NCBI GenBank assembly: GCA_905221615.1
Contig: CAJNDT010002779.1
Location: 471,001-535,000 of the forward strand
Reading direction: 5' to 3'
From: Symbiodinium sp. CCMP2592
Lineage: Eukaryota; Sar; Dinophyceae; Suessiales; Symbiodiniaceae
DNA length: 64,000 nt
This document shows positions 1 to 64,000 of the stretch, one piece after another; within the stretch, counting starts at the first letter, position 1, and the number at the start of each line of letters is the position of its first letter. The notes below the pieces were generated by a model that saw nothing but the letters and a program-made list of their open reading frames with translations, had not been told where the DNA came from and did not search any database. The position numbers and the translations under genes were made by a program.

Positions 1-104
1 TAAAAAAGTCCCTATATAGGTACTTAGGCCTTAAAAAAGTCCCTATAAAGGTACTTTAAGGCCTGAGTGTCTACTATATGGGCACATGGAGCCTTAGGGA
101 ATGT
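1..104. repeat. hairpin-type interspersed repeat (CCCTATATAGGTACTT family)
   Basis: Two copies of AAAAAGTCCCTAT..AGGTACTT are followed by ACTATATGGGCACATGG. Related copies are near 26550-26615, 43000-43050, 48162-48225 and 61940-62015. Confidence 0.6.
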
Positions 105-144
105 GCCGACCCTTCTCCGCATTTAGGGTCTACACTTTCGGACT

Positions 145-230
145 CCCCAAAGTAGCCCTGTTTTGGGGGTTCATACTTAGAATCCTATAAGGTAATCCCA
201 AAAAGGCACTACTTTGGGGCCTATGGGGTA
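145..230. repeat. MITE-like element, family C (diverged)
   Basis: Inverted ends CCCCAAAGTAG and CTACTTTGGGG flank an A+T-rich loop. It is a diverged member of the family best seen at 13335-13426. Confidence 0.7.
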
Positions 231-623
231 CTTCGGAACGGATTTTGGATACCGCCGCCACGAAGTTAGTTCCGCCCGATGTTGAAAGTGTCGCATCGCA
301 CCACCCCGATCAAGTTTGTCGGAATTCGCTGCAGTGATTTCTGCGGTGCTGTTGCGAAGGGCATATCTTAAAAGTAGGCACACCGTGACATACACCGAGA
401 CGATCACAAGCATGCATGTGCGATGTACGTGGCACTTCCGTTCCCGCACATTTCAGGCCAACCATGAGCAAGTACACCTAGCCCAACCCCAAACCAAACA
501 TTTTTAAGCCCAAAACATGCACACATCCCAAACCCCAAACCCCTAAAGCCCAAGCAAGCCCCAGCATCAAAACCCCAAAATCCCCATCTCCATTGACCCC
601 AAAGCCCAACATAGTCATTAATA
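231..623. other. unassigned stretch
   Basis: Both strands have short open frames (minus 245-350 is the most exon-like, ending at CGGCG|GTATCC). Nothing could be named. Degenerate CCCAAACC/CCCTAAA sequence fills the second half. Confidence 0.4.
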
Positions 624-727
624 TAGGGGCCTGAATAATTACCTATACTATTTTAGGGGAGGTTCCTTATCATAAGTTATAGTACAGTATCCCCGCAAAC
701 CCTGTTCTAATTATCAAGGCCCCCTTA
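624..727. repeat. MITE-like element, family E
   Basis: Starts TAGGGGCCTGAATAATTA and ends CTAATTATCAAGGCCCC, an inverted repeat recurring across the window. Confidence 0.75.
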
Positions 728-906
728 TACCATAGAACCCTACTATAGATCCCTTATAGACCCCTTTGAAGGGATCCCTTTAAAGGAATGCTTAACAGGA
801 GTCCTATTCTAGTCCTTAAAGCCCCTACATCAGACGCGGTCCTTCGCGGCCTCGATGTCGGCACCGAGGAGATCTTAGCTCTTCAACACCTACTTTAGGA
901 GCCTTA

Positions 907-999
907 CCCATAGGCCACAAAGTAGGTAGTTCCTTTCGGGGATTACCTACAGGGTTTTAAATATGAGCCCCAAGAAGGAACTACTTTGGGGCCTTTGGG
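907..999. repeat. MITE-like element, family C
   Basis: GTAGTTCCTTTCGGGG and CCCCAAGAAGGAACTAC form the arms of a hairpin of about 90 bp. Confidence 0.75.
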
Positions 1000-1395
1000 A
1001 ACTAATTGGAATACGGTTCCTTTGAACGGGTCTAGAATATGGGTTGCTCTAAGGGACCTATGAATTAGAAGAGGGTTCCTTTTAAGGGGTTCTTTTAAAG
1101 GGCTCTGTCAGGGATCTATAGTAGGGTTCTATATTAGGGGCCTTGATGATTAGAATAGGGTTTTGGGGGTTCCTTGTTTTACTTATCCTCTGGCAAATGA
1201 AAGGTCGGCTCAAGGAGTGCCCCAGGACAAAGTTCAGAACTTCGATGACGACGAATCTGAGCATTGCGAAAATGCAGAAATGCAGGCAACACGACTTGGC
1301 CTAAACCCCTAAACCCCCCTAAACCGGGTACCGTATTTTTTTTGTCAATTTTTCTGGTTTTTTTCTGTCTATTTTTCTGGTTTTCGGTTGAACGC

Positions 1396-1800
1396 AAACG
1401 AAAGAAAGAAGGAGAGAAACGGAAGCCAGAAAGAAAGAAAGGAGCTAAGAAACAAACAAAGAAAGCAAGAAAGGAAGACACCAGGAAGAGGAGAAAGAAA
1501 GAAAGGACGAAGGACAGAAAGACAGGAAGGAAGGAAAGAAGGACAAAACAGAAAGAAAGAAAGAACGAAGACGGGAACAAAGGAAGAAGGCAAGAAAGCA
1601 ACACACCAGAATGGGGAGAAAGAAAGAAAGGAAGGAAGGACAGAAGGACAGACAGAAGCAAGGAAATAAGAACGCAGCAAAGACAGAGAGACAGAACAGA
1701 AGAAATGAATATCGAAAGACAGAAAGCCAGCAAGGACGACCAGAAGGAGTGTTAGAAAGAACGGAGCAAAGAAAGAACCCAAGAACGAAAGCAGGATAAT
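1396..1800. repeat. GAAA/GGAA/GACA purine microsatellite
   Basis: About 400 bp of purine-rich simple repeat with strong strand asymmetry. Long open frames on both strands are artefacts of low complexity. Confidence 0.9.
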
Positions 1801-1829
1801 TAGACAGCAAGAAGCAAAGACCAGAGACC

Positions 1830-2690
1830 CCGCTGTTTTGAGCTGTGTGCAAGCTTGCTTGACAGCATAGACGTCGTTCTGGAAACCCACCCTGCATAAA
1901 ATGTAAGTCTTCTTGAAACAATGCCATTCACCATGCAAAGAGTCTCTTTGCAAATGGAAAGCCTGCCCCGGGCGTGCGAGAGTGCCGAGCTTGCTTGACA
2001 GCATATATGCGTTTTGTTGAAAACCCCACCATGCGAGCATCCTCATGAACTGCCCCCCTTAAACCGCCCCGCCGCATAGATTTTGTTGTAAACCAGACAT
2101 GCGAGCATCGTGATTGCAAATGGGGGGGGCTGCGCCCCCCCCAACCCCCCCGCTGTGTAAGCTGTGTGCCAGGTTGCATGACAGCATAGGAGTCGTGACA
2201 GCACATACGCATGTTTTTACCAACCACGCGAGCATCATCCTTGCAAATCGGGGGGCTGCGCCCCCCCAACCCCCCCACTGCTTTAAACCATGTGCAAGCT
2301 CGCGTGACCGCAGCTTTGCTTGACAGCAGATATTCTTGTTTAAAACCAACCATGCGAGCATCTTGATTGCCGCCCTTAAACCCCCCCGGCCGCATGCGAT
2401 TTGCGGTAAACCAGCCATACGAGGATCGTGATTGCAACTGGAAGGGGTTGCCCCCCCCCAACCCCCCCGGCTGCTATAAGCCGTGATTGCATGACAGCAT
2501 AGCAGTCGATGCCTAGGATATCCTAGGATGAATCTTTTACTTAGAAGCAGCACCCTTCACCTTGTGAAAAGTGTGATTGCAATTGGGAAGCATGTGCCGG
2601 GCGTGCAAGAGTGGCATGCTTGCTTGACAGCACATACGCGTTTTTTGACCAACCATGCGAGCATCATGCTTGCTAATGGGGGAGGCCGCG
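1830..2690. repeat. degenerate higher-order tandem array, unit about 110-130 bp
   Basis: Recurring order in each unit: a GCTTGCTTGACAGCATA-type stretch, a CATACGCGTTTTT-like stretch, CAACCATGCGAGCATC, TGATTGCAAATGGGG, and often a palindrome GGGGGGCTGCGCCCCCC followed by AACCCCCC. Several units are visible, and the last is truncated near 2690. Confidence 0.75.
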
Positions 2691-2699
2691 AGCCGGAAT

Positions 2700-2885
2700 T
2701 CCCCAATAGCTTGACGCAGGAAAACAAGCTCGAACACTGGAATCTCCCAGTAGCTGCCAGTAGCTTGACGCACAAGCAAACCCTGAACAAACTACACTCC
2801 CGCGACAGCTTGACGCACAAACAAACCCTGAAAACTAGAATCCCCCCAATAGCTTGACGCACAAACGAACCCATATCCCGCCAAA
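2700..2885. repeat. short tandem array (TAGCTTGACGCACAAAC units)
   Basis: At least four copies of AGCTTGACGCA followed by CAAACCCTGAA-like sequence, spaced about 40-60 bp apart. Confidence 0.75.
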
Positions 2886-2934
2886 CCTTTTAAACATAAC
2901 CTGGCCGCCAAACCTTAAAGAAAAAGACTCCACC

Positions 2935-3480
2935 CAGCAGCAACAACACAACATGAACACCAAGAGCAGTAGCAACACCAGTAACAAATAACACCAAAAG
3001 GCATGCAACCACAACGAGAACAACAGGAAGAACAGCAACAACAACGACACCACCAGCAGCAAAATGCAACAACAGCACCAACACCAGCACCAGCACCAAC
3101 ACCACCAACAACAAGCACAACAACAGCAACATCAACAACAACAACAACAACAGCAACAACAACAACAACAACTACTACTACTACTACTACTATTACTATT
3201 ACTATTACTATTACTATTACTATTACTATTACTATTACTATTACTATTACTATTACTATGACTATTACTATGACTATGACTATGACTATGACTATTACTA
3301 TTACTATTACTATTACTATTACTATTACTATCCATATTCCTATTCCTATTCCTATTCCTATTACTATTACTGCTGCTACTACGACTACTACAACTACTGC
3401 AACTACCACTACCACGACTACTACAGCTACAACTACAACGACAACAACATCAACAACATCATCAACACCAGCAGTAACAA
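2935..3480. repeat. compound microsatellite CAA/CAG, CTA, TTACTA
   Basis: A long trinucleotide/hexanucleotide block changes motif stepwise. The frames on both strands are simple homopolymer-like translations and are not credible proteins. Confidence 0.95.
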
Positions 3481-4100
3481 CAACACCACGAAATCCGTAC
3501 AAAATGCGACAATGCACGGAAAAGCCGATTTTCCCGAGGAACAACCAAGGTAACGTATGTTTTCCTGCTGAAAACCTAAGGAAACGACACGGAAGCCGTA
3601 GGAAAACAGTGTTTTCCCTACGAAAAACCAAGCAGGCGTCTCTCCACCCAGACCGCAACCGCAGAGTCTTAGAGTTTCAATCCAGAAGCTTCGCGGATGC
3701 TATAAGCGCGCGGGGCAAAAAAGAAGTGTGAGAGACACTGCAGCATTGTGGCAGGAGCTTCTGACAGTCCAGCAGCTGCCGCGAGACGAGCGAAGAAGTT
3801 TGGGAAGCTTTGAAACCGAAAAATCCACAAAAATCCAGAAAAAATACGCAAGGAAGAATTCCAGTCAGAGGTGGAGAACGGTCACGGCCACCAGGCTAGA
3901 TTCCGAAAACCAAGGAAAGCATAACTAAAACCAGGAAAATATACAAAAAAAACCAGAAAAATACACAAAAAAGAACTCCAGTCAGAGGTGGAGAACGGTC
4001 ACGGCCACCAGGCTAGATTCAGAAAACCAAGGAAAACAGAACTAAAACCAGGAAAATATACAAAAAAAAACCAGAAAAATAGACAAAATAAATACTCGCT
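3481..4100. other. unassigned stretch with a local direct duplication
   Basis: A segment from about 3855-3965 recurs almost exactly at 3970-4085 (CAGTCAGAGGTGGAGAACGG onward). A + frame at 3728-3800 (RDTAALWQELLTVQQLPRDE) is exon-like but unnamed. Confidence 0.6.
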
Positions 4101-4155
4101 CCCCCCTAAACCCCCCCTAAACCTCTAAACCCCTAAACCCTAAACCCTAAACCCG
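4101..4155 (+). repeat. telomere-like CCCTAAA tract
   Basis: Imperfect CCCTAAA units end in three clean heptamers. Confidence 0.85.
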
Positions 4156-4648
4156 ACATGCTCATATTTAGGGTGCCCAAAAAGGGACCATAATTTTGTA
4201 CCCACAGGGAGCTTCGGAGCTCTTTGGATCTTGGGCTTGCATGGCTGCGGCGATTTGAACATGAAGGGTGGGCGAAGATGCGTTAACTTCTAGGATGTTG
4301 GGACATATTTTTTATTTTCCTCATTTGGGTTTATAAGGGGCCCTATTATATATAAATATTGTTCAAGGTGTTTAAAGGCCAACCCAGACTTCGTTTGTCT
4401 TTTTACTGCCTGTGTTGGTGATGTGTACTCTAAACCCTAAATCCTAAATCCTGAACCCCGACCGGACTGCCCAAAAACCCTTCCTGTCATTCGTTACTTG
4501 TGCGAGCGCCAGAAATCCATAAACCCCAAACCCTTATCCCCTCAGTTCCCGAGATTCTTAAGCTGGAGCCCCGGATGCCATGAAGCCGGTTCTGATGGTT
4601 CTACAGTACAAAACTCGGTGTAATCCCAAAAGTATAGATTTTTTTGAG

Positions 4649-4705
4649 GAGCCGATGCACCCAGCAGACGTCCTCAGCCTCCTCCAGGAGGGTTTGGAGC
4701 GGTTT
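4649..4705 (+). CDS. beta-CA unit 1, tentative N-terminal helix exon
   Basis: The frame reads EPMHPADVLSLLQEGLERF, which resembles the opening helix of beta-CAs (pattern A-L-x-x-L-x-x-G-N-x-R-[FY]) and aligns with the [14 protein letters not shown] exon of unit 2. The acceptor is GAG|GAG. The proposed donor is GC at 4706 and is uncertain. The frame is also open upstream to an ATG at about 4578, which could be the real start. No targeting peptide was recognised. Confidence 0.45.
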
Positions 4706-7700
4706 GCTATTCCGTTCATGCTCGCTTCAGAAATTTCCAGTCTTGGGATTTAGGACTTACTCATGGGCCCCATAGTAGTTCCTTTCGGTAGAATTCTAAA
4801 TAAGAATCCCGAAAAGGAACGACTTTGCGGCCTTTAGGCCGAAGTTGAATATCAGGTTTGGCCTCGCGGGATTCGAGTTGAAGAAGCTTAAGTTGTGGAG
4901 TTGAACCGTTGAAGGGTCGACGTCTCGAGTCTCTTCATTTCAGCAATCGTTATGGTTATCTGATGTATACATATACATCTTATATACTATATTGTGCCCT
5001 ATCATCATAATCGGTTACATACACTGCTGTATTCTGATCTGCTTTATTATGTCATTGTCCACTGTATTTTGTTATGATGCGTCATGTCATGTTTTCTTAT
5101 GTTACCTCGTGTCATGTTGTAAACATTGTTAAAGTTCGTGTATTGTAGTGCACTGTGTTGTGCTGTGTTGTGTTGTACTGCGCTCATCTTTTGCTATACA
5201 TTATGCGTTTATATCGTTTAGCAATGTTGTGTCACGTTCTGCAATTGGGGATTACGTTATTTCATATCAAGGTAGGGATATGTGTATGTAGGTATGTATG
5301 CTTGCATACATATGTATGCATATAAGCGTACATACATACATACATACAGGCATGCACACATGTATGTACAATACACAAGGTATGTATGCTTGCATACATA
5401 TGTATGCATATTAGCGTACATACATACATACATACATACATACATACAGGCATGCACACATGCATGTACAATACACAGGTAGGTATACATGTATGTGTGT
5501 GTATATATATATGCATACATATATATATATATATATATATATGGGTACATATGTATATGTGCAGATGTGTAGGTCTGTACCTGTATACGCATCTGCATAT
5601 AATATGTGTTTGACTATGCGTATGTAGAAGTATATACATATGTATTTGATTGTATAGGTATATGTACATGTATATATGTGTGTATATAGTGTTGTATGTG
5701 TGTGTACACATGCGCTAGTTTCGTGAGGTTATGCACATTTTCTTTCATCAACAATAGCAAGATCCTGATTTCTCTCACGTCTTTGCCAGTTCCATAATCA
5801 GAAGCTATGTTTGAGCACCTCTTCGTGTCGGGTGGCGGCTTAGAGTTTTGCAGCTTCTCAGACTCGAATCATGCAACCCAAATGCTTGAATTGCAACCTT
5901 GAACTTCCAGACATAGTCCGGGTGCTTTCAAGAGTTTCGAGTTCAGAGGTTCCCCGGGTTTTGAGGTTCAATGTTCGCAGACCGAAGCATAAAGCATAGT
6001 ACCACTTTCGAAAAGACGGTTAACTCCGCCAAAGTACTTGTTCCGGGAATGGAAAGCGGCCAATCCTAACCCCCACCTTGGGCTCAAACCTTCAAGTCCG
6101 AAACCAAAAACCCAAAGCGAAAAACACAGCATACGCATTCCCCGGACCGACAGGAGGGAAATGACCGCTTTGTGAAGGGAACTTCTTTGGCAGTTCGCGC
6201 TTCGGCCACTGTAGGTTCTCCAGGTAGGGCCTTGGGACATTTTGTGTTTGCTCTTATTGGGCTTAAGAGGATCTTACCTACTAATATTTTCAAAGGCTTT
6301 GAAAGCACCTCCTTGTCTGAGTCGTAGTAGGGTATGCAGGGGTTAGGGTGTTATAAGGGGGCTAGTTTAGGAGTGTGACATTCTCAACAATGCTATCTTC
6401 TTGTAGCTTCTATACAAGTATACTAGGACATGCAACCCAAGCCTTGTCCGAGTTCGTAAAAGCCCGCTTGCAGTGATTAGGCTGTTCTTGCACCGTTGTT
6501 TGCTTTACACTGATTGTACGTCGTCAGGTAAAGGGAATTCATGTTTGCAAGTTACATGGTTTAAGTTTGGAGTGGATGCGCTGGTGATGTAGGCTTGTCG
6601 GGCTTAATCTTGAGGGCATTAGGTTTATATGTCTTACGTAATTTATGTGCTCACGATTTGAAATTTACATAGGGGGTTAGAGGCCGCCCACGTGCCGTGG
6701 GATTTAGATGTTAGGCTGCGTTTTCTGAGAAGCCCTGTCTATTTCCTTGCACCGAAGCATCGCACGTCGCGAGCCTCCGTCTTTTGCATAAGCCGGTTAC
6801 CTCTGGGTTTAGGGTTCAGGATTTAGGGTTTACGACTTAGGGTTTTAGGGGTTTAGGGTGAAGAGTTCCGAGCTTCGGGGCTTTATGCATTTTGTGAAGC
6901 AAGCCCCTGCAGCGGGTTTGACGAAATCTTTTTCGAGAGTGCGTCTGCGAAATGCGAACATCCAAGACTCGAAACCGAACCCCTAATATGTCATGGCTTG
7001 TCCTCATTTTAACGGCGTAGTATGCATATCTATGTATATGCACGACATTACTTTTGGACTCGCCACCACATTTCGGTACCTGAGGAAGAAACGATGTCGT
7101 CCGGCGGGAGATAGTGGATCTCAGCCAGTCGCCACATGCTGCCATCGTCGGCTTCTCGTCTCTGTCTCTACTTAGACATGGTTAGGGTTTAGGCTGCACT
7201 AAAAGATGATGAGACGATGTACGTGGCGGTAGACTGCCGGCTGCTAGAGCTCTTGGAAGAGAAGGGGGTGCAAAGGACAGTTCACATTCGGGTTTGCTTG
7301 AAGGTTTATGGGCTAGAACCTGGATCAAGCCTTTTCTGCTCCTGTCTCTAACGTCCTATTGCTACAAGCAGACGTTTCGAATGTCCTGTAGGACACCACA
7401 AACGATGCATTAGGATCTGTAGGGATTTTGGTTTTCGCGAATTTCAGGGTCTGTGCGTTTTTAGGGCTGCTTGGTTTAGCGCTAAGGACTTTGGTTTCGG
7501 CTGATCTTCGCCGCACCGGACTGTAGTTCTGAGTATAGTGATTACTTGGGGGGTCGGGGGACTTAGTAAGTAGTTAGTAAGTAGACTTATAAGTACTCTA
7601 AAAGGGACCGTAATTGGGGTTATGGTACTTATAAGTCCCTAAAACAGCCAGTTACTAAGTCCCCCGACCCTCCAAGTATGCACCCCGAAGCACCCGGCTC

Positions 7701-9435
7701 CTCCCCAACCCAACACCATGACCCATTCTTGACTCAGAGAACAATCCGCCCCCGCAACGATGAAAAGTTCCAAGAAACCACGGTGTATGTATCGGCTCTT
7801 TAATCCTTACCCTAAACTCCTGACCCCTAAACCCGAAACCCTAAAACGAACCAGGGGTCCAGGCTTCTCTGTTTGACCCGCCAAACCTGCAAAGGCCAAA
7901 TCCCCCTGTTTCGGCAGCCGATTTGGGGTTTGGGGATTAGGGGGTTGGGTTTCGGCAGCCTCAACTTCTGATCAGGGTCCCCGCCGCAATCCGGCCTCAA
8001 CGAACTTCGTACATATTCCAAAACCCTATATACTACCATACCATATGGGCGTTTCCGAACATGAAAGGTACCTTATTGTTGGGTCCCTAGAATTAGCATC
8101 CTGCTAAGTAGGGTACTGTATTGGGGTCCCATGTTTTGGGGTTCTCCCACATACTACCATAGACAACTATATGACCTAAGAGCCTTTGCAGCAGCCTATC
8201 TTACCCTCCAGAGAAGCAGACTGAATATCCTATACGAAGAAACAGCACTTTTCCTGAAGATGGAAACTCAGAGTCACCATGTCCTACGGTTGATGATACA
8301 AACCCAGCATTTCCCAGAATAAGGAATATACCGTTATTCCCATAGTTTAGGGTCCTTACGGTAATGCAGGATTCATATTTTCAACCGGTTGATGAGACAA
8401 ATCCTGTATTACCTTAAGGACCCTAGATGGGAGATATGGTCCAGTCCTTATGGGTAATGCAGGATGTATATCATCAACCGTAGAATCAACAATTGGGGAA
8501 GTCCCCAGCCGTATACACGCAAGGCCCTAAACCATATTCCTTCTTGTACTTGGTGAGGAAGCCCCATAAAACTTAAGCCATGCCCTAACCTTATGTTCTA
8601 AACTTCAAAACACTAATAATGGCCTCAAAATCCTAAACTCTAGAAGCCCTAAACCCTAAAGTCCTAACCCCTAAACCCTAAAGCCCTTAGATCCCTTGCA
8701 GAACGCTTAAAGCAACCTTTAGAGGACACCAAAGAAAGACGAAAACCTTGAGGCTCTAAAGCCCTAAACTCTCTGAGGTTGTTCCGACTGCCAGGCGCCT
8801 TTGGAATCGATTTTCGACTCCTTGCCAGGTCGCTGAGCTAAGTTGGTTAGGGGTTAGGTTTCACTTGCTTGTTTTGAGAAGGGGGTGAGTTTTTTTGGTG
8901 TTAGGGTTTACGGGGTTTCAGGGCTTGCGGGTTAGAGTTTAAGTTTTGCTGCCTTTGGTGTGCGCTCTCTCCCTTCGTTGAGGGACACGCCTTCTGCCAG
9001 AGGATTCCTTTTGGCGGTTTACGGTTTATAGGGTTTAGGGTTCAGGGTTTAGGGTTAGGGCCTGTTTCATTTGCCCAAGTCTGTTTGTCTTACATGGGTG
9101 AAGGGGTTTGCGGGATGTTAAGAGTCTAGGGGTAGAGTTTCGGGTTTCGAGGTGTTTTCTTGAGAGGTTGAGGGGAGGGGGGTGAGAGCCCCAACAGAAA
9201 CTTAACCCTAAACCCTAAAATCCCCAAAACACAAACCGTAAGCCCTCCCAACAGAAACTTGGGGATGAGTTCACCGCCGTCTTTTCTTGTTTGAAGGGCT
9301 TGGGGTCTACTACAGGGCCTTGAATAATTCCCGATTTTAATTGTAGTATAATGGGCCCAAAACCCTGTTGCAATTATCAAGGCCCCTACGCAGCTACAGG
9401 GGATGGTGACAGTGGCAAGCAGAGGCCTTGGCCGT

Positions 9436-9500
<65 letters not shown>

Positions 9501-11184
9501 CGTAGTAGTCGTAGTAGTAGTAGTAGTAGTAGTAGGAGTAGGTGTAGGAGTAGTAGGAGTAGTAGGAGTAGTAGGAGTAGTAGGAGTAGTAGGAGTAGTA
9601 GGAGTAGTAGGAGTAGTAGGAGTAGTAGGAGTAGTAGGAGTAGTAGGAGTAGTAGGAGTAGTAGGAGTAGTAGGAGTAAGAGTAAGAGTAAGAGTAAGAG
9701 TAAGAGTAAGAGTAAGAGTAAGAGTAAGAGTAACAGTAACAGTAACAGTAACAGTAGTAGTAGGAACAGGAACAGGAGGACGAGGAGTAGGCGAAGTTGC
9801 ATGGGTAGGAGTAAAAGTAGCAGCTTGGGAGTCGGAGCAGGAGGAGTAGTAGGAGTCCTAGCGTCAGTAGGAGCAGTAGTCGTCATGTTCGAAGTAGTGG
9901 CAGTGGTAGCAGTAGCAGCAGCAGCTGAAGAAGATAGCCGTAGCAATAGTAGTCGTCGTCGTAGTAGTGGTAGTAGTAGTCAGCTTCAAACCACACAGCG
10001 AAGGCGACATTTTCGCGTTCAAAAATGCCGGTAATACTTGCATTCATGATGCCTGGCTTGCACACAGCAGGTTCGGGATGGTTCGAGGGGGTGCAGCTAG
10101 TGCAGCCGCATATAATTACCTCGTCAGAAGGCAGACGAACATGCGGAACCCACGACACTTCATTTAGCAACTTCAGCTTGTCTTCCTACAGCTTGCGGAC
10201 TTATCCTGCACGGAGGTGTTCTAATCGGTAGACTGCTGCTGACCTGGATCAGGGCCGAAGTTCCGAGTTGCTCAGGGAAGCTGAGTACTTCGTCCCCGAA
10301 GTACCCATATGGGAGTTTCCGAAAATTAGGGGTACCTTATTTTGGGTCCTTATAATAAGGATCCTACTATTTAGGGTACTATATTAGGGTCCCCTATTTT
10401 CGGAAAGTCCATATTCGGACTTGGATTCATGGACCCTTGCAATGTAGATGCGGCCTTTCCTTCTGTTGCAAAGCTCTTGTTTGCAATATCTCTTGATGCC
10501 AATCCGAGTCTTAAGAACGACCTCCCCGCTCCAGTTCCACTGCTCCCGGAGGAGAAACCAAACTTTGCAGGACTGCACTTCCCACAAGGAGTTTCCCAGA
10601 TACGCAGGGACCTTTATATGGAGCCTTCAATAGTAAGGGATCCCTACTATAAGAGCCCTTGAATAAAACAGCCCCTAGACAGCTGAGATGTCATGCCGTC
10701 CCTTTGTGCTTTTCTTCTCTGATGTAAGATTGTGGCATTGCCCAAAGGCCCTAAGGTAGTTCCTTTTTGGAGTTCATATATAGAATCCTATAGGGTAATC
10801 CCAAAAAGGAACTACTTTGGGGCCTCTGGGTGATTGCAGTGGCAAGATTCGTGACATGATGATGTGGAAAATGCTTGTTATACTAAGCTGATACGTGGGC
10901 TTAGGCTGTTCAAGTTCTCACGAAATCAAAGCTGCTGTTTTGGTGCTCGTGACAGCCGAAGAGGGGCATAGCAGGACCGTCGATCAGCCAAAAGTAGTAG
11001 TAAGTAGACTTATAAGTACCTTAAAAGGGACCCTAATTGGGGCCATGGTACTTATAAGTCCCTAAAATAACCAGTTACTAAGTCCCCCGACCCTCCAAGT
11101 AGGCTAGCATCACTGGATTTCAGACGTGATCAACTTACCGTTGCTTAGTAGGGAATGGAGGAATGGGGTACAATTGTAGCTATA

Positions 11185-11244
<60 letters not shown>

Positions 11245-13082
11245 CACTACCACTACCACTACCACTACCACTACCACTACCACTACCACTACCACTACCA
11301 CTACCACTACCACTACCACTACCACTACCACTACCACTACCACTACCACTACCACTACCACCACCATTCTTCCATTCCCTACTAACCAAAGGTAAATCAA
11401 AACGGAGGTCATGGCACTGAAAGATCCTTGTCAAGACACTTGAATGCCAGCCTGTGTAACATGAACCCTACACACGAAGCGATAAACCCTGACACCTTAG
11501 CCTTAAACTCCAATCCGGTCTTCCGGGAGCTCTGCTTCGACTGAAGTCTACGTATATGAAGCTCTTGCTCCTTGCAACATGATAAAATCCATGACCTAAG
11601 ATAGCATAAACATCGTAGATCATGATAAAATATATGATCCTATGATCCTAAGGTAGCATAATCATGGTAGATTTGAAATCTATGCACTACATTCCCGAAG
11701 CCCGACATCCTGGACCTTGGTTGGATCCTTCACCCTCGGCCGTACTCCCGAAACCTTGGCGTTGACCCTCTTTGAGACTCAAGCGCTTAAATTCCCTAAT
11801 CGGGGTGAAAGGGTTTAAGGTTTGAGGAGTTTTATCCTAGTCAGAACTCCATCAAGCTGCTTCCTAAGTCCGCTGGTCCCGCAGATGGTAAGCCTCTATC
11901 AGACACAAAACGCTCCCAAGATCTTGATAAAGCTATAAAACTATCCTGATGACACCCTTGTCGAGACGTCAAGGCCGACGACCCCAAACCTAAACCTGAG
12001 GCCAATGGCAGCATGGTCGCCAGCTTGGAGTTTTGCACTGCGACTCGGCTGCCAGAGTGTGTCCAATCGCCTTTTTTCGGCAGGCCTGTGCTTACGGGGC
12101 TTAGGATTTGGAGGTGTCGTGCTTAGGAGGGAAGAGGTGGCGATTCAAGATTTATTGGCTCAGATGTTCCGCAGCTTTTGGGTTGTGTGCATTGGGGTTA
12201 TGTATTTCTAGCGGTTTGGGTTTAGACGGCTAACTGTGTCTCTATCTATCTGCCCATCTGTTTGTTGGTGTATCGCCGCTTCTGTGTACATCGAAGTAAC
12301 GTCGTGATTGCTGGAGGTCGCCTACGCCAGACAGTACTGCTTTACTTTAGAAGGGGCCCCCACCCTGTAATAGTGACTATAAGGGTTACATTAGGGCCCT
12401 ACTACATTCCTGTTATACCACGATTTCCAGGGTGGGGGCCCATTCTAATGTTTACTAGGTGTAGGCGAATCCTGTTTCACCCGAAGAATCCATGTGCTCA
12501 TGAATTTCCCAAAGGGTCCTAGGTACTGTTATTGGGGGATACTTCCCTAAATCATAATAGTACTTCCTAACATAGAAACCCTACATTCTACTATGAAGGT
12601 ACTTTGGACCCTTTTGGGTTTGTACATTGACCTTAAAGTAGTGCCTGTACAGGCATCTTAGGGGCTAATACGGTTGATGATATGATTCCTGCACTACCCT
12701 TAATAAGGATTATACCATGATTCCCAGAGTTTAGGGTCCTTAAGGTAATGCAGGATGTATATCATCAACCGTATATAATAATTGGGCACACTTGGGCACA
12801 TTTGTCCTTGGGAAAGGTGCATGGCCATTCACAGGGCATAAGGATGTCTAGGTTTGCCTTGGTTGGGGTCTTGAGTGGTTAGACGTGCACTTACCTCAGT
12901 TCTATCCGTCCGTACTCCCTTTGAGTGGATTTGACTTGTTTTGACTGTAGTTTGCTCCGAGTGACTAACCCGTGAGCCTAAACCCTAAAGCCAGAAACCT
13001 AAATCCACCTTCCCGGCAGGAGGAGCTTGGTTGTCGATTCATTCTCGTCCTCGGCCACCGACATTGTGGTGCCACTGAGCTG
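4649..13082 (+). CDS. beta-class carbonic anhydrase domain, unit 1 (split gene, exons inferred)
   Basis: Beta-CAs are zinc enzymes that interconvert CO2 and bicarbonate. Inferred exons are 4649-4705 and 7205-7291 (both tentative), then 8778-8828, 10004-10047, 12001-12039 and 13020-13082 (well supported). Joined, the last four keep an unbroken frame through the family's core in the right order: CSDCQAP with the first zinc Cys, then GDIFAFKNAGNTCIH, a GSMVASLEFCT helix, then FILVLGHRHCGATEL with the zinc His and second zinc Cys. The spacing between LEF and GH is 13 residues, as usual for the family. The Arg of the usual CxDxR motif is Gln here. The C-terminal third of the domain was not found. 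Introns of 1.0-2.0 kb between the supported exons hold microsatellites and hairpin elements. It could be the first domain of a two-domain protein continuing into the unit at 29.6 kb, or a separate gene. Cellular location is unknown because no targeting peptide is secure. Confidence 0.8.
4758..4836. repeat. MITE-like element, family C, just after a beta-CA exon
   Basis: GTAGTTCCTTTCGG and CCGAAAAGGAACGAC form the arms. It begins about 50 bp after the proposed exon end at 4705. Confidence 0.7.
4840..5275. other. A+T-rich intronic stretch
   Basis: TGT/GTT-rich low-complexity sequence with no credible frame. Confidence 0.5.
5276..5720. repeat. TATG/TACA microsatellite with duplicated block
   Basis: Alternating ATGTATG and CATACATA repeats. 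A block of about 105 bp at 5285-5385 is repeated at 5388-5490. Confidence 0.9.
5721..7204. other. unassigned intron-like region
   Basis: No recognisable gene. Weak minus-strand exon-like frames occur near 5790-5858 (ends GAC|GTGAGA), 6127-6234 (ends TGC|GTATGC) and 7079-7164 (ends TCAG|GTACCG). They are unnamed and could be chance. Confidence 0.4.
7205..7291 (+). CDS. beta-CA unit 1, tentative second exon
   Basis: The open frame includes LLELLEEKGVQRTVHIR. It resembles the helix and strand that precede the CSDSR motif in beta-CAs (pattern E-L-x-E-K-G-x-x-x-x-V-x-I). A GT follows at 7292, but the codon phase does not join cleanly to the exon at 8778, so a further small exon or a different donor is needed. 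Kept as tentative. Confidence 0.33.
7543..7678. repeat. MITE-like element, family B (full length)
   Basis: TACTTGGGGGGTCGGGGGAC at the left and GTCCCCCGACCCTCCAAGTA at the right are inverted ends. The interior holds ACTTATAAGTAC repeats. Confidence 0.9.
8043..8155. repeat. MITE-like element, family D (diverged)
   Basis: GGGCGTTTCCGAACATGAAA, then GGTACCTTATT, then a diverged right end. Related to 53173-53284. Confidence 0.55.
8285..8482. repeat. MITE-like element, family A, two copies head to tail
   Basis: TACGGTTGATGATA starts the first copy. TCAACCGGTTGATGA marks the junction, and CATCAACCGTA ends the second. Each has the conserved TAATGCAGGATT arm. Confidence 0.85.
8778..8828 (+). CDS. 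beta-CA unit 1 exon with first zinc Cys
   Basis: Acceptor CTCTGAG|GT and donor CCAG|GTCGCT give the 17-residue read CSDCQAPLESIFDSLPG when the split Gly codon is completed by the next exon. This is the CSDSRVPxExIFD signature of beta-CAs. Cys (8780-8782) and Asp are kept, while the Arg of the Asp-Arg dyad is Gln. The frame is closed by TGA immediately upstream of the acceptor, which fixes the exon start. Confidence 0.85.
9309..9391. repeat. MITE-like element, family E
   Basis: CAGGGCCTTGAATAATT and AATTATCAAGGCCCCTA are the inverted ends. Confidence 0.75.
9437..9985. repeat. AGT/AGG compound microsatellite in beta-CA intron
   Basis: AGTAGT, GAGTAGTAG, GAGTAA and AACAGT blocks run up to about 20 bp before the acceptor of the exon at 10004. 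Ser/Arg, Val and Leu frames are low-complexity artefacts. Confidence 0.95.
10004..10047 (+). CDS. beta-CA unit 1 exon GDIFAFKNAGNTCIH
   Basis: The acceptor GCGAAG|GC completes the Gly codon left by the exon ending at 8828. The exon encodes the RNAGNTCTH-type loop. Homology to the next exon places the end after the His codon, which implies a GA donor (10048). A GC donor at 10051 is the alternative and would add one Asp. The exon abuts the large AGT-type microsatellite upstream. Confidence 0.82.
10307..10415. repeat. MITE-like element, family D
   Basis: ATATGGGAGTTTCCGAAAAT and ATTTTCGGAAAGTCCATAT are near-perfect inverted ends. The interior has TCCTTATAATAAGGATCC. Confidence 0.85.
10740..10831. 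repeat. MITE-like element, family C
   Basis: GTAGTTCCTTTTTGG and CCAAAAAGGAACTAC arms, with GGCC outer flanks. Confidence 0.8.
10992..11101. repeat. MITE-like element, family B (left-truncated)
   Basis: Begins inside the left arm (AGTAAGTAGACTTATAAGTA) and keeps the complete right end CCCCCGACCCTCCAAGTA. Confidence 0.85.
11137..11393. repeat. hairpin element with an expanded (CTA)n/(CTACCA)n core
   Basis: TTAGTAGGGAATGGAGGAAT and ATTCTTCCATTCCCTACTAA flank about 190 bp of CTA and CTACCA repeats. The element at 24568-24654 has the same ends with a core of only about 20 bp of TAC-type repeat. Confidence 0.9.
12001..12039 (+). CDS. beta-CA unit 1 micro-exon (39 nt)
   Basis: Acceptor CCTGAG|GCC. 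The exon encodes ANGSMVASLEFCT, matching the THAEGSMVGSLEFCT segment of the family. The exact family spacing to the following GH motif requires the exon to stop before GCGACT, so a GC donor at 12040 is inferred. The reading frame itself stays open past this point, so the end rests on homology spacing. Confidence 0.83.
12347..12448. repeat. near-perfect hairpin element
   Basis: TTAGAAGGGGCCCCCACCCT and AGGGTGGGGGCCCATTCTAA are inverted ends around about 60 bp. No second copy was noticed. Confidence 0.8.
12669..12773. repeat. MITE-like element, family A
   Basis: TACGGTTGATGATATGATTC and TAATGCAGGATG..CATCAACCGTA arms. Confidence 0.9.
13020..13082 (+). CDS. beta-CA unit 1 exon with zinc His and second zinc Cys
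   Basis: Acceptor GGCAG|GAG and donor CTG|GTTTAA. It encodes EELGCRFILVLGHRHCGATE plus Leu, the strand and GHxxCG motif of beta-CAs. The zinc His codon is at 13056-13058 and the Cys codon at 13065-13067. Phase 0 at both ends fits the preceding exon. Confidence 0.88.
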
Positions 13083-13334
13083 GTTTAAGGTCCAGGGTTT
13101 TCGCGTTCCATTACTTTAAGGGTTCCTTCAAAACACCGCAACAGTACTACAGGTCTTTGTGGCTAGGGGGTTTTCAGACTTGGTGTTTAGGGTTTGGGAG
13201 TTTTGTGTTTAGGGCTTTCCTCCACCTGTTTGGTTCATGATGCGTTTCAGTTTAGGGCTTCTCCTAAACCCTAAAGCCTCAACTTTGAAGACCAAACCTG
13301 CCAAACTCCGAACTAAACCTCAAACCCTACGCCC

Positions 13335-13426
13335 TACCCAGAGGCCCCAAAGTGGTTCCTTTTTGGGAGTACCCTATGGGATTATATATGAGCCCCAAAA
13401 AGGAACTACTTTGGGGCCTTTGGGTA
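13335..13426. repeat. MITE-like element, family C (reference copy)
   Basis: TACCCAGAGGCCCCAAAGTG and CTTTGGGGCCTTTGGGTA are inverted ends of a hairpin of about 92 bp. Confidence 0.9.
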
Positions 13427-13965
13427 AGCCACACTGAGATCTCCGGCACGAGCAAGCTCGAATCCTCAAGCTGAGAAGTTTTTGTGGTTTTCAAGGGAAC
13501 ATAGAGGGTGCCGTTAAGGGTTGCAGAAGGGTTATCGGTTTGGGACTAGGGTTCTTGGAGTTTTGGGTTTTGGGCCTAGGAGTTAATGTAGGGGCCTTGA
13601 TAATTAGAATTGGGTTGGGGAGTTCCTTGCTATAGTTATCGTGCGATATCTCTTCGAGGAGATCTTACCAACTCAACTATCTTGGGTCTTCAAATATGCA
13701 CAGCTTGAATCTTGAAAATCCTGCACCCCACAATGCCCAACTGTAAACCGCAGGTTCTGAACCAGCTCCAGATCACTGATGCCGAAACCCCTTAGATTTT
13801 TTGTGCCGAATCAGTTGAAACTTTATCGCTCCCCATCATCCGTAAACAGTCAAGTCCTTACTGAAATCCTTTCGAATCCTTACGGACCTTCCAAACACAG
13901 GCCTTATAGAACGCCTTCAACCCACCCCCCACCCCCCACCCCCCCCCCACCACCCTCAAGCCATA

Positions 13966-14175
13966 AACCCGAAACCCTAAACCCTAAACCCCACCCCGCC
14001 CCCCTTTGCGCACCACTCAGGTTTTGCTAGATGCCTGCAAGAGCCATGCAGCGAAACAGAAGTCGGGTTGCGGCGCTACTTGGCATCTGCTTATTGGCTT
14101 CAGGGTTTAGGGTTTGGGGTTTAGGCTTTAGGGTCTAGGATTTAGGGTTTAGGGGTTCAGGGTTTAGGAATTAGG
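13966..14175. repeat. telomere-like tracts in both orientations
   Basis: CCCTAAA units at 13966-13995 are followed, after the ATG-containing stretch 14046-14104, by TTTAGGG units to 14175. Confidence 0.85.
14046..14104 (+). CDS. possible first exon with signal-peptide-like start
   Basis: The ATG opens MQRNRSRVAALLGICLLASG: basic residues followed by a hydrophobic run, the look of a secretory signal or the first part of a complex plastid leader. A GG|GTTTAG donor follows, at the edge of a TTTAGGG tract. No downstream exon was linked. It lies 15 kb upstream of beta-CA unit 2 on the same strand. Confidence 0.2.
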
Positions 14176-14185
14176 GTTTAGGGGC

Positions 14186-14292
14186 TATAGGGGAGTTTCC
14201 GAAACTAGGGGACCCGTAATATGGTACCCTAAATATGAGGATCCTTATTATAAGGACCCCAAAGTAAGGTTCCCCTGACTTTCGGATACTCT
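14186..14292. repeat. MITE-like element, family D
   Basis: GGGGAGTTTCCGAAACTAGG and a TTTCGGATACTC right end. The interior contains GGATCCTTATTATAAGGACC. Confidence 0.75.
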
Positions 14293-14947
14293 GAGTGGAC
14301 ACGCTTTACGCTTTTCGGAATAATAGTGCCCACTATACAACTAAAGTGCACACTTCCTAGGACCCAGAGTAGGCCCTTATTCCCTTTTTTGAGGCTTAGG
14401 TTCCCTTATAACCCCCTTTAAACCAAAAAGGGCACCCTTTTTATTCCTAGGTTACTCTTAGGTCTAGCTTCTTTTGGGCTTATGAACTCAGCAACTAACT
14501 AAGTATTGAAATTTACAGGGGCCATGCCCCCAAACAGGTTCCTCCAAGGATTCCCGTAAGGGTAGGTTTAGGGCTTCAGGGTTCTTTCAGGATACCATAA
14601 ATGTAACCAAATATTTATATACATAGGCCTTAAAATACTCCCCATATAGGTAATTCGGGCCAGAGGCCAGTAGATCAGGCGGAGTTAGAAAGCAGGGTTT
14701 GAGCTGCGATATCGATTATCTAGGTTGACAACTACCGCTTCAGGAGTGTTCAAGTTTAGGGTCTAGTGTTCCACTGCAGGAACCAACGGTCCAGAGGCGG
14801 CCGGCTGTAGGATTTCAGGATTAGGTGTTCAGGGCATGGGATGTAAGTATAGGACCGTAATTAGCAGGGAGACTGTTCGTGAGTATCCGGTACATGGACC
14901 CTTAGGGACTGGTCCGACTTCGGACCCGTGCAAATGGTTTTAGGATT

Positions 14948-15040
14948 TACCCAGAGGCCCCAAAGTAGTTCCTTTTGGGGAATACCTTATAGGATTCCAT
15001 ATATGAACCCCAAAAAGGAACTACTTTAGGGCCTTGGGGT
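14948..15040. repeat. MITE-like element, family C
   Basis: TACCCAGAGGCCCCAAAGTA and CTACTTTAGGGCCTTGGGGT arms. Confidence 0.85.
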
Positions 15041-15084
15041 GGGGTTTAGGGCAGTTTAGGGTCAAACACTGACAGTGAACATAC

Positions 15085-16075
15085 GTGCGGCAACAGGCAG
15101 AACAAACCCATCATCAGTGTCCTTTCTGCTGTTACGGTTTCGGCCGGAAGCCTGAGGACGAACTCCTGGGTTCTTGTTAAGGACAGAACTTAAGCAACCA
15201 TAATAGAGAAACCATCTTGTGTATTAAAGATCCCTATTGTGGTAACTTAGAGAATCCCCAGTCCTTGAGCCTGTGAGCCGGCAGTTCCTGGAGGACTGTG
15301 CCCTGAATGGCCTGCAGCACGACTTGAGCTCCGTTATCGACCAAGCTGCGGAATTGGTCTCGGGCTTGGATTGGATTCAGAAGCTTTGTAGATCCCGGAG
15401 TGGTACTGTCGGATGCTTCTGATATATCCAGAATGGGAGAAGTAGCCTCCATTGGTGCAAGAACACGTGCAAGTCAGAAACCTCCGCATCCTAAACCTCA
15501 TCCTAAACCGAAACCCTGGACCCTAAACCCTATATAACACTTAAAAAAAAAACCCTAGATAACCCTATAATCCCGATACAGCCCTTTATAACTCTATATT
15601 ACCCTGAGGGTTTTGGGTACCAGGCTGCAGGGTGTGGGTTAGGGGATGAATTCTCAAGGCTTTGAGTCTCGAGGGGTTTGGTTTTTGGGGGTTCAACGGG
15701 AGGGGGTTCAGGCTTTAGGGGCTGAGGGTTCAGGGTTTAAGGTTTAGGGTTCAGGGTTTAGGGGCTGAGGGTATGGTTTAGGGGTTTGGGGAGGTTAGCC
15801 TGATTGGGGTTGAGGTTTCAGGCATTAGTGTGCAGGGCAGGAAAGTGCAGAGTGATGAGGGTCTAGGCTTCGGGTATGGTGATGACGAAGACAAACCACT
15901 GGCATGGTCATGAGTACTGTAGACATCTGCTCACTAATCTCAGGTTAACAATCTCCATTACATACAGGGTCTTCAGATTGGCCGCAGCGATGGTAATCTG
16001 GTCGTTCAATAGGTCCCAGTACGAATCTACTTTAACAAAGCCAGGCATAATATAGCGGTCGAAGCTATTCGCCAT
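15085..16075 (-). CDS. unrecognised minus-strand gene, three candidate exons
   Basis: Three exon-like segments run on the minus strand. 16075-15962 starts with ATG, encodes MANSFDRYIMPGFVKVDSYW onward for 38 codons and ends at TAT|GTAATG. 15446-15324 has acceptor GGAG|GCT and 41 codons, includes QARDQFRSLVDNGAQ, and ends at CAA|GTCGTG. 15165-15085 has acceptor CCCAG|GAG and 27 codons, includes EFVLRLPAETVTAERTL, and ends at CAC|GTATGT. All junctions are phase 0, the two internal acceptors read AG|G as in the beta-CA exons, and all three donors are GT. I do not recognise the family. The segments lie between the two beta-CA units on the opposite strand. If real, they favour two separate beta-CA genes or a nested gene. 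The 3' end was not found. Confidence 0.4.
15700..15800 (-). repeat. telomere-like TTTAGGG tract (degenerate)
   Basis: Repeated GGGTTTAGGG/GGGTTCAGGG units. Confidence 0.75.
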
Positions 16076-16149
16076 AGTATCTCCTTAATCGTAGTCCCGC
16101 ACGTTTCAAAGGCAAAACCCTAGGGCCCCTCGGTGTAGGAGGTCGGGAC

Positions 16150-16644
16150 CAAGAGATCCCAATACCCCTTCACTAGAGAATATACACTAAATTATAATAT
16201 ATGATCCCTAAAATGATTTAAGGTATATTCCTTAATGAAGGGATAATAGAATCCCCTAAACCCTATAGATCCCTTACAGGAACCCTATAGATCCCTTCAA
16301 AGAACCCTAAGGTATATTCCTTAATTGGGTTCTCTGGGGAGTTACTTCCCTGAAGGCGTCGTCAGTCTCCTTGATTTCAGCCCGGGACCCTGGTATCCGT
16401 GCATGCCAATTCTGGAGACTGGGCAGCTTTACCCAGAGATCCCAATACCACTTTAAAAAAAGGAATACCCTAGGGTTAGGGTTCCTGTAAAAGGCTCTAT
16501 ATAAGGGATCGATAGGGTTTAGGGAAGTTTAGGGTTTAGGGGATTCTGATACCCCTTAATTAAGGAATATACCTTAAATCATAATGTTAAGAACTCTATA
16601 CTTTAAGGTATATTCCTGAATTACGGGGTATTGGGATCTCTGGC
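16150..16644. repeat. cluster of family F hairpin elements
   Basis: Left ends CAGAGATCCCAATACC and right ends GGTATTGGGATCTCTGG, with AAGGAATATACC/GGTATATTCCTT arms, appear as two nested or tandem copies. Confidence 0.8.
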
Positions 16645-16744
16645 TAGGGGTGGAGGATTTATGATAATGATCTGAAGCCAAGCCCCGAGCCCTACCTTAG
16701 GCCCTGAGCCCTGAAGCCTAATTCAGGGGCCTGAGCAGTTAGAA

Positions 16745-16880
16745 TACTTGGGGGGTCGGGGGACTTAGCAAGTAGTTAGTAAGTAGACTTATAAGTACCC
16801 TAACAGGGACCCTAATTGGGGTTATGGTACTTATAAGTCCCTAAAATAACCAGTTACTAAGTCCCCCGACCCTCCAAGTA
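16745..16880. repeat. MITE-like element, family B
   Basis: Full-length copy, very close to 7543-7678 and 25930-26065. Confidence 0.9.
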
Positions 16881-17269
16881 GGGTGTTGGGGGCCCATAAT
16901 ACTATTCTGGTAATAAGGAACCTCCAAAATAGAATTTGTAATTATCTAGGCGCCCACATTGCCTTAAACACTAAAGCCTACAAGCAATACGCATGAGGGA
17001 GGAGGGATCTGGGATGAAGGGATTCTGGGGACTGACATTTGAAGCATATGCACCATAACAGCCCTGCAGCCCAAACTGTAATCGCGAAAGCCCCAAACCA
17101 GACGCTCTAAAGCTTGCGCAACTGCACCCAATGCCTTTGAAGCCCCTGTAGGACCCTTTCGGGATCGTAGTTTTCCCGGGGCATCAAGGGAGCTCAGCTG
17201 CCGCTCGTGGCTAATTCTGGGCTCGGGGTATAGGGCAAGGCAGTGGGGTTCAACTTCGACCTACCTAGA

Positions 17270-17362
17270 GTCTCGATTGTAGTTCCTTTTTTTGGTTATC
17301 CAATTGTATGGTTAGGACCCTATAATAGAGATTTTGGTTAACCAAAAAAAAAAACTACAATG
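17270..17362. repeat. hairpin element with A/T homopolymer arms
   Basis: AGTCTCGATTGTAGTTCCTT and AAAACTACAATGGAGACT are inverted. GGTTATCC and GGTTAACC lie inside. Confidence 0.75.
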
Positions 17363-17557
17363 GAGACTATAGGTAAACCCTAAGGGTTCTGTAAGGTTTT
17401 CGGCTTCAGGGCATTGGGGGCCCCGAGCCACTGAGCCCCCAGCAGCAAAGATGGACTCACCGGCCACGAAGCTGGAAGACAGAAAGAAGCCCGTTATAGT
17501 CTCGTAGAGAGTTCAGGATTGAGGCTTTCCGATTTAGGCCCGGGGTCAGGTACCCAC

Positions 17558-17626
17558 CTAGAACTTGTCATACTTGATTCTAGCCAGCTTTTTCGGAGAC
17601 ATCATGATGAGGAAATTGGTGAAGGG
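17558..17626 (-). CDS. possible terminal exon, unrecognised
   Basis: After an AG acceptor on the minus strand, the frame reads PFTNFLIMMSPKKLARIKYD, then LysPhe and a TAG stop at 17560-17558. The basic C-terminus after a short hydrophobic stretch looks protein-like, but there is no family match and the acceptor is not followed by G as in the other exons. The upstream partner could be the open minus frame near 18.6-18.8 kb. Confidence 0.28.
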   Translation of the reverse strand, partial: PFTNFLIMMSPKKLARIKYDKF

Positions 17627-17765
17627 CTTCCAGGTGTTGACGGGATTTAGTCAAGATTCTGCCGTTTGGGGTTCAAGACCACAAGCTCAAAACAGCTCCG
17701 AGCGAAACGAAACTCTGCAGCCTAACCCTTGTATTAGAGGCTGAGGCACGGGGCAGGAAGGATAC

Positions 17766-17875
17766 TAGTCTATAGTCTCCTTAGGAGTTACCTTCATTTT
17801 TGTTCATATAAAACCCAAGAAAGTATTACAGATATTAGTTTTCTGATGGTTCTAAGGGGGGTATAGTAGTCGGAT
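17766..17875. repeat. interspersed repeat, family K
   Basis: TAGTCTCCTTAGGAGTTACC, then TGTTCATATAAAACCCAAGA, then GGTTCTAAGGGGGGTATAG. Copies at 40146-40246 and 45588-45685. Confidence 0.75.
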
Positions 17876-17984
17876 ATAGTATATTCAACATCCGGGCAAA
17901 CCGCAGGCAAGGGTGTTGCAGGTTCATCCAGCACAAATAACAAGTGCAGAATGCATCAACCCCAGCTCAGCTATGCCCAACTGT

Positions 17985-18250
17985 GTTGTAGCTGCAGTAG
18001 CAGTAGCAGCGGTGGATGTGCCGTCGTCGTCGTCATCGGGATATTTACTACTACCAAGTAGCGTTAGTCTGAACAAGAACATTGGAGTTGCAATAGCGAT
18101 AGCAATCGTAGTTAGTAGCAGTGGCAGCAGCAGATAGCAGCAGTAGCAGCGGCAATCGCGGTCGCGGGCGCAGCGGCAGTTGCAGTGGCGGTGGCAGCGG
18201 CAGCAGCAGCAGCAGCAGCAGCAGCCGCAGCCGCAGCCGCAGCCGCAGCC

Positions 18251-18294
<44 letters not shown>

Positions 18295-18430
18295 GGTTCA
18301 GCAGCAGTAGCAGTAGCAAGTAGCCAGTAGCAGTAGCCAGTAGCAGTAGCAGTGCAGCAGTTCAGTAGCCGTAGCAGTAGCACTTGCAGCAGCAGCAGCA
18401 CCAGCAGCAGCAGAGCAGTAGCAGTAGGAG
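17985..18430. repeat. AGC/GCA microsatellite
   Basis: CAG/GCA repeats with GCC/GCG variants. All six frames give homopolymer-like translations. Confidence 0.95.
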
Positions 18431-18595
18431 TTGTCTATAGGAGCCGTCACGGTACTAGTAGTCGTCGTCCTCGTGGTCCTCGTCGTCGTATTCCTGGTAG
18501 TCGCAGAAGAATAAGAAGGTAGCATTCCGGGGCATGACCAAAATGCTTTCCCCCAATGTACTGGCGGGATTCAGACGTTTTTTCGAGACCACCGG

Positions 18596-18817
18596 TCAAT
18601 CACATGCGGTATGCTGCAACCTTTGATGGCACGACAACTCCTCGATCGGCACAAGTTGGACCATTTGTGAGTTGAAGTTTCCTTGCATTAATTTGTAGAA
18701 CCAGAGACTGCTCACGGACGCCGGGGCAAGTGACTGGTCGACAGAGCCAACCGTCATCGTCATCACCGTGTCACCAGTGTTCATCTTCGCAAGGTCATAT
18801 GCGCCCTGAATTGTCAT
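18596..18817 (-). CDS. unrecognised open frame, possible exon
   Basis: A 73-codon minus frame contains VSSLWFYKLMQGNFNSQMVQ and LVPIEELSCHQRL. The amino-acid mix is balanced and non-repetitive, unlike the microsatellite frames next to it. No family recognised and splice sites not fixed. The opposite strand is also partly open. Confidence 0.22.
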   Translation of the reverse strand: MTIQGAYDLAKMNTGDTVMTMTVGSVDQSLAPASVSSLWFYKLMQGNFNSQMVQLVPIEELSCHQRLQHTACD

Positions 18818-18899
18818 TAGGAATCGTTGTTGTCATGTTAATTTATCGCCCGCGTCGTCATCACCGTCACAGTACATTCTCAGTACATGTTGGCATCAG

Positions 18900-20225
18900 C
18901 GTGCACTCCGTTTTGCTTGAACTCTCCATGTTCTATCAGTCATGCAACTCGTGTGGTTTGAGGCATAAACCAGGACATGCGACAGTTCATTCACATGACA
19001 AGCAGCGAGCGAAATCGATTCGCTTGTTGCTACATTGGAGCAGAGCAGCAACGTGCCAGGGGCGCCCTAAGGACTAAGTCTTCTACTAGTGTCGCTGGCT
19101 GCCCAACGATGCAGATCTTAGGATGCAAAGGCGAAGAATTCCCTCTAGTATCGAATACCTAGGACCCCTGCACCCTTGCAGCCTCTCTCGAACAGCTGTT
19201 ACCCATAACCCCAAGTTTCAATGCAACTATATCCTCGAAGCATTGGCTTTGAAGACATTCTTACATAGATACATGAGGGGTGCACATTACCGTACATGGG
19301 CACTTGTACCCTTATGGAGCATACCCCTGACAGCCTACCTTCTATCCGCCCCCCTGCCATCCCCCACTCCCCAACCAAAAACAAAAACGAACTCGAGAGT
19401 GTCCCAAGGGAGATCGGCGCTCCGCCGACGACATCGTCAAACTATCGGAACGGGCCGTTGAGGCAGCGGAACAAGCCGGTCCTTTACGAAGTGGGAGTTG
19501 GGGTTTAGGCTGCATGGTGAAGGTTGTTACAGGGGTATAGGTTTAATGAAGGTTTAGGGTCTGAGGCTGTCCGAGATTTGTAGTTTAAGGTTTCATTTCC
19601 GGTGGCAAGAAGGGAACAGTTGGGCTCAGGGGCAGGGGTTTGGGATCCCGCTGCAAGGGCCGGGTTAAAGAGCCGTAGGGCGCGATTTAGGACGCAGGCA
19701 GGGCCCTCAGGTGCACCACCAGCATGTTTCTTATAAGTTCCTGCACGCCATAATCTGTGCGATGTAATACCAGCGGGACAAAGATCGTACTGTGGTGCGT
19801 CAGTCAGTGACAAGCAGACCTGGAAGCCAGCCTTGAACCACTTGAAGTGCACCCCTGGTCGCGCGAAGGCCTGCAGCCATCTGCAGCCCCTGAACCCCCA
19901 ACATTCTAAACCCTAAGCCTAGTAGCATCACTGCTGTCACCCTATATAACCCAATCGATCGGGTTGTTCGTCCACTACTTATCAACCTGGATCCTGGATT
20001 GGAGTTCCTTTCTCTGGTTATCTCATCTTCTCATGGCCGGGTGTCGGGTTCCGGGGATCGTAGGCAGAGCATCGGTTGCCCCAGAGAGGTAGCAGGATTT
20101 GAGCGTCTATGCAATGTTATCTTGGGTTTCCGGGCGACCTTCAGTGTCGGTATCGCCCATCTGAAGGTCTGTTGTCCGGCAAACCCCGAACAAAAGCCTT
20201 CCAAGTTAGAAGCATTTACGGCCTA
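18900..20225. other. unassigned region
   Basis: Several overlapping short open frames occur on both strands (for example + 18977-19162 and minus 19505-19852), with no recognisable domain and no clear splice framework. Confidence 0.4.
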
Positions 20226-20227
20226 AG

Positions 20228-20524
20228 TAAATACCTGTACTATTTGGGGGGTTCCTGATTATAGCTCTAGTATAATTGCCCCCAAAACCCTATTCTAATT
20301 ATTAAGGCCCCTATATTCAGGGACGCGAAGGATTCGCGAGAAGGTGCATGGCACGCGGTGTTCCCGTCGCCTGAGCAGACCTTGATCACATTTGCAGTTT
20401 CGGTTAAGAGAGGGGCTTAAATCATTACCTTATACTCTTTTGGGGGTTCCTTGTTATAAGTGTAGACTGGTCAACCCCAAAACATCCCCAAAACCCTATT
20501 CTAATTTCCAAGGCCCCTATATTA
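20228..20524. repeat. two family E elements in tandem
   Basis: Both end in CCTATTCTAATT..AAGGCCCCTATA. The first is 20228-20314 and the second 20407-20524. Confidence 0.75.
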
Positions 20525-20887
20525 GGGTTTCGGGTTTAGGGTGTGGGGTTGAGGCTTGTGGCTTTCATGTTTAAGGCTTGCGAATGCTGAAGGTTTCGTG
20601 TGTCAGGTCTCGGATTCAACGAGTAAGTCTTACCTAAATCCCAAATATTCTACCCTTTTAAGGACTTACATACGGAAATAATATTAAGGAGCCTTAAAAA
20701 GGTAGGTTTCTTAGGTTCCAGGTAACGTATAAACCACTTTCGACACCAACAGTGGGAAGGCGACTCTTCAAACACCAGAGAGTTCAATACCATCCCTAAA
20801 CGCTAAGGACCCAATGGGGTTTAGGGTTCAGGGTTTAGGGTTTATAAGGTTTAGGACTCTATTTCATGTAGCTTCCCTGAACCCTAC

Positions 20888-20945
20888 CCCAAGGCCCCAA
20901 AGTAGTTCCTTTTTGGAGTTCATATTTAGAGTCCCACTGGGTAAA
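20888..20945. repeat. MITE-like element, family C (left half only)
   Basis: GGCCCCAAAGTAGTTCCTTT is present but the complementary right arm is missing. Confidence 0.7.
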
Positions 20946-21044
20946 CCCTACCTCCTACCAGGTCAACGTGTTTCAGACGCTTGAGCTCCTCTTGAGATTC
21001 AGCGAGACGATTCGGCAGTGACTTGTCTCAGGCTTGCGTTTGGG

Positions 21045-21250
21045 GTCAGGGTTTAGGGTTTCAGGTTTAAGTGTTAGGGGTTTGTAAGGGCTTTATAGGG
21101 TTAGGGTAATATAGAGTTATATAGGGTTATATAGGGGCTTATAGGGTCATATAATCATATAGGGTTTAGGGTTTCAGGTTTAGGATTCAGGGTTTGGGGT
21201 GCAGGGTAAAGGGTTTTGGGGTTTGGGGTTTAGGGTTTGGGATCAATGAA
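21045..21250 (-). repeat. telomere-like TTTAGGG tract with TATAGGG variants
   Basis: GGGTTTAGGG interleaved with GGGTTATATAGG variants. Confidence 0.8.
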
Positions 21251-21359
21251 TCTAAAACATGAGGGTCACATTCGCATAGGAGTTTGGGCTTCAATTGAGA
21301 AGGCTCCACCCACCCGAACGGCATTCGGAGCGAATCATGTCCAGCTTTCTAGTGTGTAG

Positions 21360-21569
21360 TTACGCAATTTTAGACATAGGGTTACATACCCGCCTCCAAG
21401 CCCGGACTGATCGCAAAGAACAAAACCAGGCAGGAAATAAGGGCGCGGAAGGTAAAGCCGGTGATAAACGCCAATCTTGGCGTAGCACCAGCTGGAGCAG
21501 ATCAAACAGCGATCTTTCATGCAGGAGGCACGAGAGGTGCGTTTTCGCTTCAGGCAGCTGAAGATCCAT
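21360..21569 (-). CDS. unrecognised exon-like segment ending at GTATGT
   Basis: The minus frame contains LPEAKTHLSCLLHERSLFDL and LLQLVLRQDWRLSPALP, then an Arg-rich end immediately before GTATGTAAC at about 21390, a good donor context. A second minus frame is open over the same bases, so the reading frame is uncertain. No family recognised. Confidence 0.25.
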   Translation of the reverse strand: MDLQLPEAKTHLSCLLHERSLFDLLQLVLRQDWRLSPALPSAPLFPAWFCSLRSVRAWRRVCNPMSKIA

Positions 21570-21592
21570 ACTGTCGGTTCAAGCATCAGGGA

Positions 21593-21693
21593 ACTGTTGA
21601 TGATTTGAATCCTGCATGACCCATAATGAGGAATATACCATAATTCCCATATATTCCTTATTATGGGTAATGCAGGATTTATATCATCAACCG
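21593..21693. repeat. MITE-like element, family A
   Basis: CTGTTGATGATTTGAATCC and GGATTTATATCATCAACCG arms. It lies immediately beyond the exon-like minus frame at 21360-21569. Confidence 0.88.
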
Positions 21694-22339
21694 GAAGCAA
21701 GAGCTGAAGAACGCAAAAAACATTGGCTCCTCATTCAAGCAGCAGGAAGCCGGAACGTGGCATGCCAGGACTTCCCAAATCCGCTGGACAAAAATCAGAC
21801 TCAGATGTGTTCATGTAATGCGAATCGTATCCCCTTAGACGCCTTGTGTAACGACTCTACTACAAGAAATCTCCAAACCGCAGACTCCTTATATATGGAT
21901 ACTGCAACATATCCTTAAGCCTTAGACGCCCTTAATAACTATACTACAGCATATCCCGAAACCTTCTTTAGGCACTGAATTTGGTTCCCATTAGGGTTGC
22001 ATAGTTTACAGATCCCGGGTCCTCAATCGTAAAGGCGGTCTGCAACTGCCACGAAGTTCCATAATGTTCAGGGTTTAGGGTATAGTTGAAGAGACTATCT
22101 AAGCAAAACCCTCGCGATCTGAGTACATGCAAAATGCCCTAGACCAGGAACACCTAAAGTTGAGTTTCTGGAGCAGCCCCAAAGCTTCCCTCCGTAAATT
22201 CCAGACCCCTTGAGGAGATGCCCAGGAATACAAGATTCAGGCCGAAAGGGTTTGGGGTTTAGGGCTTCGCCGAGTGTAAGGGGATCCTACGCACGAAGTT
22301 TGTCAGAGGCTTCTAAGGCTCAAGGGCCAACCTGGCTCA

Positions 22340-22580
22340 CCTACCCCAAGCCTTGAGCCTAAACCCCAAAACTCCTAAACCCTAAACCCTCAACCGTCTG
22401 GACCCTTATCCCTAAACTGTAAACCCTCATCCCTAAACTCTAAACCCTAAACCCTAGACCCTAACCCCTAAACCCTAAACCCTCAACTCTCTAGACCCTA
22501 ATCCCTAAACAACCCTAATCCCTAAATTCTCTAAACCCTAAACTCTCTAAACTCCTCAAACCCTAAACCCCAATCCCCGA
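22340..22580 (+). repeat. telomere-like CCCTAAA tract
   Basis: About 240 bp of CCCTAAAC, CCCTCAAC and CCCTAATC variants. Confidence 0.9.
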
Positions 22581-22939
22581 GCTCTGTTTGTGTGGCCGAA
22601 AGCAGCACGGTCCAAGGAACGTTCGCAGCGGCCAAGTCGAGCTACAGGCCCCAGCCGTGTGAGCTTATCTTGTTATTATTACGAATGAGATTTGTTATTC
22701 TTACGAAGCTAAAAAACCCAAAACCGTCAGTGTGAGCGTCTGTTTTGCGACTGTTGTCATTGATCTTATCGTCACTGTTATACTGTTATACACCGAGTTG
22801 CTACACTTAAAACTGCTTCAAACAAACACACACTAGACATAAGACCATGTGGATTTAAGGCAAGGCTCCGCTAGAGTCGCTAGAGTTGAGTGTCTCGATG
22901 CTAGGGCATGAATATTTGTGTATTTGTTAATATTATGCG

Positions 22940-23330
22940 ATCTTATCGTATCTTGTTTTGTTTTGTCTCGTGTTGTCTTGTGTTGCGTGGTGTTGTGTTG
23001 TGTTGTGTTGTTTTAAAAGTGTTGTGTTGTGTCGTGTTGTGCAGTCGTGCTGGTGTGTCGTGCGGTGATGTGCTGGGTTGTGTTGCCTTCTGTTGTAGTA
23101 TAGTGCACTGCAACTTAATGCAGAGTGATGTGAAGGAGCGCAATGTAATACAATTCAATGCCACTGTAACGTGATGCAATGTAGTTAATGCAATGCAGTG
23201 CAGTGCATGTCTGTTTGTCCGTCTCTCTGCATAGCACATGTATACAGGCATAAACACACACACACACATATACATATAAACTTATATATATATATATACA
23301 TATTATACACACATGTTTGCACAGGTTGTC
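22940..23330. repeat. GTTGT low-complexity and CA/TA microsatellite stretch
   Basis: GTGTTGTGTTGT sequence is followed by ACACACAC and ATATATAT runs. Confidence 0.75.
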
Positions 23331-23579
23331 GCCCTGCCAACTTTGTTCGCACAACAGATGCTCCTACACTTATATCATACTTTGTTTGCATACAGTCTTT
23401 TACAACTGTATGTGTCTGTCGTATTGCCACATCACCGAGTAGTTGCAATGCTTCCGGTCATTGACTCATTAAATCCAACCAAACACCAGCAACATCCAAA
23501 TCCGGGAATCCTACACGCTAGATCCGATACCCTAAACTTCCCAGGCGTGTCCTTCGCAGAGTAGCATCCAAAAACCCTA

Positions 23580-23825
23580 TAGACCCTATAGAAAACCCTA
23601 AACCCTAAAACCCTAAAGCCCTAAACCTTATAATTACCCTAAACCCTATACCCTAAGCCCCAACACCAACAACGATAGAAGGCTGCCATTTTCGACGAAG
23701 CCTCCGGCAAGGCCAGGATTCGAGTCACGATATGCTTAGGGGGTTTGGGGTTTAGGGGTTTAGGGTTTGGGGTTTAGGGGTTTAGGGTTTAGGGGTTTAG
23801 GGTGTAGGGGTTTAGGGTTTAGGAA
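23580..23825. repeat. telomere-like tracts, opposite orientations
   Basis: CCCTAAA at 23580-23660 and TTTAGGG at 23738-23825 are separated by about 80 bp, a loose inverted pair. Confidence 0.85.
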
Positions 23826-23916
23826 GGCGAAGTTTCGGCGCTCTCCGAAAAACCCTGGAGAATTGTGCTGGTTTTCGCTTTGCAAGTTTAGACAATTTAG
23901 AAGAAGCCCAGAGTCC

Positions 23917-24021
23917 TACGGTTGATGGTATAAATCCTGCATGACCTTAATGGCCCTAGACTATGGGAATTATGGTATATTCCTTACTATGGGTCATGCA
24001 GGATTTATACCATCAACCGTA
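23917..24021. repeat. MITE-like element, family A
   Basis: TACGGTTGATGGTATAAATC and GATTTATACCATCAACCGTA are a perfect 20-bp terminal inverted repeat. Confidence 0.95.
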
Positions 24022-24567
24022 GTGACTTGCGGGTCTTTCTTAAAGTGTATATTGGATCTTTTTGTTGAGTAAGGTTGGGTTTAGGGTTTAGGGTTTAGGG
24101 GTTAGTGTTTAGGGTTTAGGGTTTTGCATGGTGTTGTATGAAGTGTTGTTGTCTTGCAAGGGTGTTTTGGTTTACATGGGTTTTTTGGAAGGTAAGTCTT
24201 GGCTCCTGATTAGCTTGTCTTCATAGAGATGCTGTCTAGGGTCTAATTATGCTGTTCGTGCCAGTGACCTTCTGAATCTCTAAACCCCTACATCCTAAAC
24301 CCTTAAACCCTAAACCCTGGAAGATACACCCTCCAGATCGACACAACCTGTCAGTCCCTTGCTTGAAACCGTCGTGTCAAGGGCAACTCCGGAAAGCAGC
24401 AGCACACCCAAGCGCGGATTTGCGCTTCCACTTGGGCCCGTCATGCTGGCGCTGGCCGCAAGAGCCGTTGACGTGCGCACGGATGCCAAGGATGGCCATG
24501 CACCTCTTGCGTTGCTTCACCCCCCGAGTTCATCGTTCTGGGCCCTGGAGGGTGGGCGGCTTCTCTT

Positions 24568-24654
24568 ACCTTTGGTTAGTGGGGAATGGAGGAAGGGGGT
24601 ACAATTATAACTACTATTACTACCAGTCTTCCATTCCTCACTAACCAAAGGTAA
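24568..24654. repeat. hairpin element, short-core sister of 11137-11393
   Basis: TTACCTTTGGTTAGTGGGGA and TCCTCACTAACCAAAGGTAA ends flank a CTACTATTACTACC core. Confidence 0.9.
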
Positions 24655-24839
24655 ACCCTAAACCCCTAAACCCTAAAACCTCTCGATCCCTTAAAGGATC
24701 CCTTTAAAGGAACCCAGTACTACCATTTTTTCATGAAGGTAAGTTCTTCAGACACTGCTTCCAGCCTTTGCAGCTCCACAAGGGTGGACGTCTCCGCCCT
24801 GGAGCAGTCGGTTTAGGGTTTCGGGTTTAGGAGCTTAGT

Positions 24840-24942
24840 ATAGGGGCCTAAATAATTTTCCTCTACTATTTTGGGGCTCCTTCTTCTAATTTTAGTATAG
24901 CGTGCCCCAAAACCCTATTGAAATTATTAAGGCCCCCCATAT
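24840..24942. repeat. MITE-like element, family E
   Basis: TATAGGGGCCTAAATAATTT and AAATTATTAAGGCCCCCCATA ends. Confidence 0.85.
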
Positions 24943-25929
24943 TGGGGTCTAGGGACCCGGAAGGAATAAAGGGAAGACGTGGGCGGAAAGGTGGGGAATG
25001 ATGGTTTAAAGCAGAGAAGCAGCATTGTTTGTTCAGTGCGGGTATATAGGTAGTATTAGCATCCCTGGTAGTTCCCCATAGTCCTATAGTGTATATAGTA
25101 TGCGTCAAAAGCCTACTAAGAATTCGGAGGTTAGCGCTGATAGGAGTGTTAAGGTTGAAGCCTTACAGTAGAACCCTCTGAAGCCTTTAGAATTCAGGAG
25201 TGCGTCTTTGGACACAAGCCACGCCGCAAAACAAAACAAAACTGAACCTCTAAACCCTTAACCCGAAACCCTAAACCCCTGACCCTAAACTCTGAACCCT
25301 CTGAGCCTTCGCAAGTGCCAGGTGGAGTTTCTTGGGACCCATCCAATGCAGGAGGAACTCCTCGAGTCGAGCACGCCATGGGCTCATCATCTTAGGGTTC
25401 CGTTTAAAGGGGCCCATAAGGATTACTATAAGGGCTATTATGGGGGTTTAGTATAAGGGCCTTAATATGCTAGGAGGCCCAGTAGTACCCTTATTCCGTT
25501 TTTGTAGCCCTAGGTTGCTTATTTAGGTACCCAATACCGAGAAGGGAGCCCTTTTTATTCCTGGGTGTCTGGGCATCCTAGTCATTCGGTGTCACGGTTT
25601 AGGGTCAGTGTTTAGGGCTTAGGGGTTACCTTAACCCGGAAGAACCTACATTTTTCAGGACTTATATTAGGAAATCATACTAATCCTAAAAGGTAGGTTG
25701 TTCAGTGTTAAGGTAGGATTTAGAAGGAATCCTGTGTCTGGGTTTAGGGCATTTAGGGGTTAGGCTTGGGGGCTTCGGGTTTAGATTTTAGGAGTTTTGG
25801 GCTTAGGCTTAGTCATTTTTTGTCTGGGTGCAGGGGCTTAGGGCATGTAGGGGCTAGTGGTGAGGGCTTCCGGTTTAGTTTTTGTAGTAGCTGAAAGCTT
25901 AGGGCTTCACCACTTATAGGATACGGTTT

Positions 25930-26065
25930 TACTTGGGCGGTCGGGGCACTTAGCAAGTAGTTAGTAAGTAGACTTATAAGTACCCTAAAAGGGACCCTAA
26001 TTGGGGTTATGGTACTTATAAGTCCCTAAAGTAACCAATTACTAAGTCCCCCGACCCTCCAAGTA
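25930..26065. repeat. MITE-like element, family B
   Basis: Full-length copy with TACTTGGGCGGTCGGGGCAC left end. Confidence 0.9.
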
Positions 26066-26659
26066 GGGTGTAGGGTTGAGAAGTTCGCCGCTTAGGGTTT
26101 CTTGGGTTGTTAGGCTTTTGGAGGTTTCGGCTGAGGTGCTGAGGCCTACATGGGCTTATGACATGGAGACTGGACTGGACTTGGGGGAAAGGTGTGGTTA
26201 CAGCACTTCGAGGTATTCTCAGGACTTTCGGATGCGTGGTGCATAAACCCTAAACCCCTAAACCGCGTTTCATGTGATGAGGGCTTTACCGGCGCTTTGG
26301 CTTCATGGGCTTGGGAGCCTGTCTCGGGGCAACCATTCATTGAGTTTCGGCCAGCCTGGTGCTCTGAACCGTACAATATTCCATAGCAGACTTTTTGTCC
26401 TTGCTATCAACTTAATCATTAATGTGGAATGTAACAATGGTAAAATTCAAGTCGCCAGCTTTCAGTCTGCAACCTCAGGTATCGAGTCAGAGTTTCGCGC
26501 AGCCTCGCACCTAGACCTCCGTGTACTCATGCAGTATATGCTTTTGTCCTTGAAGTAGTCTCTATATAGGTACTTTAGGGTGAATATTTGCTGTAATTGT
26601 AGGTGCATGGACCCTCAGGTCACTAAACCGAGAGCACAGCGAAATATCCCTGACCACTG

Positions 26660-26960
26660 GAGGGCATCCTAAAACCCTAAACGTCCCGAAATCATAAACC
26701 CCAAGCCCTAAACCCCTAAACCCTAAACCCCCAAATCCTAAACCATAAACCCATAAACCCTAAACCCCTAAACCCTAAACCCCCAAATCCTAAACCCTAA
26801 ACCCTAAACCCATAAACCCTAAACCCCTAAACCCTAAACCCCCAAATCCTAAACCCTAAACCCATAAACCCTAAACCCCTAAACCCTAAACCCCCAAATC
26901 CTAAACCCGAAACCCTAAACCCATAAACCCCTAAACCCCTAAACCCTAAACCCCCCATTC
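26660..26960 (+). repeat. higher-order telomere-like array
   Basis: A compound unit of about 50-60 bp (CCCATAAACCCTAAACCCCT followed by AAACCCTAAACCCCCAAATC) is repeated about five times, so the heptamers are organised in a second-level tandem repeat. Confidence 0.88.
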
Positions 26961-27120
26961 GGGGCTCTCCAAGGCCAGTTCCGCCTTGGCCGACGGAGAA
27001 GGGGAAGGCGCAAAAATGTTTTAGTTTCTACCCTTGGGGGATCTATAGGGGCTTATAGGGTTCCTTTAATGAAAGGGATCTATGGGGTTTAGGCTCCCTT
27101 TTAGGGCTTCTTTAAGGGTC

Positions 27121-27214
27121 TACCCACAGGCCCCATAGTAGTTCCTTTTTGGGATCACCTTATAGAACTCTAAGTATGAACCCCAAACAGGAACTACTTT
27201 GGGGCCTTGGGGTA
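27121..27214. repeat. MITE-like element, family C
   Basis: TACCCACAGGCCCCATAGTA and CTACTTTGGGGCCTTGGGGTA arms. Confidence 0.85.
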
Positions 27215-27768
27215 GGGCTCAGGGAAGCTACATGAAATACAGTCCTAAACCTTATAAGCCCTAAACCCTGAACCCTAAACCCTAAACGCGTTAGTGCATT
27301 TTTTTGGCCCGGGGTGTTCCTGTTTCGGCCTCAAGGCTTGTCACCCTTGCTCAAGTACTAGCGGCAGTTAGCAGCAGCGGCGCCACAACCGTAGGTAGTC
27401 CACGTCGTCCTCGTCCCCATCGCCGCCGTCGCAGTCGTCGTAGCAGCACCAGCAGCAGCAGCAACAGAAGCCCACGTGCCAGCAATAACCGTCGTGGTCG
27501 TCATCGTAGCACGTGTCGTGCTGAGTTTGGCAAGCCTTCACACCTTCCACTGACCTGAAGTGGCTGCAAGCATCTTCTGTGCTTCGGGCATGGCATTCGG
27601 TGGCACAGACAGTCTGGTATGCAAAGGATTTAAGGTCTGGAGTCTGGAGATAGAAAGAGAGGGAGAGAGAGGCAACCATCGCACAGCGCGACAACAGTGA
27701 CAACGGTTAACATATGAGTTTGCATTTCCCGGCACCAAAAATCACATGTTTGATTTCGAAAGCCCACT

Positions 27769-27954
27769 GTGTCAAGTGAATATGTCGACGTCATGATCTT
27801 GGACTTGAAGTACTCGCGTGTTGAAACCGAAGCACATTGGAAGTCCGTGGATGGTCTCGGGGTGCCATTTTCCAACGAGCCACCGACGCCACTCCCTACC
27901 AAGCTAATACTAAGCTTTGATCGCCGGCTTGCCCCCGAAACGCGGCAAACCTAA
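27769..27954 (+). CDS. unrecognised exon-like open frame
   Basis: The 61 codons include EYVDVMILDLKYSRVETEAH and SVDGLGVPFSNEPPTPLP, with balanced composition. No domain recognised. The opposite strand is also open (27630-27902), so strand is uncertain. Confidence 0.22.
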   Translation: MSSEYVDVMILDLKYSRVETEAHWKSVDGLGVPFSNEPPTPLPTKLILSFDRRLAPETRQT

Positions 27955-28769
27955 AATTTCAACCCCGAAACCTAAATCCTAAGCTATAACCGATCCTCAA
28001 GAACCGGCAACGCTGCAAAACGCCTTGTTACTAGCCTCGTCGAGCCTTAGTAATTTGCAGCGCACGATCCGTTAAAGAACTCATACAAACCCTCGAGAAG
28101 CCTTAAGAACAGCCAATCGAAGGACCTAGCCCTAAACCTCGAAACTCCTAAGAACACCAGGAGCCCTAAACCCCATGTAAAAAACACCGAACCCAATAAA
28201 AAGGCTATATCATTGAATCATTCTAGCCTAAACTCCCCAAAGACCCTAAACCCGAAAACGCCCAAGCAGCCCCCAAACCCTCCAGGCGTCCTGCTGCATG
28301 CCCCTGCCCAAGAACTGCGAAGTCCCTGCGCCAAAGGACGGCGACCCACCAGGGCTTTAGGGTTTATAGGGGTTTTTAGGGATCTATGTAAGGATTTAGG
28401 GTTTATAGGATTTTCAAGGGTCTCCAAGGGTTTAGGGGCTTCTACAGAAGTCTAAACAATTACCAATACTACAACTTTTAAAGGGTTCCTTAATATACGC
28501 ATGCTACCGAGGAGTGGAAAACCCTATTCTAATTATTGAGGCCCCTACATTATAGGGTTTTAGGGTTTAGGGATCAGGGTTCCGGGGACTAGAGTACTAG
28601 GGTTTGGGGGGTTGGGGCATGAGGGTATTAGGGTTTAGGGGTCCAGGAAATTAGGGTTTAGGGTTTCGGGGATTAGGGTATGAGGGTTTTCCTTAACCCA
28701 GGCAAGAATCAACCTGTTCGTAGGGTCGCTATATATTCCATGTTCATAGGGCTTGTAAGAACAGCCTAC

Positions 28770-29621
28770 GAACAAAACATGTTATGGCAGTTTAAGATTG
28801 GGGCAGCCGTGTTTTGGCAGGGTGTTTTGGTATTCTAACGGGATTTGGGGGTTTAGGGTTTTTGGAAATCTGGGCTCTGGAGCACTATAGACCTGCATGT
28901 TCCTGAAAGGACGTTTTGAAATAGGTCACCCAGGTTGCTTCAAATCCCAGTATACGACTTTCATAAGGACCGCGTCAAGCGGGCTTTGTCAGGACTTACC
29001 TTTGGTTGGGTTGCCCTACTTTGCATGCGTTTCGGACGCTAAGCCTCGAACAGGTTGTCCAACCGAAAGTACTACAATTTAGTGTCTGGGATGGACCTCG
29101 GCAATGTGGAGCTGATTTTAAAGTTGGGGGTTGCCTGTGGCTTTTGACCTTCACCGGGCGTTGGGTTTCGGACGAAGCAGCAAGGGCAGTTGGTACAACA
29201 CCTGATTCGTTGACGTTATACAGTTGTACATTTCAGCAGTGGCGCGAGCATCTGGGCAACGACAACGACACGGAGGACACTGTTTATCTGGTTGTTACTG
29301 TCATGACGATGATGATCATGATGGCGACGATGACGGTGATGGTGAGGTTGCCCAATTTTACAGTGCTGATGTGGCGGCTGTGGCCATGGCAGCTTTATTT
29401 CAAGCAAGACCGTGCACAGTTTCATATCGAGTGTAAACGACTGCAGCATGAACATAAGTAGCCACCTGTCTGATAGCGCACATCCCATTTACGATACATA
29501 CCACACCCAAGATTCTACTGCATGCGTGCGCATACGCGCGTCAGGTTGCATCCTTGCAGGCCTACATGGCTACATGCATGCATCACTTGCATGCCCAGAA
29601 CGTCAAAATCTAAGCTATCAG
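28770..29621. other. region upstream of beta-CA unit 2
   Basis: A long + frame (29006-29461) includes WLLTFTGRWVSDEAARA but also a Met/Thr-rich low-complexity stretch. No domain was recognised. It could hold the 5' part of the unit-2 gene. Confidence 0.35.
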
Positions 29622-29684
29622 GAGGCCATCGAAACACTGAGACTTGGCAACGCGCGCTATGTCGACGCTCGGCCAGCTTCGGAA
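29622..29684 (+). CDS. beta-CA unit 2 N-terminal helix exon
   Basis: Acceptor CTATCAG|GAG and donor GAA|GTGCGG. It encodes [20 protein letters not shown] plus Glu, matching the EALERLxxGNxRFV opening of beta-CAs. The frame is open further upstream (to about 29412), so the true 5' boundary could be earlier. Confidence 0.75.
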
Positions 29685-32600
29685 GTGCGGGTTCTTGGGT
29701 TGCGCCTGCTTGGCAGGAGTTTAAGTTTATATATGAGTAGTTGTCAAAATTAGGGTCCCTTTTCGGGTAACCTAAAAAATAGGTGCCGTATTAGAATAAG
29801 GACTGACAACCACCCATATTGAGGCGTCCATTCAGGCCCGGAATTTGGGTTTCGGTAGGCTTCAGTATGTGTAGATATGCTAAGAAACCATCGAGTGTCC
29901 TTGAGCAAGTGTAGATCTAACGTGTTGGGTGTAAGTTGTGCGACGTGGAGGTAGATGAGTATTTGGGTTGTTGCCGGCTTTGGTGAATTTGGACTTGTCT
30001 GTGCTACAGATGGCCGCTCGTTTGTTTGACTAATGCTTGTGACGCACAGTTTGTTAGAAGTGTAATGCATTGCTGACACTATGACCGATCTTAGCACGGC
30101 TGCCAATGAGGGGATCAATTCTTTCAGTGTTGTATTTCGGTTCCTAAACCTTAAACCCTAAACCCCTAAACCCCAAACCCCGATTGTGACAGTGGTGGCA
30201 CCTGAGCCTGGGCAGTGAGCCATTAAGCAGTTCGGAGGATCACCGTACGACGCGATGACGAGTGTAGAAGGTTCGGGCTTGGTTGATTCTTGGTTGTGGG
30301 TGTACATGAGCATCTTTTGCTATGAGCACCCCCTAGCTGCCGAGTTCCTAGCCCAGCCCCGAGAAAGCACATGTACACCCGGTCCGCATGGGGTGCAGGG
30401 TTTAGGTTTAGGGTGCAGGGCTCAGGGGTTCGTAGGGTTTGGGCCTTGATTTCTTCTATGACCAATTATTTGGGTTGATCTTTGTTTTTTCAAGAGGCCA
30501 CTCTGGAAGGCATACCCAAATCCAGCATTTTTCAAAGCATCGAAGCCCTCGATATCTCAAACCCTGAGCCCTTAAACCCCAAGCCGCTGGACCCTTAAAA
30601 TTATAACCCTAGACTCTAAACCCTTCAACTTTGCACCTTCCAACCCTAAACCCATAACTCCTACACCTGTAGACTCCTTAAAAACCATACGACCTCTCAA
30701 AACCCGCACTCCCTAAACCGCTAATCCCGGTGAGCCCCAAACCCTAAACCACCGAATCCGAGAACCGCCCAACCCTAAATGTTCGAAAGCCTCAGAAGCC
30801 TAAAACCGTCAAGCCCTTGGCCCTCGAAACCCTTAAAGCTTAGGCGAAGCTCCCTAAACCCTTGAAGCCCCAAAACCCACAAACCCCTAAGACCTTAATC
30901 CTTAAATCCCTGCTATACTCCCTAAAACTCTTAAAGAAGTCTGAATAAGCCATGAAACATTAACCCTACTTAACCCTCAGCCGCCATGATGGACATCAGG
31001 CCGGAGTGTCGGAAAACACCCAGGTTGGGATTCAGGAAGTGTGGCGGTCTCCCTAAAGGTTTTGAGGATTGGAGTTTAGGGTTTTGGGGGAGTAGAGTTT
31101 AGGCTTTTGGTTTTGGGGGATTAGAGTTTAGGGTTTGGGGCTTTAAGGAGTAGGGTTTATGGTTGTAGGACCCATTCTATTGCTGAGGGATGTTATGCAC
31201 GGTTGCATACCGGCTTATAAATTAGGCTTGGTACTGGGGCCTCTATTGCCGGAATTTGTATAAAGGCCTTGTCTTATCAGGTAAGATGTATTCGCGCGGT
31301 ATGTACATGTCTAGTGTCTCCTTTATACACCTGCATGGCGTTCGTTCAAGTCTTCCTTTGACCCTACAATCCTAAACCCAGATCCCAATACCCCTTAATT
31401 AACGTCAACGTATACCTTAAATTATAGTAGGATCCCTAATATGATTTAAGTATATTCCTTAATTACGGGGGTGGTATTGGGTTCTCTGGGAACCCGGTGT
31501 GATCCCGGAAGACGGGAAGTAGCTTTCGGGAGGTTGAGCCTCTCTGTAACCGTGAGCCCGAAAAGCCTTCGACCCGGCTCCCAAAACCTATGCTTTTGGG
31601 TACTGCCCCCACTCAGTAACAGTTGGATAATCTTCGTAATATGGTTTTATGAGGACGTCTATAGTAGCACTATTCTGGACTGTTACTGTATGGGGGCCGT
31701 ACCCAACCTATGCCATATATTCTGCTTAAGACGGGCTTTGGAGTCTTGGCTCAGTGTGTTGAGGAAGTTGTAGCATACTTTTACGAGAATACACCCCAAA
31801 ACCCTAGCCTAACTATGAAGGCCCCTAGTTTCACCCCCATCCAAACACTCAAGAAACCTTCAAAGAGCCCCAAAAGGATCCCAATCTGTGTTAAGGCCGT
31901 TATACCCCTTGACACCCTGTAGGAGACCTTTTTGATTCCTTTCAAGGCCCTTTTACAAGAAGCACTATTGAAAGTTCTTAGTAATCTTATTTTCGATTCC
32001 CATCATTACCTTCGCTTTTATTGTGAGCGATTGTGCTGCAAGTTTGTCATTGCGAGGTAACACTTTACATCTTTATGGGTACTTAAACCGAACTGAGATT
32101 ACGAACTCATTTTTCAATACTACCCCAACCATGAACTAGAGAAAGGCCCCATAGTAGCTCCTTTTTGGGATTACCTTATGGGATTCTATATACGCGCCCC
32201 GAAAAGGAACTACTTTGGGGCCTTTGGGTAGACAATACTTAAATAAAACTCCAAGCCAGACCCCCGGGAGGATCCCAAAACCAGATCCCTTAATGGGGAT
32301 TCCCATCAAGTACCCTTAGTAGTATAGGGCCCAAAAAATTGGGGGATCTACTTTCGGGATCATCCCGGGGTAAAATCAAACCCTAAACCCTAAGCCCCAA
32401 GACCCTAAAGCCCTAAACCCTAACCCCAAAGTGCACAGGCCAAGCCTGGCCCTTAAAGGAACCCTATAGATTCCTTTAAAGGAGCCCTATAGATCCTCCC
32501 GGGGCTCTGGGAAAGTGCGCAGGCCAAGCCTGGCCGGACCGCCATCGCGAATCCCTTCTGCTCAGTCCTGGCATGCGCGGACGTGCGAGTGCCAATGCGA

Positions 32601-34387
32601 GAACCGTGGTGGGTTTAAAGGGAACTCCAGAAAGTTGGAATATGGTTTCAGGGTAGGATACTTTATAAAGGGTTTAGGATAATCATATTTCAACTTTCTG
32701 GCTTTTACTTTAAGCTTTAGGGCCTTTAGCTACTTTAGGGTTTAGGATCTAAGGTTTAGGATCTTGGGGAACATAGAGGGTCTGTAGGATTTAGGGTTTC
32801 AGGGCTATAATAGGGTCTCCAGGATTTAGGTTTTACGGGTTATAATAGGGTCTTTAGGATTTAGGGTATAGGATCCTTAGGTCCTTAGCTACTTTAGCTA
32901 GGATGCCCAGTAGTACCCTTATTTAAGGGTTTCGGGTTTAAGGTTTGGGGTCTCTGGGATTTAGGGTTTAGGATCTTGGGGATCAGGGTCTTTAGGATTT
33001 CAGCTTTAGGGTCTTTAGGATTTAGGGTTTAGGATCTTGGGGTTTAGGGTTCAGGGGATCTAAGGTTTAGGATCTTGGGGAATATAGGATTGTTTGCAAT
33101 TCCCTGGTCGGAGAACTTCGGGCTGTAAGGTGGGCGTTTTCGGGTGTATCAGGTACGTGCGCGATTTTGGACTCAAGGTTCGGAACTTCCAAAGCAGCAG
33201 CTCTGCCGTCGTACCTCATTGTTCCCGGGTCCAGGTCCTACATTACATCAGGCTAAGGTGTCCTTCTTTGACGACTTTCGGTTCATCTAAGACAGCCGAA
33301 CGGCTCAAACCCTAAAGCCAAACTTTTAGGTAAGCTTAGAGCGAATACTTCGCATAAAAGGGTGACCTGACGTATCCCTTATCTGGGCTCCGACTGTTGT
33401 GGACAGAATGCGATTTCCCACAAAATAGTTCGCTCGTTGTTGCAGAGAGAGGAACGACGGCAGTCTACAGCTTTGGTCCGGAAACGTCGTTCCTGAGTTC
33501 GACTACTTTTTCCTGCATTGTACGACCCTCACGATAACACATGCTGTCTTTGACAGAAGCAGCAAGCAAGATGTCGGTAGAGCCAGCAAATTGCCACAAA
33601 GCACGCCCTCGTCCGTCCTTGAATACAGCCTGCCAGTAAGCCCGGACACCATACGGTCAAATGCAGTGGAAGTCGTGTCGTGTCCTCAGGTGCCGGTAGA
33701 TACCGTCTTTGACATGAAGCCTGGTGACATTTTCGTCATGCGAAATGCCGCCAAGCCTCTTTTGGATCTGCGAGTTGGGTTGTGGCTGCTGCTTCTGGCC
33801 CTGACATAGAAATCCCGGTTATATCCGGGTTTGAGCGCAGTAAAGGCAATGAACTGTGTCTGGACTTCTTGCGATTGGCGTGCAGCGTGGGTTTCTGTGA
33901 AGGTTCACTCCTGGGACTTGGCAGTTTCTTCCTTAGAGTTGCAACACCATCCTGTGTAATTACTGAGCTTGTAGCAAGAGTGGTCCTGTAGCTATACTGA
34001 TCATGACAGGCATACTGGTCCGTGCAAAAACAGCCTCAGACGACAGTGCTGGTCCCAGGACCAAGCAATGTAACAGTCATGGTAATCACACGACTCCACG
34101 ACAGTCATTTCTTGCTGAATTGGCCCTTGTCGTAGTTCAGGATTGAGAGCAGAACTTGTTAACTGTTGCGGCCGTCGTTCGTGAGTGAGCCTCACAAGAC
34201 ATATAGGGACTATGCGGCGAAGACATGACCCGTGTTCGTCGAAGCAGTTGATGATCTGCATCTGCTTCCCGCTTATGTTTGCAAGGTAACAGGGACAAAG
34301 ATACATGCCTCATTTATACGTACATATATACATATACATATACATTTTCATATACATACACATATACATATACATATACATATACGT

Positions 34388-34424
<37 letters not shown>

Positions 34425-34470
34425 CCCTAAACCCTGAAACCTAAACCCTAAACCCTCTCTCTCTCTCTAC

Positions 34471-34505
<35 letters not shown>

Positions 34506-35225
34506 TGTATATACCTATGTACACTTGTGCACGTCATGCCGTGGGCCACGTAGCAGAGCCTCCGCCCTTAAACTCTAAGCCCTATATACCCCAGGTGCTG
34601 GGAACCCCCCAAAAAACTCCCTAAGCCCTACACCCTACACCCTAAACCCAAAACCCAACCCTAAACCCTTATAGATCCCTTATAGAACCCTTAAAGGAAC
34701 CCCTATGACATATACATATGTATATATGTATATTTATTTATTTATCTATTGATTTGTTTATATTCCTTAAACCCAAAGCCCTACAGCCCAGGCAGGCAAC
34801 ACATGTACCCATGCAGCCGGCAGCATCATGAGCAGCCTGGAATTCAGCGAGCCATGGCTGAAAGTCATAAGGTACGGGAGTTTCCGAAAATTAGGGGTAC
34901 CCTAGGGCTCCTTTAAAGGGTTATAAGACTACTATAAGGGTTCCTTTAAAGGGCTCTACAAGGGGTTTAGAGTTTCCGAGAATCAGGGGTCATTGATTGG
35001 GGTCCCTTATAATAAGGACTATATTAGGGTGCATCGGAACTAAAATGAATCACGAGATCTACAGGCATCTTAGGTTTTATAAAATTGTCTAAGGCTTTAA
35101 ACTCGTTCTTTGCACTCGTTCTTTGGGTTGCTATGATTCGTACGTAGCTGTCAAGGCTATGACTACTAGAGACTATGGGCATCACGATTGTGGTGGCCAT
35201 TGCTGTGCCCAGCAGAAGCAGCAAA
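29622..35225 (+). CDS. beta-class carbonic anhydrase domain, unit 2 (split gene, exons inferred)
   Basis: A second beta-CA catalytic domain. Inferred exons are 29622-29684, 32523-32588, 33690-33746, 34792-34863 and 35156-35225, with a possible further exon at 41186-41358. The first four are whole-codon exons (63, 66, 57 and 72 nt) with phase 0 at both ends, and all five acceptors read AG|G. Joined, they give the family order: GNARYV helix, VLACADVR (Cys 32574-32576, Asp 32580-32582, Arg 32586-32588), [36 protein letters not shown], and YGHHDCGG (His 35180-35182, Cys 35189-35191). The active-site Cys, Asp, Arg, His and Cys are therefore all present. Spacing from LEF to GH is 13 residues, as in unit 1. 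About 15 residues before the 32.5-kb exon and the C-terminal domain are not confidently located. Introns of 0.3-2.8 kb are filled with telomere-like repeat and hairpin elements. Confidence 0.83.
29685..31377. other. beta-CA unit 2 intron, first part
   Basis: Degenerate CCCTAAA sequence dominates 30560-30960. No further beta-CA exon was found, although about 15 residues of the domain may lie here. Confidence 0.4.
31378..31490. repeat. MITE-like element, family F
   Basis: CCCAGATCCCAATACCCCTT and GGTATTGGGTTCTCTGGGA ends. Confidence 0.85.
32142..32230. repeat. MITE-like element, family C
   Basis: GGCCCCATAGTAGCTCCTTT and GGAACTACTTTGGGGCCTTT arms. Confidence 0.85.
32257..32375. repeat. hairpin element, family G
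   Basis: AGACCCCCGGGAGGATCC and GGATCATCCCGGGG arms. Related to 59225-59330 and 63785-63850. Confidence 0.75.
32428..32535. repeat. 24-bp direct repeat spanning a splice acceptor
   Basis: AAAGTGC[A/G]CAGGCCAAGCC..TGGCC occurs at 32428-32451 and 32512-32535. The second copy contains the acceptor and first bases of the exon at 32523. Repeat-type sequence lies between them. Confidence 0.8.
32523..32588 (+). CDS. beta-CA unit 2 exon with first zinc Cys and Asp-Arg dyad
   Basis: Acceptor GCGCAG|GCC and donor CGA|GTGCCA. It ends in [13 protein letters not shown], the CxDxR motif with Cys, Asp and Arg all kept. It joins in phase 0 to VPVDTVFD in the next exon. A near-identical copy of the acceptor and first exon bases lies 84 bp upstream, at 32428-32451. 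Confidence 0.88.
32740..33085 (-). repeat. telomere-like degenerate TTTAGG tract
   Basis: Many GGATTTAGGGTTTAGGATCT units. Confidence 0.8.
33690..33746 (+). CDS. beta-CA unit 2 exon [19 protein letters not shown]
   Basis: Acceptor CCTCAG|GTG. The 19 codons match the VPxDxIFDxxPGDIFVxRN stretch of the family almost residue for residue. The next exon starts with AlaGlyAsn, so the junction falls after AAT and the intron opens with GCCGCC, a GC donor. Confidence 0.92.
34310..34515. repeat. ATACAT/ATAT microsatellites split by CCCTAAA
   Basis: An ATACATAT block and a TATATA block with a short telomere-like insert and a CTCTCTCT run between them. Confidence 0.9.
34792..34863 (+). CDS. beta-CA unit 2 exon [18 protein letters not shown]
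   Basis: Acceptor GCCCAG|GCA and donor AAA|GTCATA. The 24 codons cover [17 protein letters not shown] and end in SEPWLK. Both boundaries are phase 0. The exon sits between telomere-like and ATA-rich sequence and a hairpin element starting a few bases after its end. Confidence 0.92.
35156..35225 (+). CDS. beta-CA unit 2 exon with zinc His and second zinc Cys
   Basis: Acceptor GTCAAG|GCT. It encodes [17 protein letters not shown] and then Gln/Lys residues. GHHDCGG is the GHxxCGG zinc motif. The donor is probably GT at 35226 (phase 1); a GC at 35210 is an alternative. Confidence 0.78.
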
Positions 35226-35229
35226 GTCA

Positions 35230-37920
35230 CCGCATCTCCTACGCACTGTCTCATCAAGTAAGATCTCAAAGCCCTAACTCCAGTTGGCCGTTCATCCAAG
35301 CATGGGCTCAAATCCGAGCGTGTTTCCATCTGCATCCTGTTTCTGCATGTTTTTCGGTGCACTTGTCTTCTTTAATCCTGGTCGTCGCACACGCAATCGC
35401 GAATGATTGATAGGAAGTCTTGAGATAGCAAGGACAAGTTGCAGTCAGTGCCACTCCGGAGGCAGCAATGCCAATGCACGAACGCCACATCCTGGGAAAC
35501 GCACGAACCCTACAACCCCAAACCCTGCAAGCCAGCACTTCCCTACACTCCAAGGCGAAAAAACATGAGCATAAACCCTAAACCTCTATATAAACGCTAA
35601 AACCTAAACCCACACCCTCCAAGCCTAAAAGACATCGGGTCTTGATCAGATACCGGGTCAGCGAATCTAAGCAGAACTGTGCAGCAACCGAACACCTATT
35701 TTTCTAAACTTTAGGTTTTAGGGCTTAGTTGCCGAACACTAAATGAAAACCTTATCCATAGGCTCTGAGAACTGATATTTGAAGGCCTTTGGGCCCAAAG
35801 ACCATACTATATAAGGCTTCTAGGCCATTTTGAGCCTTAGGGTTAGTTACTGAACCTAGAACAGGACCTAGAGTCCACATCAAATGGCTCTTAATAAAGC
35901 CGACACGTGCTGAGGCGATGAAATTCGGCGTGCGTCTGATCCTCATCCTAGGGCACACGCACTCAGGCTGCAGAGAACTAGATTCTGCTGCAAGGGTCAG
36001 GGGACTCAGTATTTTCGCGATAGAATTAAGATATCTGCAAGCTACATGAAGGTGCTCATAACCTACTTGACCCCTGCCGGTGAACCTTCAAGACCCCCCC
36101 CGCCTTGCTTGGAGAGTCAGGCGAGGAAGTTGTTTTGGAGTATTTGACCCGATGCTGAGCGGTATCCTGGTTGTAAAGTAGGTACCCGACTGACCAGCCC
36201 AGAAATCCAGGGTTCAGGGTTCAACGTGTTAGGGTTTGGGTTTTTTTTGCGGTTTAAGGGGGGGGGGGCTGCTCATGTTTTGGGGGACAACGTTCATCGG
36301 GAGGTTTCAGGGTTCAAAGTTTATATGAACTGTTTTGTTCCATTTCTACGGTTCAGGCTTTAGGATTCAGGGTTTGTTGGTTGTGACCTTAGGGTTTACA
36401 GTTCATAGTTGATGGTCTAGGGTTGAGGGCCAGTCTACTATAGTACAAGCCACAAGCTGGAACGTGTCTTTAGGAGGATTAGTGCTGGGATCTCTTAGAC
36501 TTTACCTCAAGGCCATGAGGACAATGATGTTCCAACTTTCTGGCTTCCTCGATAGACGATGGCAGAGAACGTTTGCCTCTATGACGGAAAACAGTGTGTT
36601 CGCAGACCCCGGGCTTATTATCTCAACGTTTGCTAATTCTATACTGTAGGGGGCTTCAGCAACTACCTATACTATATGGGGGGCGTTCCTTATTGCAATT
36701 GTAGCATAATGGGCCCCCAAACCCGGTTCTAATTGTGAAGGCCTCTAAATTAGGCCCCTGAACACCATGTGCTACACCCCAAGCACAGCGGATTGAAGTC
36801 AGGGTTCAGGCTTTGGGGTTTCGGACCCCGTCCATGCAGAAGCTTATGTCCCTCTGCGCCGACGACCTCGGCATCCTGCCTGCGGCACCCGCGACCAAAA
36901 TTTTGAATCTGTGGTCTTTTCATCCCACAACACACCGCTAGGGGTTTGTCCCAAGACTCGTAACGGGCGGTCTGAGAGTAGTGACAAGATCGTTCAGGCT
37001 GCATTTGGGGTTGAGCCCGCACCTTACGGACAATGAAATCCCAGGCAATGCGCCTCCATCACCGGAGCCGTGCGAGAACCCTTGCTTCAAGTATGACCGT
37101 TGGGAGCAAGATTTAGTTTCCGCCAGGATCATGTGGCCCTAAACCCCAAGCCCCTACAGCCTAAATAAAACCCTACCCGCTAAACCCCTAATTCCTAAAC
37201 CCTCGCGGGGCTGTGAGTTGGGATGATGCGGTTTCGTTCCCAAGTGTCCTGACATGCTTCTGGTCAAGAGACACATTTCGACTCGTTGCAGTGGATGCAC
37301 TTTGCTTCTGCTTGGATCCACACCCTTCAAGCTACATAAACGAACAGGAACTTGCAGTGAAAGGCACCCGAAAACGGACCCTGCTTCAGAACAATCCTCC
37401 ACGCCTTCGAGTTTCTTGAGGCGTGCATGGCCGGACAAGCACAGAGTGGCAGGCAATCTCGGCACGACGGAAGCCCAATCCCTAAACCCCGGAGTCCTAA
37501 GCTGTAATTGTTTCTAGTATGATCATTCTTATCATTATTGTTATTTTTGCTCGAAACCTAAACCCCGAACACCTAAACTTCTCAAGCCCGCATGCCCTCC
37601 GCTAGCCCTTGGCCGTTCCGCGCCTTCCATGTGCTACAAACCCTTAGACATCGACGCACATATCCAAAACCCCAAATAGCTTGAGCCTTCCCTAAAGGTC
37701 CACGCAATCATACAGTATATAGTGTAAAGACTGCGTTACGGCCAATGTATATGCTGTATCAGCACATGGACCCTCACGGAGCTTGTTGAGTCAGACCTCC
37801 TAGGGAAATTTTCCCCGTTTTGTAACGTCCAGGAGCCGGAAGAAAGAAAGGCCCACGTAAAGCTTAAACTGCATGTGGAATTTACATATACACAATATAT
37901 GTGTGCGCATGTCATAAACA
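35230..37920. other. region after beta-CA unit 2 active-site exon
   Basis: Should contain the missing C-terminal exons. The + frame at 36490-36560 (acceptor CTCAAG|GCC, then AMRTMMFQLSGFLDRRWQ) and the + frame at 37213-37419 are exon-like, but neither matches the family. Confidence 0.35.
36647..36751. repeat. MITE-like element, family E (diverged)
   Basis: TACCTATACTATATGGGG, then GGGCCCCCAAACCC, then GAAGGCCTCTA. Confidence 0.65.
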
Positions 37921-37922
37921 TT

Positions 37923-38056
37923 TAAATATATATATATATATATATATATATAGATAGATATATACATATGTATGTGTATGTATGTATGTATGTATGTATG
38001 TATGTATGCATGTGTATGTATGTATGTATGTATGTGTGTTTGTTTTTGTTTGTTTG

Positions 38057-38087
<31 letters not shown>

Positions 38088-38477
38088 GTATATACATACG
38101 CATCTAAATGTACAATATACAAAACACCCATAACACACGAAACAGGTACAATATGTCTATTTGTCTATCTATCTACCTCTCCATCTATCTCTTCATCGAT
38201 CCATCCATCTATCGATTTATCTATCTATCCATCCATCTATCCATCTATCAATCTGTCAATCTATCTATCCTTCCATCTATCCATACATCTGTCCATCCAT
38301 GCATGTATCCATCTATCCATCCCATCCATCCATCCTATCCATCAAACCATCCATCTACCTACCTACCTACCTACCTACTATGTACATATCTATTTATCCA
38401 TCTATTTTACATATCGATGTGGGTGCATGTGTATATATATATATAACAACTATGCAAACACATATATGTATATACAG

Positions 38478-38524
<47 letters not shown>

Positions 38525-38560
38525 GATACAGGTATAGACATAGTTACACATAGTACGACA
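37923..38560. repeat. compound microsatellite TA, TATG, TCCA/TCTA
   Basis: About 640 bp of ATAT, GTATGTAT, CATCTATC and ATATATAT blocks. The Ile/Tyr/Ser/His frames are low-complexity artefacts. Confidence 0.95.
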
Positions 38561-38820
38561 CTCTCGAGACAGCCGGGTTCAGTCAGGCTTTTGGATTTAA
38601 GGTTCTAGCGTTGAGGGTTGGGATTCTATGTTTAGGGGTTTACTTTAGGGGTTTGGGCCATTTAGGGTTTTGGGTTTAGGGCGGCTTACGGTTAATGAAT
38701 TTCGGCCATAGGGTTTACGTCGGCCGTGATAGATCAAGGCTTCAGTAAAGCACATAAGCAAAAGTAAGGACAGGGATATCCCGTATAGACCCCCTTGTAA
38801 TGAAGGCCAGTAAGGTAGGG

Positions 38821-38927
38821 ATACGGTTGATGATATAAATCCTGCATTACCTTAAGGACCCTAAACTATGGGAATTATGGTATATTCCTTATCATGGGTA
38901 ATGCAGGATTTATACCATCAACCGTAT
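38821..38927. repeat. MITE-like element, family A (reference copy)
   Basis: ATACGGTTGATGATATAAAT and ATTTATACCATCAACCGTAT inverted ends. The arms remain largely complementary inward around a central CCTAAACTATGGG. Confidence 0.95.
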
Positions 38928-39195
38928 CCCCATAAAATGCTGATGCTTAAGTGCTTTTGGGGGCCCCGAGTTTAGGGACTAAGCTTCAAGCCCGTTGTGG
39001 GTTCCCAAGGTCACCCGGAAAGGACGGCTTTATGGTTTAAGGTTTATCCCAGCCTCTACCTTTAGGCTCCATTGCAGCTCCTTTGGTGGTTGAAATTTGG
39101 GTAATCCCAAAATAACACAGAATCGAGCCTATGGGTAAGACAAAGTCTGGATCCTAAACCCAAGCCCTGAGATTGAGACTTCTAAACTCAAAGGG

Positions 39196-39315
39196 GAAAA
39201 GGAGGGACCCTTACTGGGGACCCCTGCCCTATAATGGGCTATATAATGGGTATATAATAGCTATATTAAGGGTATATACCTGGGGGTCCTTATTAAGGGT
39301 CCCTCCTTTTACCCT
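39196..39315. repeat. hairpin element, family J
   Basis: AAAAGGAGGGACCCTTA and TAAGGGTCCCTCCTTTT ends enclose a TATATAATGGGTATATAATA interior. A copy without the outer arms is at 48304-48390. Confidence 0.85.
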
Positions 39316-39419
39316 TGGATAAACGCAACCTCTGAATCCCAAACAGCCCCGGCAGGCTATCGAGAAGCTTGGGTAAGGTTGCCCAGGACTCCGGGATCTC
39401 TGCATGTTTGATCTAACCC

Positions 39420-39610
39420 CAAGGGTCCAAAGGACCCAGTAATTAAAGGGTCCTTTTTTTAAGGGGTCTATAAGGGGCTACTATAATGGCTACTAGAAGG
39501 GTTCTATAATACAGGGGCCTAATAATTAGGTACGCGGTTTCAGGATGGTAGTTATGTAGGTTAGGGTTTTGGAGAGTATATGATTATTAGGTACTTGGAC
39601 CCTTAGGGTA
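39420..39610. repeat. interspersed repeat, family N
   Basis: TATGTAGGTTAGGGTTTTGG and GAGAGTATATGATTATTAGG lead into ACTTGGACCCTTAGGG. A second copy is at 46386-46500. Confidence 0.75.
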
Positions 39611-40145
39611 AGGGTTGACCGGCTTTAGGTCTTTCTAAAACCCATAGGCATAGCCCTGAACCCTAAATGAGGGATTGCAGATTCCTTCGTACTATATCAT
39701 GTTGTTACCCCAAAACCCTATGTATTCTAGTTGATTACATCCCGATATTGCCCAATGGGAAGGTCTACCAGGTGGAATTCTGTAGGCAATGTTACTCTGT
39801 CATGGCTTTCAATCCGTGCTTATTATCCTTCCACTCCCAACCTACCCCAATGGCTCTACCTTGCAAGAACATCAGTTTCTAGCAGCAAAAGTAACTTGGA
39901 ATCTGTCCTACATCGAGTCGTCTTTGATCAGCTGCAGAAGCCTGAACCCTAAACCCTAAACCCTGCTCAGTTTGGGCTTCCGCAGCACGGGATTGTCCGA
40001 TCAGACGGTAAAAGGTCCCTTAAAAAAACCAAACACAACGACTGAACTCTAAATCCTAAGCGCTGAAAGGAAGCCGCGGACCAGCTTGGCGAAGGCTGCT
40101 GCCTGTTTCGGGCCTCGTAGAACCTTGCAGCGAAAGCGTAATATA

Positions 40146-40246
40146 CTATGGTCTCCTTAATTTGTTATTTTCCATGTTTGTTCATATACAACCCGAGAGA
40201 ATATGAAACATAATATTCTTATTATGGTTCTCAGGGAGTTATAGTA
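40146..40246. repeat. interspersed repeat, family K
   Basis: Second copy of the 17766-17875 repeat. Confidence 0.75.
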
Positions 40247-40741
40247 TAGGGCCTTAAATAATTGGAGTAGGGTTCCTTTAAAGGGGTCTTTAACGGCTCT
40301 TCTGAACATGCAGTATAGGGGCCTTAATAAGGTTCCTGAAAAGGGTTCCTTAAAGGGGATACGGTAAGCGTTCTATAGGGGATTTCGGGATATGGGGGCA
40401 TTGATAATTACCTATACCAGGTTGAGGGTTCCTTCTTACAAGTATAGTATAATAAATACATACCGCCCCTGTACGAAGCCACAACCCCTCCACCTCAGAG
40501 CAAGTCGTTACACCTTGAATATCAGTAAACCCTAAATGATCAACGGCAAGCTATAAAGGCCACCTCACAAGCGACATGCTAAGCCCTAAGCCGGAGCCAC
40601 TGCACCATAAACCCGTCTATGCCTTAAACTCTAAGCCCTAACAAGCAAATCCTGAACAAGCGAATATCATGATTCAACCAGGTGTTCCCGGCCATGGATC
40701 CTTCCCTACAAACCCTACATGGAAAATGCTCAACAACGTTA

Positions 40742-40853
40742 GCCCAGAGAACCCAATACCCCTTAATTAAGGAATATGCCAAAAATTATGGGGGGCCTTC
40801 ATATTATGATTTAAGGTATATTCCTTTTTTAAGGGGTACTGGGTTCTCTGGGA
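40742..40853. repeat. MITE-like element, family F (reference copy)
   Basis: GCCCAGAGAACCCAATACCC and GGGTACTGGGTTCTCTGGG ends with TTAAGGAATAT/ATATTCCTT arms. Confidence 0.9.
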
Positions 40854-40954
40854 AACCCTTCATGCTCAATGAACGTTAGGATCAGCCGCGGTTCAGTCGT
40901 ACTCTCAGATCGAGCTCGCCGGAATCAGTTGACACAGAATACAGGGGCTTCAAT

Positions 40955-41015
40955 GGCAGGGTAGGGTAGGGTTAGGGTAGGGTTAGGGTAGGGTAGGGCA
41001 GGGTAGGGTAGATTA
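40955..41015 (-). repeat. GGGTA/GGGTTA microsatellite
   Basis: GGGTAGGGTAGGGTTAGGG repeated. Confidence 0.85.
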
Positions 41016-41100
41016 CCAATACCTCTGTGGGGGTTCCTTACTTAATATGGTTATTGTATAAGTACCCCAAAACCCTGTTCTAATTCTTAAGGCCCCTGTT
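41016..41100. repeat. MITE-like element, family E (right part)
   Basis: GGGGGTTCCTTACTTAATAT, then CCCTGTTCTAATTCTTAAGG, then CCCCTG. Confidence 0.65.
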
Positions 41101-41185
41101 GTAGCGGAGCTGGGGACTTGTATGAGGACGGTTGCTTAGATCGAGGGGGCTTTTCTGACTGTCCATACTGCGACTCCACGCCCAG

Positions 41186-41358
41186 GTTGGCAGCTTCGTG
41201 CTGTTTCCGGTGTTTGGCGAACTCCCAAACTATATCAAACACCTCGCAACTCGCAACCTCATGACAGGCGTTGGTCTTGCGCGCCTGAGCCTCTGCGCGG
41301 TGAAACTCAACGTTTTGCAAACCATGGAGATTGTCCTGAGACACAGAGACTTGGACCG
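41186..41358 (+). CDS. possible beta-CA C-terminal exon
   Basis: The open frame contains AVKLNVLQTMEIVLRH, which resembles the AVxxNVxxQVExL helix that follows the active site in beta-CAs. The acceptor could be 41186 (CCCAG|GTT) or 41268 (GACAG|GCG, whose phase fits the exon ending at 35225). The donor GACCG|GTTGG ends at 41358. The evidence is weak: the family match is short, about 40 residues that should lie between are unlocated, and the opposite strand is also fully open here (41087-41344). Confidence 0.35.
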
Positions 41359-41399
41359 GTTGGATTGGGGTTTGTGGACTTATTTCGAGCAGCCTAATT

Positions 41400-43780
41400 A
41401 GACCCTAAACCCGTTCATGTTCTGGGCTTCCTTGCGGGTCAGGGTGTGTAAGGGAAACCCTAAACCCGACGCTGAACCATATATAGCAGCCTGACTAGTT
41501 ACAAGTAGTAACTAATACTGTCTCCAGGGGCTCCCTTTTCATGGTTGTCGTAAAAAAAGCCCTAAGTTGCTGAAGAGATTGGGCCGCTACATTACGGTTA
41601 TCTTTACAGGACGCAAGCCCTGAAGTGACTTGTAGTTCCTGGTGGCTGGGGTCTTGTACTAATTACCAGTCTGGACATACAGCGGCAAACAGCACAGAAT
41701 TGTGCTGTCAAGTCGTTCATTTGAGGTGAGCACATCAAGGATTGTGTCGGCGGCACAAAAGTTGGTTTCGTAACGGTTTCGTATCAGCTGACCTGAAGAC
41801 TCCCAGAACTTAGCAAGGCGAGGGATTCGGAAGTAGGGTTTTACACAACATTGCCGGCTTAACCTGCAAACAAAACCTAAACAATCGAGCCTACTTACCA
41901 AGTCCCCTGAGCCTTTAGGTAACCTCATTAATCAAACACACTCGAGAATCCGAAGCGCACCATCTCAAACGCTGCTAAACCCTGCATGCAGCTACTTGCT
42001 ACTCGGAATAAGTAGCAATACCGATTCCCCATGTGATTATTAAGGCCCCTATATTGCTTCCCCTCATCCTTCAAGTTGTAGCAACCTCCGCCATAATGCA
42101 GATTACACTGAGGAGACCAACGCTGGTATCGAATTTGTTATATGTTATGTTACGGGAAGAAGGAATTTCTAGGTTTGTCGCGGGCGTTTCTCAAAAGTCC
42201 GGGTACTTTGTTTAGGAGCTTCTGCGCCCGACGCCAAGCAACAACAGTAGGCTGGTGTGTGTATGTTCTGTAACATGCAGGACAAAGCATGCAGGACAAA
42301 ACACGGACAATGACACATCGAGACACACATTATACAACTGATCTTGTCCGTTCACGCGCATGTAAGCCTAATTGACTGTTGTCCTAGGCCGGCCCATTCG
42401 TGAATTGGCCCAGAGCGGGCGCGTTCAAGTTCAAGGACAGTTCCGCGTTGAGATGCGTATGGAAGAGAGGTTGAAAGTTTTGAGTTGCGGGCACCGTGCA
42501 TACATGCCAATACTATTCAGTACCTAGAAAGCTGTGCACGACATATCAAGGCACACAAAGCAGAGCCTTTACACTATTAACAAAACGGAGCCCCTAGGCA
42601 CTAAACCGTCAGATCGTTGAATGTTTAAGATTTCCCCTATCCCTCCAAGGACCTCATAGTTCGGGCCTTAGACCCCCTAAGGACCCCGTAATAAGGTCCC
42701 TGGAGGCATAGGGTTCTTCGTTGTGGGATTCTCATGAACTTTCTCTGAGGCCCAACTCAGAGATTCGGAGGGCTTGCCTTGACCCTCCGTTGCAGCTTTT
42801 GTTCGAATACCTCGTTTCCCCGAAGGGCCCATGTGCCCAAATAATATATACCTGGGGATCCGAAACCCTACCATTTTAAGGGTTCTACCCTCCAATTAAG
42901 GCTCATGACCTACTATTTTGTAGGGTTTGGGGTCACAGGTAATTACCTTGAATGCAACCCACCGAGCAGCCCATAAAGAAGGCCTTAGAGCGACCCTTGT
43001 AGGGACTACGTCGAGGCCAATGTATGTACTATATGAGTACATGGACCCTCCGGCTTTCTGTCTTACAGGCTCCTTTCCGCAAGATGTTGAACCGTTCGGT
43101 ATATGGTCAGGGTTTAGGGGAACGAACTTACATGAAAGAGTGTTGGTAGTATGTTGTAGCTGCGGTTATGGCTTCCCTAGCATGCTAGCTGCGGCAACCT
43201 CCGCACAATCCCATTCCCTTATAAGCACTAAGTAGACCGAAGACTCTATAGTGCTAAGCTACATACTATGCCCACAGTTTTTTCCAGCAGATCCAAACCG
43301 GAGGGGCTGTCTATCACATGGAGTCCGGCTGCGTGGAGTTTCTTGGGCCGCTGCCAAACGAGACAGAGGCGCTTCACCGTCCAGGGGTGCAGGCCAAATG
43401 CGAGCCCTGGTTTTGGGGTTTGTTTCAGAAACAGGGACCCTCATGACGCCGGGTCTGAGTGCCAGGACCCTCGTTGTATGACTGATTCCCGAGAAAGAAG
43501 CCTCCATCCAGGAGGGGAGGTGCACACGCAAACGCAGCGTCTAGACCAGGAGTACAGATATCCACATTAGTCCCAGCATTCCTCCCATCAGACGCTGGTG
43601 CATAGCGACTGACTTTGTGCTGTAGATCCCCAAATCCGTAGGCTGAGTGGTTTTTGGAGCTCGAAACCCTACTGTTTGGGTGTTTGGACCCTTAGGGAAT
43701 CATAACTACGAACATGTTCTTCGGTGCGAGGCTATGCTCAGGGACCATATCTCTTCTTCTCATGTTTGTGGTTCTTGTTG
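41400..43780. other. unassigned region
   Basis: Overlapping frames on both strands at 43250-43570 give no recognisable domain. No beta-CA C-terminal motif was found. Confidence 0.35.
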
Positions 43781-43784
43781 TGCT

Positions 43785-43895
43785 ACAGTAGAAGCCCACA
43801 AGTTGGAAACCCCGCAGCCTCAATCCGTAAGAGTAATGTATAGGGAATCTCAGCACGATTTGGCCTTAATCCTGTTTCCAACTTTATGGAGTCTG
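43785..43895. repeat. interspersed repeat, family L
   Basis: TACAGTAGAAGCCCACAAGT, then GCCTCAATCC, then TTGGCCTTAATCCTGTTTCC. The second copy at 52452-52555 is about 85-90% similar by eye. Confidence 0.8.
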
Positions 43896-44354
43896 CTGTA
43901 GTTGTTATGAGGACTCGGATTGGCTCAAGGGGACCGGCCCAAGATCGAGGGCCTGAGCCCTGAACCCTCATCTCCTGCACCCTAATCCCTAAACCTTGTA
44001 GTCCCCATAAACCCTAATCCCTGAACCCCTAAACCCTATAAGCCGCAAGCCTAACACTGTTTTACAAAACACTACAAGCCCCAATCCCGAATCCCTAAAA
44101 CCCCCGAACCCATGTAATCCGCAAGCCTATGTAAACCCAAAGATCTTCAGCTCCAGCTCAGGTACTGGTCGATGCCTAGCTCGCCCACCTGGTCGATGTG
44201 GCTCAGTTTTACTGCTTTGGTTCAGGGTTAAGGTTTTCAGAATAGGACGTGAGGGCGGTCTGCGTTTGCGACAGTTTTTTTCTGTGATGAGTTCTGGTGA
44301 TCCGTAGTACTGGTTTCGTGGGAAATACACACCGCCGCGGTGTGCCAGACTCAA

Positions 44355-44660
44355 GGTTTTAGGGATCAGGGTTTAGAGATTATAGGGTTTAGGGTTTAGG
44401 GTTCCTTTAAGGGTTCCCATAACGGTGCTTATAGGGGGTCATTTAGGGCTTCAAAACCACAACTTTTTGAGGATTCCACCAACCCCAAATTCCTCAACTC
44501 ATAGACTATCTGCTGGGGCGCCGCCGCTGGGGCCTGCAGGGTTTAGGCGGTTTAGGGTTTATGGGTTTAAATTATCATATGAAATAGAGGTTTAGGGTTT
44601 AGGGGGTAGGGTTTAGGGTTTAGGAAACGGTTTAGGGTTTAGGGTTTCGGGTTTCCAGTC
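44355..44660 (-). repeat. telomere-like TTTAGGG tracts
   Basis: GGGTTTAGGG clusters at 44355-44410 and 44535-44660. Confidence 0.85.
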
Positions 44661-44713
44661 TATGTCGAGCCTTCAGGATTCAGCATTGGCTGAGGGCTTC
44701 CAATTTGGGGTAC

Positions 44714-44826
44714 TATAGGGGCCTGAATAATTACCCATGCTATTTTTTGGGGGGGTTCCTTAACTTGTTACAAATTATAGTATAGTGGGCCCCAGTAACC
44801 CTATTCTAATTATTAAGGCCCCTATT
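44714..44826. repeat. MITE-like element, family E (reference copy)
   Basis: TATAGGGGCCTGAATAATTA and TAATTATTAAGGCCCCTATT ends. Confidence 0.88.
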
Positions 44827-45587
44827 AGTATTTGCATCTCAACCTTCGCGTATATTGCACCTATGTAATTATGAGGCACCTGGACGGATGTTCGTCTCTG
44901 GTGTGCGCGCTCTCGATCACGGTTGCATGCTCTTGCCTTCGAAAACCTGCACTGGCATTCGGGATTCCCTGTCTAAGGCCGTGTCGGCTAGTCTTTGTTG
45001 GAGACAGTTCTATTGACCTGAGTGAGAGGCCTCGGATTCCGCTGCGGGTTGAGAGTTTGGAGTTTAGGGTTTAGGGGTTTAGGGGTTTAAGGTTTAGGGG
45101 TTTTGGGTTTAGGGGTTTGGGGTTGAGAGTTTATCGAAGCATTGCCAGCACGGGGCACAGGTTTCTGCACTTAGGACAGTGTCTTAGGGTATTTTGTTCT
45201 TCTGAGGCAGAATGCAGGTGCCTTGGAAATTGGTAAGTCTGGTAAGTATACATGAAACATCATGGGGACTTGGTGAGCCGGCAATCGTTCGGTGTGGGAG
45301 AACCTCTTTTAGGATGCTTGTAAAACACCCCTGATCAATTGTGGCTTGGAGTATACAGACATTCGCCAGGTTAATCATACAAACCGACTGCAAGTAAGAC
45401 GCAGCCGTCACACGGACCCTAATCCGCCCCTGAGCGTGCTCTCTACCTTAACCAGCACAACATTCCCAACAATGCCTTGGTTGGGTGAATCTAGAAGCAT
45501 GACTTCATTACTATTCCGTAGTGTTCCCTGAATTAGTTCTCACATTGGTACGTCCCGAAAAGCTATTCCGATCATTCAGGCCCCTGC

Positions 45588-45685
45588 TATAGTCTCCTTA
45601 GGAATTACTGTTTTTATCTGTTCATATAACACCCAAGAGAATATTAAAAATAGTGTTTTTTAGTATGGTTCTAAGGGGGGTATAG
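45588..45685. repeat. interspersed repeat, family K
   Basis: Third copy: TATAGTCTCCTTAGGAATTA through GGTTCTAAGGGGGGTATAG. Confidence 0.75.
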
Positions 45686-45957
45686 CCTGTATCATACGAA
45701 TTAATTTCTCAACTGCGCAGCTAAGCAATCTCTCTGAAGCCCGTGGTGGGAACGACAAATTCGGTGCTGCCTTCCTGGATCTGTGGAATTGCTGTCTTGG
45801 CCATTCCAAAGCACTTACTGTAGCATATAGACAAGGAGACCGGGCTGCACTAATCGGATTCTTGCTGCGCCTTAATTGGCATCGCATACTTTCTGCAGAG
45901 TTCCCGGCTTGCTGCAACCAACTTCCACCTGATAAGCCTAGGGCTCTACCTATATGA
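45664..45957 (+). CDS. unrecognised open frame without ATG, possible exon
   Basis: A stop-free frame of about 97 codons contains LSNLSEARGGNDKFGAAFLD and ALTVAYRQGDRAALIGFLLR. It has no initiating ATG, so it would be an internal or terminal exon. The minus strand is open over 45660-46001 (113 codons with an ATG) and is an equally possible reading. The left end overlaps a repeat (45588-45685) shared with 17.77 and 40.14 kb. No family recognised. Confidence 0.22.
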   Translation, partial: YGSKGGIACIIRINFSTAQLSNLSEARGGNDKFGAAFLDLWNCCLGHSKALTVAYRQGDRAALIGFLLRLNWHRILSAEFPACCNQLPPDKPRALPI

Positions 45958-46574
45958 GCCCGCCTTTGCTCCCACCTTTTCCGACCCGAAGAGTGTTCCA
46001 CCCTTGCCGCGCTGAAGTCTAAACTGTTCTGACAGCATCACCCGTTTTCAGGAAGCCCAGGCAAGTTTGTGCCCAACTTTTTGCGTCGAACCGAGCTCGC
46101 CGTCTGCATCGTGGGCACCCACTGCCTAGACTACTCTAGAGGTCTGAAACAAGAAAGTATCTGGTCCTGTTTATAGCAGAGAGCCAATTATTTCCCAACT
46201 AGTATAGTCTCTGGCCCCACAGTACCTATACAGGCACTACTGTATGGCCGGCATATATACGATTATATTATGTACTATATGATATGAGTATATGGACCCT
46301 TAATTAGGGTAGATTAGAGGCCTCCGATACAGCTCTTGTTGTTGGACGCCTGGGTTCTCTAGTTGTTCGGCTCAGGACCATGAACTTCCCCCAAGGGTCC
46401 AAAGGACCCAACAATTAGGTACTCGGTTTTAGGATAGTAGCTATGTAGGTTACTATTTTGGAGAGTATATGATAATTAGGTACTTGGACCCTTAGGGTTC
46501 GCTAGCCGAAGAAGAATCACATTGGAGAGTATGTAGAAATATGGTCTTTGACTTACTGGCTTTGTGGATGAAGG

Positions 46575-46685
46575 GCCCAGAGATCCCAGTATGCCTTAAT
46601 TAAGGAATATACCTTAAACCATCGTATGAAGGCCTCTATAATTTAAGGTATATTCCCTAATTAAGTGGCATTGGGTTCTCTGGGG
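46575..46685. repeat. MITE-like element, family F
   Basis: GCCCAGAGATCCCAGTATGC and GGCATTGGGTTCTCTGGGG ends. Confidence 0.88.
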
Positions 46686-46794
46686 CCTGGGGTTAAGGGG
46701 CTTTGGAATTCAGGGCCTGGGGTTGAGGGAGGACTCAGATGCTCCTTATCTGCCGGGCAATCCAAATTCTGACGAATTTAGGATTTAGGGCTCT

Positions 46795-46978
46795 ACCTGC
46801 ACCCGAAGGAACCTACATTTCTAGGGCTCCTTATTATGATTTCTTTATACAGGTCCTTAAAATGGCAGGTTATTTAGGGTCTACCTGTAGCCGAAAGGGC
46901 CTGCCTTACTGGGATTCCCGACTATGGTTTCTATGTATAGTTCCTTAAAGGCAGGTCTTTTCGGCTACAGGCAGGGTT
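46795..46978. repeat. two hairpin elements with ACCTGC..GGCAGG ends
   Basis: CTACCTGCACCCGAAGGAAC, then CTACCTGTAGCCGAAAGGGC paired with TCTTTTCGGCTACAGGCAGG. Related sequences are near 20640-20712 and 25625-25700. Confidence 0.75.
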
Positions 46979-47245
46979 GAGGGTTCAAGGCCATATAGTC
47001 TTCACACCTCATTCCCCAGCAGCCTCAAGACCGCAATGTGCTGCGCAACGCCCTGGAACCTAAAGACGCCACACATGCCAAATATTCTGAGCTCAACCCC
47101 ACTTTAAATGTCAGAAACATAAGAATGACAACAATAACAATGAGAAGAACAAGAGGAATAACAGGAGGATGAGAGATTACGAAAGCAAGGTAGTAGCAAC
47201 AATGATAATAATAGTGATAATCGTAATCGTAGCAACAGTAATACA

Positions 47246-47352
47246 ATACTGTTGATGATCTAAATTCTGCATTACCTTAAGGACCCTAAACTACGGGAAT
47301 TACGGTATACTCCTTATTATGGGTAATGCAGGATTTATAACATCAACCGTAT
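47246..47352. repeat. MITE-like element, family A
   Basis: ATACTGTTGATGATCTAAAT and ATTTATAACATCAACCGTAT ends. Confidence 0.92.
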
Positions 47353-48483
47353 TAATAATAAAGCTGAAGCCATCGTCCAGTTCGTTTCAGCCCGAGGCTT
47401 CAATCATAACGACTCCAGCCACAAGATGTGGGAGTTCCAGAAAATAGGGGACCTTGTTTGGGGTTTAGGGTTTGGGGGTCATTCTAACATTCTAGGCTCC
47501 AACCTAGGGTAGATATTTGAGCGCCTCATGCATTGAACCTCCTCGCAGAGAGCTTAGTTGGGGTTTCGGGCGCTTTGGGTTGTCTACGGGTCTACGTGAT
47601 GTGTGTACATGAGTGTTGGCATATACCGAGGGCTTCAGCATGAGTCAGTTTGTTGCTGACTTCATCCGGACACCTAGAAGCGCAAGCCCTGAACCTTGGT
47701 TCATCTGTCTTCTTTACTAGTAGTCTGTCTTCTTCTAGTAGTAGAGTAGGTAACCTTGAACTTTTTGGGGGTACTACATGCCTGTATAATCCTAGTATAC
47801 TTTGCAAGATTAGCGCTTAGTTCCCAAGGATACTGGACAAGTAGGTCATCATGGACCACGTCTCGAAGCTCGTAAGTCGTAATGTCCAGATGCGGAGATA
47901 TGCTCAGCGCCGTATTGGCCGCGCAATGCAGAGACTCCAAGCAAGATTCGTGCTTTTGGTTTCGGGTGTCTTTGAAGGTCACTCTAAACCCTAAATCCTA
48001 AGAAGACGTTTCCAAGAGTGCTCCTTAGTGGAGTCTCTGCACAATGGCTTGTGTTTGAAAAAAGACCCGCGGATCCATGTGCCGGCAGGCAGTGGACTCG
48101 TTTCGATGCCTTATCCCTAACATTCCATGTGTTCATATAGTATCTACATTGCCTGAAAGTAATTAGTCCCTATACTGGTACTTTGGGGCCAAAGCATATC
48201 TACTACTTGGGCACATGAACGCTTGTGGTATGAAAGAGATGAAGTGCCATATCCTTCGCGCTCAGCCCAAACGCCCCCAATTCCCGTCACCAAAAGACGA
48301 GCTGATCCCTATAATGGGGCTCTATATAATGTGTATATAATAGCTATATTAAGGGCATATACCCAGGGGTCCTTATTAAGGGTCCACCAGGCTCCCCGGA
48401 TCCGAGCACAGGAAGAACCTCCGAAACGTCCACGCAGCCATGCGTTTGGGTCTAAGCGGTGGTTCCCAACGGCTACTTAAAGG

Positions 48484-48594
48484 CTCATGGGACTTAGTAA
48501 GTAAGGTTATAAGTAGTAATTAGGATAACCCCACTTAGGGGACTTATAACCCCAATTATCACCTACTTACTAAGTCCCATGATCCTTCAAGTAG
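48484..48594. repeat. MITE-like element, family B variant
   Basis: CATGGGACTTAGTAAGTA and TACTTACTAAGTCCCATG ends. The interior differs from the main family. Confidence 0.8.
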
Positions 48595-49180
48595 TCTCTG
48601 CTGGAGTTGTGCGTCAGGCGTTCTGTGTCAGGGCTGAAACACCCCGAGACAGTCCAGCCATGTAGAGGCTTCACCGACAACACCAACTTCTGTGACTCCC
48701 TCTCGGGTTTGATGTGCAGAAGATGCACCGCAGCATTAACCCTATCATCTCTACCAGGTGTCCTTTTGTGAATAGCAAAGGTAGATATAAGAGCTTCCGA
48801 ACGTATACCCGAATCATGCTCAGAAAAGGTCTACACCCTAAATCCTAAACCCTAGACCGACAAACCCTGCATAAACCAAGCCAGTGAGCTCTCAGGGGAA
48901 TGCAGACTGCTAATTCACAAACCCCCTTACCTACCGCCCTTATCTCAACCAGCCGAACCCATCCTAAGCCCAAAACTTCAAAGCCCTAAACCCTGCACCC
49001 GAGATCCTCAACTTCAAGCCCTAGACCCTAAACCCGAAATCCTCAACTTCAAGGTTCAAAGCCCCAAACCCTAAGCCCGAAATCCTAAGTTTCAAAGCAG
49101 GAAGCGCTAAACCCGAAACTTCAAAAGCCCCAAACCCTTGACGAAAACCGGCCCTGAAAGATGGCGGATGTAAGGGGGTG

Positions 49181-49290
49181 ACTTGGAGGTTCATAGTACT
49201 TAGTAAGTAGGGTTAAAAATAAGGTAACTATACGTAAAATAGTTAAGGCACTTATTACTGTACTTATTAAGTCCCATGAACCTTCAAGTA
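49181..49290. repeat. MITE-like element, family B variant
   Basis: ACTTGGAGGTTCATAGTACT and a right end GTCCCATGAACCTTCAAGTA. Confidence 0.8.
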
Positions 49291-49615
49291 CACTAGCGTG
49301 GGCATAGAGGTTTTTTTAGGTACCTCGAGTAATTTAGGATTCAGGGTTGTGTCTAGTGTTTGGGGAGTTCTTTAAAATCCGTAGATAGCAGCGATGCGGA
49401 TTTTGGATCTTTGGTTCGGTGATGTGAGGCGGCTGTGGTAAATTCTGCAGCCAGTCACGCAGGAGAGGAACGTTGCGACTGTTGGTGGCCCGAGAACAAT
49501 GCAGGTCCCATGCCCAACTGCCTCAATTCTGAGACTCGCCAAAGCAAGGTTTGGTTAACATACATGCCTGAATCATTGCTAATTATTTAATATCATTCCT
49601 TACCGTTCCGCATGC

Positions 49616-49930
49616 ATGTATATATATATATATATATATATAAATAAAGAGGTTATTACGTGTTTGTGTAAATATGAATTAGTATAAGGCTCCTGTATTC
49701 GCCGCCCTGAGCCATCAATTCCTAAAAGCTTCAAGGCCTGAACATCTGAAGCCTCACATGACGGTTTACGGCTTTAGGTTTTAGGGCTTTAGGGTTCAGG
49801 GCTCTTTACATACAAGAAGATACTTACATGCATACATACATAAACAAGTACATACATACATACATACGTACGTACATACATACACTCACCCATACGTCCA
49901 TACAAACAAACAAACATACGTACACAATTA
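49616..49930. repeat. ATAT and ACATACAT microsatellites
   Basis: A (TA)n run at 49618-49642 and an ACATACAT block at 49828-49925. Confidence 0.85.
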
Positions 49931-50499
49931 TGCATATGCATGTTGTGCTATGTCTATATAAGTCTATATATGTACACATTAAAACCACAAGATGCATTTC
50001 CCGCCCCAGGGCTCTTGGCCTTCGGGATTTAGGGCTTTGGCTTTAGGGCTTTAACTTAGTGTTTACGGCTTTTGGGCTTCTGGCTTCTAGGGCTTCAGGG
50101 TTTAGGGATTTCGGATTTTAGGGTTTGGGCCTTCATGGTTTTCGGGTGTTGGACCTAGGGCTCGACTTTTGGAGCTTCACAGTTGGCTTCCACCGACTCT
50201 CCACAAGCTGAGCTGTAGGTTATCTAGGGTCAAGGGGTTTAGGATTTAGGGGTCAAGGGGTGTAGGGTTTAGGGTTTAGGGCTTGGGAGGTGTAGGGTTT
50301 AGGATTTCTCAGCCCTTGGATCAAGCCTTGAAGTCGGAACACAGACGTCATGCTCATACCCACAAAGCTCTATATGGATCTGAACTTTCAGAGGTTCAAG
50401 CGCCTGTGGGGAGGCCATAACTTAATAATAGAAGCCCATTTAAATGTTAAACTTGACACCTTAAGCCCGAGTATTTTGCTGCATCATGGCCTTACGATT

Positions 50500-50660
50500 G
50501 GCCCAATTGCAAGAGCCTAGCGTTTCGGGCATTGCAACCTGCATCGGGGAAGAAAATGCTTGATGTCAAGCGAAGTGCAACGGCAATAGCCCAAGTTGCC
50601 CGGCGTGTTGAGCTAAGTGGCCTTCCACAGCTTGCGGTGCTCTACATGAAGATGGACATA
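50500..50660 (+). CDS. unrecognised exon-like segment before a perfect hairpin element
   Basis: The open frame includes KKMLDVKRSATAIAQVARRV and ELSGLPQLAVLYMKMD. Both other + frames and the minus frames are mostly interrupted, which favours this reading. Its end coincides with the start of an inverted-repeat element at 50657-50748. No family recognised and no secure acceptor. Confidence 0.28.
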
Positions 50661-50748
50661 CCACTATGGGCTATTAGACCTTATGGGTACCTTAATCTAG
50701 TAGGGTCCTAATAGGGATCTTTAGGGTCTAATAGCCCATAGTGGTATG
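50657..50748. repeat. perfect-armed hairpin element
   Basis: ACATACCACTATGGGCTATT, then AGACC at the left; GGTCT, then AATAGCCCATAGTGGTATGT at the right. A 25-bp perfect terminal inverted repeat around about 42 bp. Confidence 0.9.
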
Positions 50749-50929
50749 TATAGCAGCGAAGCATACTGAGGTTGTAGGCAACGGCATAAGCTCGCACTAA
50801 GACTTGCAGCCAGGCAGACAGACGGTCAGACAGAAGCCATGATGAGAATGGGCGTAGCAATTAATGGCCCTGTCGGTAGTTCCAGTAGAGGCAGACCGCA
50901 CATGAGCAAGCCCTGTTTTGCAAGTTCTA

Positions 50930-51390
50930 TTGACTCTATGGCTGTTCAGTAACACACAGGCAGACCAGTAAGAGCAGCAGTACGAGTGAGTAGTTCACAC
51001 CATGACGCGTTTCAAGCAGGAAAATCACCACCGTAGCACAGCCGCCAATTATTCTCGAATCATAGAGAACGGTCGGCCTGACAGAAAAGAAATTTGCAGC
51101 ATTCACCAGCATTATGGGCATCCGCCGCTCGGCCGCCATTATCAAATGCTGCTGGCTCGGTCCACTTTTTCAGTCCAGTGTATGAGTGACACCTCTGACG
51201 GCTGAAAAAGTGGCCCTTGCACACACGGCAGCGGAAGGACGTTCTGCACGTAGCGATGTCTTACCAGTGCAGCTGTGATTCCACGGTCGTCCGACAAACT
51301 CGGGTTGGCGCAGCGACGACCCAAACCATAAGCTCCAAAAGCAAACAGGTAGCAGTCTTCATGAGTCAGATCATGCGCCCTAGACACTAA
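50930..51390. other. dense but ambiguous coding-like region
   Basis: Minus 51142-51387 (MSRAHDLTHEDCYLFAFGAY onward) and + 51002-51205 are both open. An inverted repeat CCACTTTTTCAG/CTGAAAAAGTGG lies at about 51160-51215. No family recognised. Confidence 0.3.
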
Positions 51391-52451
51391 AAGCTTAGAC
51401 TGAAACCTCGGGCCGTAAGCCCATCAACCTAACAAAGCCTGCACCCTCAACATTAACCTTAGGCTAGACCCCGAAGCCCTGAACCTTAAAGCCAGCCTCT
51501 AAAACATAATACTTACTTCAGCATACCTGGAGTATCTGATCAACCTCAAGATCTCATCCAACGGACCTGGGGCTTGGTTGAGGATACATTATTTGTCTTT
51601 CTGTCCTGGATATTCATGTTTAAAAAGTTTTTTATGCAGGGATGTGATAGGGCCGGGTTTTGTAGAGGTTTAGGTTTCGCGATCTCCCAAAACCCTAGAC
51701 CGGATCTAGGGCGCAGGTTGCGAGTAAATCGCAGTCGCTCCAGGCTCTCATTGTTCTTAACAGTAGGGTTAGGGGTTTCAGGTGCTTGGGTACCGGAAAG
51801 AGTACCCCATTCTTATAGTGCATACGGCCACCAAAAGCTACCATAATTTAGAAGCAGCCCTGATTGGATGTGCAGTATGCGCAGTACGCCACGGTGCATA
51901 GTCCAGAGTATGTGGTCAAAGTTCCGAACATTTGGTCCTGGTATGCAAGCAGAAACGTCGAGAAGCAAAGCAAGAAAAGGGAGCTCTTTTTACTCCTAGG
52001 TTACTGGGCATCCTAGTGGAAGATGCATGGAACCCATCCTGAGTTCTTCGCCCCCTAGATGAACCACAAGGAGGTTCCCAGCATTACATGCATCCAGAAT
52101 GGAATGTAGAGTTTCCACAGTTCGAGGGTGTTAGAAGGAGAAAGGCGGCTCATGTTTGGACTTGTAATGCCGTTTAGGGCTTCAGGGTTTCGGGTTTAGG
52201 GTTTAGGGTTGATGTCGGTGAAGCTTTCTGTATGTGCAGGAGCAAAGATATGGAGAACTTTCCTGGGCGAGACTTTTCCAAAGTTTGTTCCAGGCCTGCG
52301 ACGCCAAAACCCTGGACCCTAGGCTGTGGAGGTAGTCTTGCGACAACCCATACCTAGAGTGCATGATTGCTGCTGGCCCATCGAGGATACTAGCAGGATG
52401 CTCTGGCTTGCGCTGACAACTCCTGATACTGTCTCAAGAATATTACTAATT

Positions 52452-52555
52452 ACAGTAGAAGCCCAAAAGTGGGAAACCCCATAGCCTCAACCCTCAAGAG
52501 TAATGTATCGAGGACCCGAGCACTATTTGGCCTTAATCCGGTTTCCAACCTCATG
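52452..52555. repeat. interspersed repeat, family L
   Basis: Second copy of the 43785-43895 repeat. Confidence 0.8.
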
Positions 52556-52580
52556 GGTTTGACCATAACGGTGCAGGCTT

Positions 52581-52716
52581 TACTTGGGGGGTCAGGGGAC
52601 TTAGTAAGTAGTTCGTAAGTAGAGTTATAAGTACCCTAAAAGCGACCCTAATTGGGGTTATGGTACTTATAAGTCCCTAAAATAACTAGTTACTAAGTCC
52701 CCCGACCCTCCAAGTA
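52581..52716. repeat. MITE-like element, family B
   Basis: Full-length copy immediately downstream of a family L repeat. Confidence 0.9.
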
Positions 52717-52939
52717 GAAGCCCTTCATTCAGGAATATACCTCTTAGGGTTCCTTAAAGGGATCTATAAGGGATCTATAGGGTTCCTTTAGGGGATCTAT
52801 AGGGTTTAGGGAACTCCAATATCCCCGAATTAAGGAATATGCCTTAAAACATCCCTGAAGGCAATCGTTGCATCCCTTTGCCTGGCCTGTGTGCAGATGT
52901 CATACCCGTAGTTAAGGAATGTTACCCCTGGATTTGCTG

Positions 52940-53105
52940 CGCACCCTAAACCCTAAATCCAAATCCCTAAACCCTAAACCTTTATAAGCCCTAAACCCTA
53001 AGCCCTAAAACCTAAGCCCCAAACCCTAAACCCTAAATCCTAAACCCTGAATCCTAAACCCTAAGCCCTAAACCCTAAATCCTAAGCCCTAAACCCTAAA
53101 CCGTT
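52940..53105 (+). repeat. telomere-like CCCTAAA tract
   Basis: CCCTAAA, CCCTAAGC and CCTGAATC variants. Confidence 0.9.
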
Positions 53106-53172
53106 GAAACAGAAGGCTCCAAGATCAGATCGAAGAGGTTCGAAGGGGCGCCCGTGCCCGAGACTGTCGCGC

Positions 53173-53284
53173 ATATCGGGGTTTCCGAAAATAGGGGGTA
53201 CCTTATTTTGGGGGTCCTTATAATAAGGATCCTACTATTTAGGGTACTCTATTAGGGTCCCCTATTTTCGGAAACTCCCATATC
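53173..53284. repeat. MITE-like element, family D (reference copy)
   Basis: ATATCGGGGTTTCCGAAAAT and ATTTTCGGAAACTCCCATAT ends. The interior has GGTCCTTATAATAAGGATCC. Confidence 0.92.
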
Positions 53285-54012
53285 TTTATTTCAGCTCGAG
53301 GGCTCCGGGCATAGGAGTTAGAATATTGGCTAATAGAGGAGTTCGGGTTTGGGATTTAAGGTTCAGATGTCAGAGTTTACGGGTAATTATTGTACTGTCA
53401 GAAGTATCCGGCCGTGTAGGCCAAGTACTGATAAACTGCCACACAATAGGAATGTAGTCCTATATATATATATATATATATGTATATGTACACTGAGACC
53501 CTATCCGAACCATTACGGTCCGCATATTGTGGGTCATGGAAATCCTGGCAACTCGAAGGGTGCAAGTGCTTATAGACGTCGTATCGGAGTTTGGCCTAAA
53601 GGGCTATGGGTTTTAGGGTTCAGATGAAATTTGGGCACCAAACTCCGTAGCTAAGCGTGCATGTGCATGTAAAGTGGCCCGTCCTGGGTGACCAAAACTC
53701 CATTCGCATCGCTAAGGGCTCTGCACGTGCAGTATATACATCGGTGTGATAGCAGTCCCGATCTGTCTATCTATCTATATATCTATCTGACTGTCGATGT
53801 ATATATATATATATATATACACACATGTACACACATCTAGGTACTTTGCAGGCCCTAAACCCTAAACCCTGAACCATGAGCCCTAAACTTTTAGGGCTTC
53901 TCTACCAACCCAAAGCGGATCCTGTCTGATCCTCGAAGCAGCACCTGGACAGCCCGAGTGCGCACCGAGTGAATCGCTTCGCATGGTCCGAGGTCGGTCC
54001 TTCTGAAAATAA

Positions 54013-54193
54013 TCAGAGAACCCAATGCCCCTTCATTCAGGAATACACCTGAAATCTTGATATTCAGGCCTGTGCAAGTTTAGGTAGAATTTGAGGTATA
54101 ATTTGAGGTGTAACTTGAGGTATTATTTGAGGCGTAATTTGAGGTATAAGTTGAGGTATATTCCTTAACTGAGGTGTACTGAGTTCTCTGGGC
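54013..54193. repeat. family F element with internal tandem expansion
   Basis: CAGAGAACCCAATGCC and TGTACTGAGTTCTCTGGG ends flank six or seven copies of a unit of about 14 bp, TTGAGGTATAA[TC]T. Confidence 0.88.
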
Positions 54194-54249
54194 AAGCTTC
54201 GGGTTCCCATGAGGGATTCAGGATGACTAGAAGAGCTTCAGGATGCCCA

Positions 54250-54540
54250 GAAGGCTCGAGGGTTCACGGTTGTTAGGGCTTTAGGTTTCTTATGTAGGGC
54301 TTTAGGGTTCTTATTTTGAAGTGTTTAGGGTTCTTATATGAGGGTTTAGGGTTCTTATTTTGAAGGGTTTAGGGTTATTATATGAGGGTTTAGGGTCAAG
54401 CACCGTAAGGGGTTTAGATTTTTTCGCGGTTGCGGTTACTATGAGGGTTTAGTGCTCCTATAATGCGGTTTAGGCTTATGTTAAGGATTAGGGCAGCGGG
54501 TTTGGGATTTGGGGTTTAGGGTGGTATTGTGAAGGGGGAG
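54250..54540 (-). repeat. tandem TTTAGGGTTCTTAT units
   Basis: GGGTTTAGGGTTCTTAT repeated about six times with variation, a telomere-derived longer unit. Confidence 0.75.
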
Positions 54541-55111
54541 GTCAAGAAACATATATTAATAGGACCGGGCCGACGGCCCGGCTCAGCGTGCAGCTCGTGG
54601 AACGAATCCACGGCTAAGCTTTGAGATTCGGCACGGGGCGGTGTCCAGAAACCATGCTAAGCTGTCCGGCTAAATCGGAAAAGTGCAATGCGGCAATGCG
54701 TGATCTAGATGCCAATTCCAAATCCGCTTTCTTGGGGCGCCTTTCGAGAAGTACCTAGAGTCCAGGAGGTTACCTATGTACCTTTAAAACGGGAAATACC
54801 CTCGCAGTTGGTACATCTACCTTTTTGAAGGTGCCTTGGTTACTGTAGGTATCGTAGCACAATGGGCCCCTGAATAATTCGAGTTCAGGGTTACACAATT
54901 TAAGGTCCTATTCTAGAGCGTGTCTCGTTGCAAAAGTGTTTCTACAAAACCTCTGCAGTTCTACACGGGTTTCATCAGGGTTCTATACGGGTGTCCATAC
55001 TGGTTTCTATAACGGCTTCCATTAAGGCTTAAGAGAAAGGGTTTCTATAAGGGTTAAAAAAGGGTCAGAGGGCGAAGTCCTTTCGGTGTCGAAAGCCTGC
55101 AGGCCTTTCAC

Positions 55112-55211
55112 TTGCATTCTGGTCCGCGGCTCTTTGAACAAGAGCTGTATATTGTCACACTCCTCGTAAATCCTTGGCTTGATACAATCCGGATCCAGCA
55201 TCAACGAGTTG
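55112..55211 (-). CDS. unrecognised exon-like segment
   Basis: On the minus strand, acceptor CACTCAG| and donor CAA|GTGAAAGG bracket 33 codons plus one base, including NSLMLDPDCIKPRIYEECDN and LLFKEPRTRMQ. The splice contexts and composition are good. It may belong with the exon at 56021-56221 on the same strand. Confidence 0.33.
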
Positions 55212-56020
55212 CTGAGTGCCACGACACGCTTTCACCCCTGAGCCTGACCCCCACCCTAATTCTAAAACTGCTTCTTTACCACAGTCGCTTGCGACTTCCT
55301 TGGAGAAGTTGTGTTTAGCCGCAGTCTGGTGTGGATGACTTGCAGTGCTTGCTGAAAGTTCACCATCTAGTTTCGGGGTTGAACACATGCTCGGGGTTTG
55401 TAGGGGCACATATCGTGGTCCAGGATTTCGCTTTGCAGATATTTCAGGCATGCTGCAAGTGATTTGGACATTCCCGAACCCCCCTCAACCACCCAAGCCT
55501 TGAACCCTGATGGATACTTCAGAACAAACCCGGAAACACATCTACCGTGCCTGAATTCCCGCAAGCCACGCAAGAAAACACGCACATCGGTCTCTCCCGT
55601 GCACTCACTTAATAGTGAAGGTCCCTCCGGCCCAGAGAGGTATTCGTTTACGCCTTGTAGGACCTGGCCCTCTCTTGCTCAAATCATTGCGGACTGATGT
55701 CGTGATGTTTTGCTCAAGGTGCAAAGCCCCAAAGTCGTGCTGGGCCATTCGATGTCACGGTACCTGTGTTCTGTTCGGAGTGTTGTGAGGCAACTTTTGT
55801 TTAGTGTGCTTTACTGTTGAAGAGTCGGCATTCTGTACGAAGAAGTCGCAGAGAGAAGCAAATTTGGCTGACATGAACATCGAAGCCTAGTTACGAAACT
55901 GCATGCCTTTCCAAGGACTGTGTTTGTTGGATTGGTTCCGTGTGTGCTTTAGGAGTATTCTGTTATGTCGAGTCCCCGGAGACTAGACCTAAGCGTCCAA
56001 GACGCCTAGTTAAGTCATAC

Positions 56021-56221
56021 ACTCCCCAAAATATTTCTTGTTACCAACCTCCCCGGCCCCGATCCTTGTAATTTGGGCCCTTACGGTGAAGCCCTCTTCC
56101 TCCAATAAATTGCCTAATGTCCCATGGCCCAAACGATTGAAATGCGTCCGGTACGAGATGCTGCGCTCCGGCTGACGAGTTTCAGTGCTTACAGGTAGAT
56201 TTCGGGGTTTGCCAAAACCCC
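56021..56221 (-). CDS. exon-like segment, faintly PAS-like
   Basis: On the minus strand, acceptor CTCCAG|GG and donor GAGT|GTATGA bracket about 66 codons. They lie within the longest non-repetitive ATG-started frame of the window (56010-56426, 138 codons). The stretch SYRTHFNRLGHGTLGNLLEE followed by FTVRAQITRI and KKYFGE recalls the end of PAS domains, where a hydrophobic strand leads to a YFxGxxxDIT motif. The DIT part would lie in the next exon and was not found, so the family assignment is a suggestion only. Confidence 0.35.
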
Positions 56222-56688
56222 CTGGAGTGTGACATGTGCTTTTTACTAGCTTCCTTGTTGGGACCGTAACCACAGAACAACATTTTTTCCAGAAAGAGGT
56301 GCTGCGATGCAGCCCACGCAGACGCAGGGTCCAGGGTTGAATATTGTTTGGATGTTCATGCCACAACTGTTGCACACGATGACGGTGATGGTGATGGCAT
56401 GATAGCCATAACTGCACAAAGAGCAAGATTCACACAGCTGCTTGCTGGATCACGGCAATATATGTACCCTTACAAATGCAGGTGCATATACACATATCAT
56501 AAACATGATCTACTATATACACAAACATATAGATCTGCAGATGATGTCTGCACGCTAATTGATGACCACACTGTCGCCGAGGGTAGAGTGTCAGTCTGTA
56601 CGCTTCAGCCATTGAATCGTGCAGTCTTCATGAAGCGAAGCCACGACTAGTTGCCTGTCGCCAGTTTGCTGCTGCAGTGCTTACAGAC

Positions 56689-56729
56689 AGAGCGAGAGAG
56701 AGAGAGAGAGAGAGAGACAGAGAAGGAGC

Positions 56730-56761
<32 letters not shown>

Positions 56762-56764
56762 AGG

Positions 56765-56811
<47 letters not shown>

Positions 56812-56820
56812 GGCAGAGAG
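56689..56820. repeat. GA microsatellite
   Basis: AGAGAGAG with two GACAGAGAAGGAGCGAGAG interruptions. Confidence 0.95.
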
Positions 56821-57599
56821 ATGGAAGGAACCAAGAGTGGCGTGGTTCCGCCGTCTCCTCTTTCCCTAAGCCCTACAACCTTCGAGACTTGTCTTACCTT
56901 CAGGATTAAACCATGTAAACCTTGCGACCTCGACACTCTGCGATGAGGCACCACTGGCACCGCTACAAAACTTCAGCAATCATGTGTCAAACCAAGTACT
57001 TTCCTGACCCCAAACGCAGTTTTCTTGTCCTAAATTAATCCAAGTCTTGTAGCGAACAAGCCGTCGCCTTTCCCCAACCAAACGAAAGAAAACACCTCGT
57101 TACCTGCGCATCCTCAAGCTCCGAAAGCCCTACACCCTGTGCCGTAAACCCCTACACCCAAAATGTCACACCTGCTTCGGATCTTGAATTCATCGTTTTG
57201 TTTTGGTTTCCATCATCCGCAAACATCCGAAGCCCGTAATGTAGACCCCTGATATCCCCCAAAAAGAGCTCTTCGAAGGATTCCATAAGGGATAGGGCTC
57301 TTCGGGCTCTCAGGGCTCTTAGTGTTCAGGGCTTTTAGGGAATTTTGAGCAGTAGAGTTTGACAGTTGAGTGCTTTAACCTAGTGACAGGGTTTAGTTTT
57401 TTTTGTTGTTCGGTTTCAGGGTTTCTGGGCTTGAATGAGGGTGTAAGGAAGCTTTACGCAGTCGGACCCTCAGGAAAGGAACACAAGATGGGAATGATTG
57501 ACCAAGGAACAGAACAGCACAAGAACAAGCGAATAGACCCTGAGCTCAAGCTAGGTTTCGAAGAACCCATGCAAAAGAGCCCTGAACCTTAAATCACCA

Positions 57600-57960
57600 A
57601 GTTCTAAAGCCTCTTGCAAGCCCTAAACCCTAAAGCAAACCCCAAACCCTACACGATGCCTGGAACCCTCAACCCCCACATCCGAAGTCCTAAGCCCTGA
57701 ATGAACCGTAAGCCTCAAGACATATAAATATAAAGCATAGACCCTAAACCCCTACACCCTAAACCCAATACCCCGAAAAATAATCAAAAACTACACTCTA
57801 AACCCCCTCAAACCTCTAAACCCCTACACCCAAAATCCCTAAACCCCTACACCCTAAACCCTTCAAACCTCAAAACCCCACCACCCCTAAACCCTAACCC
57901 TAAACCCCTAAACCCCTAAACCCTAAACTCAAAGCCCTAAACCCCTAAAGCAACAGCCGA
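57600..57960 (+). repeat. telomere-like CCCTAAA tract
   Basis: CCCTAAACCCCTACACCC units, degenerate. Confidence 0.88.
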
Positions 57961-58024
57961 GCAAAGCTTTTGAGCTCAGGCCGAACCGTCCTTACTCCGG
58001 GCGCCTACGCAGGAGGTCTTTGAG

Positions 58025-58512
58025 GCTGGGGGTTTCGTTTAGGGTAGCTTTAGGGTTTAGGGTGAAGGGGTTTAGGGGTTTTGAGGGGTTTAGGGTTTAG
58101 GGTTCAGGGTTAAGGGTTTAGGGTTAAGGGTTAAGGGTTCAGGGTTTAGGGTTTAGGGTTTGCGGGTTCACGGTTGAGGGTTTAGGGTTTAGGGTTTGTT
58201 GTTTAGGGTACTTTAGGGTCCCTTGGGGCTTAGGGCTTAGAGGGTCCATGAGGGTTTCGGATCCAGGGCTCCCCCTTTATAGTTTCAAAAAGTTTCCTTT
58301 TTTAGGGATTCTCTTCGGGGCCACTTTGGGGTTAAGGTTTAAGGGTTTTAAGTTTTAAGGGCTTCGTTGCTTTGTAACTTTTGTTTTTGAATTTTTGAGC
58401 TTCAGGTTCAGGGCTCAGATTTAGGGCTTCAGCGGTTCAGCGATATTCAGCATTTTTGCTTTAATTAGGGTTTAGGGTTTAGGGTGGTTTAGGGTTTAGG
58501 GTTTAGGGTATG
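58025..58512 (-). repeat. telomere-like TTTAGGG tracts
   Basis: Clean heptamers at 58040-58205 and 58465-58512. Opposite in orientation to the tract at 57600-57960. Confidence 0.88.
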
Positions 58513-59224
58513 GTGTCGTGGAGTTTCAGATAATGAGGAATCTTCTGAGATCAGACGATCCTTCTTAAGCCAGGATGCACGTACCCCTAACATTGCTTGG
58601 ATAAACCCCTGAAGTCCGGGAGTGTGTCTGAGTACGTGGCGCCCGAAGTCAAGTCCTTTTCGTCCGAAGCTGAGAAGCCAAGGGGTCCGGGATCGCGTCG
58701 CCACGTAGAGTCTAGTCAAGTCGAGGTTGGGCAAGTTGACGCCTCACTCCGACGTAGAATGTCTCGGGCTTTTTATATAATGGTGGCTAGAGCCCCAACG
58801 GCCTGACCATATATGTAGCTGGAAGAAACTGGAATGAAGCATTGATTATCATACATATTCTGAACCCTGAATCTCAAGCCCTGAGAGTTCGGGTATCGGG
58901 TTTTTGTCCTTACCCGGTATCGTGCGATATGACAACTGTTCATTATGTCCGGGGATTTGGCAGGCATGTTTGAGAATGCGAGGTTAGGGACCGTTTTGGG
59001 ATACCCGCTCGCTGTTTTTGGTCCACCTCTCTGCCTCTTTGTCTGCCTCTTTGCGTATCCATCTCTTCATCCCGGACACAGTCTTCATATTCAGGGCGTG
59101 CCCGGGACACGGCTCCCTGACCAACTACTTACTGATGAATTTCCTGACTCCCTACATGATTATGCCTAGTGTAGTTTTTCCCCGCTCCTCCTCCCCCACT
59201 CCAACCACTCGAGCCGCTAGATAG

Positions 59225-59330
59225 AACCCCGGGAGGATCTAGAAAGTAGATCCCCTAATTTGGGGCCCTATACTACTAAGGGTACTTTATAGGAACCCCC
59301 AGTAAGGGATCTACTTTTTGGATCCCCTAA
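59225..59330. repeat. hairpin element, family G
   Basis: AGAAAGTAGATCCCCTAATT and GGGATCTACTTTTTGG arms. Confidence 0.8.
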
Positions 59331-59339
59331 GCCCTAAAC

Positions 59340-59600
59340 CCTAAAATCCTATAGATCCCTTAAAGGAACCCTTAAAGGAACCCCATTAAGGGATCTACTT
59401 TAACCCATGCTTCTATGTAATCCCTATATATCTTCCTAGTAGTAGAGTAGGTAACCTTTAACCTTTCTTTGGTAGAAAAGTCCTCATGCTTCCCTAAAAT
59501 CCTATAGATCCCTTAAAGAGGCCCTTAAAGAAACCCTTAAAGAAACCCTTAAAGAAACCCTTAAAGGAACCCTTAAAGGAACCCCCATTAAGGGATCTAT
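59340..59600. repeat. CCCTTAAAGGAA tandem stretch
   Basis: Repeated CCCTTAAAGAAACCCTTAAAG units with two TTAACCCATGCTTC blocks. Confidence 0.75.
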
Positions 59601-59949
59601 TTATCTACGTTAACCCATGCTTCCCGAGTTCAGGACGGCGGGTCCTCTCGCGAGGCCTCGCGAGTCATTCCAGCGATGCCAAAGCCCTGAACTGGGAGTT
59701 CCCGAAAACGAAGGGTACCTTAGGGTTCCTTTAAAGGGTTACTATAAGGCTTCCTTTAAAGGGCTCTATAAGAGTTTAGGGTACCTTAGGCTTAGGGGTA
59801 CTTAGAAATATTTTCTAATTTTTGGTTATTATAATCCCAAAGAAACAGCTACAGTTTTAATTTTGGCTAGGGTTCTAAGTTCAGTGTAGTAGGGTTCCTT
59901 TAAAGGGTCATAAGGGTACTATAATAGGCTTCCTTTAAAGGGCTCTACA

Positions 59950-60052
59950 AGGGTTTAGAGTTGGCGAAATTAGGGGTACCTTATTTTGGGGTCCTTCTAA
60001 TCGGGATCCTACTATTTAGGGTACTATACTAGGGTCTCCTGTTTTCGGACAC
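59950..60052. repeat. MITE-like element, family D (diverged ends)
   Basis: GCGAAATTAGGGGTACCTTA and GGGTCTCCTGTTTTCGGAC. Confidence 0.75.
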
Positions 60053-60231
60053 CCTCTGTTAGCCACTTTACACCCCAAATCCGTACTAAACCCAAAACCT
60101 TACACCAAAAACCGTACCAAAGTTCGGTTGAATTCAGGTATGTTCCGATTGAAGCCTGGCAGATCCATTCCAACTCTCAAACTCCAATCCCTGGCTAGAC
60201 CTGAACGTCTCATAAGGACTACCTGATTACA

Positions 60232-60340
60232 GGGGAGTTCCCGAAATTAGGGGACCTTGATATAGTACCCTAAATAGCAGGATCCTTACTATTAAGGACC
60301 AGCCAGATAAGGTACCCTTAATTTTCGGAAACTCCCATAT
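60232..60340. repeat. MITE-like element, family D
   Basis: GGGGAGTTCCCGAAATTAGG and TTTTCGGAAACTCCCATAT ends. Confidence 0.88.
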
Positions 60341-60584
60341 AGGGCCTTCAGGGGCACTTTCTTGTACAATTTCGATGGCAAGAGTCTTTCGACCTCCCGT
60401 TCTCTCCTGTGCATCCTTAAACCCTGAACCCCTCAAGCCTGAAACCCCGTGGACGAAAAAGTTTGAACCCCACAAAACTGAGGCTCAAAGCTGGGATCTC
60501 GGCCCTTACACCCTTGCATACACCCTTTATAGCACCCTTCAAGAACCCTTTCAAGAACCCTTTCAAGAACCCTTAGCTCTGTCT

Positions 60585-60960
60585 GGCGGGGACCCTAAAC
60601 CCTGAATCCGAAACCTTGAACCCTAAACCCCTAAACCCTAAGCCCCTGAACCCTAAACCCTAAGCCCCTAAACCCTGAGCCCCTAATCCCACACCCTCTC
60701 CGAAGGTGGTCCTCGCCGACGAAGCTGGAAGCTGCTGGTCCCGATCCTTCGAAAGTTGCCGCCCGGGCAGGGCCGAGGGCATCCCGGCATACCAGCGGCC
60801 TTTGTTTAGCGTTGGAGGGTTTTGAGGTTTAGGGTTTTGGGCGGTTCAGGTGTTTTTGTTGGGGGGGTTTAGGGTTCTTGGGGCTTAGGGTTCATACAGG
60901 GGTTTAGGGTTTTGCGGTTTAGGGCTTACTTACGGGTGTAGGGTTTGGGGTTTCAAGGTC
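60585..60960. repeat. telomere-like tracts in both orientations
   Basis: CCCTAAA at 60590-60690 and TTTAGGG-type sequence at 60815-60960. Confidence 0.8.
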
Positions 60961-61074
60961 GGGGTTGGGGCTCTGGATGTGGCGCCTGACGGTTTGGCCA
61001 CCAAGTTAGGACTTGAGCGCCCATTACGTCATATCCTCGCATACATGTTGGCAGGAGATTGTGTACATAGGCAT

Positions 61075-61386
61075 AAACCTTACTCACTCGCTCACTCACT
61101 CACTCTCTCGCTCACTCGAAAGTTGACTTTCTTATCACTTACTAAGTGTATCTAACTAATTTCTGACTGACTGCCTGCCTAACTAACTAACCAACCAACA
61201 TAACTAGCTAACCAACCTAACTAACTAGTCTACCAACGTACTTACATACATACTTACTTACTTACCAACTCACTTGCTTACTGACTGACTGACTGACTGA
61301 CTGACTGACTGACTGACTGACTTTCGTTACTTACTCACATGCACGCGGACATTACCTCACATCACCTCAAAACACGAAACAGACAT

Positions 61387-61417
<31 letters not shown>

Positions 61418-61430
61418 CATATATATATTG
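61075..61430. repeat. CTCA, AACTA, GACT and AC/AT microsatellites
   Basis: CTCACTCACTCA, ACTAACTA, (GACT)n and ACACAC..ATATAT blocks in succession. Confidence 0.9.
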
Positions 61431-61739
61431 TCACAGACACAAGTACGTACATGCCCACATGCAGTTCATTACACTTCAACCCGCAGTTTCAATTGCATTT
61501 ACATCTTGATTTCACAAGTAACTGTTTTTTTGCATATACATATACTTATTATCATTAACATCAGCATTAAACGCGACTGCATGTCACTCCGTTCTAGTAC
61601 GGCACTACGCTATGCTACACTGTGCTGCACTCCACTCCATTGCACTCTATTCCGCTCCATTAGAGCACGGTACAACAGTACAGCACAGTGCAGTGCAGCT
61701 CTTTACTAAATGTGAACAATATATTTAAAAACAAGGATA

Positions 61740-61800
61740 CATAAGTACATGTATGTATGTATGTATGTATGTATGTATATATGTATGTTATGTATGTGTG
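61740..61800. repeat. GTAT microsatellite
   Basis: ATGTATGTATGT run. Confidence 0.9.
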
Positions 61801-61809
61801 TAACTCTGT

Positions 61810-63060
61810 CGGATGCTTCGGCATCTCAGCATGACGGGTTGTGGGGGTAGGGTGGATGTCTGTGTTGTGCAACAGTGGCTTCGGCCACCGCAGAGCTGAC
61901 AGGCTTTCCTTGCGCCCAAGGGGTCCTTGTACTCACACAGTATATGCATTGGCCTTAAAGTGGTCCCTCGCATAAGTACTTTAGAGACAAAGTATGTACT
62001 ATTTGTGCACATGGACAGCGTTTTCTATGGCTCATGAATGACTTAGGGACCCAGGAAGGACATGAGCATAAGCATTGAACAGGGATAGCTCTACCTTGAT
62101 TCGGTCTTCGTTATAAGGGGAATTTAGGTGGGATATCCTATTCTAACTGTTGCTTACATGGTGTTTTGGGGCCGTAGGTTTCCTCCGTCGACTCCGCTAC
62201 TACCACTACGTCGGCATTTGCCACACTTGCTACCACAAGCTTCAAGTTTCAAGAAATCCGATAATGCTTCAGACTGTGTTCCCTCTGTGGTTCACACTGC
62301 TACGGCAACCATGGTGACGATAAGCAGAGCCTGAATTCGGAGCACTCCCGCCACCCAGGCTTTGATGTTGCAACCTGTTCAGCGGGCTGCACATGTGGCC
62401 ACATGGCTTCTTTGGATAAGTTTGCTTTTGGGGGACCTAACCCGTAAAACTCACTCCCTCACCTTGCCTGCTTTGTGAACCATCATCTGATTTGTGCGGA
62501 ACGTTGTTGGTGCAGCGCCGGGAGAGACACTAGACATCAGCCCCGGAATGAATGCATGAACTCTCGAGCTGCGAAACCCGGAACCAGGATTTGATGCAGG
62601 GCGCAGGCTGGACAGAGGTCAGAATCATCACAAGGGCCATGTCGATGCTAGTATAGACAACTGACACTGGAGGCACTAAAGATATTCGCAGAGGAGATTT
62701 CCATGTGCTCCGATCCGGCAGGAAACTCGACGGTCCATGTCACACCTGCGACAGTCTTGTGCGAGTATACAATAGGACAACGGGAAACCACATGAGCAAG
62801 GCTTTGGAGGACTAATGAAATCATGCATTTCATAAACAAAAATATCTATGCAGACTGCAGGTAGTAAGTAGACGATAACCGATCCCCGATAAGATGCCGA
62901 AGACAAGCACTTACACTCGAAGAACCGAAAGCCTTGAAGCCTGACCCCACAACTCCAATCCCTTGAGGTCGACCTAAAGGGTTTTCAAGTCTGATGCCCC
63001 GCGCCATAGATCCGTTCTAGAACAGACAAGTAAGGTTTTGAGGATCTAGGGGCGTGGGAT
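61810..63060. other. unassigned region with minus-strand exon-like frames
   Basis: Minus frames at 62660-62770 (GVTWTVEFPAGSEHMEISSA) and 62530-62640 (MALVMILTSVQPAPCIKSWF) have balanced composition and could be adjacent exons of one gene. No family recognised. Confidence 0.3.
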
Positions 63061-63063
63061 AGG

Positions 63064-63171
63064 ATACGGTTGATGATATAAATCCTGCACTACCCTCTCA
63101 TTATGGAATATACAGTAATTCCTATAGTTTAGGGTCCTTAAGGTAATGCAGGATTTATATCCTCAACCGTA
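63064..63171. repeat. MITE-like element, family A
   Basis: ATACGGTTGATGATATAAAT and ATTTATATCCTCAACCGTA ends. Confidence 0.92.
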
Positions 63172-63630
63172 GGATGTTCTCTTGGTGCCAAGGGTGGAAT
63201 GGTTTAGTCCTGGCTTCGTGGTGCCGGGTTCAAGGATCTAAAGGTGTTGAGGCTGTGAGGTCCCCAGCCTAGCTGAACCCATACGAAGCCTAAACCCAGT
63301 TCCAAAATCCCTAAAACCCGAAACCCTAAACCGACAAAGACCCTGAACCTCTTATAGATCCCTTTTGAAGGAACCCTTATAGAACCCTTAGTGACCAAGA
63401 CCAGAAGCCATACTAAACCAGAACCCAAAACTTAAAACCCAAACCCCCGAGCTGACAGCTTTCCTTTCAGGTTGGTGTTGCTTGCCCGTCCACCTGGGGA
63501 TCGGCTGCTGTAAAGGTCGGCGGCCGTTACGTTGAGTTGTCTGTCGGTGTTTTTTGGGGGTCCTGGACCTGAAGTCTAAGGTTTCGGGCCCTGAAGTCTA
63601 AGGTTTCGGGGGTCCAAACGTCCTTTGTAG

Positions 63631-63771
63631 TATCCTTAAGGGAGGGGGGTCCAAGGGGGGTATATAGCCTAGTGATCCCTAATCCTCCCTAGTACTCCCT
63701 AAGGTTCCCTTACAGTCCCCTAAGGATTCCTTATACCCTCCCCCCGTTGAACCACCCTCCCTTAAGGATCC
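63631..63771. repeat. hairpin element with G/C-run arms
   Basis: TCCTTAAGGGAGGGGGGT..GGGGGGTATA and TATACCCTCCCCCC..ACCCTCCCTTAAGGA form long inverted arms. Confidence 0.85.
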
Positions 63772-63784
63772 TATAAGTCCTCCC

Positions 63785-63850
63785 AGACCCCCGGGAGGAT
63801 CTAGAAAGTAGATCCCCTAATTTGGGGCCCTATACTACTCAGGGTACTTT
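63785..63850. repeat. family G element, right-truncated
   Basis: CCCGGGAGGATCTAGAAAGT through TACTACTCAGGGTACTTTAT, then unrelated sequence. Confidence 0.75.
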
Positions 63851-64000
63851 ATTCAAGGGTGTCCATAGCCGGTCTGTCTCGATGACCGTTGCATGTCATT
63901 TTATACGTTCTGTCTCAACTGTCTTGCTGTTGCTACGTTTTGCTCCAGTGCTGCTTCGTTATGTGTGGTACGTCCTCTGGGGGGGATCTTGGATGCTTTG

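What the first reader, a model, noticed from the sequence alone, without database searches (positions are those of the whole stretch)
4649..35225. Two beta-carbonic anhydrase domains hidden as micro-exons across 30 kb
No ORF in the window is long enough to show a gene, yet exons of 39-72 nt assemble on the + strand into two beta-CA catalytic cores in the correct residue order, with the zinc Cys, His and Cys present in both. The frame is continuous over the last four exons of unit 1 and the last four of unit 2. Gene prediction would easily miss this. Seen: motifs and frame continuity. Known: beta-CA signatures CxDxR and GHxxCG. Inferred: the exon joins.
Basis: partly seen in the sequence, partly recalled or inferred. 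Interest (0 to 1): 0.9.

Follow-up and report, generated by a model that had tools for sequence, protein, structure and literature searches.

The report
Two-domain dinoflagellate carbonic anhydrase gene
Tiny exons scattered over 39 kb do spell two related carbonic anhydrase domains in what looks like a dinoflagellate genome; that kind of enzyme and gene structure is known, but each of the two domains seems to have lost a different catalytic residue, which is unusual.

Summary
The finding is real, with three corrections. A spliced-profile alignment finds two beta-carbonic anhydrase (Pro_CA) domains on the + strand, unit 1 at 4646-25336 (last three exons tentative, one helix missing) and unit 2 at 29560-43347, in 19 exons of 15-160 nt. 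A profile of prokaryote proteins only scores 53.6 and 52.0 there; minus strand 19.1, reversed 19.6, 40 shuffles at most 23.9. Pfam Pro_CA: 6e-22 and 5e-26. The 16 placed introns start GC (8), GA (6) or GT (2) and all end AG|G (two boundaries hand-set), the published dinoflagellate signature (PMC10666404).

Corrections:
2. So the sites are not intact in both: unit 2 has Ser for the second zinc Cys; unit 1 apparently has Gln for the Arg of CxDxR.

One protein or two tandem genes: not settled. The kind is known (two-domain beta-CA of Porphyridium). Interest modest.

The parts
4646..4687 (+). unit 1 exon, EEPMHPADVLSLLQ (N-terminal helix); followed by GA donor
   Evidence: spliced DP; block score 19.8 against 16.7 for the best control hit: weak alone
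6154..6196 (+). unit 1 exon, EGNDRFVKGTSLAV; start follows CAG|GAGGG, a 5-nt repeat of the preceding donor side
   Evidence: spliced DP; junction repeat
7085..7150 (+). unit 1 exon, (R)RNDVVRREIVDLSQSPHAAIV(G)
8778..8828 (+). unit 1 exon, (G)CSDCQAPLESIFDSLP(G): first zinc Cys and catalytic Asp present, dyad Arg replaced by Gln. CAG|GCG at 8792-8797 is itself an AG|G acceptor at the place where unit 2 has an intron, so a start at 8795 is not excluded
   Evidence: the acceptor-like CAG|GCG is read from the sequence
10004..10047 (+). unit 1 exon, (G)DIFAFKNAGNTCIH; donor uncertain (10048 or 10060)
12001..12039 (+). unit 1 exon, ANGSMVASLEFCT
   Evidence: profile with unit 2 only; not picked by the prokaryote-only profile
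13020..13082 (+). unit 1 exon, EELGCRFILVLGHRHCGATEL: zinc His and second zinc Cys intact
   Evidence: block score 47.8
20962..21014 (+). unit 1 exon, VNVFQTLELLLRFSETI(R), counterpart of unit 2 NVLQTMEIVLRH
   Evidence: BLOSUM62 score 52 against maximum 44 in 100 shuffles of the region. 3' boundary set by hand: the DP had donor GT at 21018, mine is GC at 21015
22617..22647 (+). unit 1 exon, (R)NVRSGQVELQ (tentative)
   Evidence: two low-penalty runs only; its own score is 24, third in the region and below the shuffle mean of 26.7
23682..23711 (+). unit 1 exon, AAIFDEASGK (tentative)
   Evidence: two low-penalty runs only; not among the five best of the region
25322..25336 (+). unit 1 exon, VEFLG..., counterpart of unit 2 VEFLG (tentative; the frame runs on)
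   Evidence: two low-penalty runs only; best of its region (25) but 95 of 100 shuffles reach that
29560..29675 (+). unit 2 exon, ...[38 protein letters not shown]; 5' boundary uncertain
32523..32588 (+). unit 2 exon, [22 protein letters not shown]: CxDxR motif intact; 5' boundary uncertain (32493, 32523 or 32553 in different runs)
33690..33746 (+). unit 2 exon, [19 protein letters not shown]; followed by GC donor
   Evidence: block score 43.5
34792..34848 (+). unit 2 exon, [19 protein letters not shown]; followed by GA donor
   Evidence: profile with unit 1 only
41186..41345 (+). unit 2 exon, VGSFVLFPVFGELPNYIKHLATRNLMTGVGLARLSLCAVKLNVLQTMEIVLRH
   Evidence: its 3' part from 41291 also with the profile holding unit 1 only
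42388..42435 (+). unit 2 exon, (S)RPIRELAQSGRVQVQ(G)
   Evidence: profile with unit 1 only
43304..43347 (+). unit 2 exon, (G)AVYHMESGCVEFLG, C-terminal strand
   Evidence: profile with unit 1 only; block score 26.9 against 13.8 for the best control hit

Best explanation
The window lies in the nuclear genome of a dinoflagellate (inferred; nearest published statistics are those of Polarella glacialis). It carries, on the + strand from 4646 to 43347, two sister beta-class carbonic anhydrase domains arising from a duplication and cut into about 19 small exons by introns of median 1.1 kb with GC, GA or GT donors and AG|G acceptors. Most likely (about 0.65) both lie on one transcript and make a single two-domain protein, as in the red alga Porphyridium. 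Proposed working (inferred): the two domains pair inside one chain, because beta-CA active sites are completed by residues of a partner subunit. Unit 1 keeps all three zinc ligands and the Asp, so it is the likelier seat of residual or modified CO2/HCO3- chemistry despite the apparent loss of the dyad Arg. Unit 2, which has lost the second zinc Cys, is mainly the structural partner that completes unit 1's pocket. Shown by computation: homology, order, frame, splice signals, the substitutions in the DNA. Not shown: transcription, splicing, single chain, activity.
For: Prokaryote-only profile 53.6 / 52.0 against at most 23.9 in the controls. Pfam Pro_CA 6e-22 and 5.3e-26, unit 2 covering profile positions 3-155 of 156. 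Best solved relative of both is 1ddz, a 496-residue carbonic anhydrase chain in which two stretches match: 3.2e-26 and 2.2e-26. Splice signals, programme's own picks in the standard runs: 12 of 13 acceptors AG|G; first tally 15 of 16, P 1.3e-6 against the window's own rate, with one donor mis-set by me; final 16 of 16, donors GC 8, GA 6, GT 2. These match published dinoflagellate figures. No stop in 1089 coding nt (the method penalises stops). Unit 1 and unit 2 share 64 of 150 aligned residues, against fractions of at most 0.375 and 0.348 with 88 prokaryote sequences, and group together with support 99/98 in a tree of 50 rows. Identity by codon position 0.56/0.67/0.33, as protein-level constraint would leave. 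Exon GC 55% against 47% for the window.
Against: No RNA data. Unit 1's middle helix exon(s), between 13082 and 20962, were not found; its last three exons are weak alone, and the standard-penalty run chose another piece (26115-26174) instead of them. No start codon, linker exon or stop was established, so a single chain is not shown. In unit 1 the Gln codon is followed by GCG, so CAG|GCG could be an acceptor at the very place where unit 2 has an intron; then a CxDxR exon would have been missed and the Arg not lost. The bootstrap of the tree had not settled, unit 1 is a long branch, and no eukaryote was in it. Neither domain keeps the full catalytic set, which argues against two ordinary active enzymes. 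Pairing inside one chain is an analogy, not a test.
Confidence: 0.72

Rival explanations
1. Two separate tandem beta-CA genes, each with one domain, rather than one two-domain gene.
For: 4.2 kb lies between the last (tentative) unit 1 exon and the first unit 2 exon, 8.5 kb from the last firm one. After VEFLG the frames run 39 codons (unit 1) and 32 codons (unit 2) to a stop, which could be real ends. The frame of the unit 2 first exon is open upstream to 29370 and holds an in-frame ATG. Tandem genes, there single-exon ones, are reported for P. glacialis (title of PMC7245778).
Against: As modelled, the unit 2 first exon starts after an AG with two bases of a split codon and its first ATG is out of frame (sequence), which suits an internal exon; weak, since its 5' boundary is uncertain. 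4.2 kb is short against the mean intergenic length of 21.6 kb published for P. glacialis, if that genome is the right yardstick.
Confidence: 0.3
2. One or both units are decaying pseudogenes, which would explain the lost catalytic residues.
For: R to Q in unit 1 and C to S in unit 2 at conserved sites; missing helix exon in unit 1.
Against: No stop or frameshift in 19 exons (partly selected for by the method); regular splice signals; codon-position identity 0.56/0.67/0.33; well-matched C-terminal unit 2 exons.
Confidence: 0.15
3. The substitutions are artefacts: a sequencing error, or the true motif exon lies elsewhere by another splice choice (in unit 1 an exon starting at 8795 with a missed CxDxR exon before it; in unit 2 an earlier donor).
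For: CAG|GCG in unit 1 is a possible acceptor at the position of a unit 2 intron; the unit 2 exon donor is ambiguous; no reads were available.
Against: Unit 1 GCSDC sits in exact register before APLESIF; a hand estimate puts that at about 1 in 100,000 by chance. The pattern Cx(D/S)(S/A)R has no + strand hit between 7150 and 8795. The unit 2 exon matches on beyond the Ser (GHTHSGCREL against GHRHCGATEL). TCA is two changes from either Cys codon. One narrow pattern for an AG|G-started Cys-Gly-Ala exon found none between 35901 and 41186.
Confidence: 0.1
4. Chance assembly of short motifs in 64 kb.
For: Exons are short and introns free, so spurious pieces do arise (for example 1393-1488 and 40448-40501).
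Against: Scores 2.2 times the best of 40 shuffles and above both strand controls, with a profile that held no window row.
Confidence: 0.01

Closest known systems
Porphyridium purpureum two-domain beta-carbonic anhydrase (PDB 1ddz; that 1ddz is the Porphyridium enzyme is recalled)
   Same: Best solved relative of both units; two repeats in one 496-residue chain, both aligned.
   Different: In the printed alignments its repeats read CADSR ... GHY(G/A)CGG, intact in both; the window units read CSDCQ ... GHRHCG and CADVR ... GHTHSG. One chain is not shown here.
Coccomyxa beta-CA (PDB 3ucj; PMC3230598, passages seen)
   Same: Same domain; Cys-47, Asp-49, Arg-51 and Cys-106 in the site, whose channel is completed by Gln-38', Phe-66' and Tyr-88' of the second monomer.
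   Different: Single domain; site intact in the solved enzyme.
Carboxysomal CsoSCA (recalled, not compared here)
   Same: Recalled as a beta-CA-related protein with one working and one defunct domain.
   Different: Recalled as a different, highly diverged family; no comparison was run.
Long peridinin-chlorophyll proteins of Symbiodinium (PMC4201569, abstract and outline seen)
   Same: Dinoflagellate gene made by duplication and fusion of a short gene, with introns gained after the fusion.
   Different: A different protein, studied there with genomic and cDNA sequences.

Membership tests
beta-carbonic anhydrase (Pro_CA, PF00484) | Match above the curated cut-off (25.7 bits) | tested here: met
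   79.0 bits (unit 1, profile positions 2-69) and 92.2 bits (unit 2, positions 3-155 of 156)
beta-carbonic anhydrase (Pro_CA, PF00484) | Three zinc ligands Cys, His, Cys | tested here: not met
   Met in unit 1 (C, H, C); not met in unit 2 (C, H, S). Unit 2 is filed as a Pro_CA homologue, not as a proven carbonic anhydrase
beta-carbonic anhydrase (Pro_CA, PF00484) | Asp-Arg dyad of CxDxR | tested here: not met
   Unit 2 met (CADVR); unit 1 not met as modelled (CSDCQ)
beta-carbonic anhydrase (Pro_CA, PF00484) | CO2 hydration activity | not testable with these tools
   needs expression and assay
two-domain (Porphyridium-type) beta-CA | Two homologous domains in order on one strand | tested here: met
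two-domain (Porphyridium-type) beta-CA | Both domains in one polypeptide | tested here: inconclusive
   no linker exon, start or stop established (one search shows only the open frames); no RNA
dinoflagellate nuclear spliceosomal introns | AG|G acceptors and GC/GA/GT donors | tested here: met
   12 of 13 in the standard runs, 15 of 16 in the first tally, 16 of 16 with donors 8/6/2 after two boundaries were hand-set; published 79.7-97.1% AGG in the six genomes other than Amoebophrya
introner-derived introns | Inverted repeats of 8-20 nt and direct repeats of 3-5 nt near both ends | tested here: not met
   0 of 16 introns had an exact inverted repeat of 8 or more near the ends (best 7); 2 of 16 had a 5-nt direct repeat at the junction itself; direct repeats elsewhere near the ends were not tested (boundaries of the first tally)

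The most novel reading that the evidence does not exclude
A single dinoflagellate protein in which the beta-CA catalytic set has been divided between two fused domains: unit 1 keeps the complete zinc site but not the dyad Arg, unit 2 keeps the Asp-Arg dyad but not the complete zinc site. The pair would work as an obligate internal heterodimer, with an altered activity or as a bicarbonate/CO2 sensor rather than a fast hydratase.
Probability: 0.15. Interest if true: 0.6.

Novelty: new member of a known kind. Interest (0 to 1): 0.33.

Why it matters
If transcribed, it adds a tandem beta-CA with asymmetric loss of catalytic residues to the carbon-acquisition enzymes of dinoflagellates. It is also a compact case for dating intron gain: 1 of 7 unit 2 intron positions coincides exactly with a unit 1 position (read by eye, and resting on an ambiguous donor), two more lie 3 and 1 nt away, although the domains are sisters. 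And it shows that a protein profile can recover the core of a micro-exon gene from raw DNA of this kind.

Tried and rejected
Fragments that the DP chained and I rejected include 1393-1488 (low complexity), 40448-40501, 7364-7417, 10131-10142, 15294-15314, 19138-19161, 20323-20364 and 26115-26174. A CxDxR-like hit at 4469-4516 (AQKPFLSFVTCASARN, block score 18.9) was considered as a relic of a third unit and set aside: no neighbouring exons. Unit 1's helix exon was sought and not found. No third unit was found. Introner origin: not supported. No spliced-leader relic at up to 3 mismatches, no tRNA, no Rfam match at gathering threshold.

Homologue searches: the alignment of the two cores found no relative in genome or viral contigs, probably because its patterns were too specific. 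Prokaryote relatives came through a plasmid search and an alignment of plasmid proteins. All 88 references were taken by a CxDSR motif (script), so the C, D and R columns are circular as a yardstick; the H and second-Cys columns are not. Paper searches for a dinoflagellate two-domain beta-CA listed none by title and start of abstract (rows seen: 25 of 45, 15 of 45, 4 of 4, 12 of 33); the library is partial, so this is no claim of absence.

Full report
WHAT IS THERE. The window (47.1% GC) has no tRNA, no Rfam match at gathering threshold and no clear long coding ORF; many of the 34 ORFs of 120 aa or more are translations of simple repeats.

CONTROL AGAINST CHANCE. I fetched 88 prokaryote beta-CAs (8 plasmid records; 80 genome loci, two of them archaeal by title). 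I wrote a profile-to-DNA Viterbi that allows introns with GT, GC or GA donors and AG acceptors in all phases. With a profile of prokaryote rows only (columns of an alignment made together with the units), the two regions score 53.6 and 52.0. The minus strand scores 19.1, the reversed window 19.6, and 40 dinucleotide shuffles of half-windows have mean 19.2, SD 1.7 and maximum 23.9. Part of the 53.6 is a spurious low-complexity piece at 1393-1488. Adding one unit to the profile raises the other: unit 2's region scores 81.0 with unit 1 in the profile, and unit 1's region 72.7 with unit 2 in it. The profile with unit 1, which had no C-terminal part from the window, still found the unit 2 C-terminal exons 41291, 42390 and 43306. 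With both units in the profile the scores are 140.0 and 256.0, against 23.6 (minus strand) and 21.6 (reversed); these are circular for the cores.

GENE MODEL. The exons are in the parts list. Unit 2 covers Pro_CA profile positions 3-155 of 156, E 5.3e-26; unit 1 matches positions 2-69, E 6e-22. Unit 1's C-terminal exon 20962-21014 scores 52 against the unit 2 stretch CAVKLNVLQTMEIVLRHSRPIR, with 0 of 100 shuffles reaching it (maximum 44). The last three unit 1 exons (22617, 23682, 25322) appear only in two low-penalty runs; the standard run chose 26115-26174 instead, and they do not beat shuffles singly. I call them tentative. The helix exon between 13082 and 20962 is missing. Two boundaries were set by hand after the first tally (32523, 21014).

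SPLICE SIGNALS. The programme demanded only AG. In its own picks (the two standard runs) 12 of 13 acceptors are followed by G. In the first tally 15 of 16 were, P 1.3e-6 against the window's rate of 0.346, with one donor mis-set by me. After the two adjustments 16 of 16 are, with donors GC 8, GA 6, GT 2, median intron 1138 nt and mean 1594 nt. Published figures (PMC10666404, section 5 read) give AGG acceptors in 79.7-97.1% of introns in six dinoflagellate genomes, Amoebophrya (56.5%) apart. P. glacialis has GC 45.9%, mean intron 1408 nt and donors GC 52.7 / GT 28.8 / GA 18.5. A. gibbosum has GC 47.1% but GA donors only 0.1%; P. cordatum has GC 59.7%. Hence: a dinoflagellate, closest to Polarella in these statistics. 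This is inference; no record of the source was seen.

CATALYTIC RESIDUES. In the alignment with the 88 references the first zinc Cys is C, Asp is D and His is H in both units. The dyad Arg is Q in unit 1 and R in unit 2 (R in 88 of 88 references, all chosen by a motif containing that R, so circular). The second zinc Cys is C in unit 1 and S in unit 2 (C in 86 of 88; one gap, one L). The Gln of the QxP motif is Q in unit 1 and falls in a gap in unit 2. The Arg serves to orient the Asp, and the second monomer supplies Gln-38', Phe-66' and Tyr-88' to the site (PMC3230598, passages). So as modelled neither domain carries the full set, and the losses differ.

DOUBTS ABOUT THE LOSSES. In unit 1 the Gln codon and the next codon read CAG|GCG, a possible AG|G acceptor at the position where unit 2 has an intron. 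If the exon starts there, a CxDxR exon has been missed. I favour the Gln reading because GCSDC stands in exact register (hand estimate of chance about 1 in 100,000) and no Cx(D/S)(S/A)R hit lies between 7150 and 8795. In unit 2 I looked for another Cys-bearing exon between 35901 and 41186 with one narrow pattern and found none.

ORIGIN. Units 1 and 2 share 64 of 150 aligned residues; the best prokaryote identities are 0.375 and 0.348. In a tree of 50 rows (48 of the 88 references plus the two units) they are sisters with support 99/98; the bootstrap had not settled, unit 1 is a long branch and no eukaryote was included. Identity by codon position is 0.56, 0.67 and 0.33: third positions are near random while the first two are held, which is what protein-level selection leaves. 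Of 7 unit 2 introns and 10 unit 1 intron positions, one coincides exactly by eye (after ...EL, where the unit 2 donor is itself ambiguous) and two lie 3 and 1 nt apart. Most introns therefore look gained or moved after the duplication, but the inverted-repeat test for introners was met by 0 of 16.

ONE GENE OR TWO. Unit 1's last (tentative) exon and unit 2's first are 4.2 kb apart. Neither a stop plus spliced leader nor a linker exon could be placed. I put one two-domain protein at about 0.65, by analogy with 1ddz (best PDB relative of both) and from the weak hint that the unit 2 first exon looks internal.

VERDICT. The kind is known: two-domain beta-CA, and dinoflagellate small exons with GC/GA donors. 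The asymmetric catalytic losses are the part worth a second look, and they need RNA and orthologues first.

Noticed in passing
window 7538-7683, 16745-16880, 25930-26065, 52581-52716: Four similar hairpins (arms 59-64 nt, 77-82% complementary, beginning about TACTTGGGGGGTCGGGGGACTTAG) scattered over the window, like a MITE family (which shows 25 of 143 pairs). A second family with arms close to CCAAAGTAGTTCCTTTT was seen by eye near 13345, 27130 and 32140.
   Followed up: partly
window 22358-22570, 26672-26954, 52943-53102, 58049-58209 and others: Many interstitial plant-type telomere-like repeats (CCCTAAA / TTTAGGG) along the window.
   Followed up: no
window 4469-4516: AQKPFLSFVTCASARN, a beta-CA CxDxR-like stretch just upstream of unit 1 (block score 18.9 against at most 15.8 in the controls shown), with no neighbouring exons; chance or a relic.
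   Followed up: partly
window 4688/6154 and 32589/33690: Two introns start with the same five bases as the exon that follows them (GAGGG and GTGCC), as a target-site duplication would leave; the other 14 show 0-2.
   Followed up: partly
window 43348-64000: No further Pro_CA unit was seen downstream of unit 2; what else the + strand codes for there was not examined.
   Followed up: no
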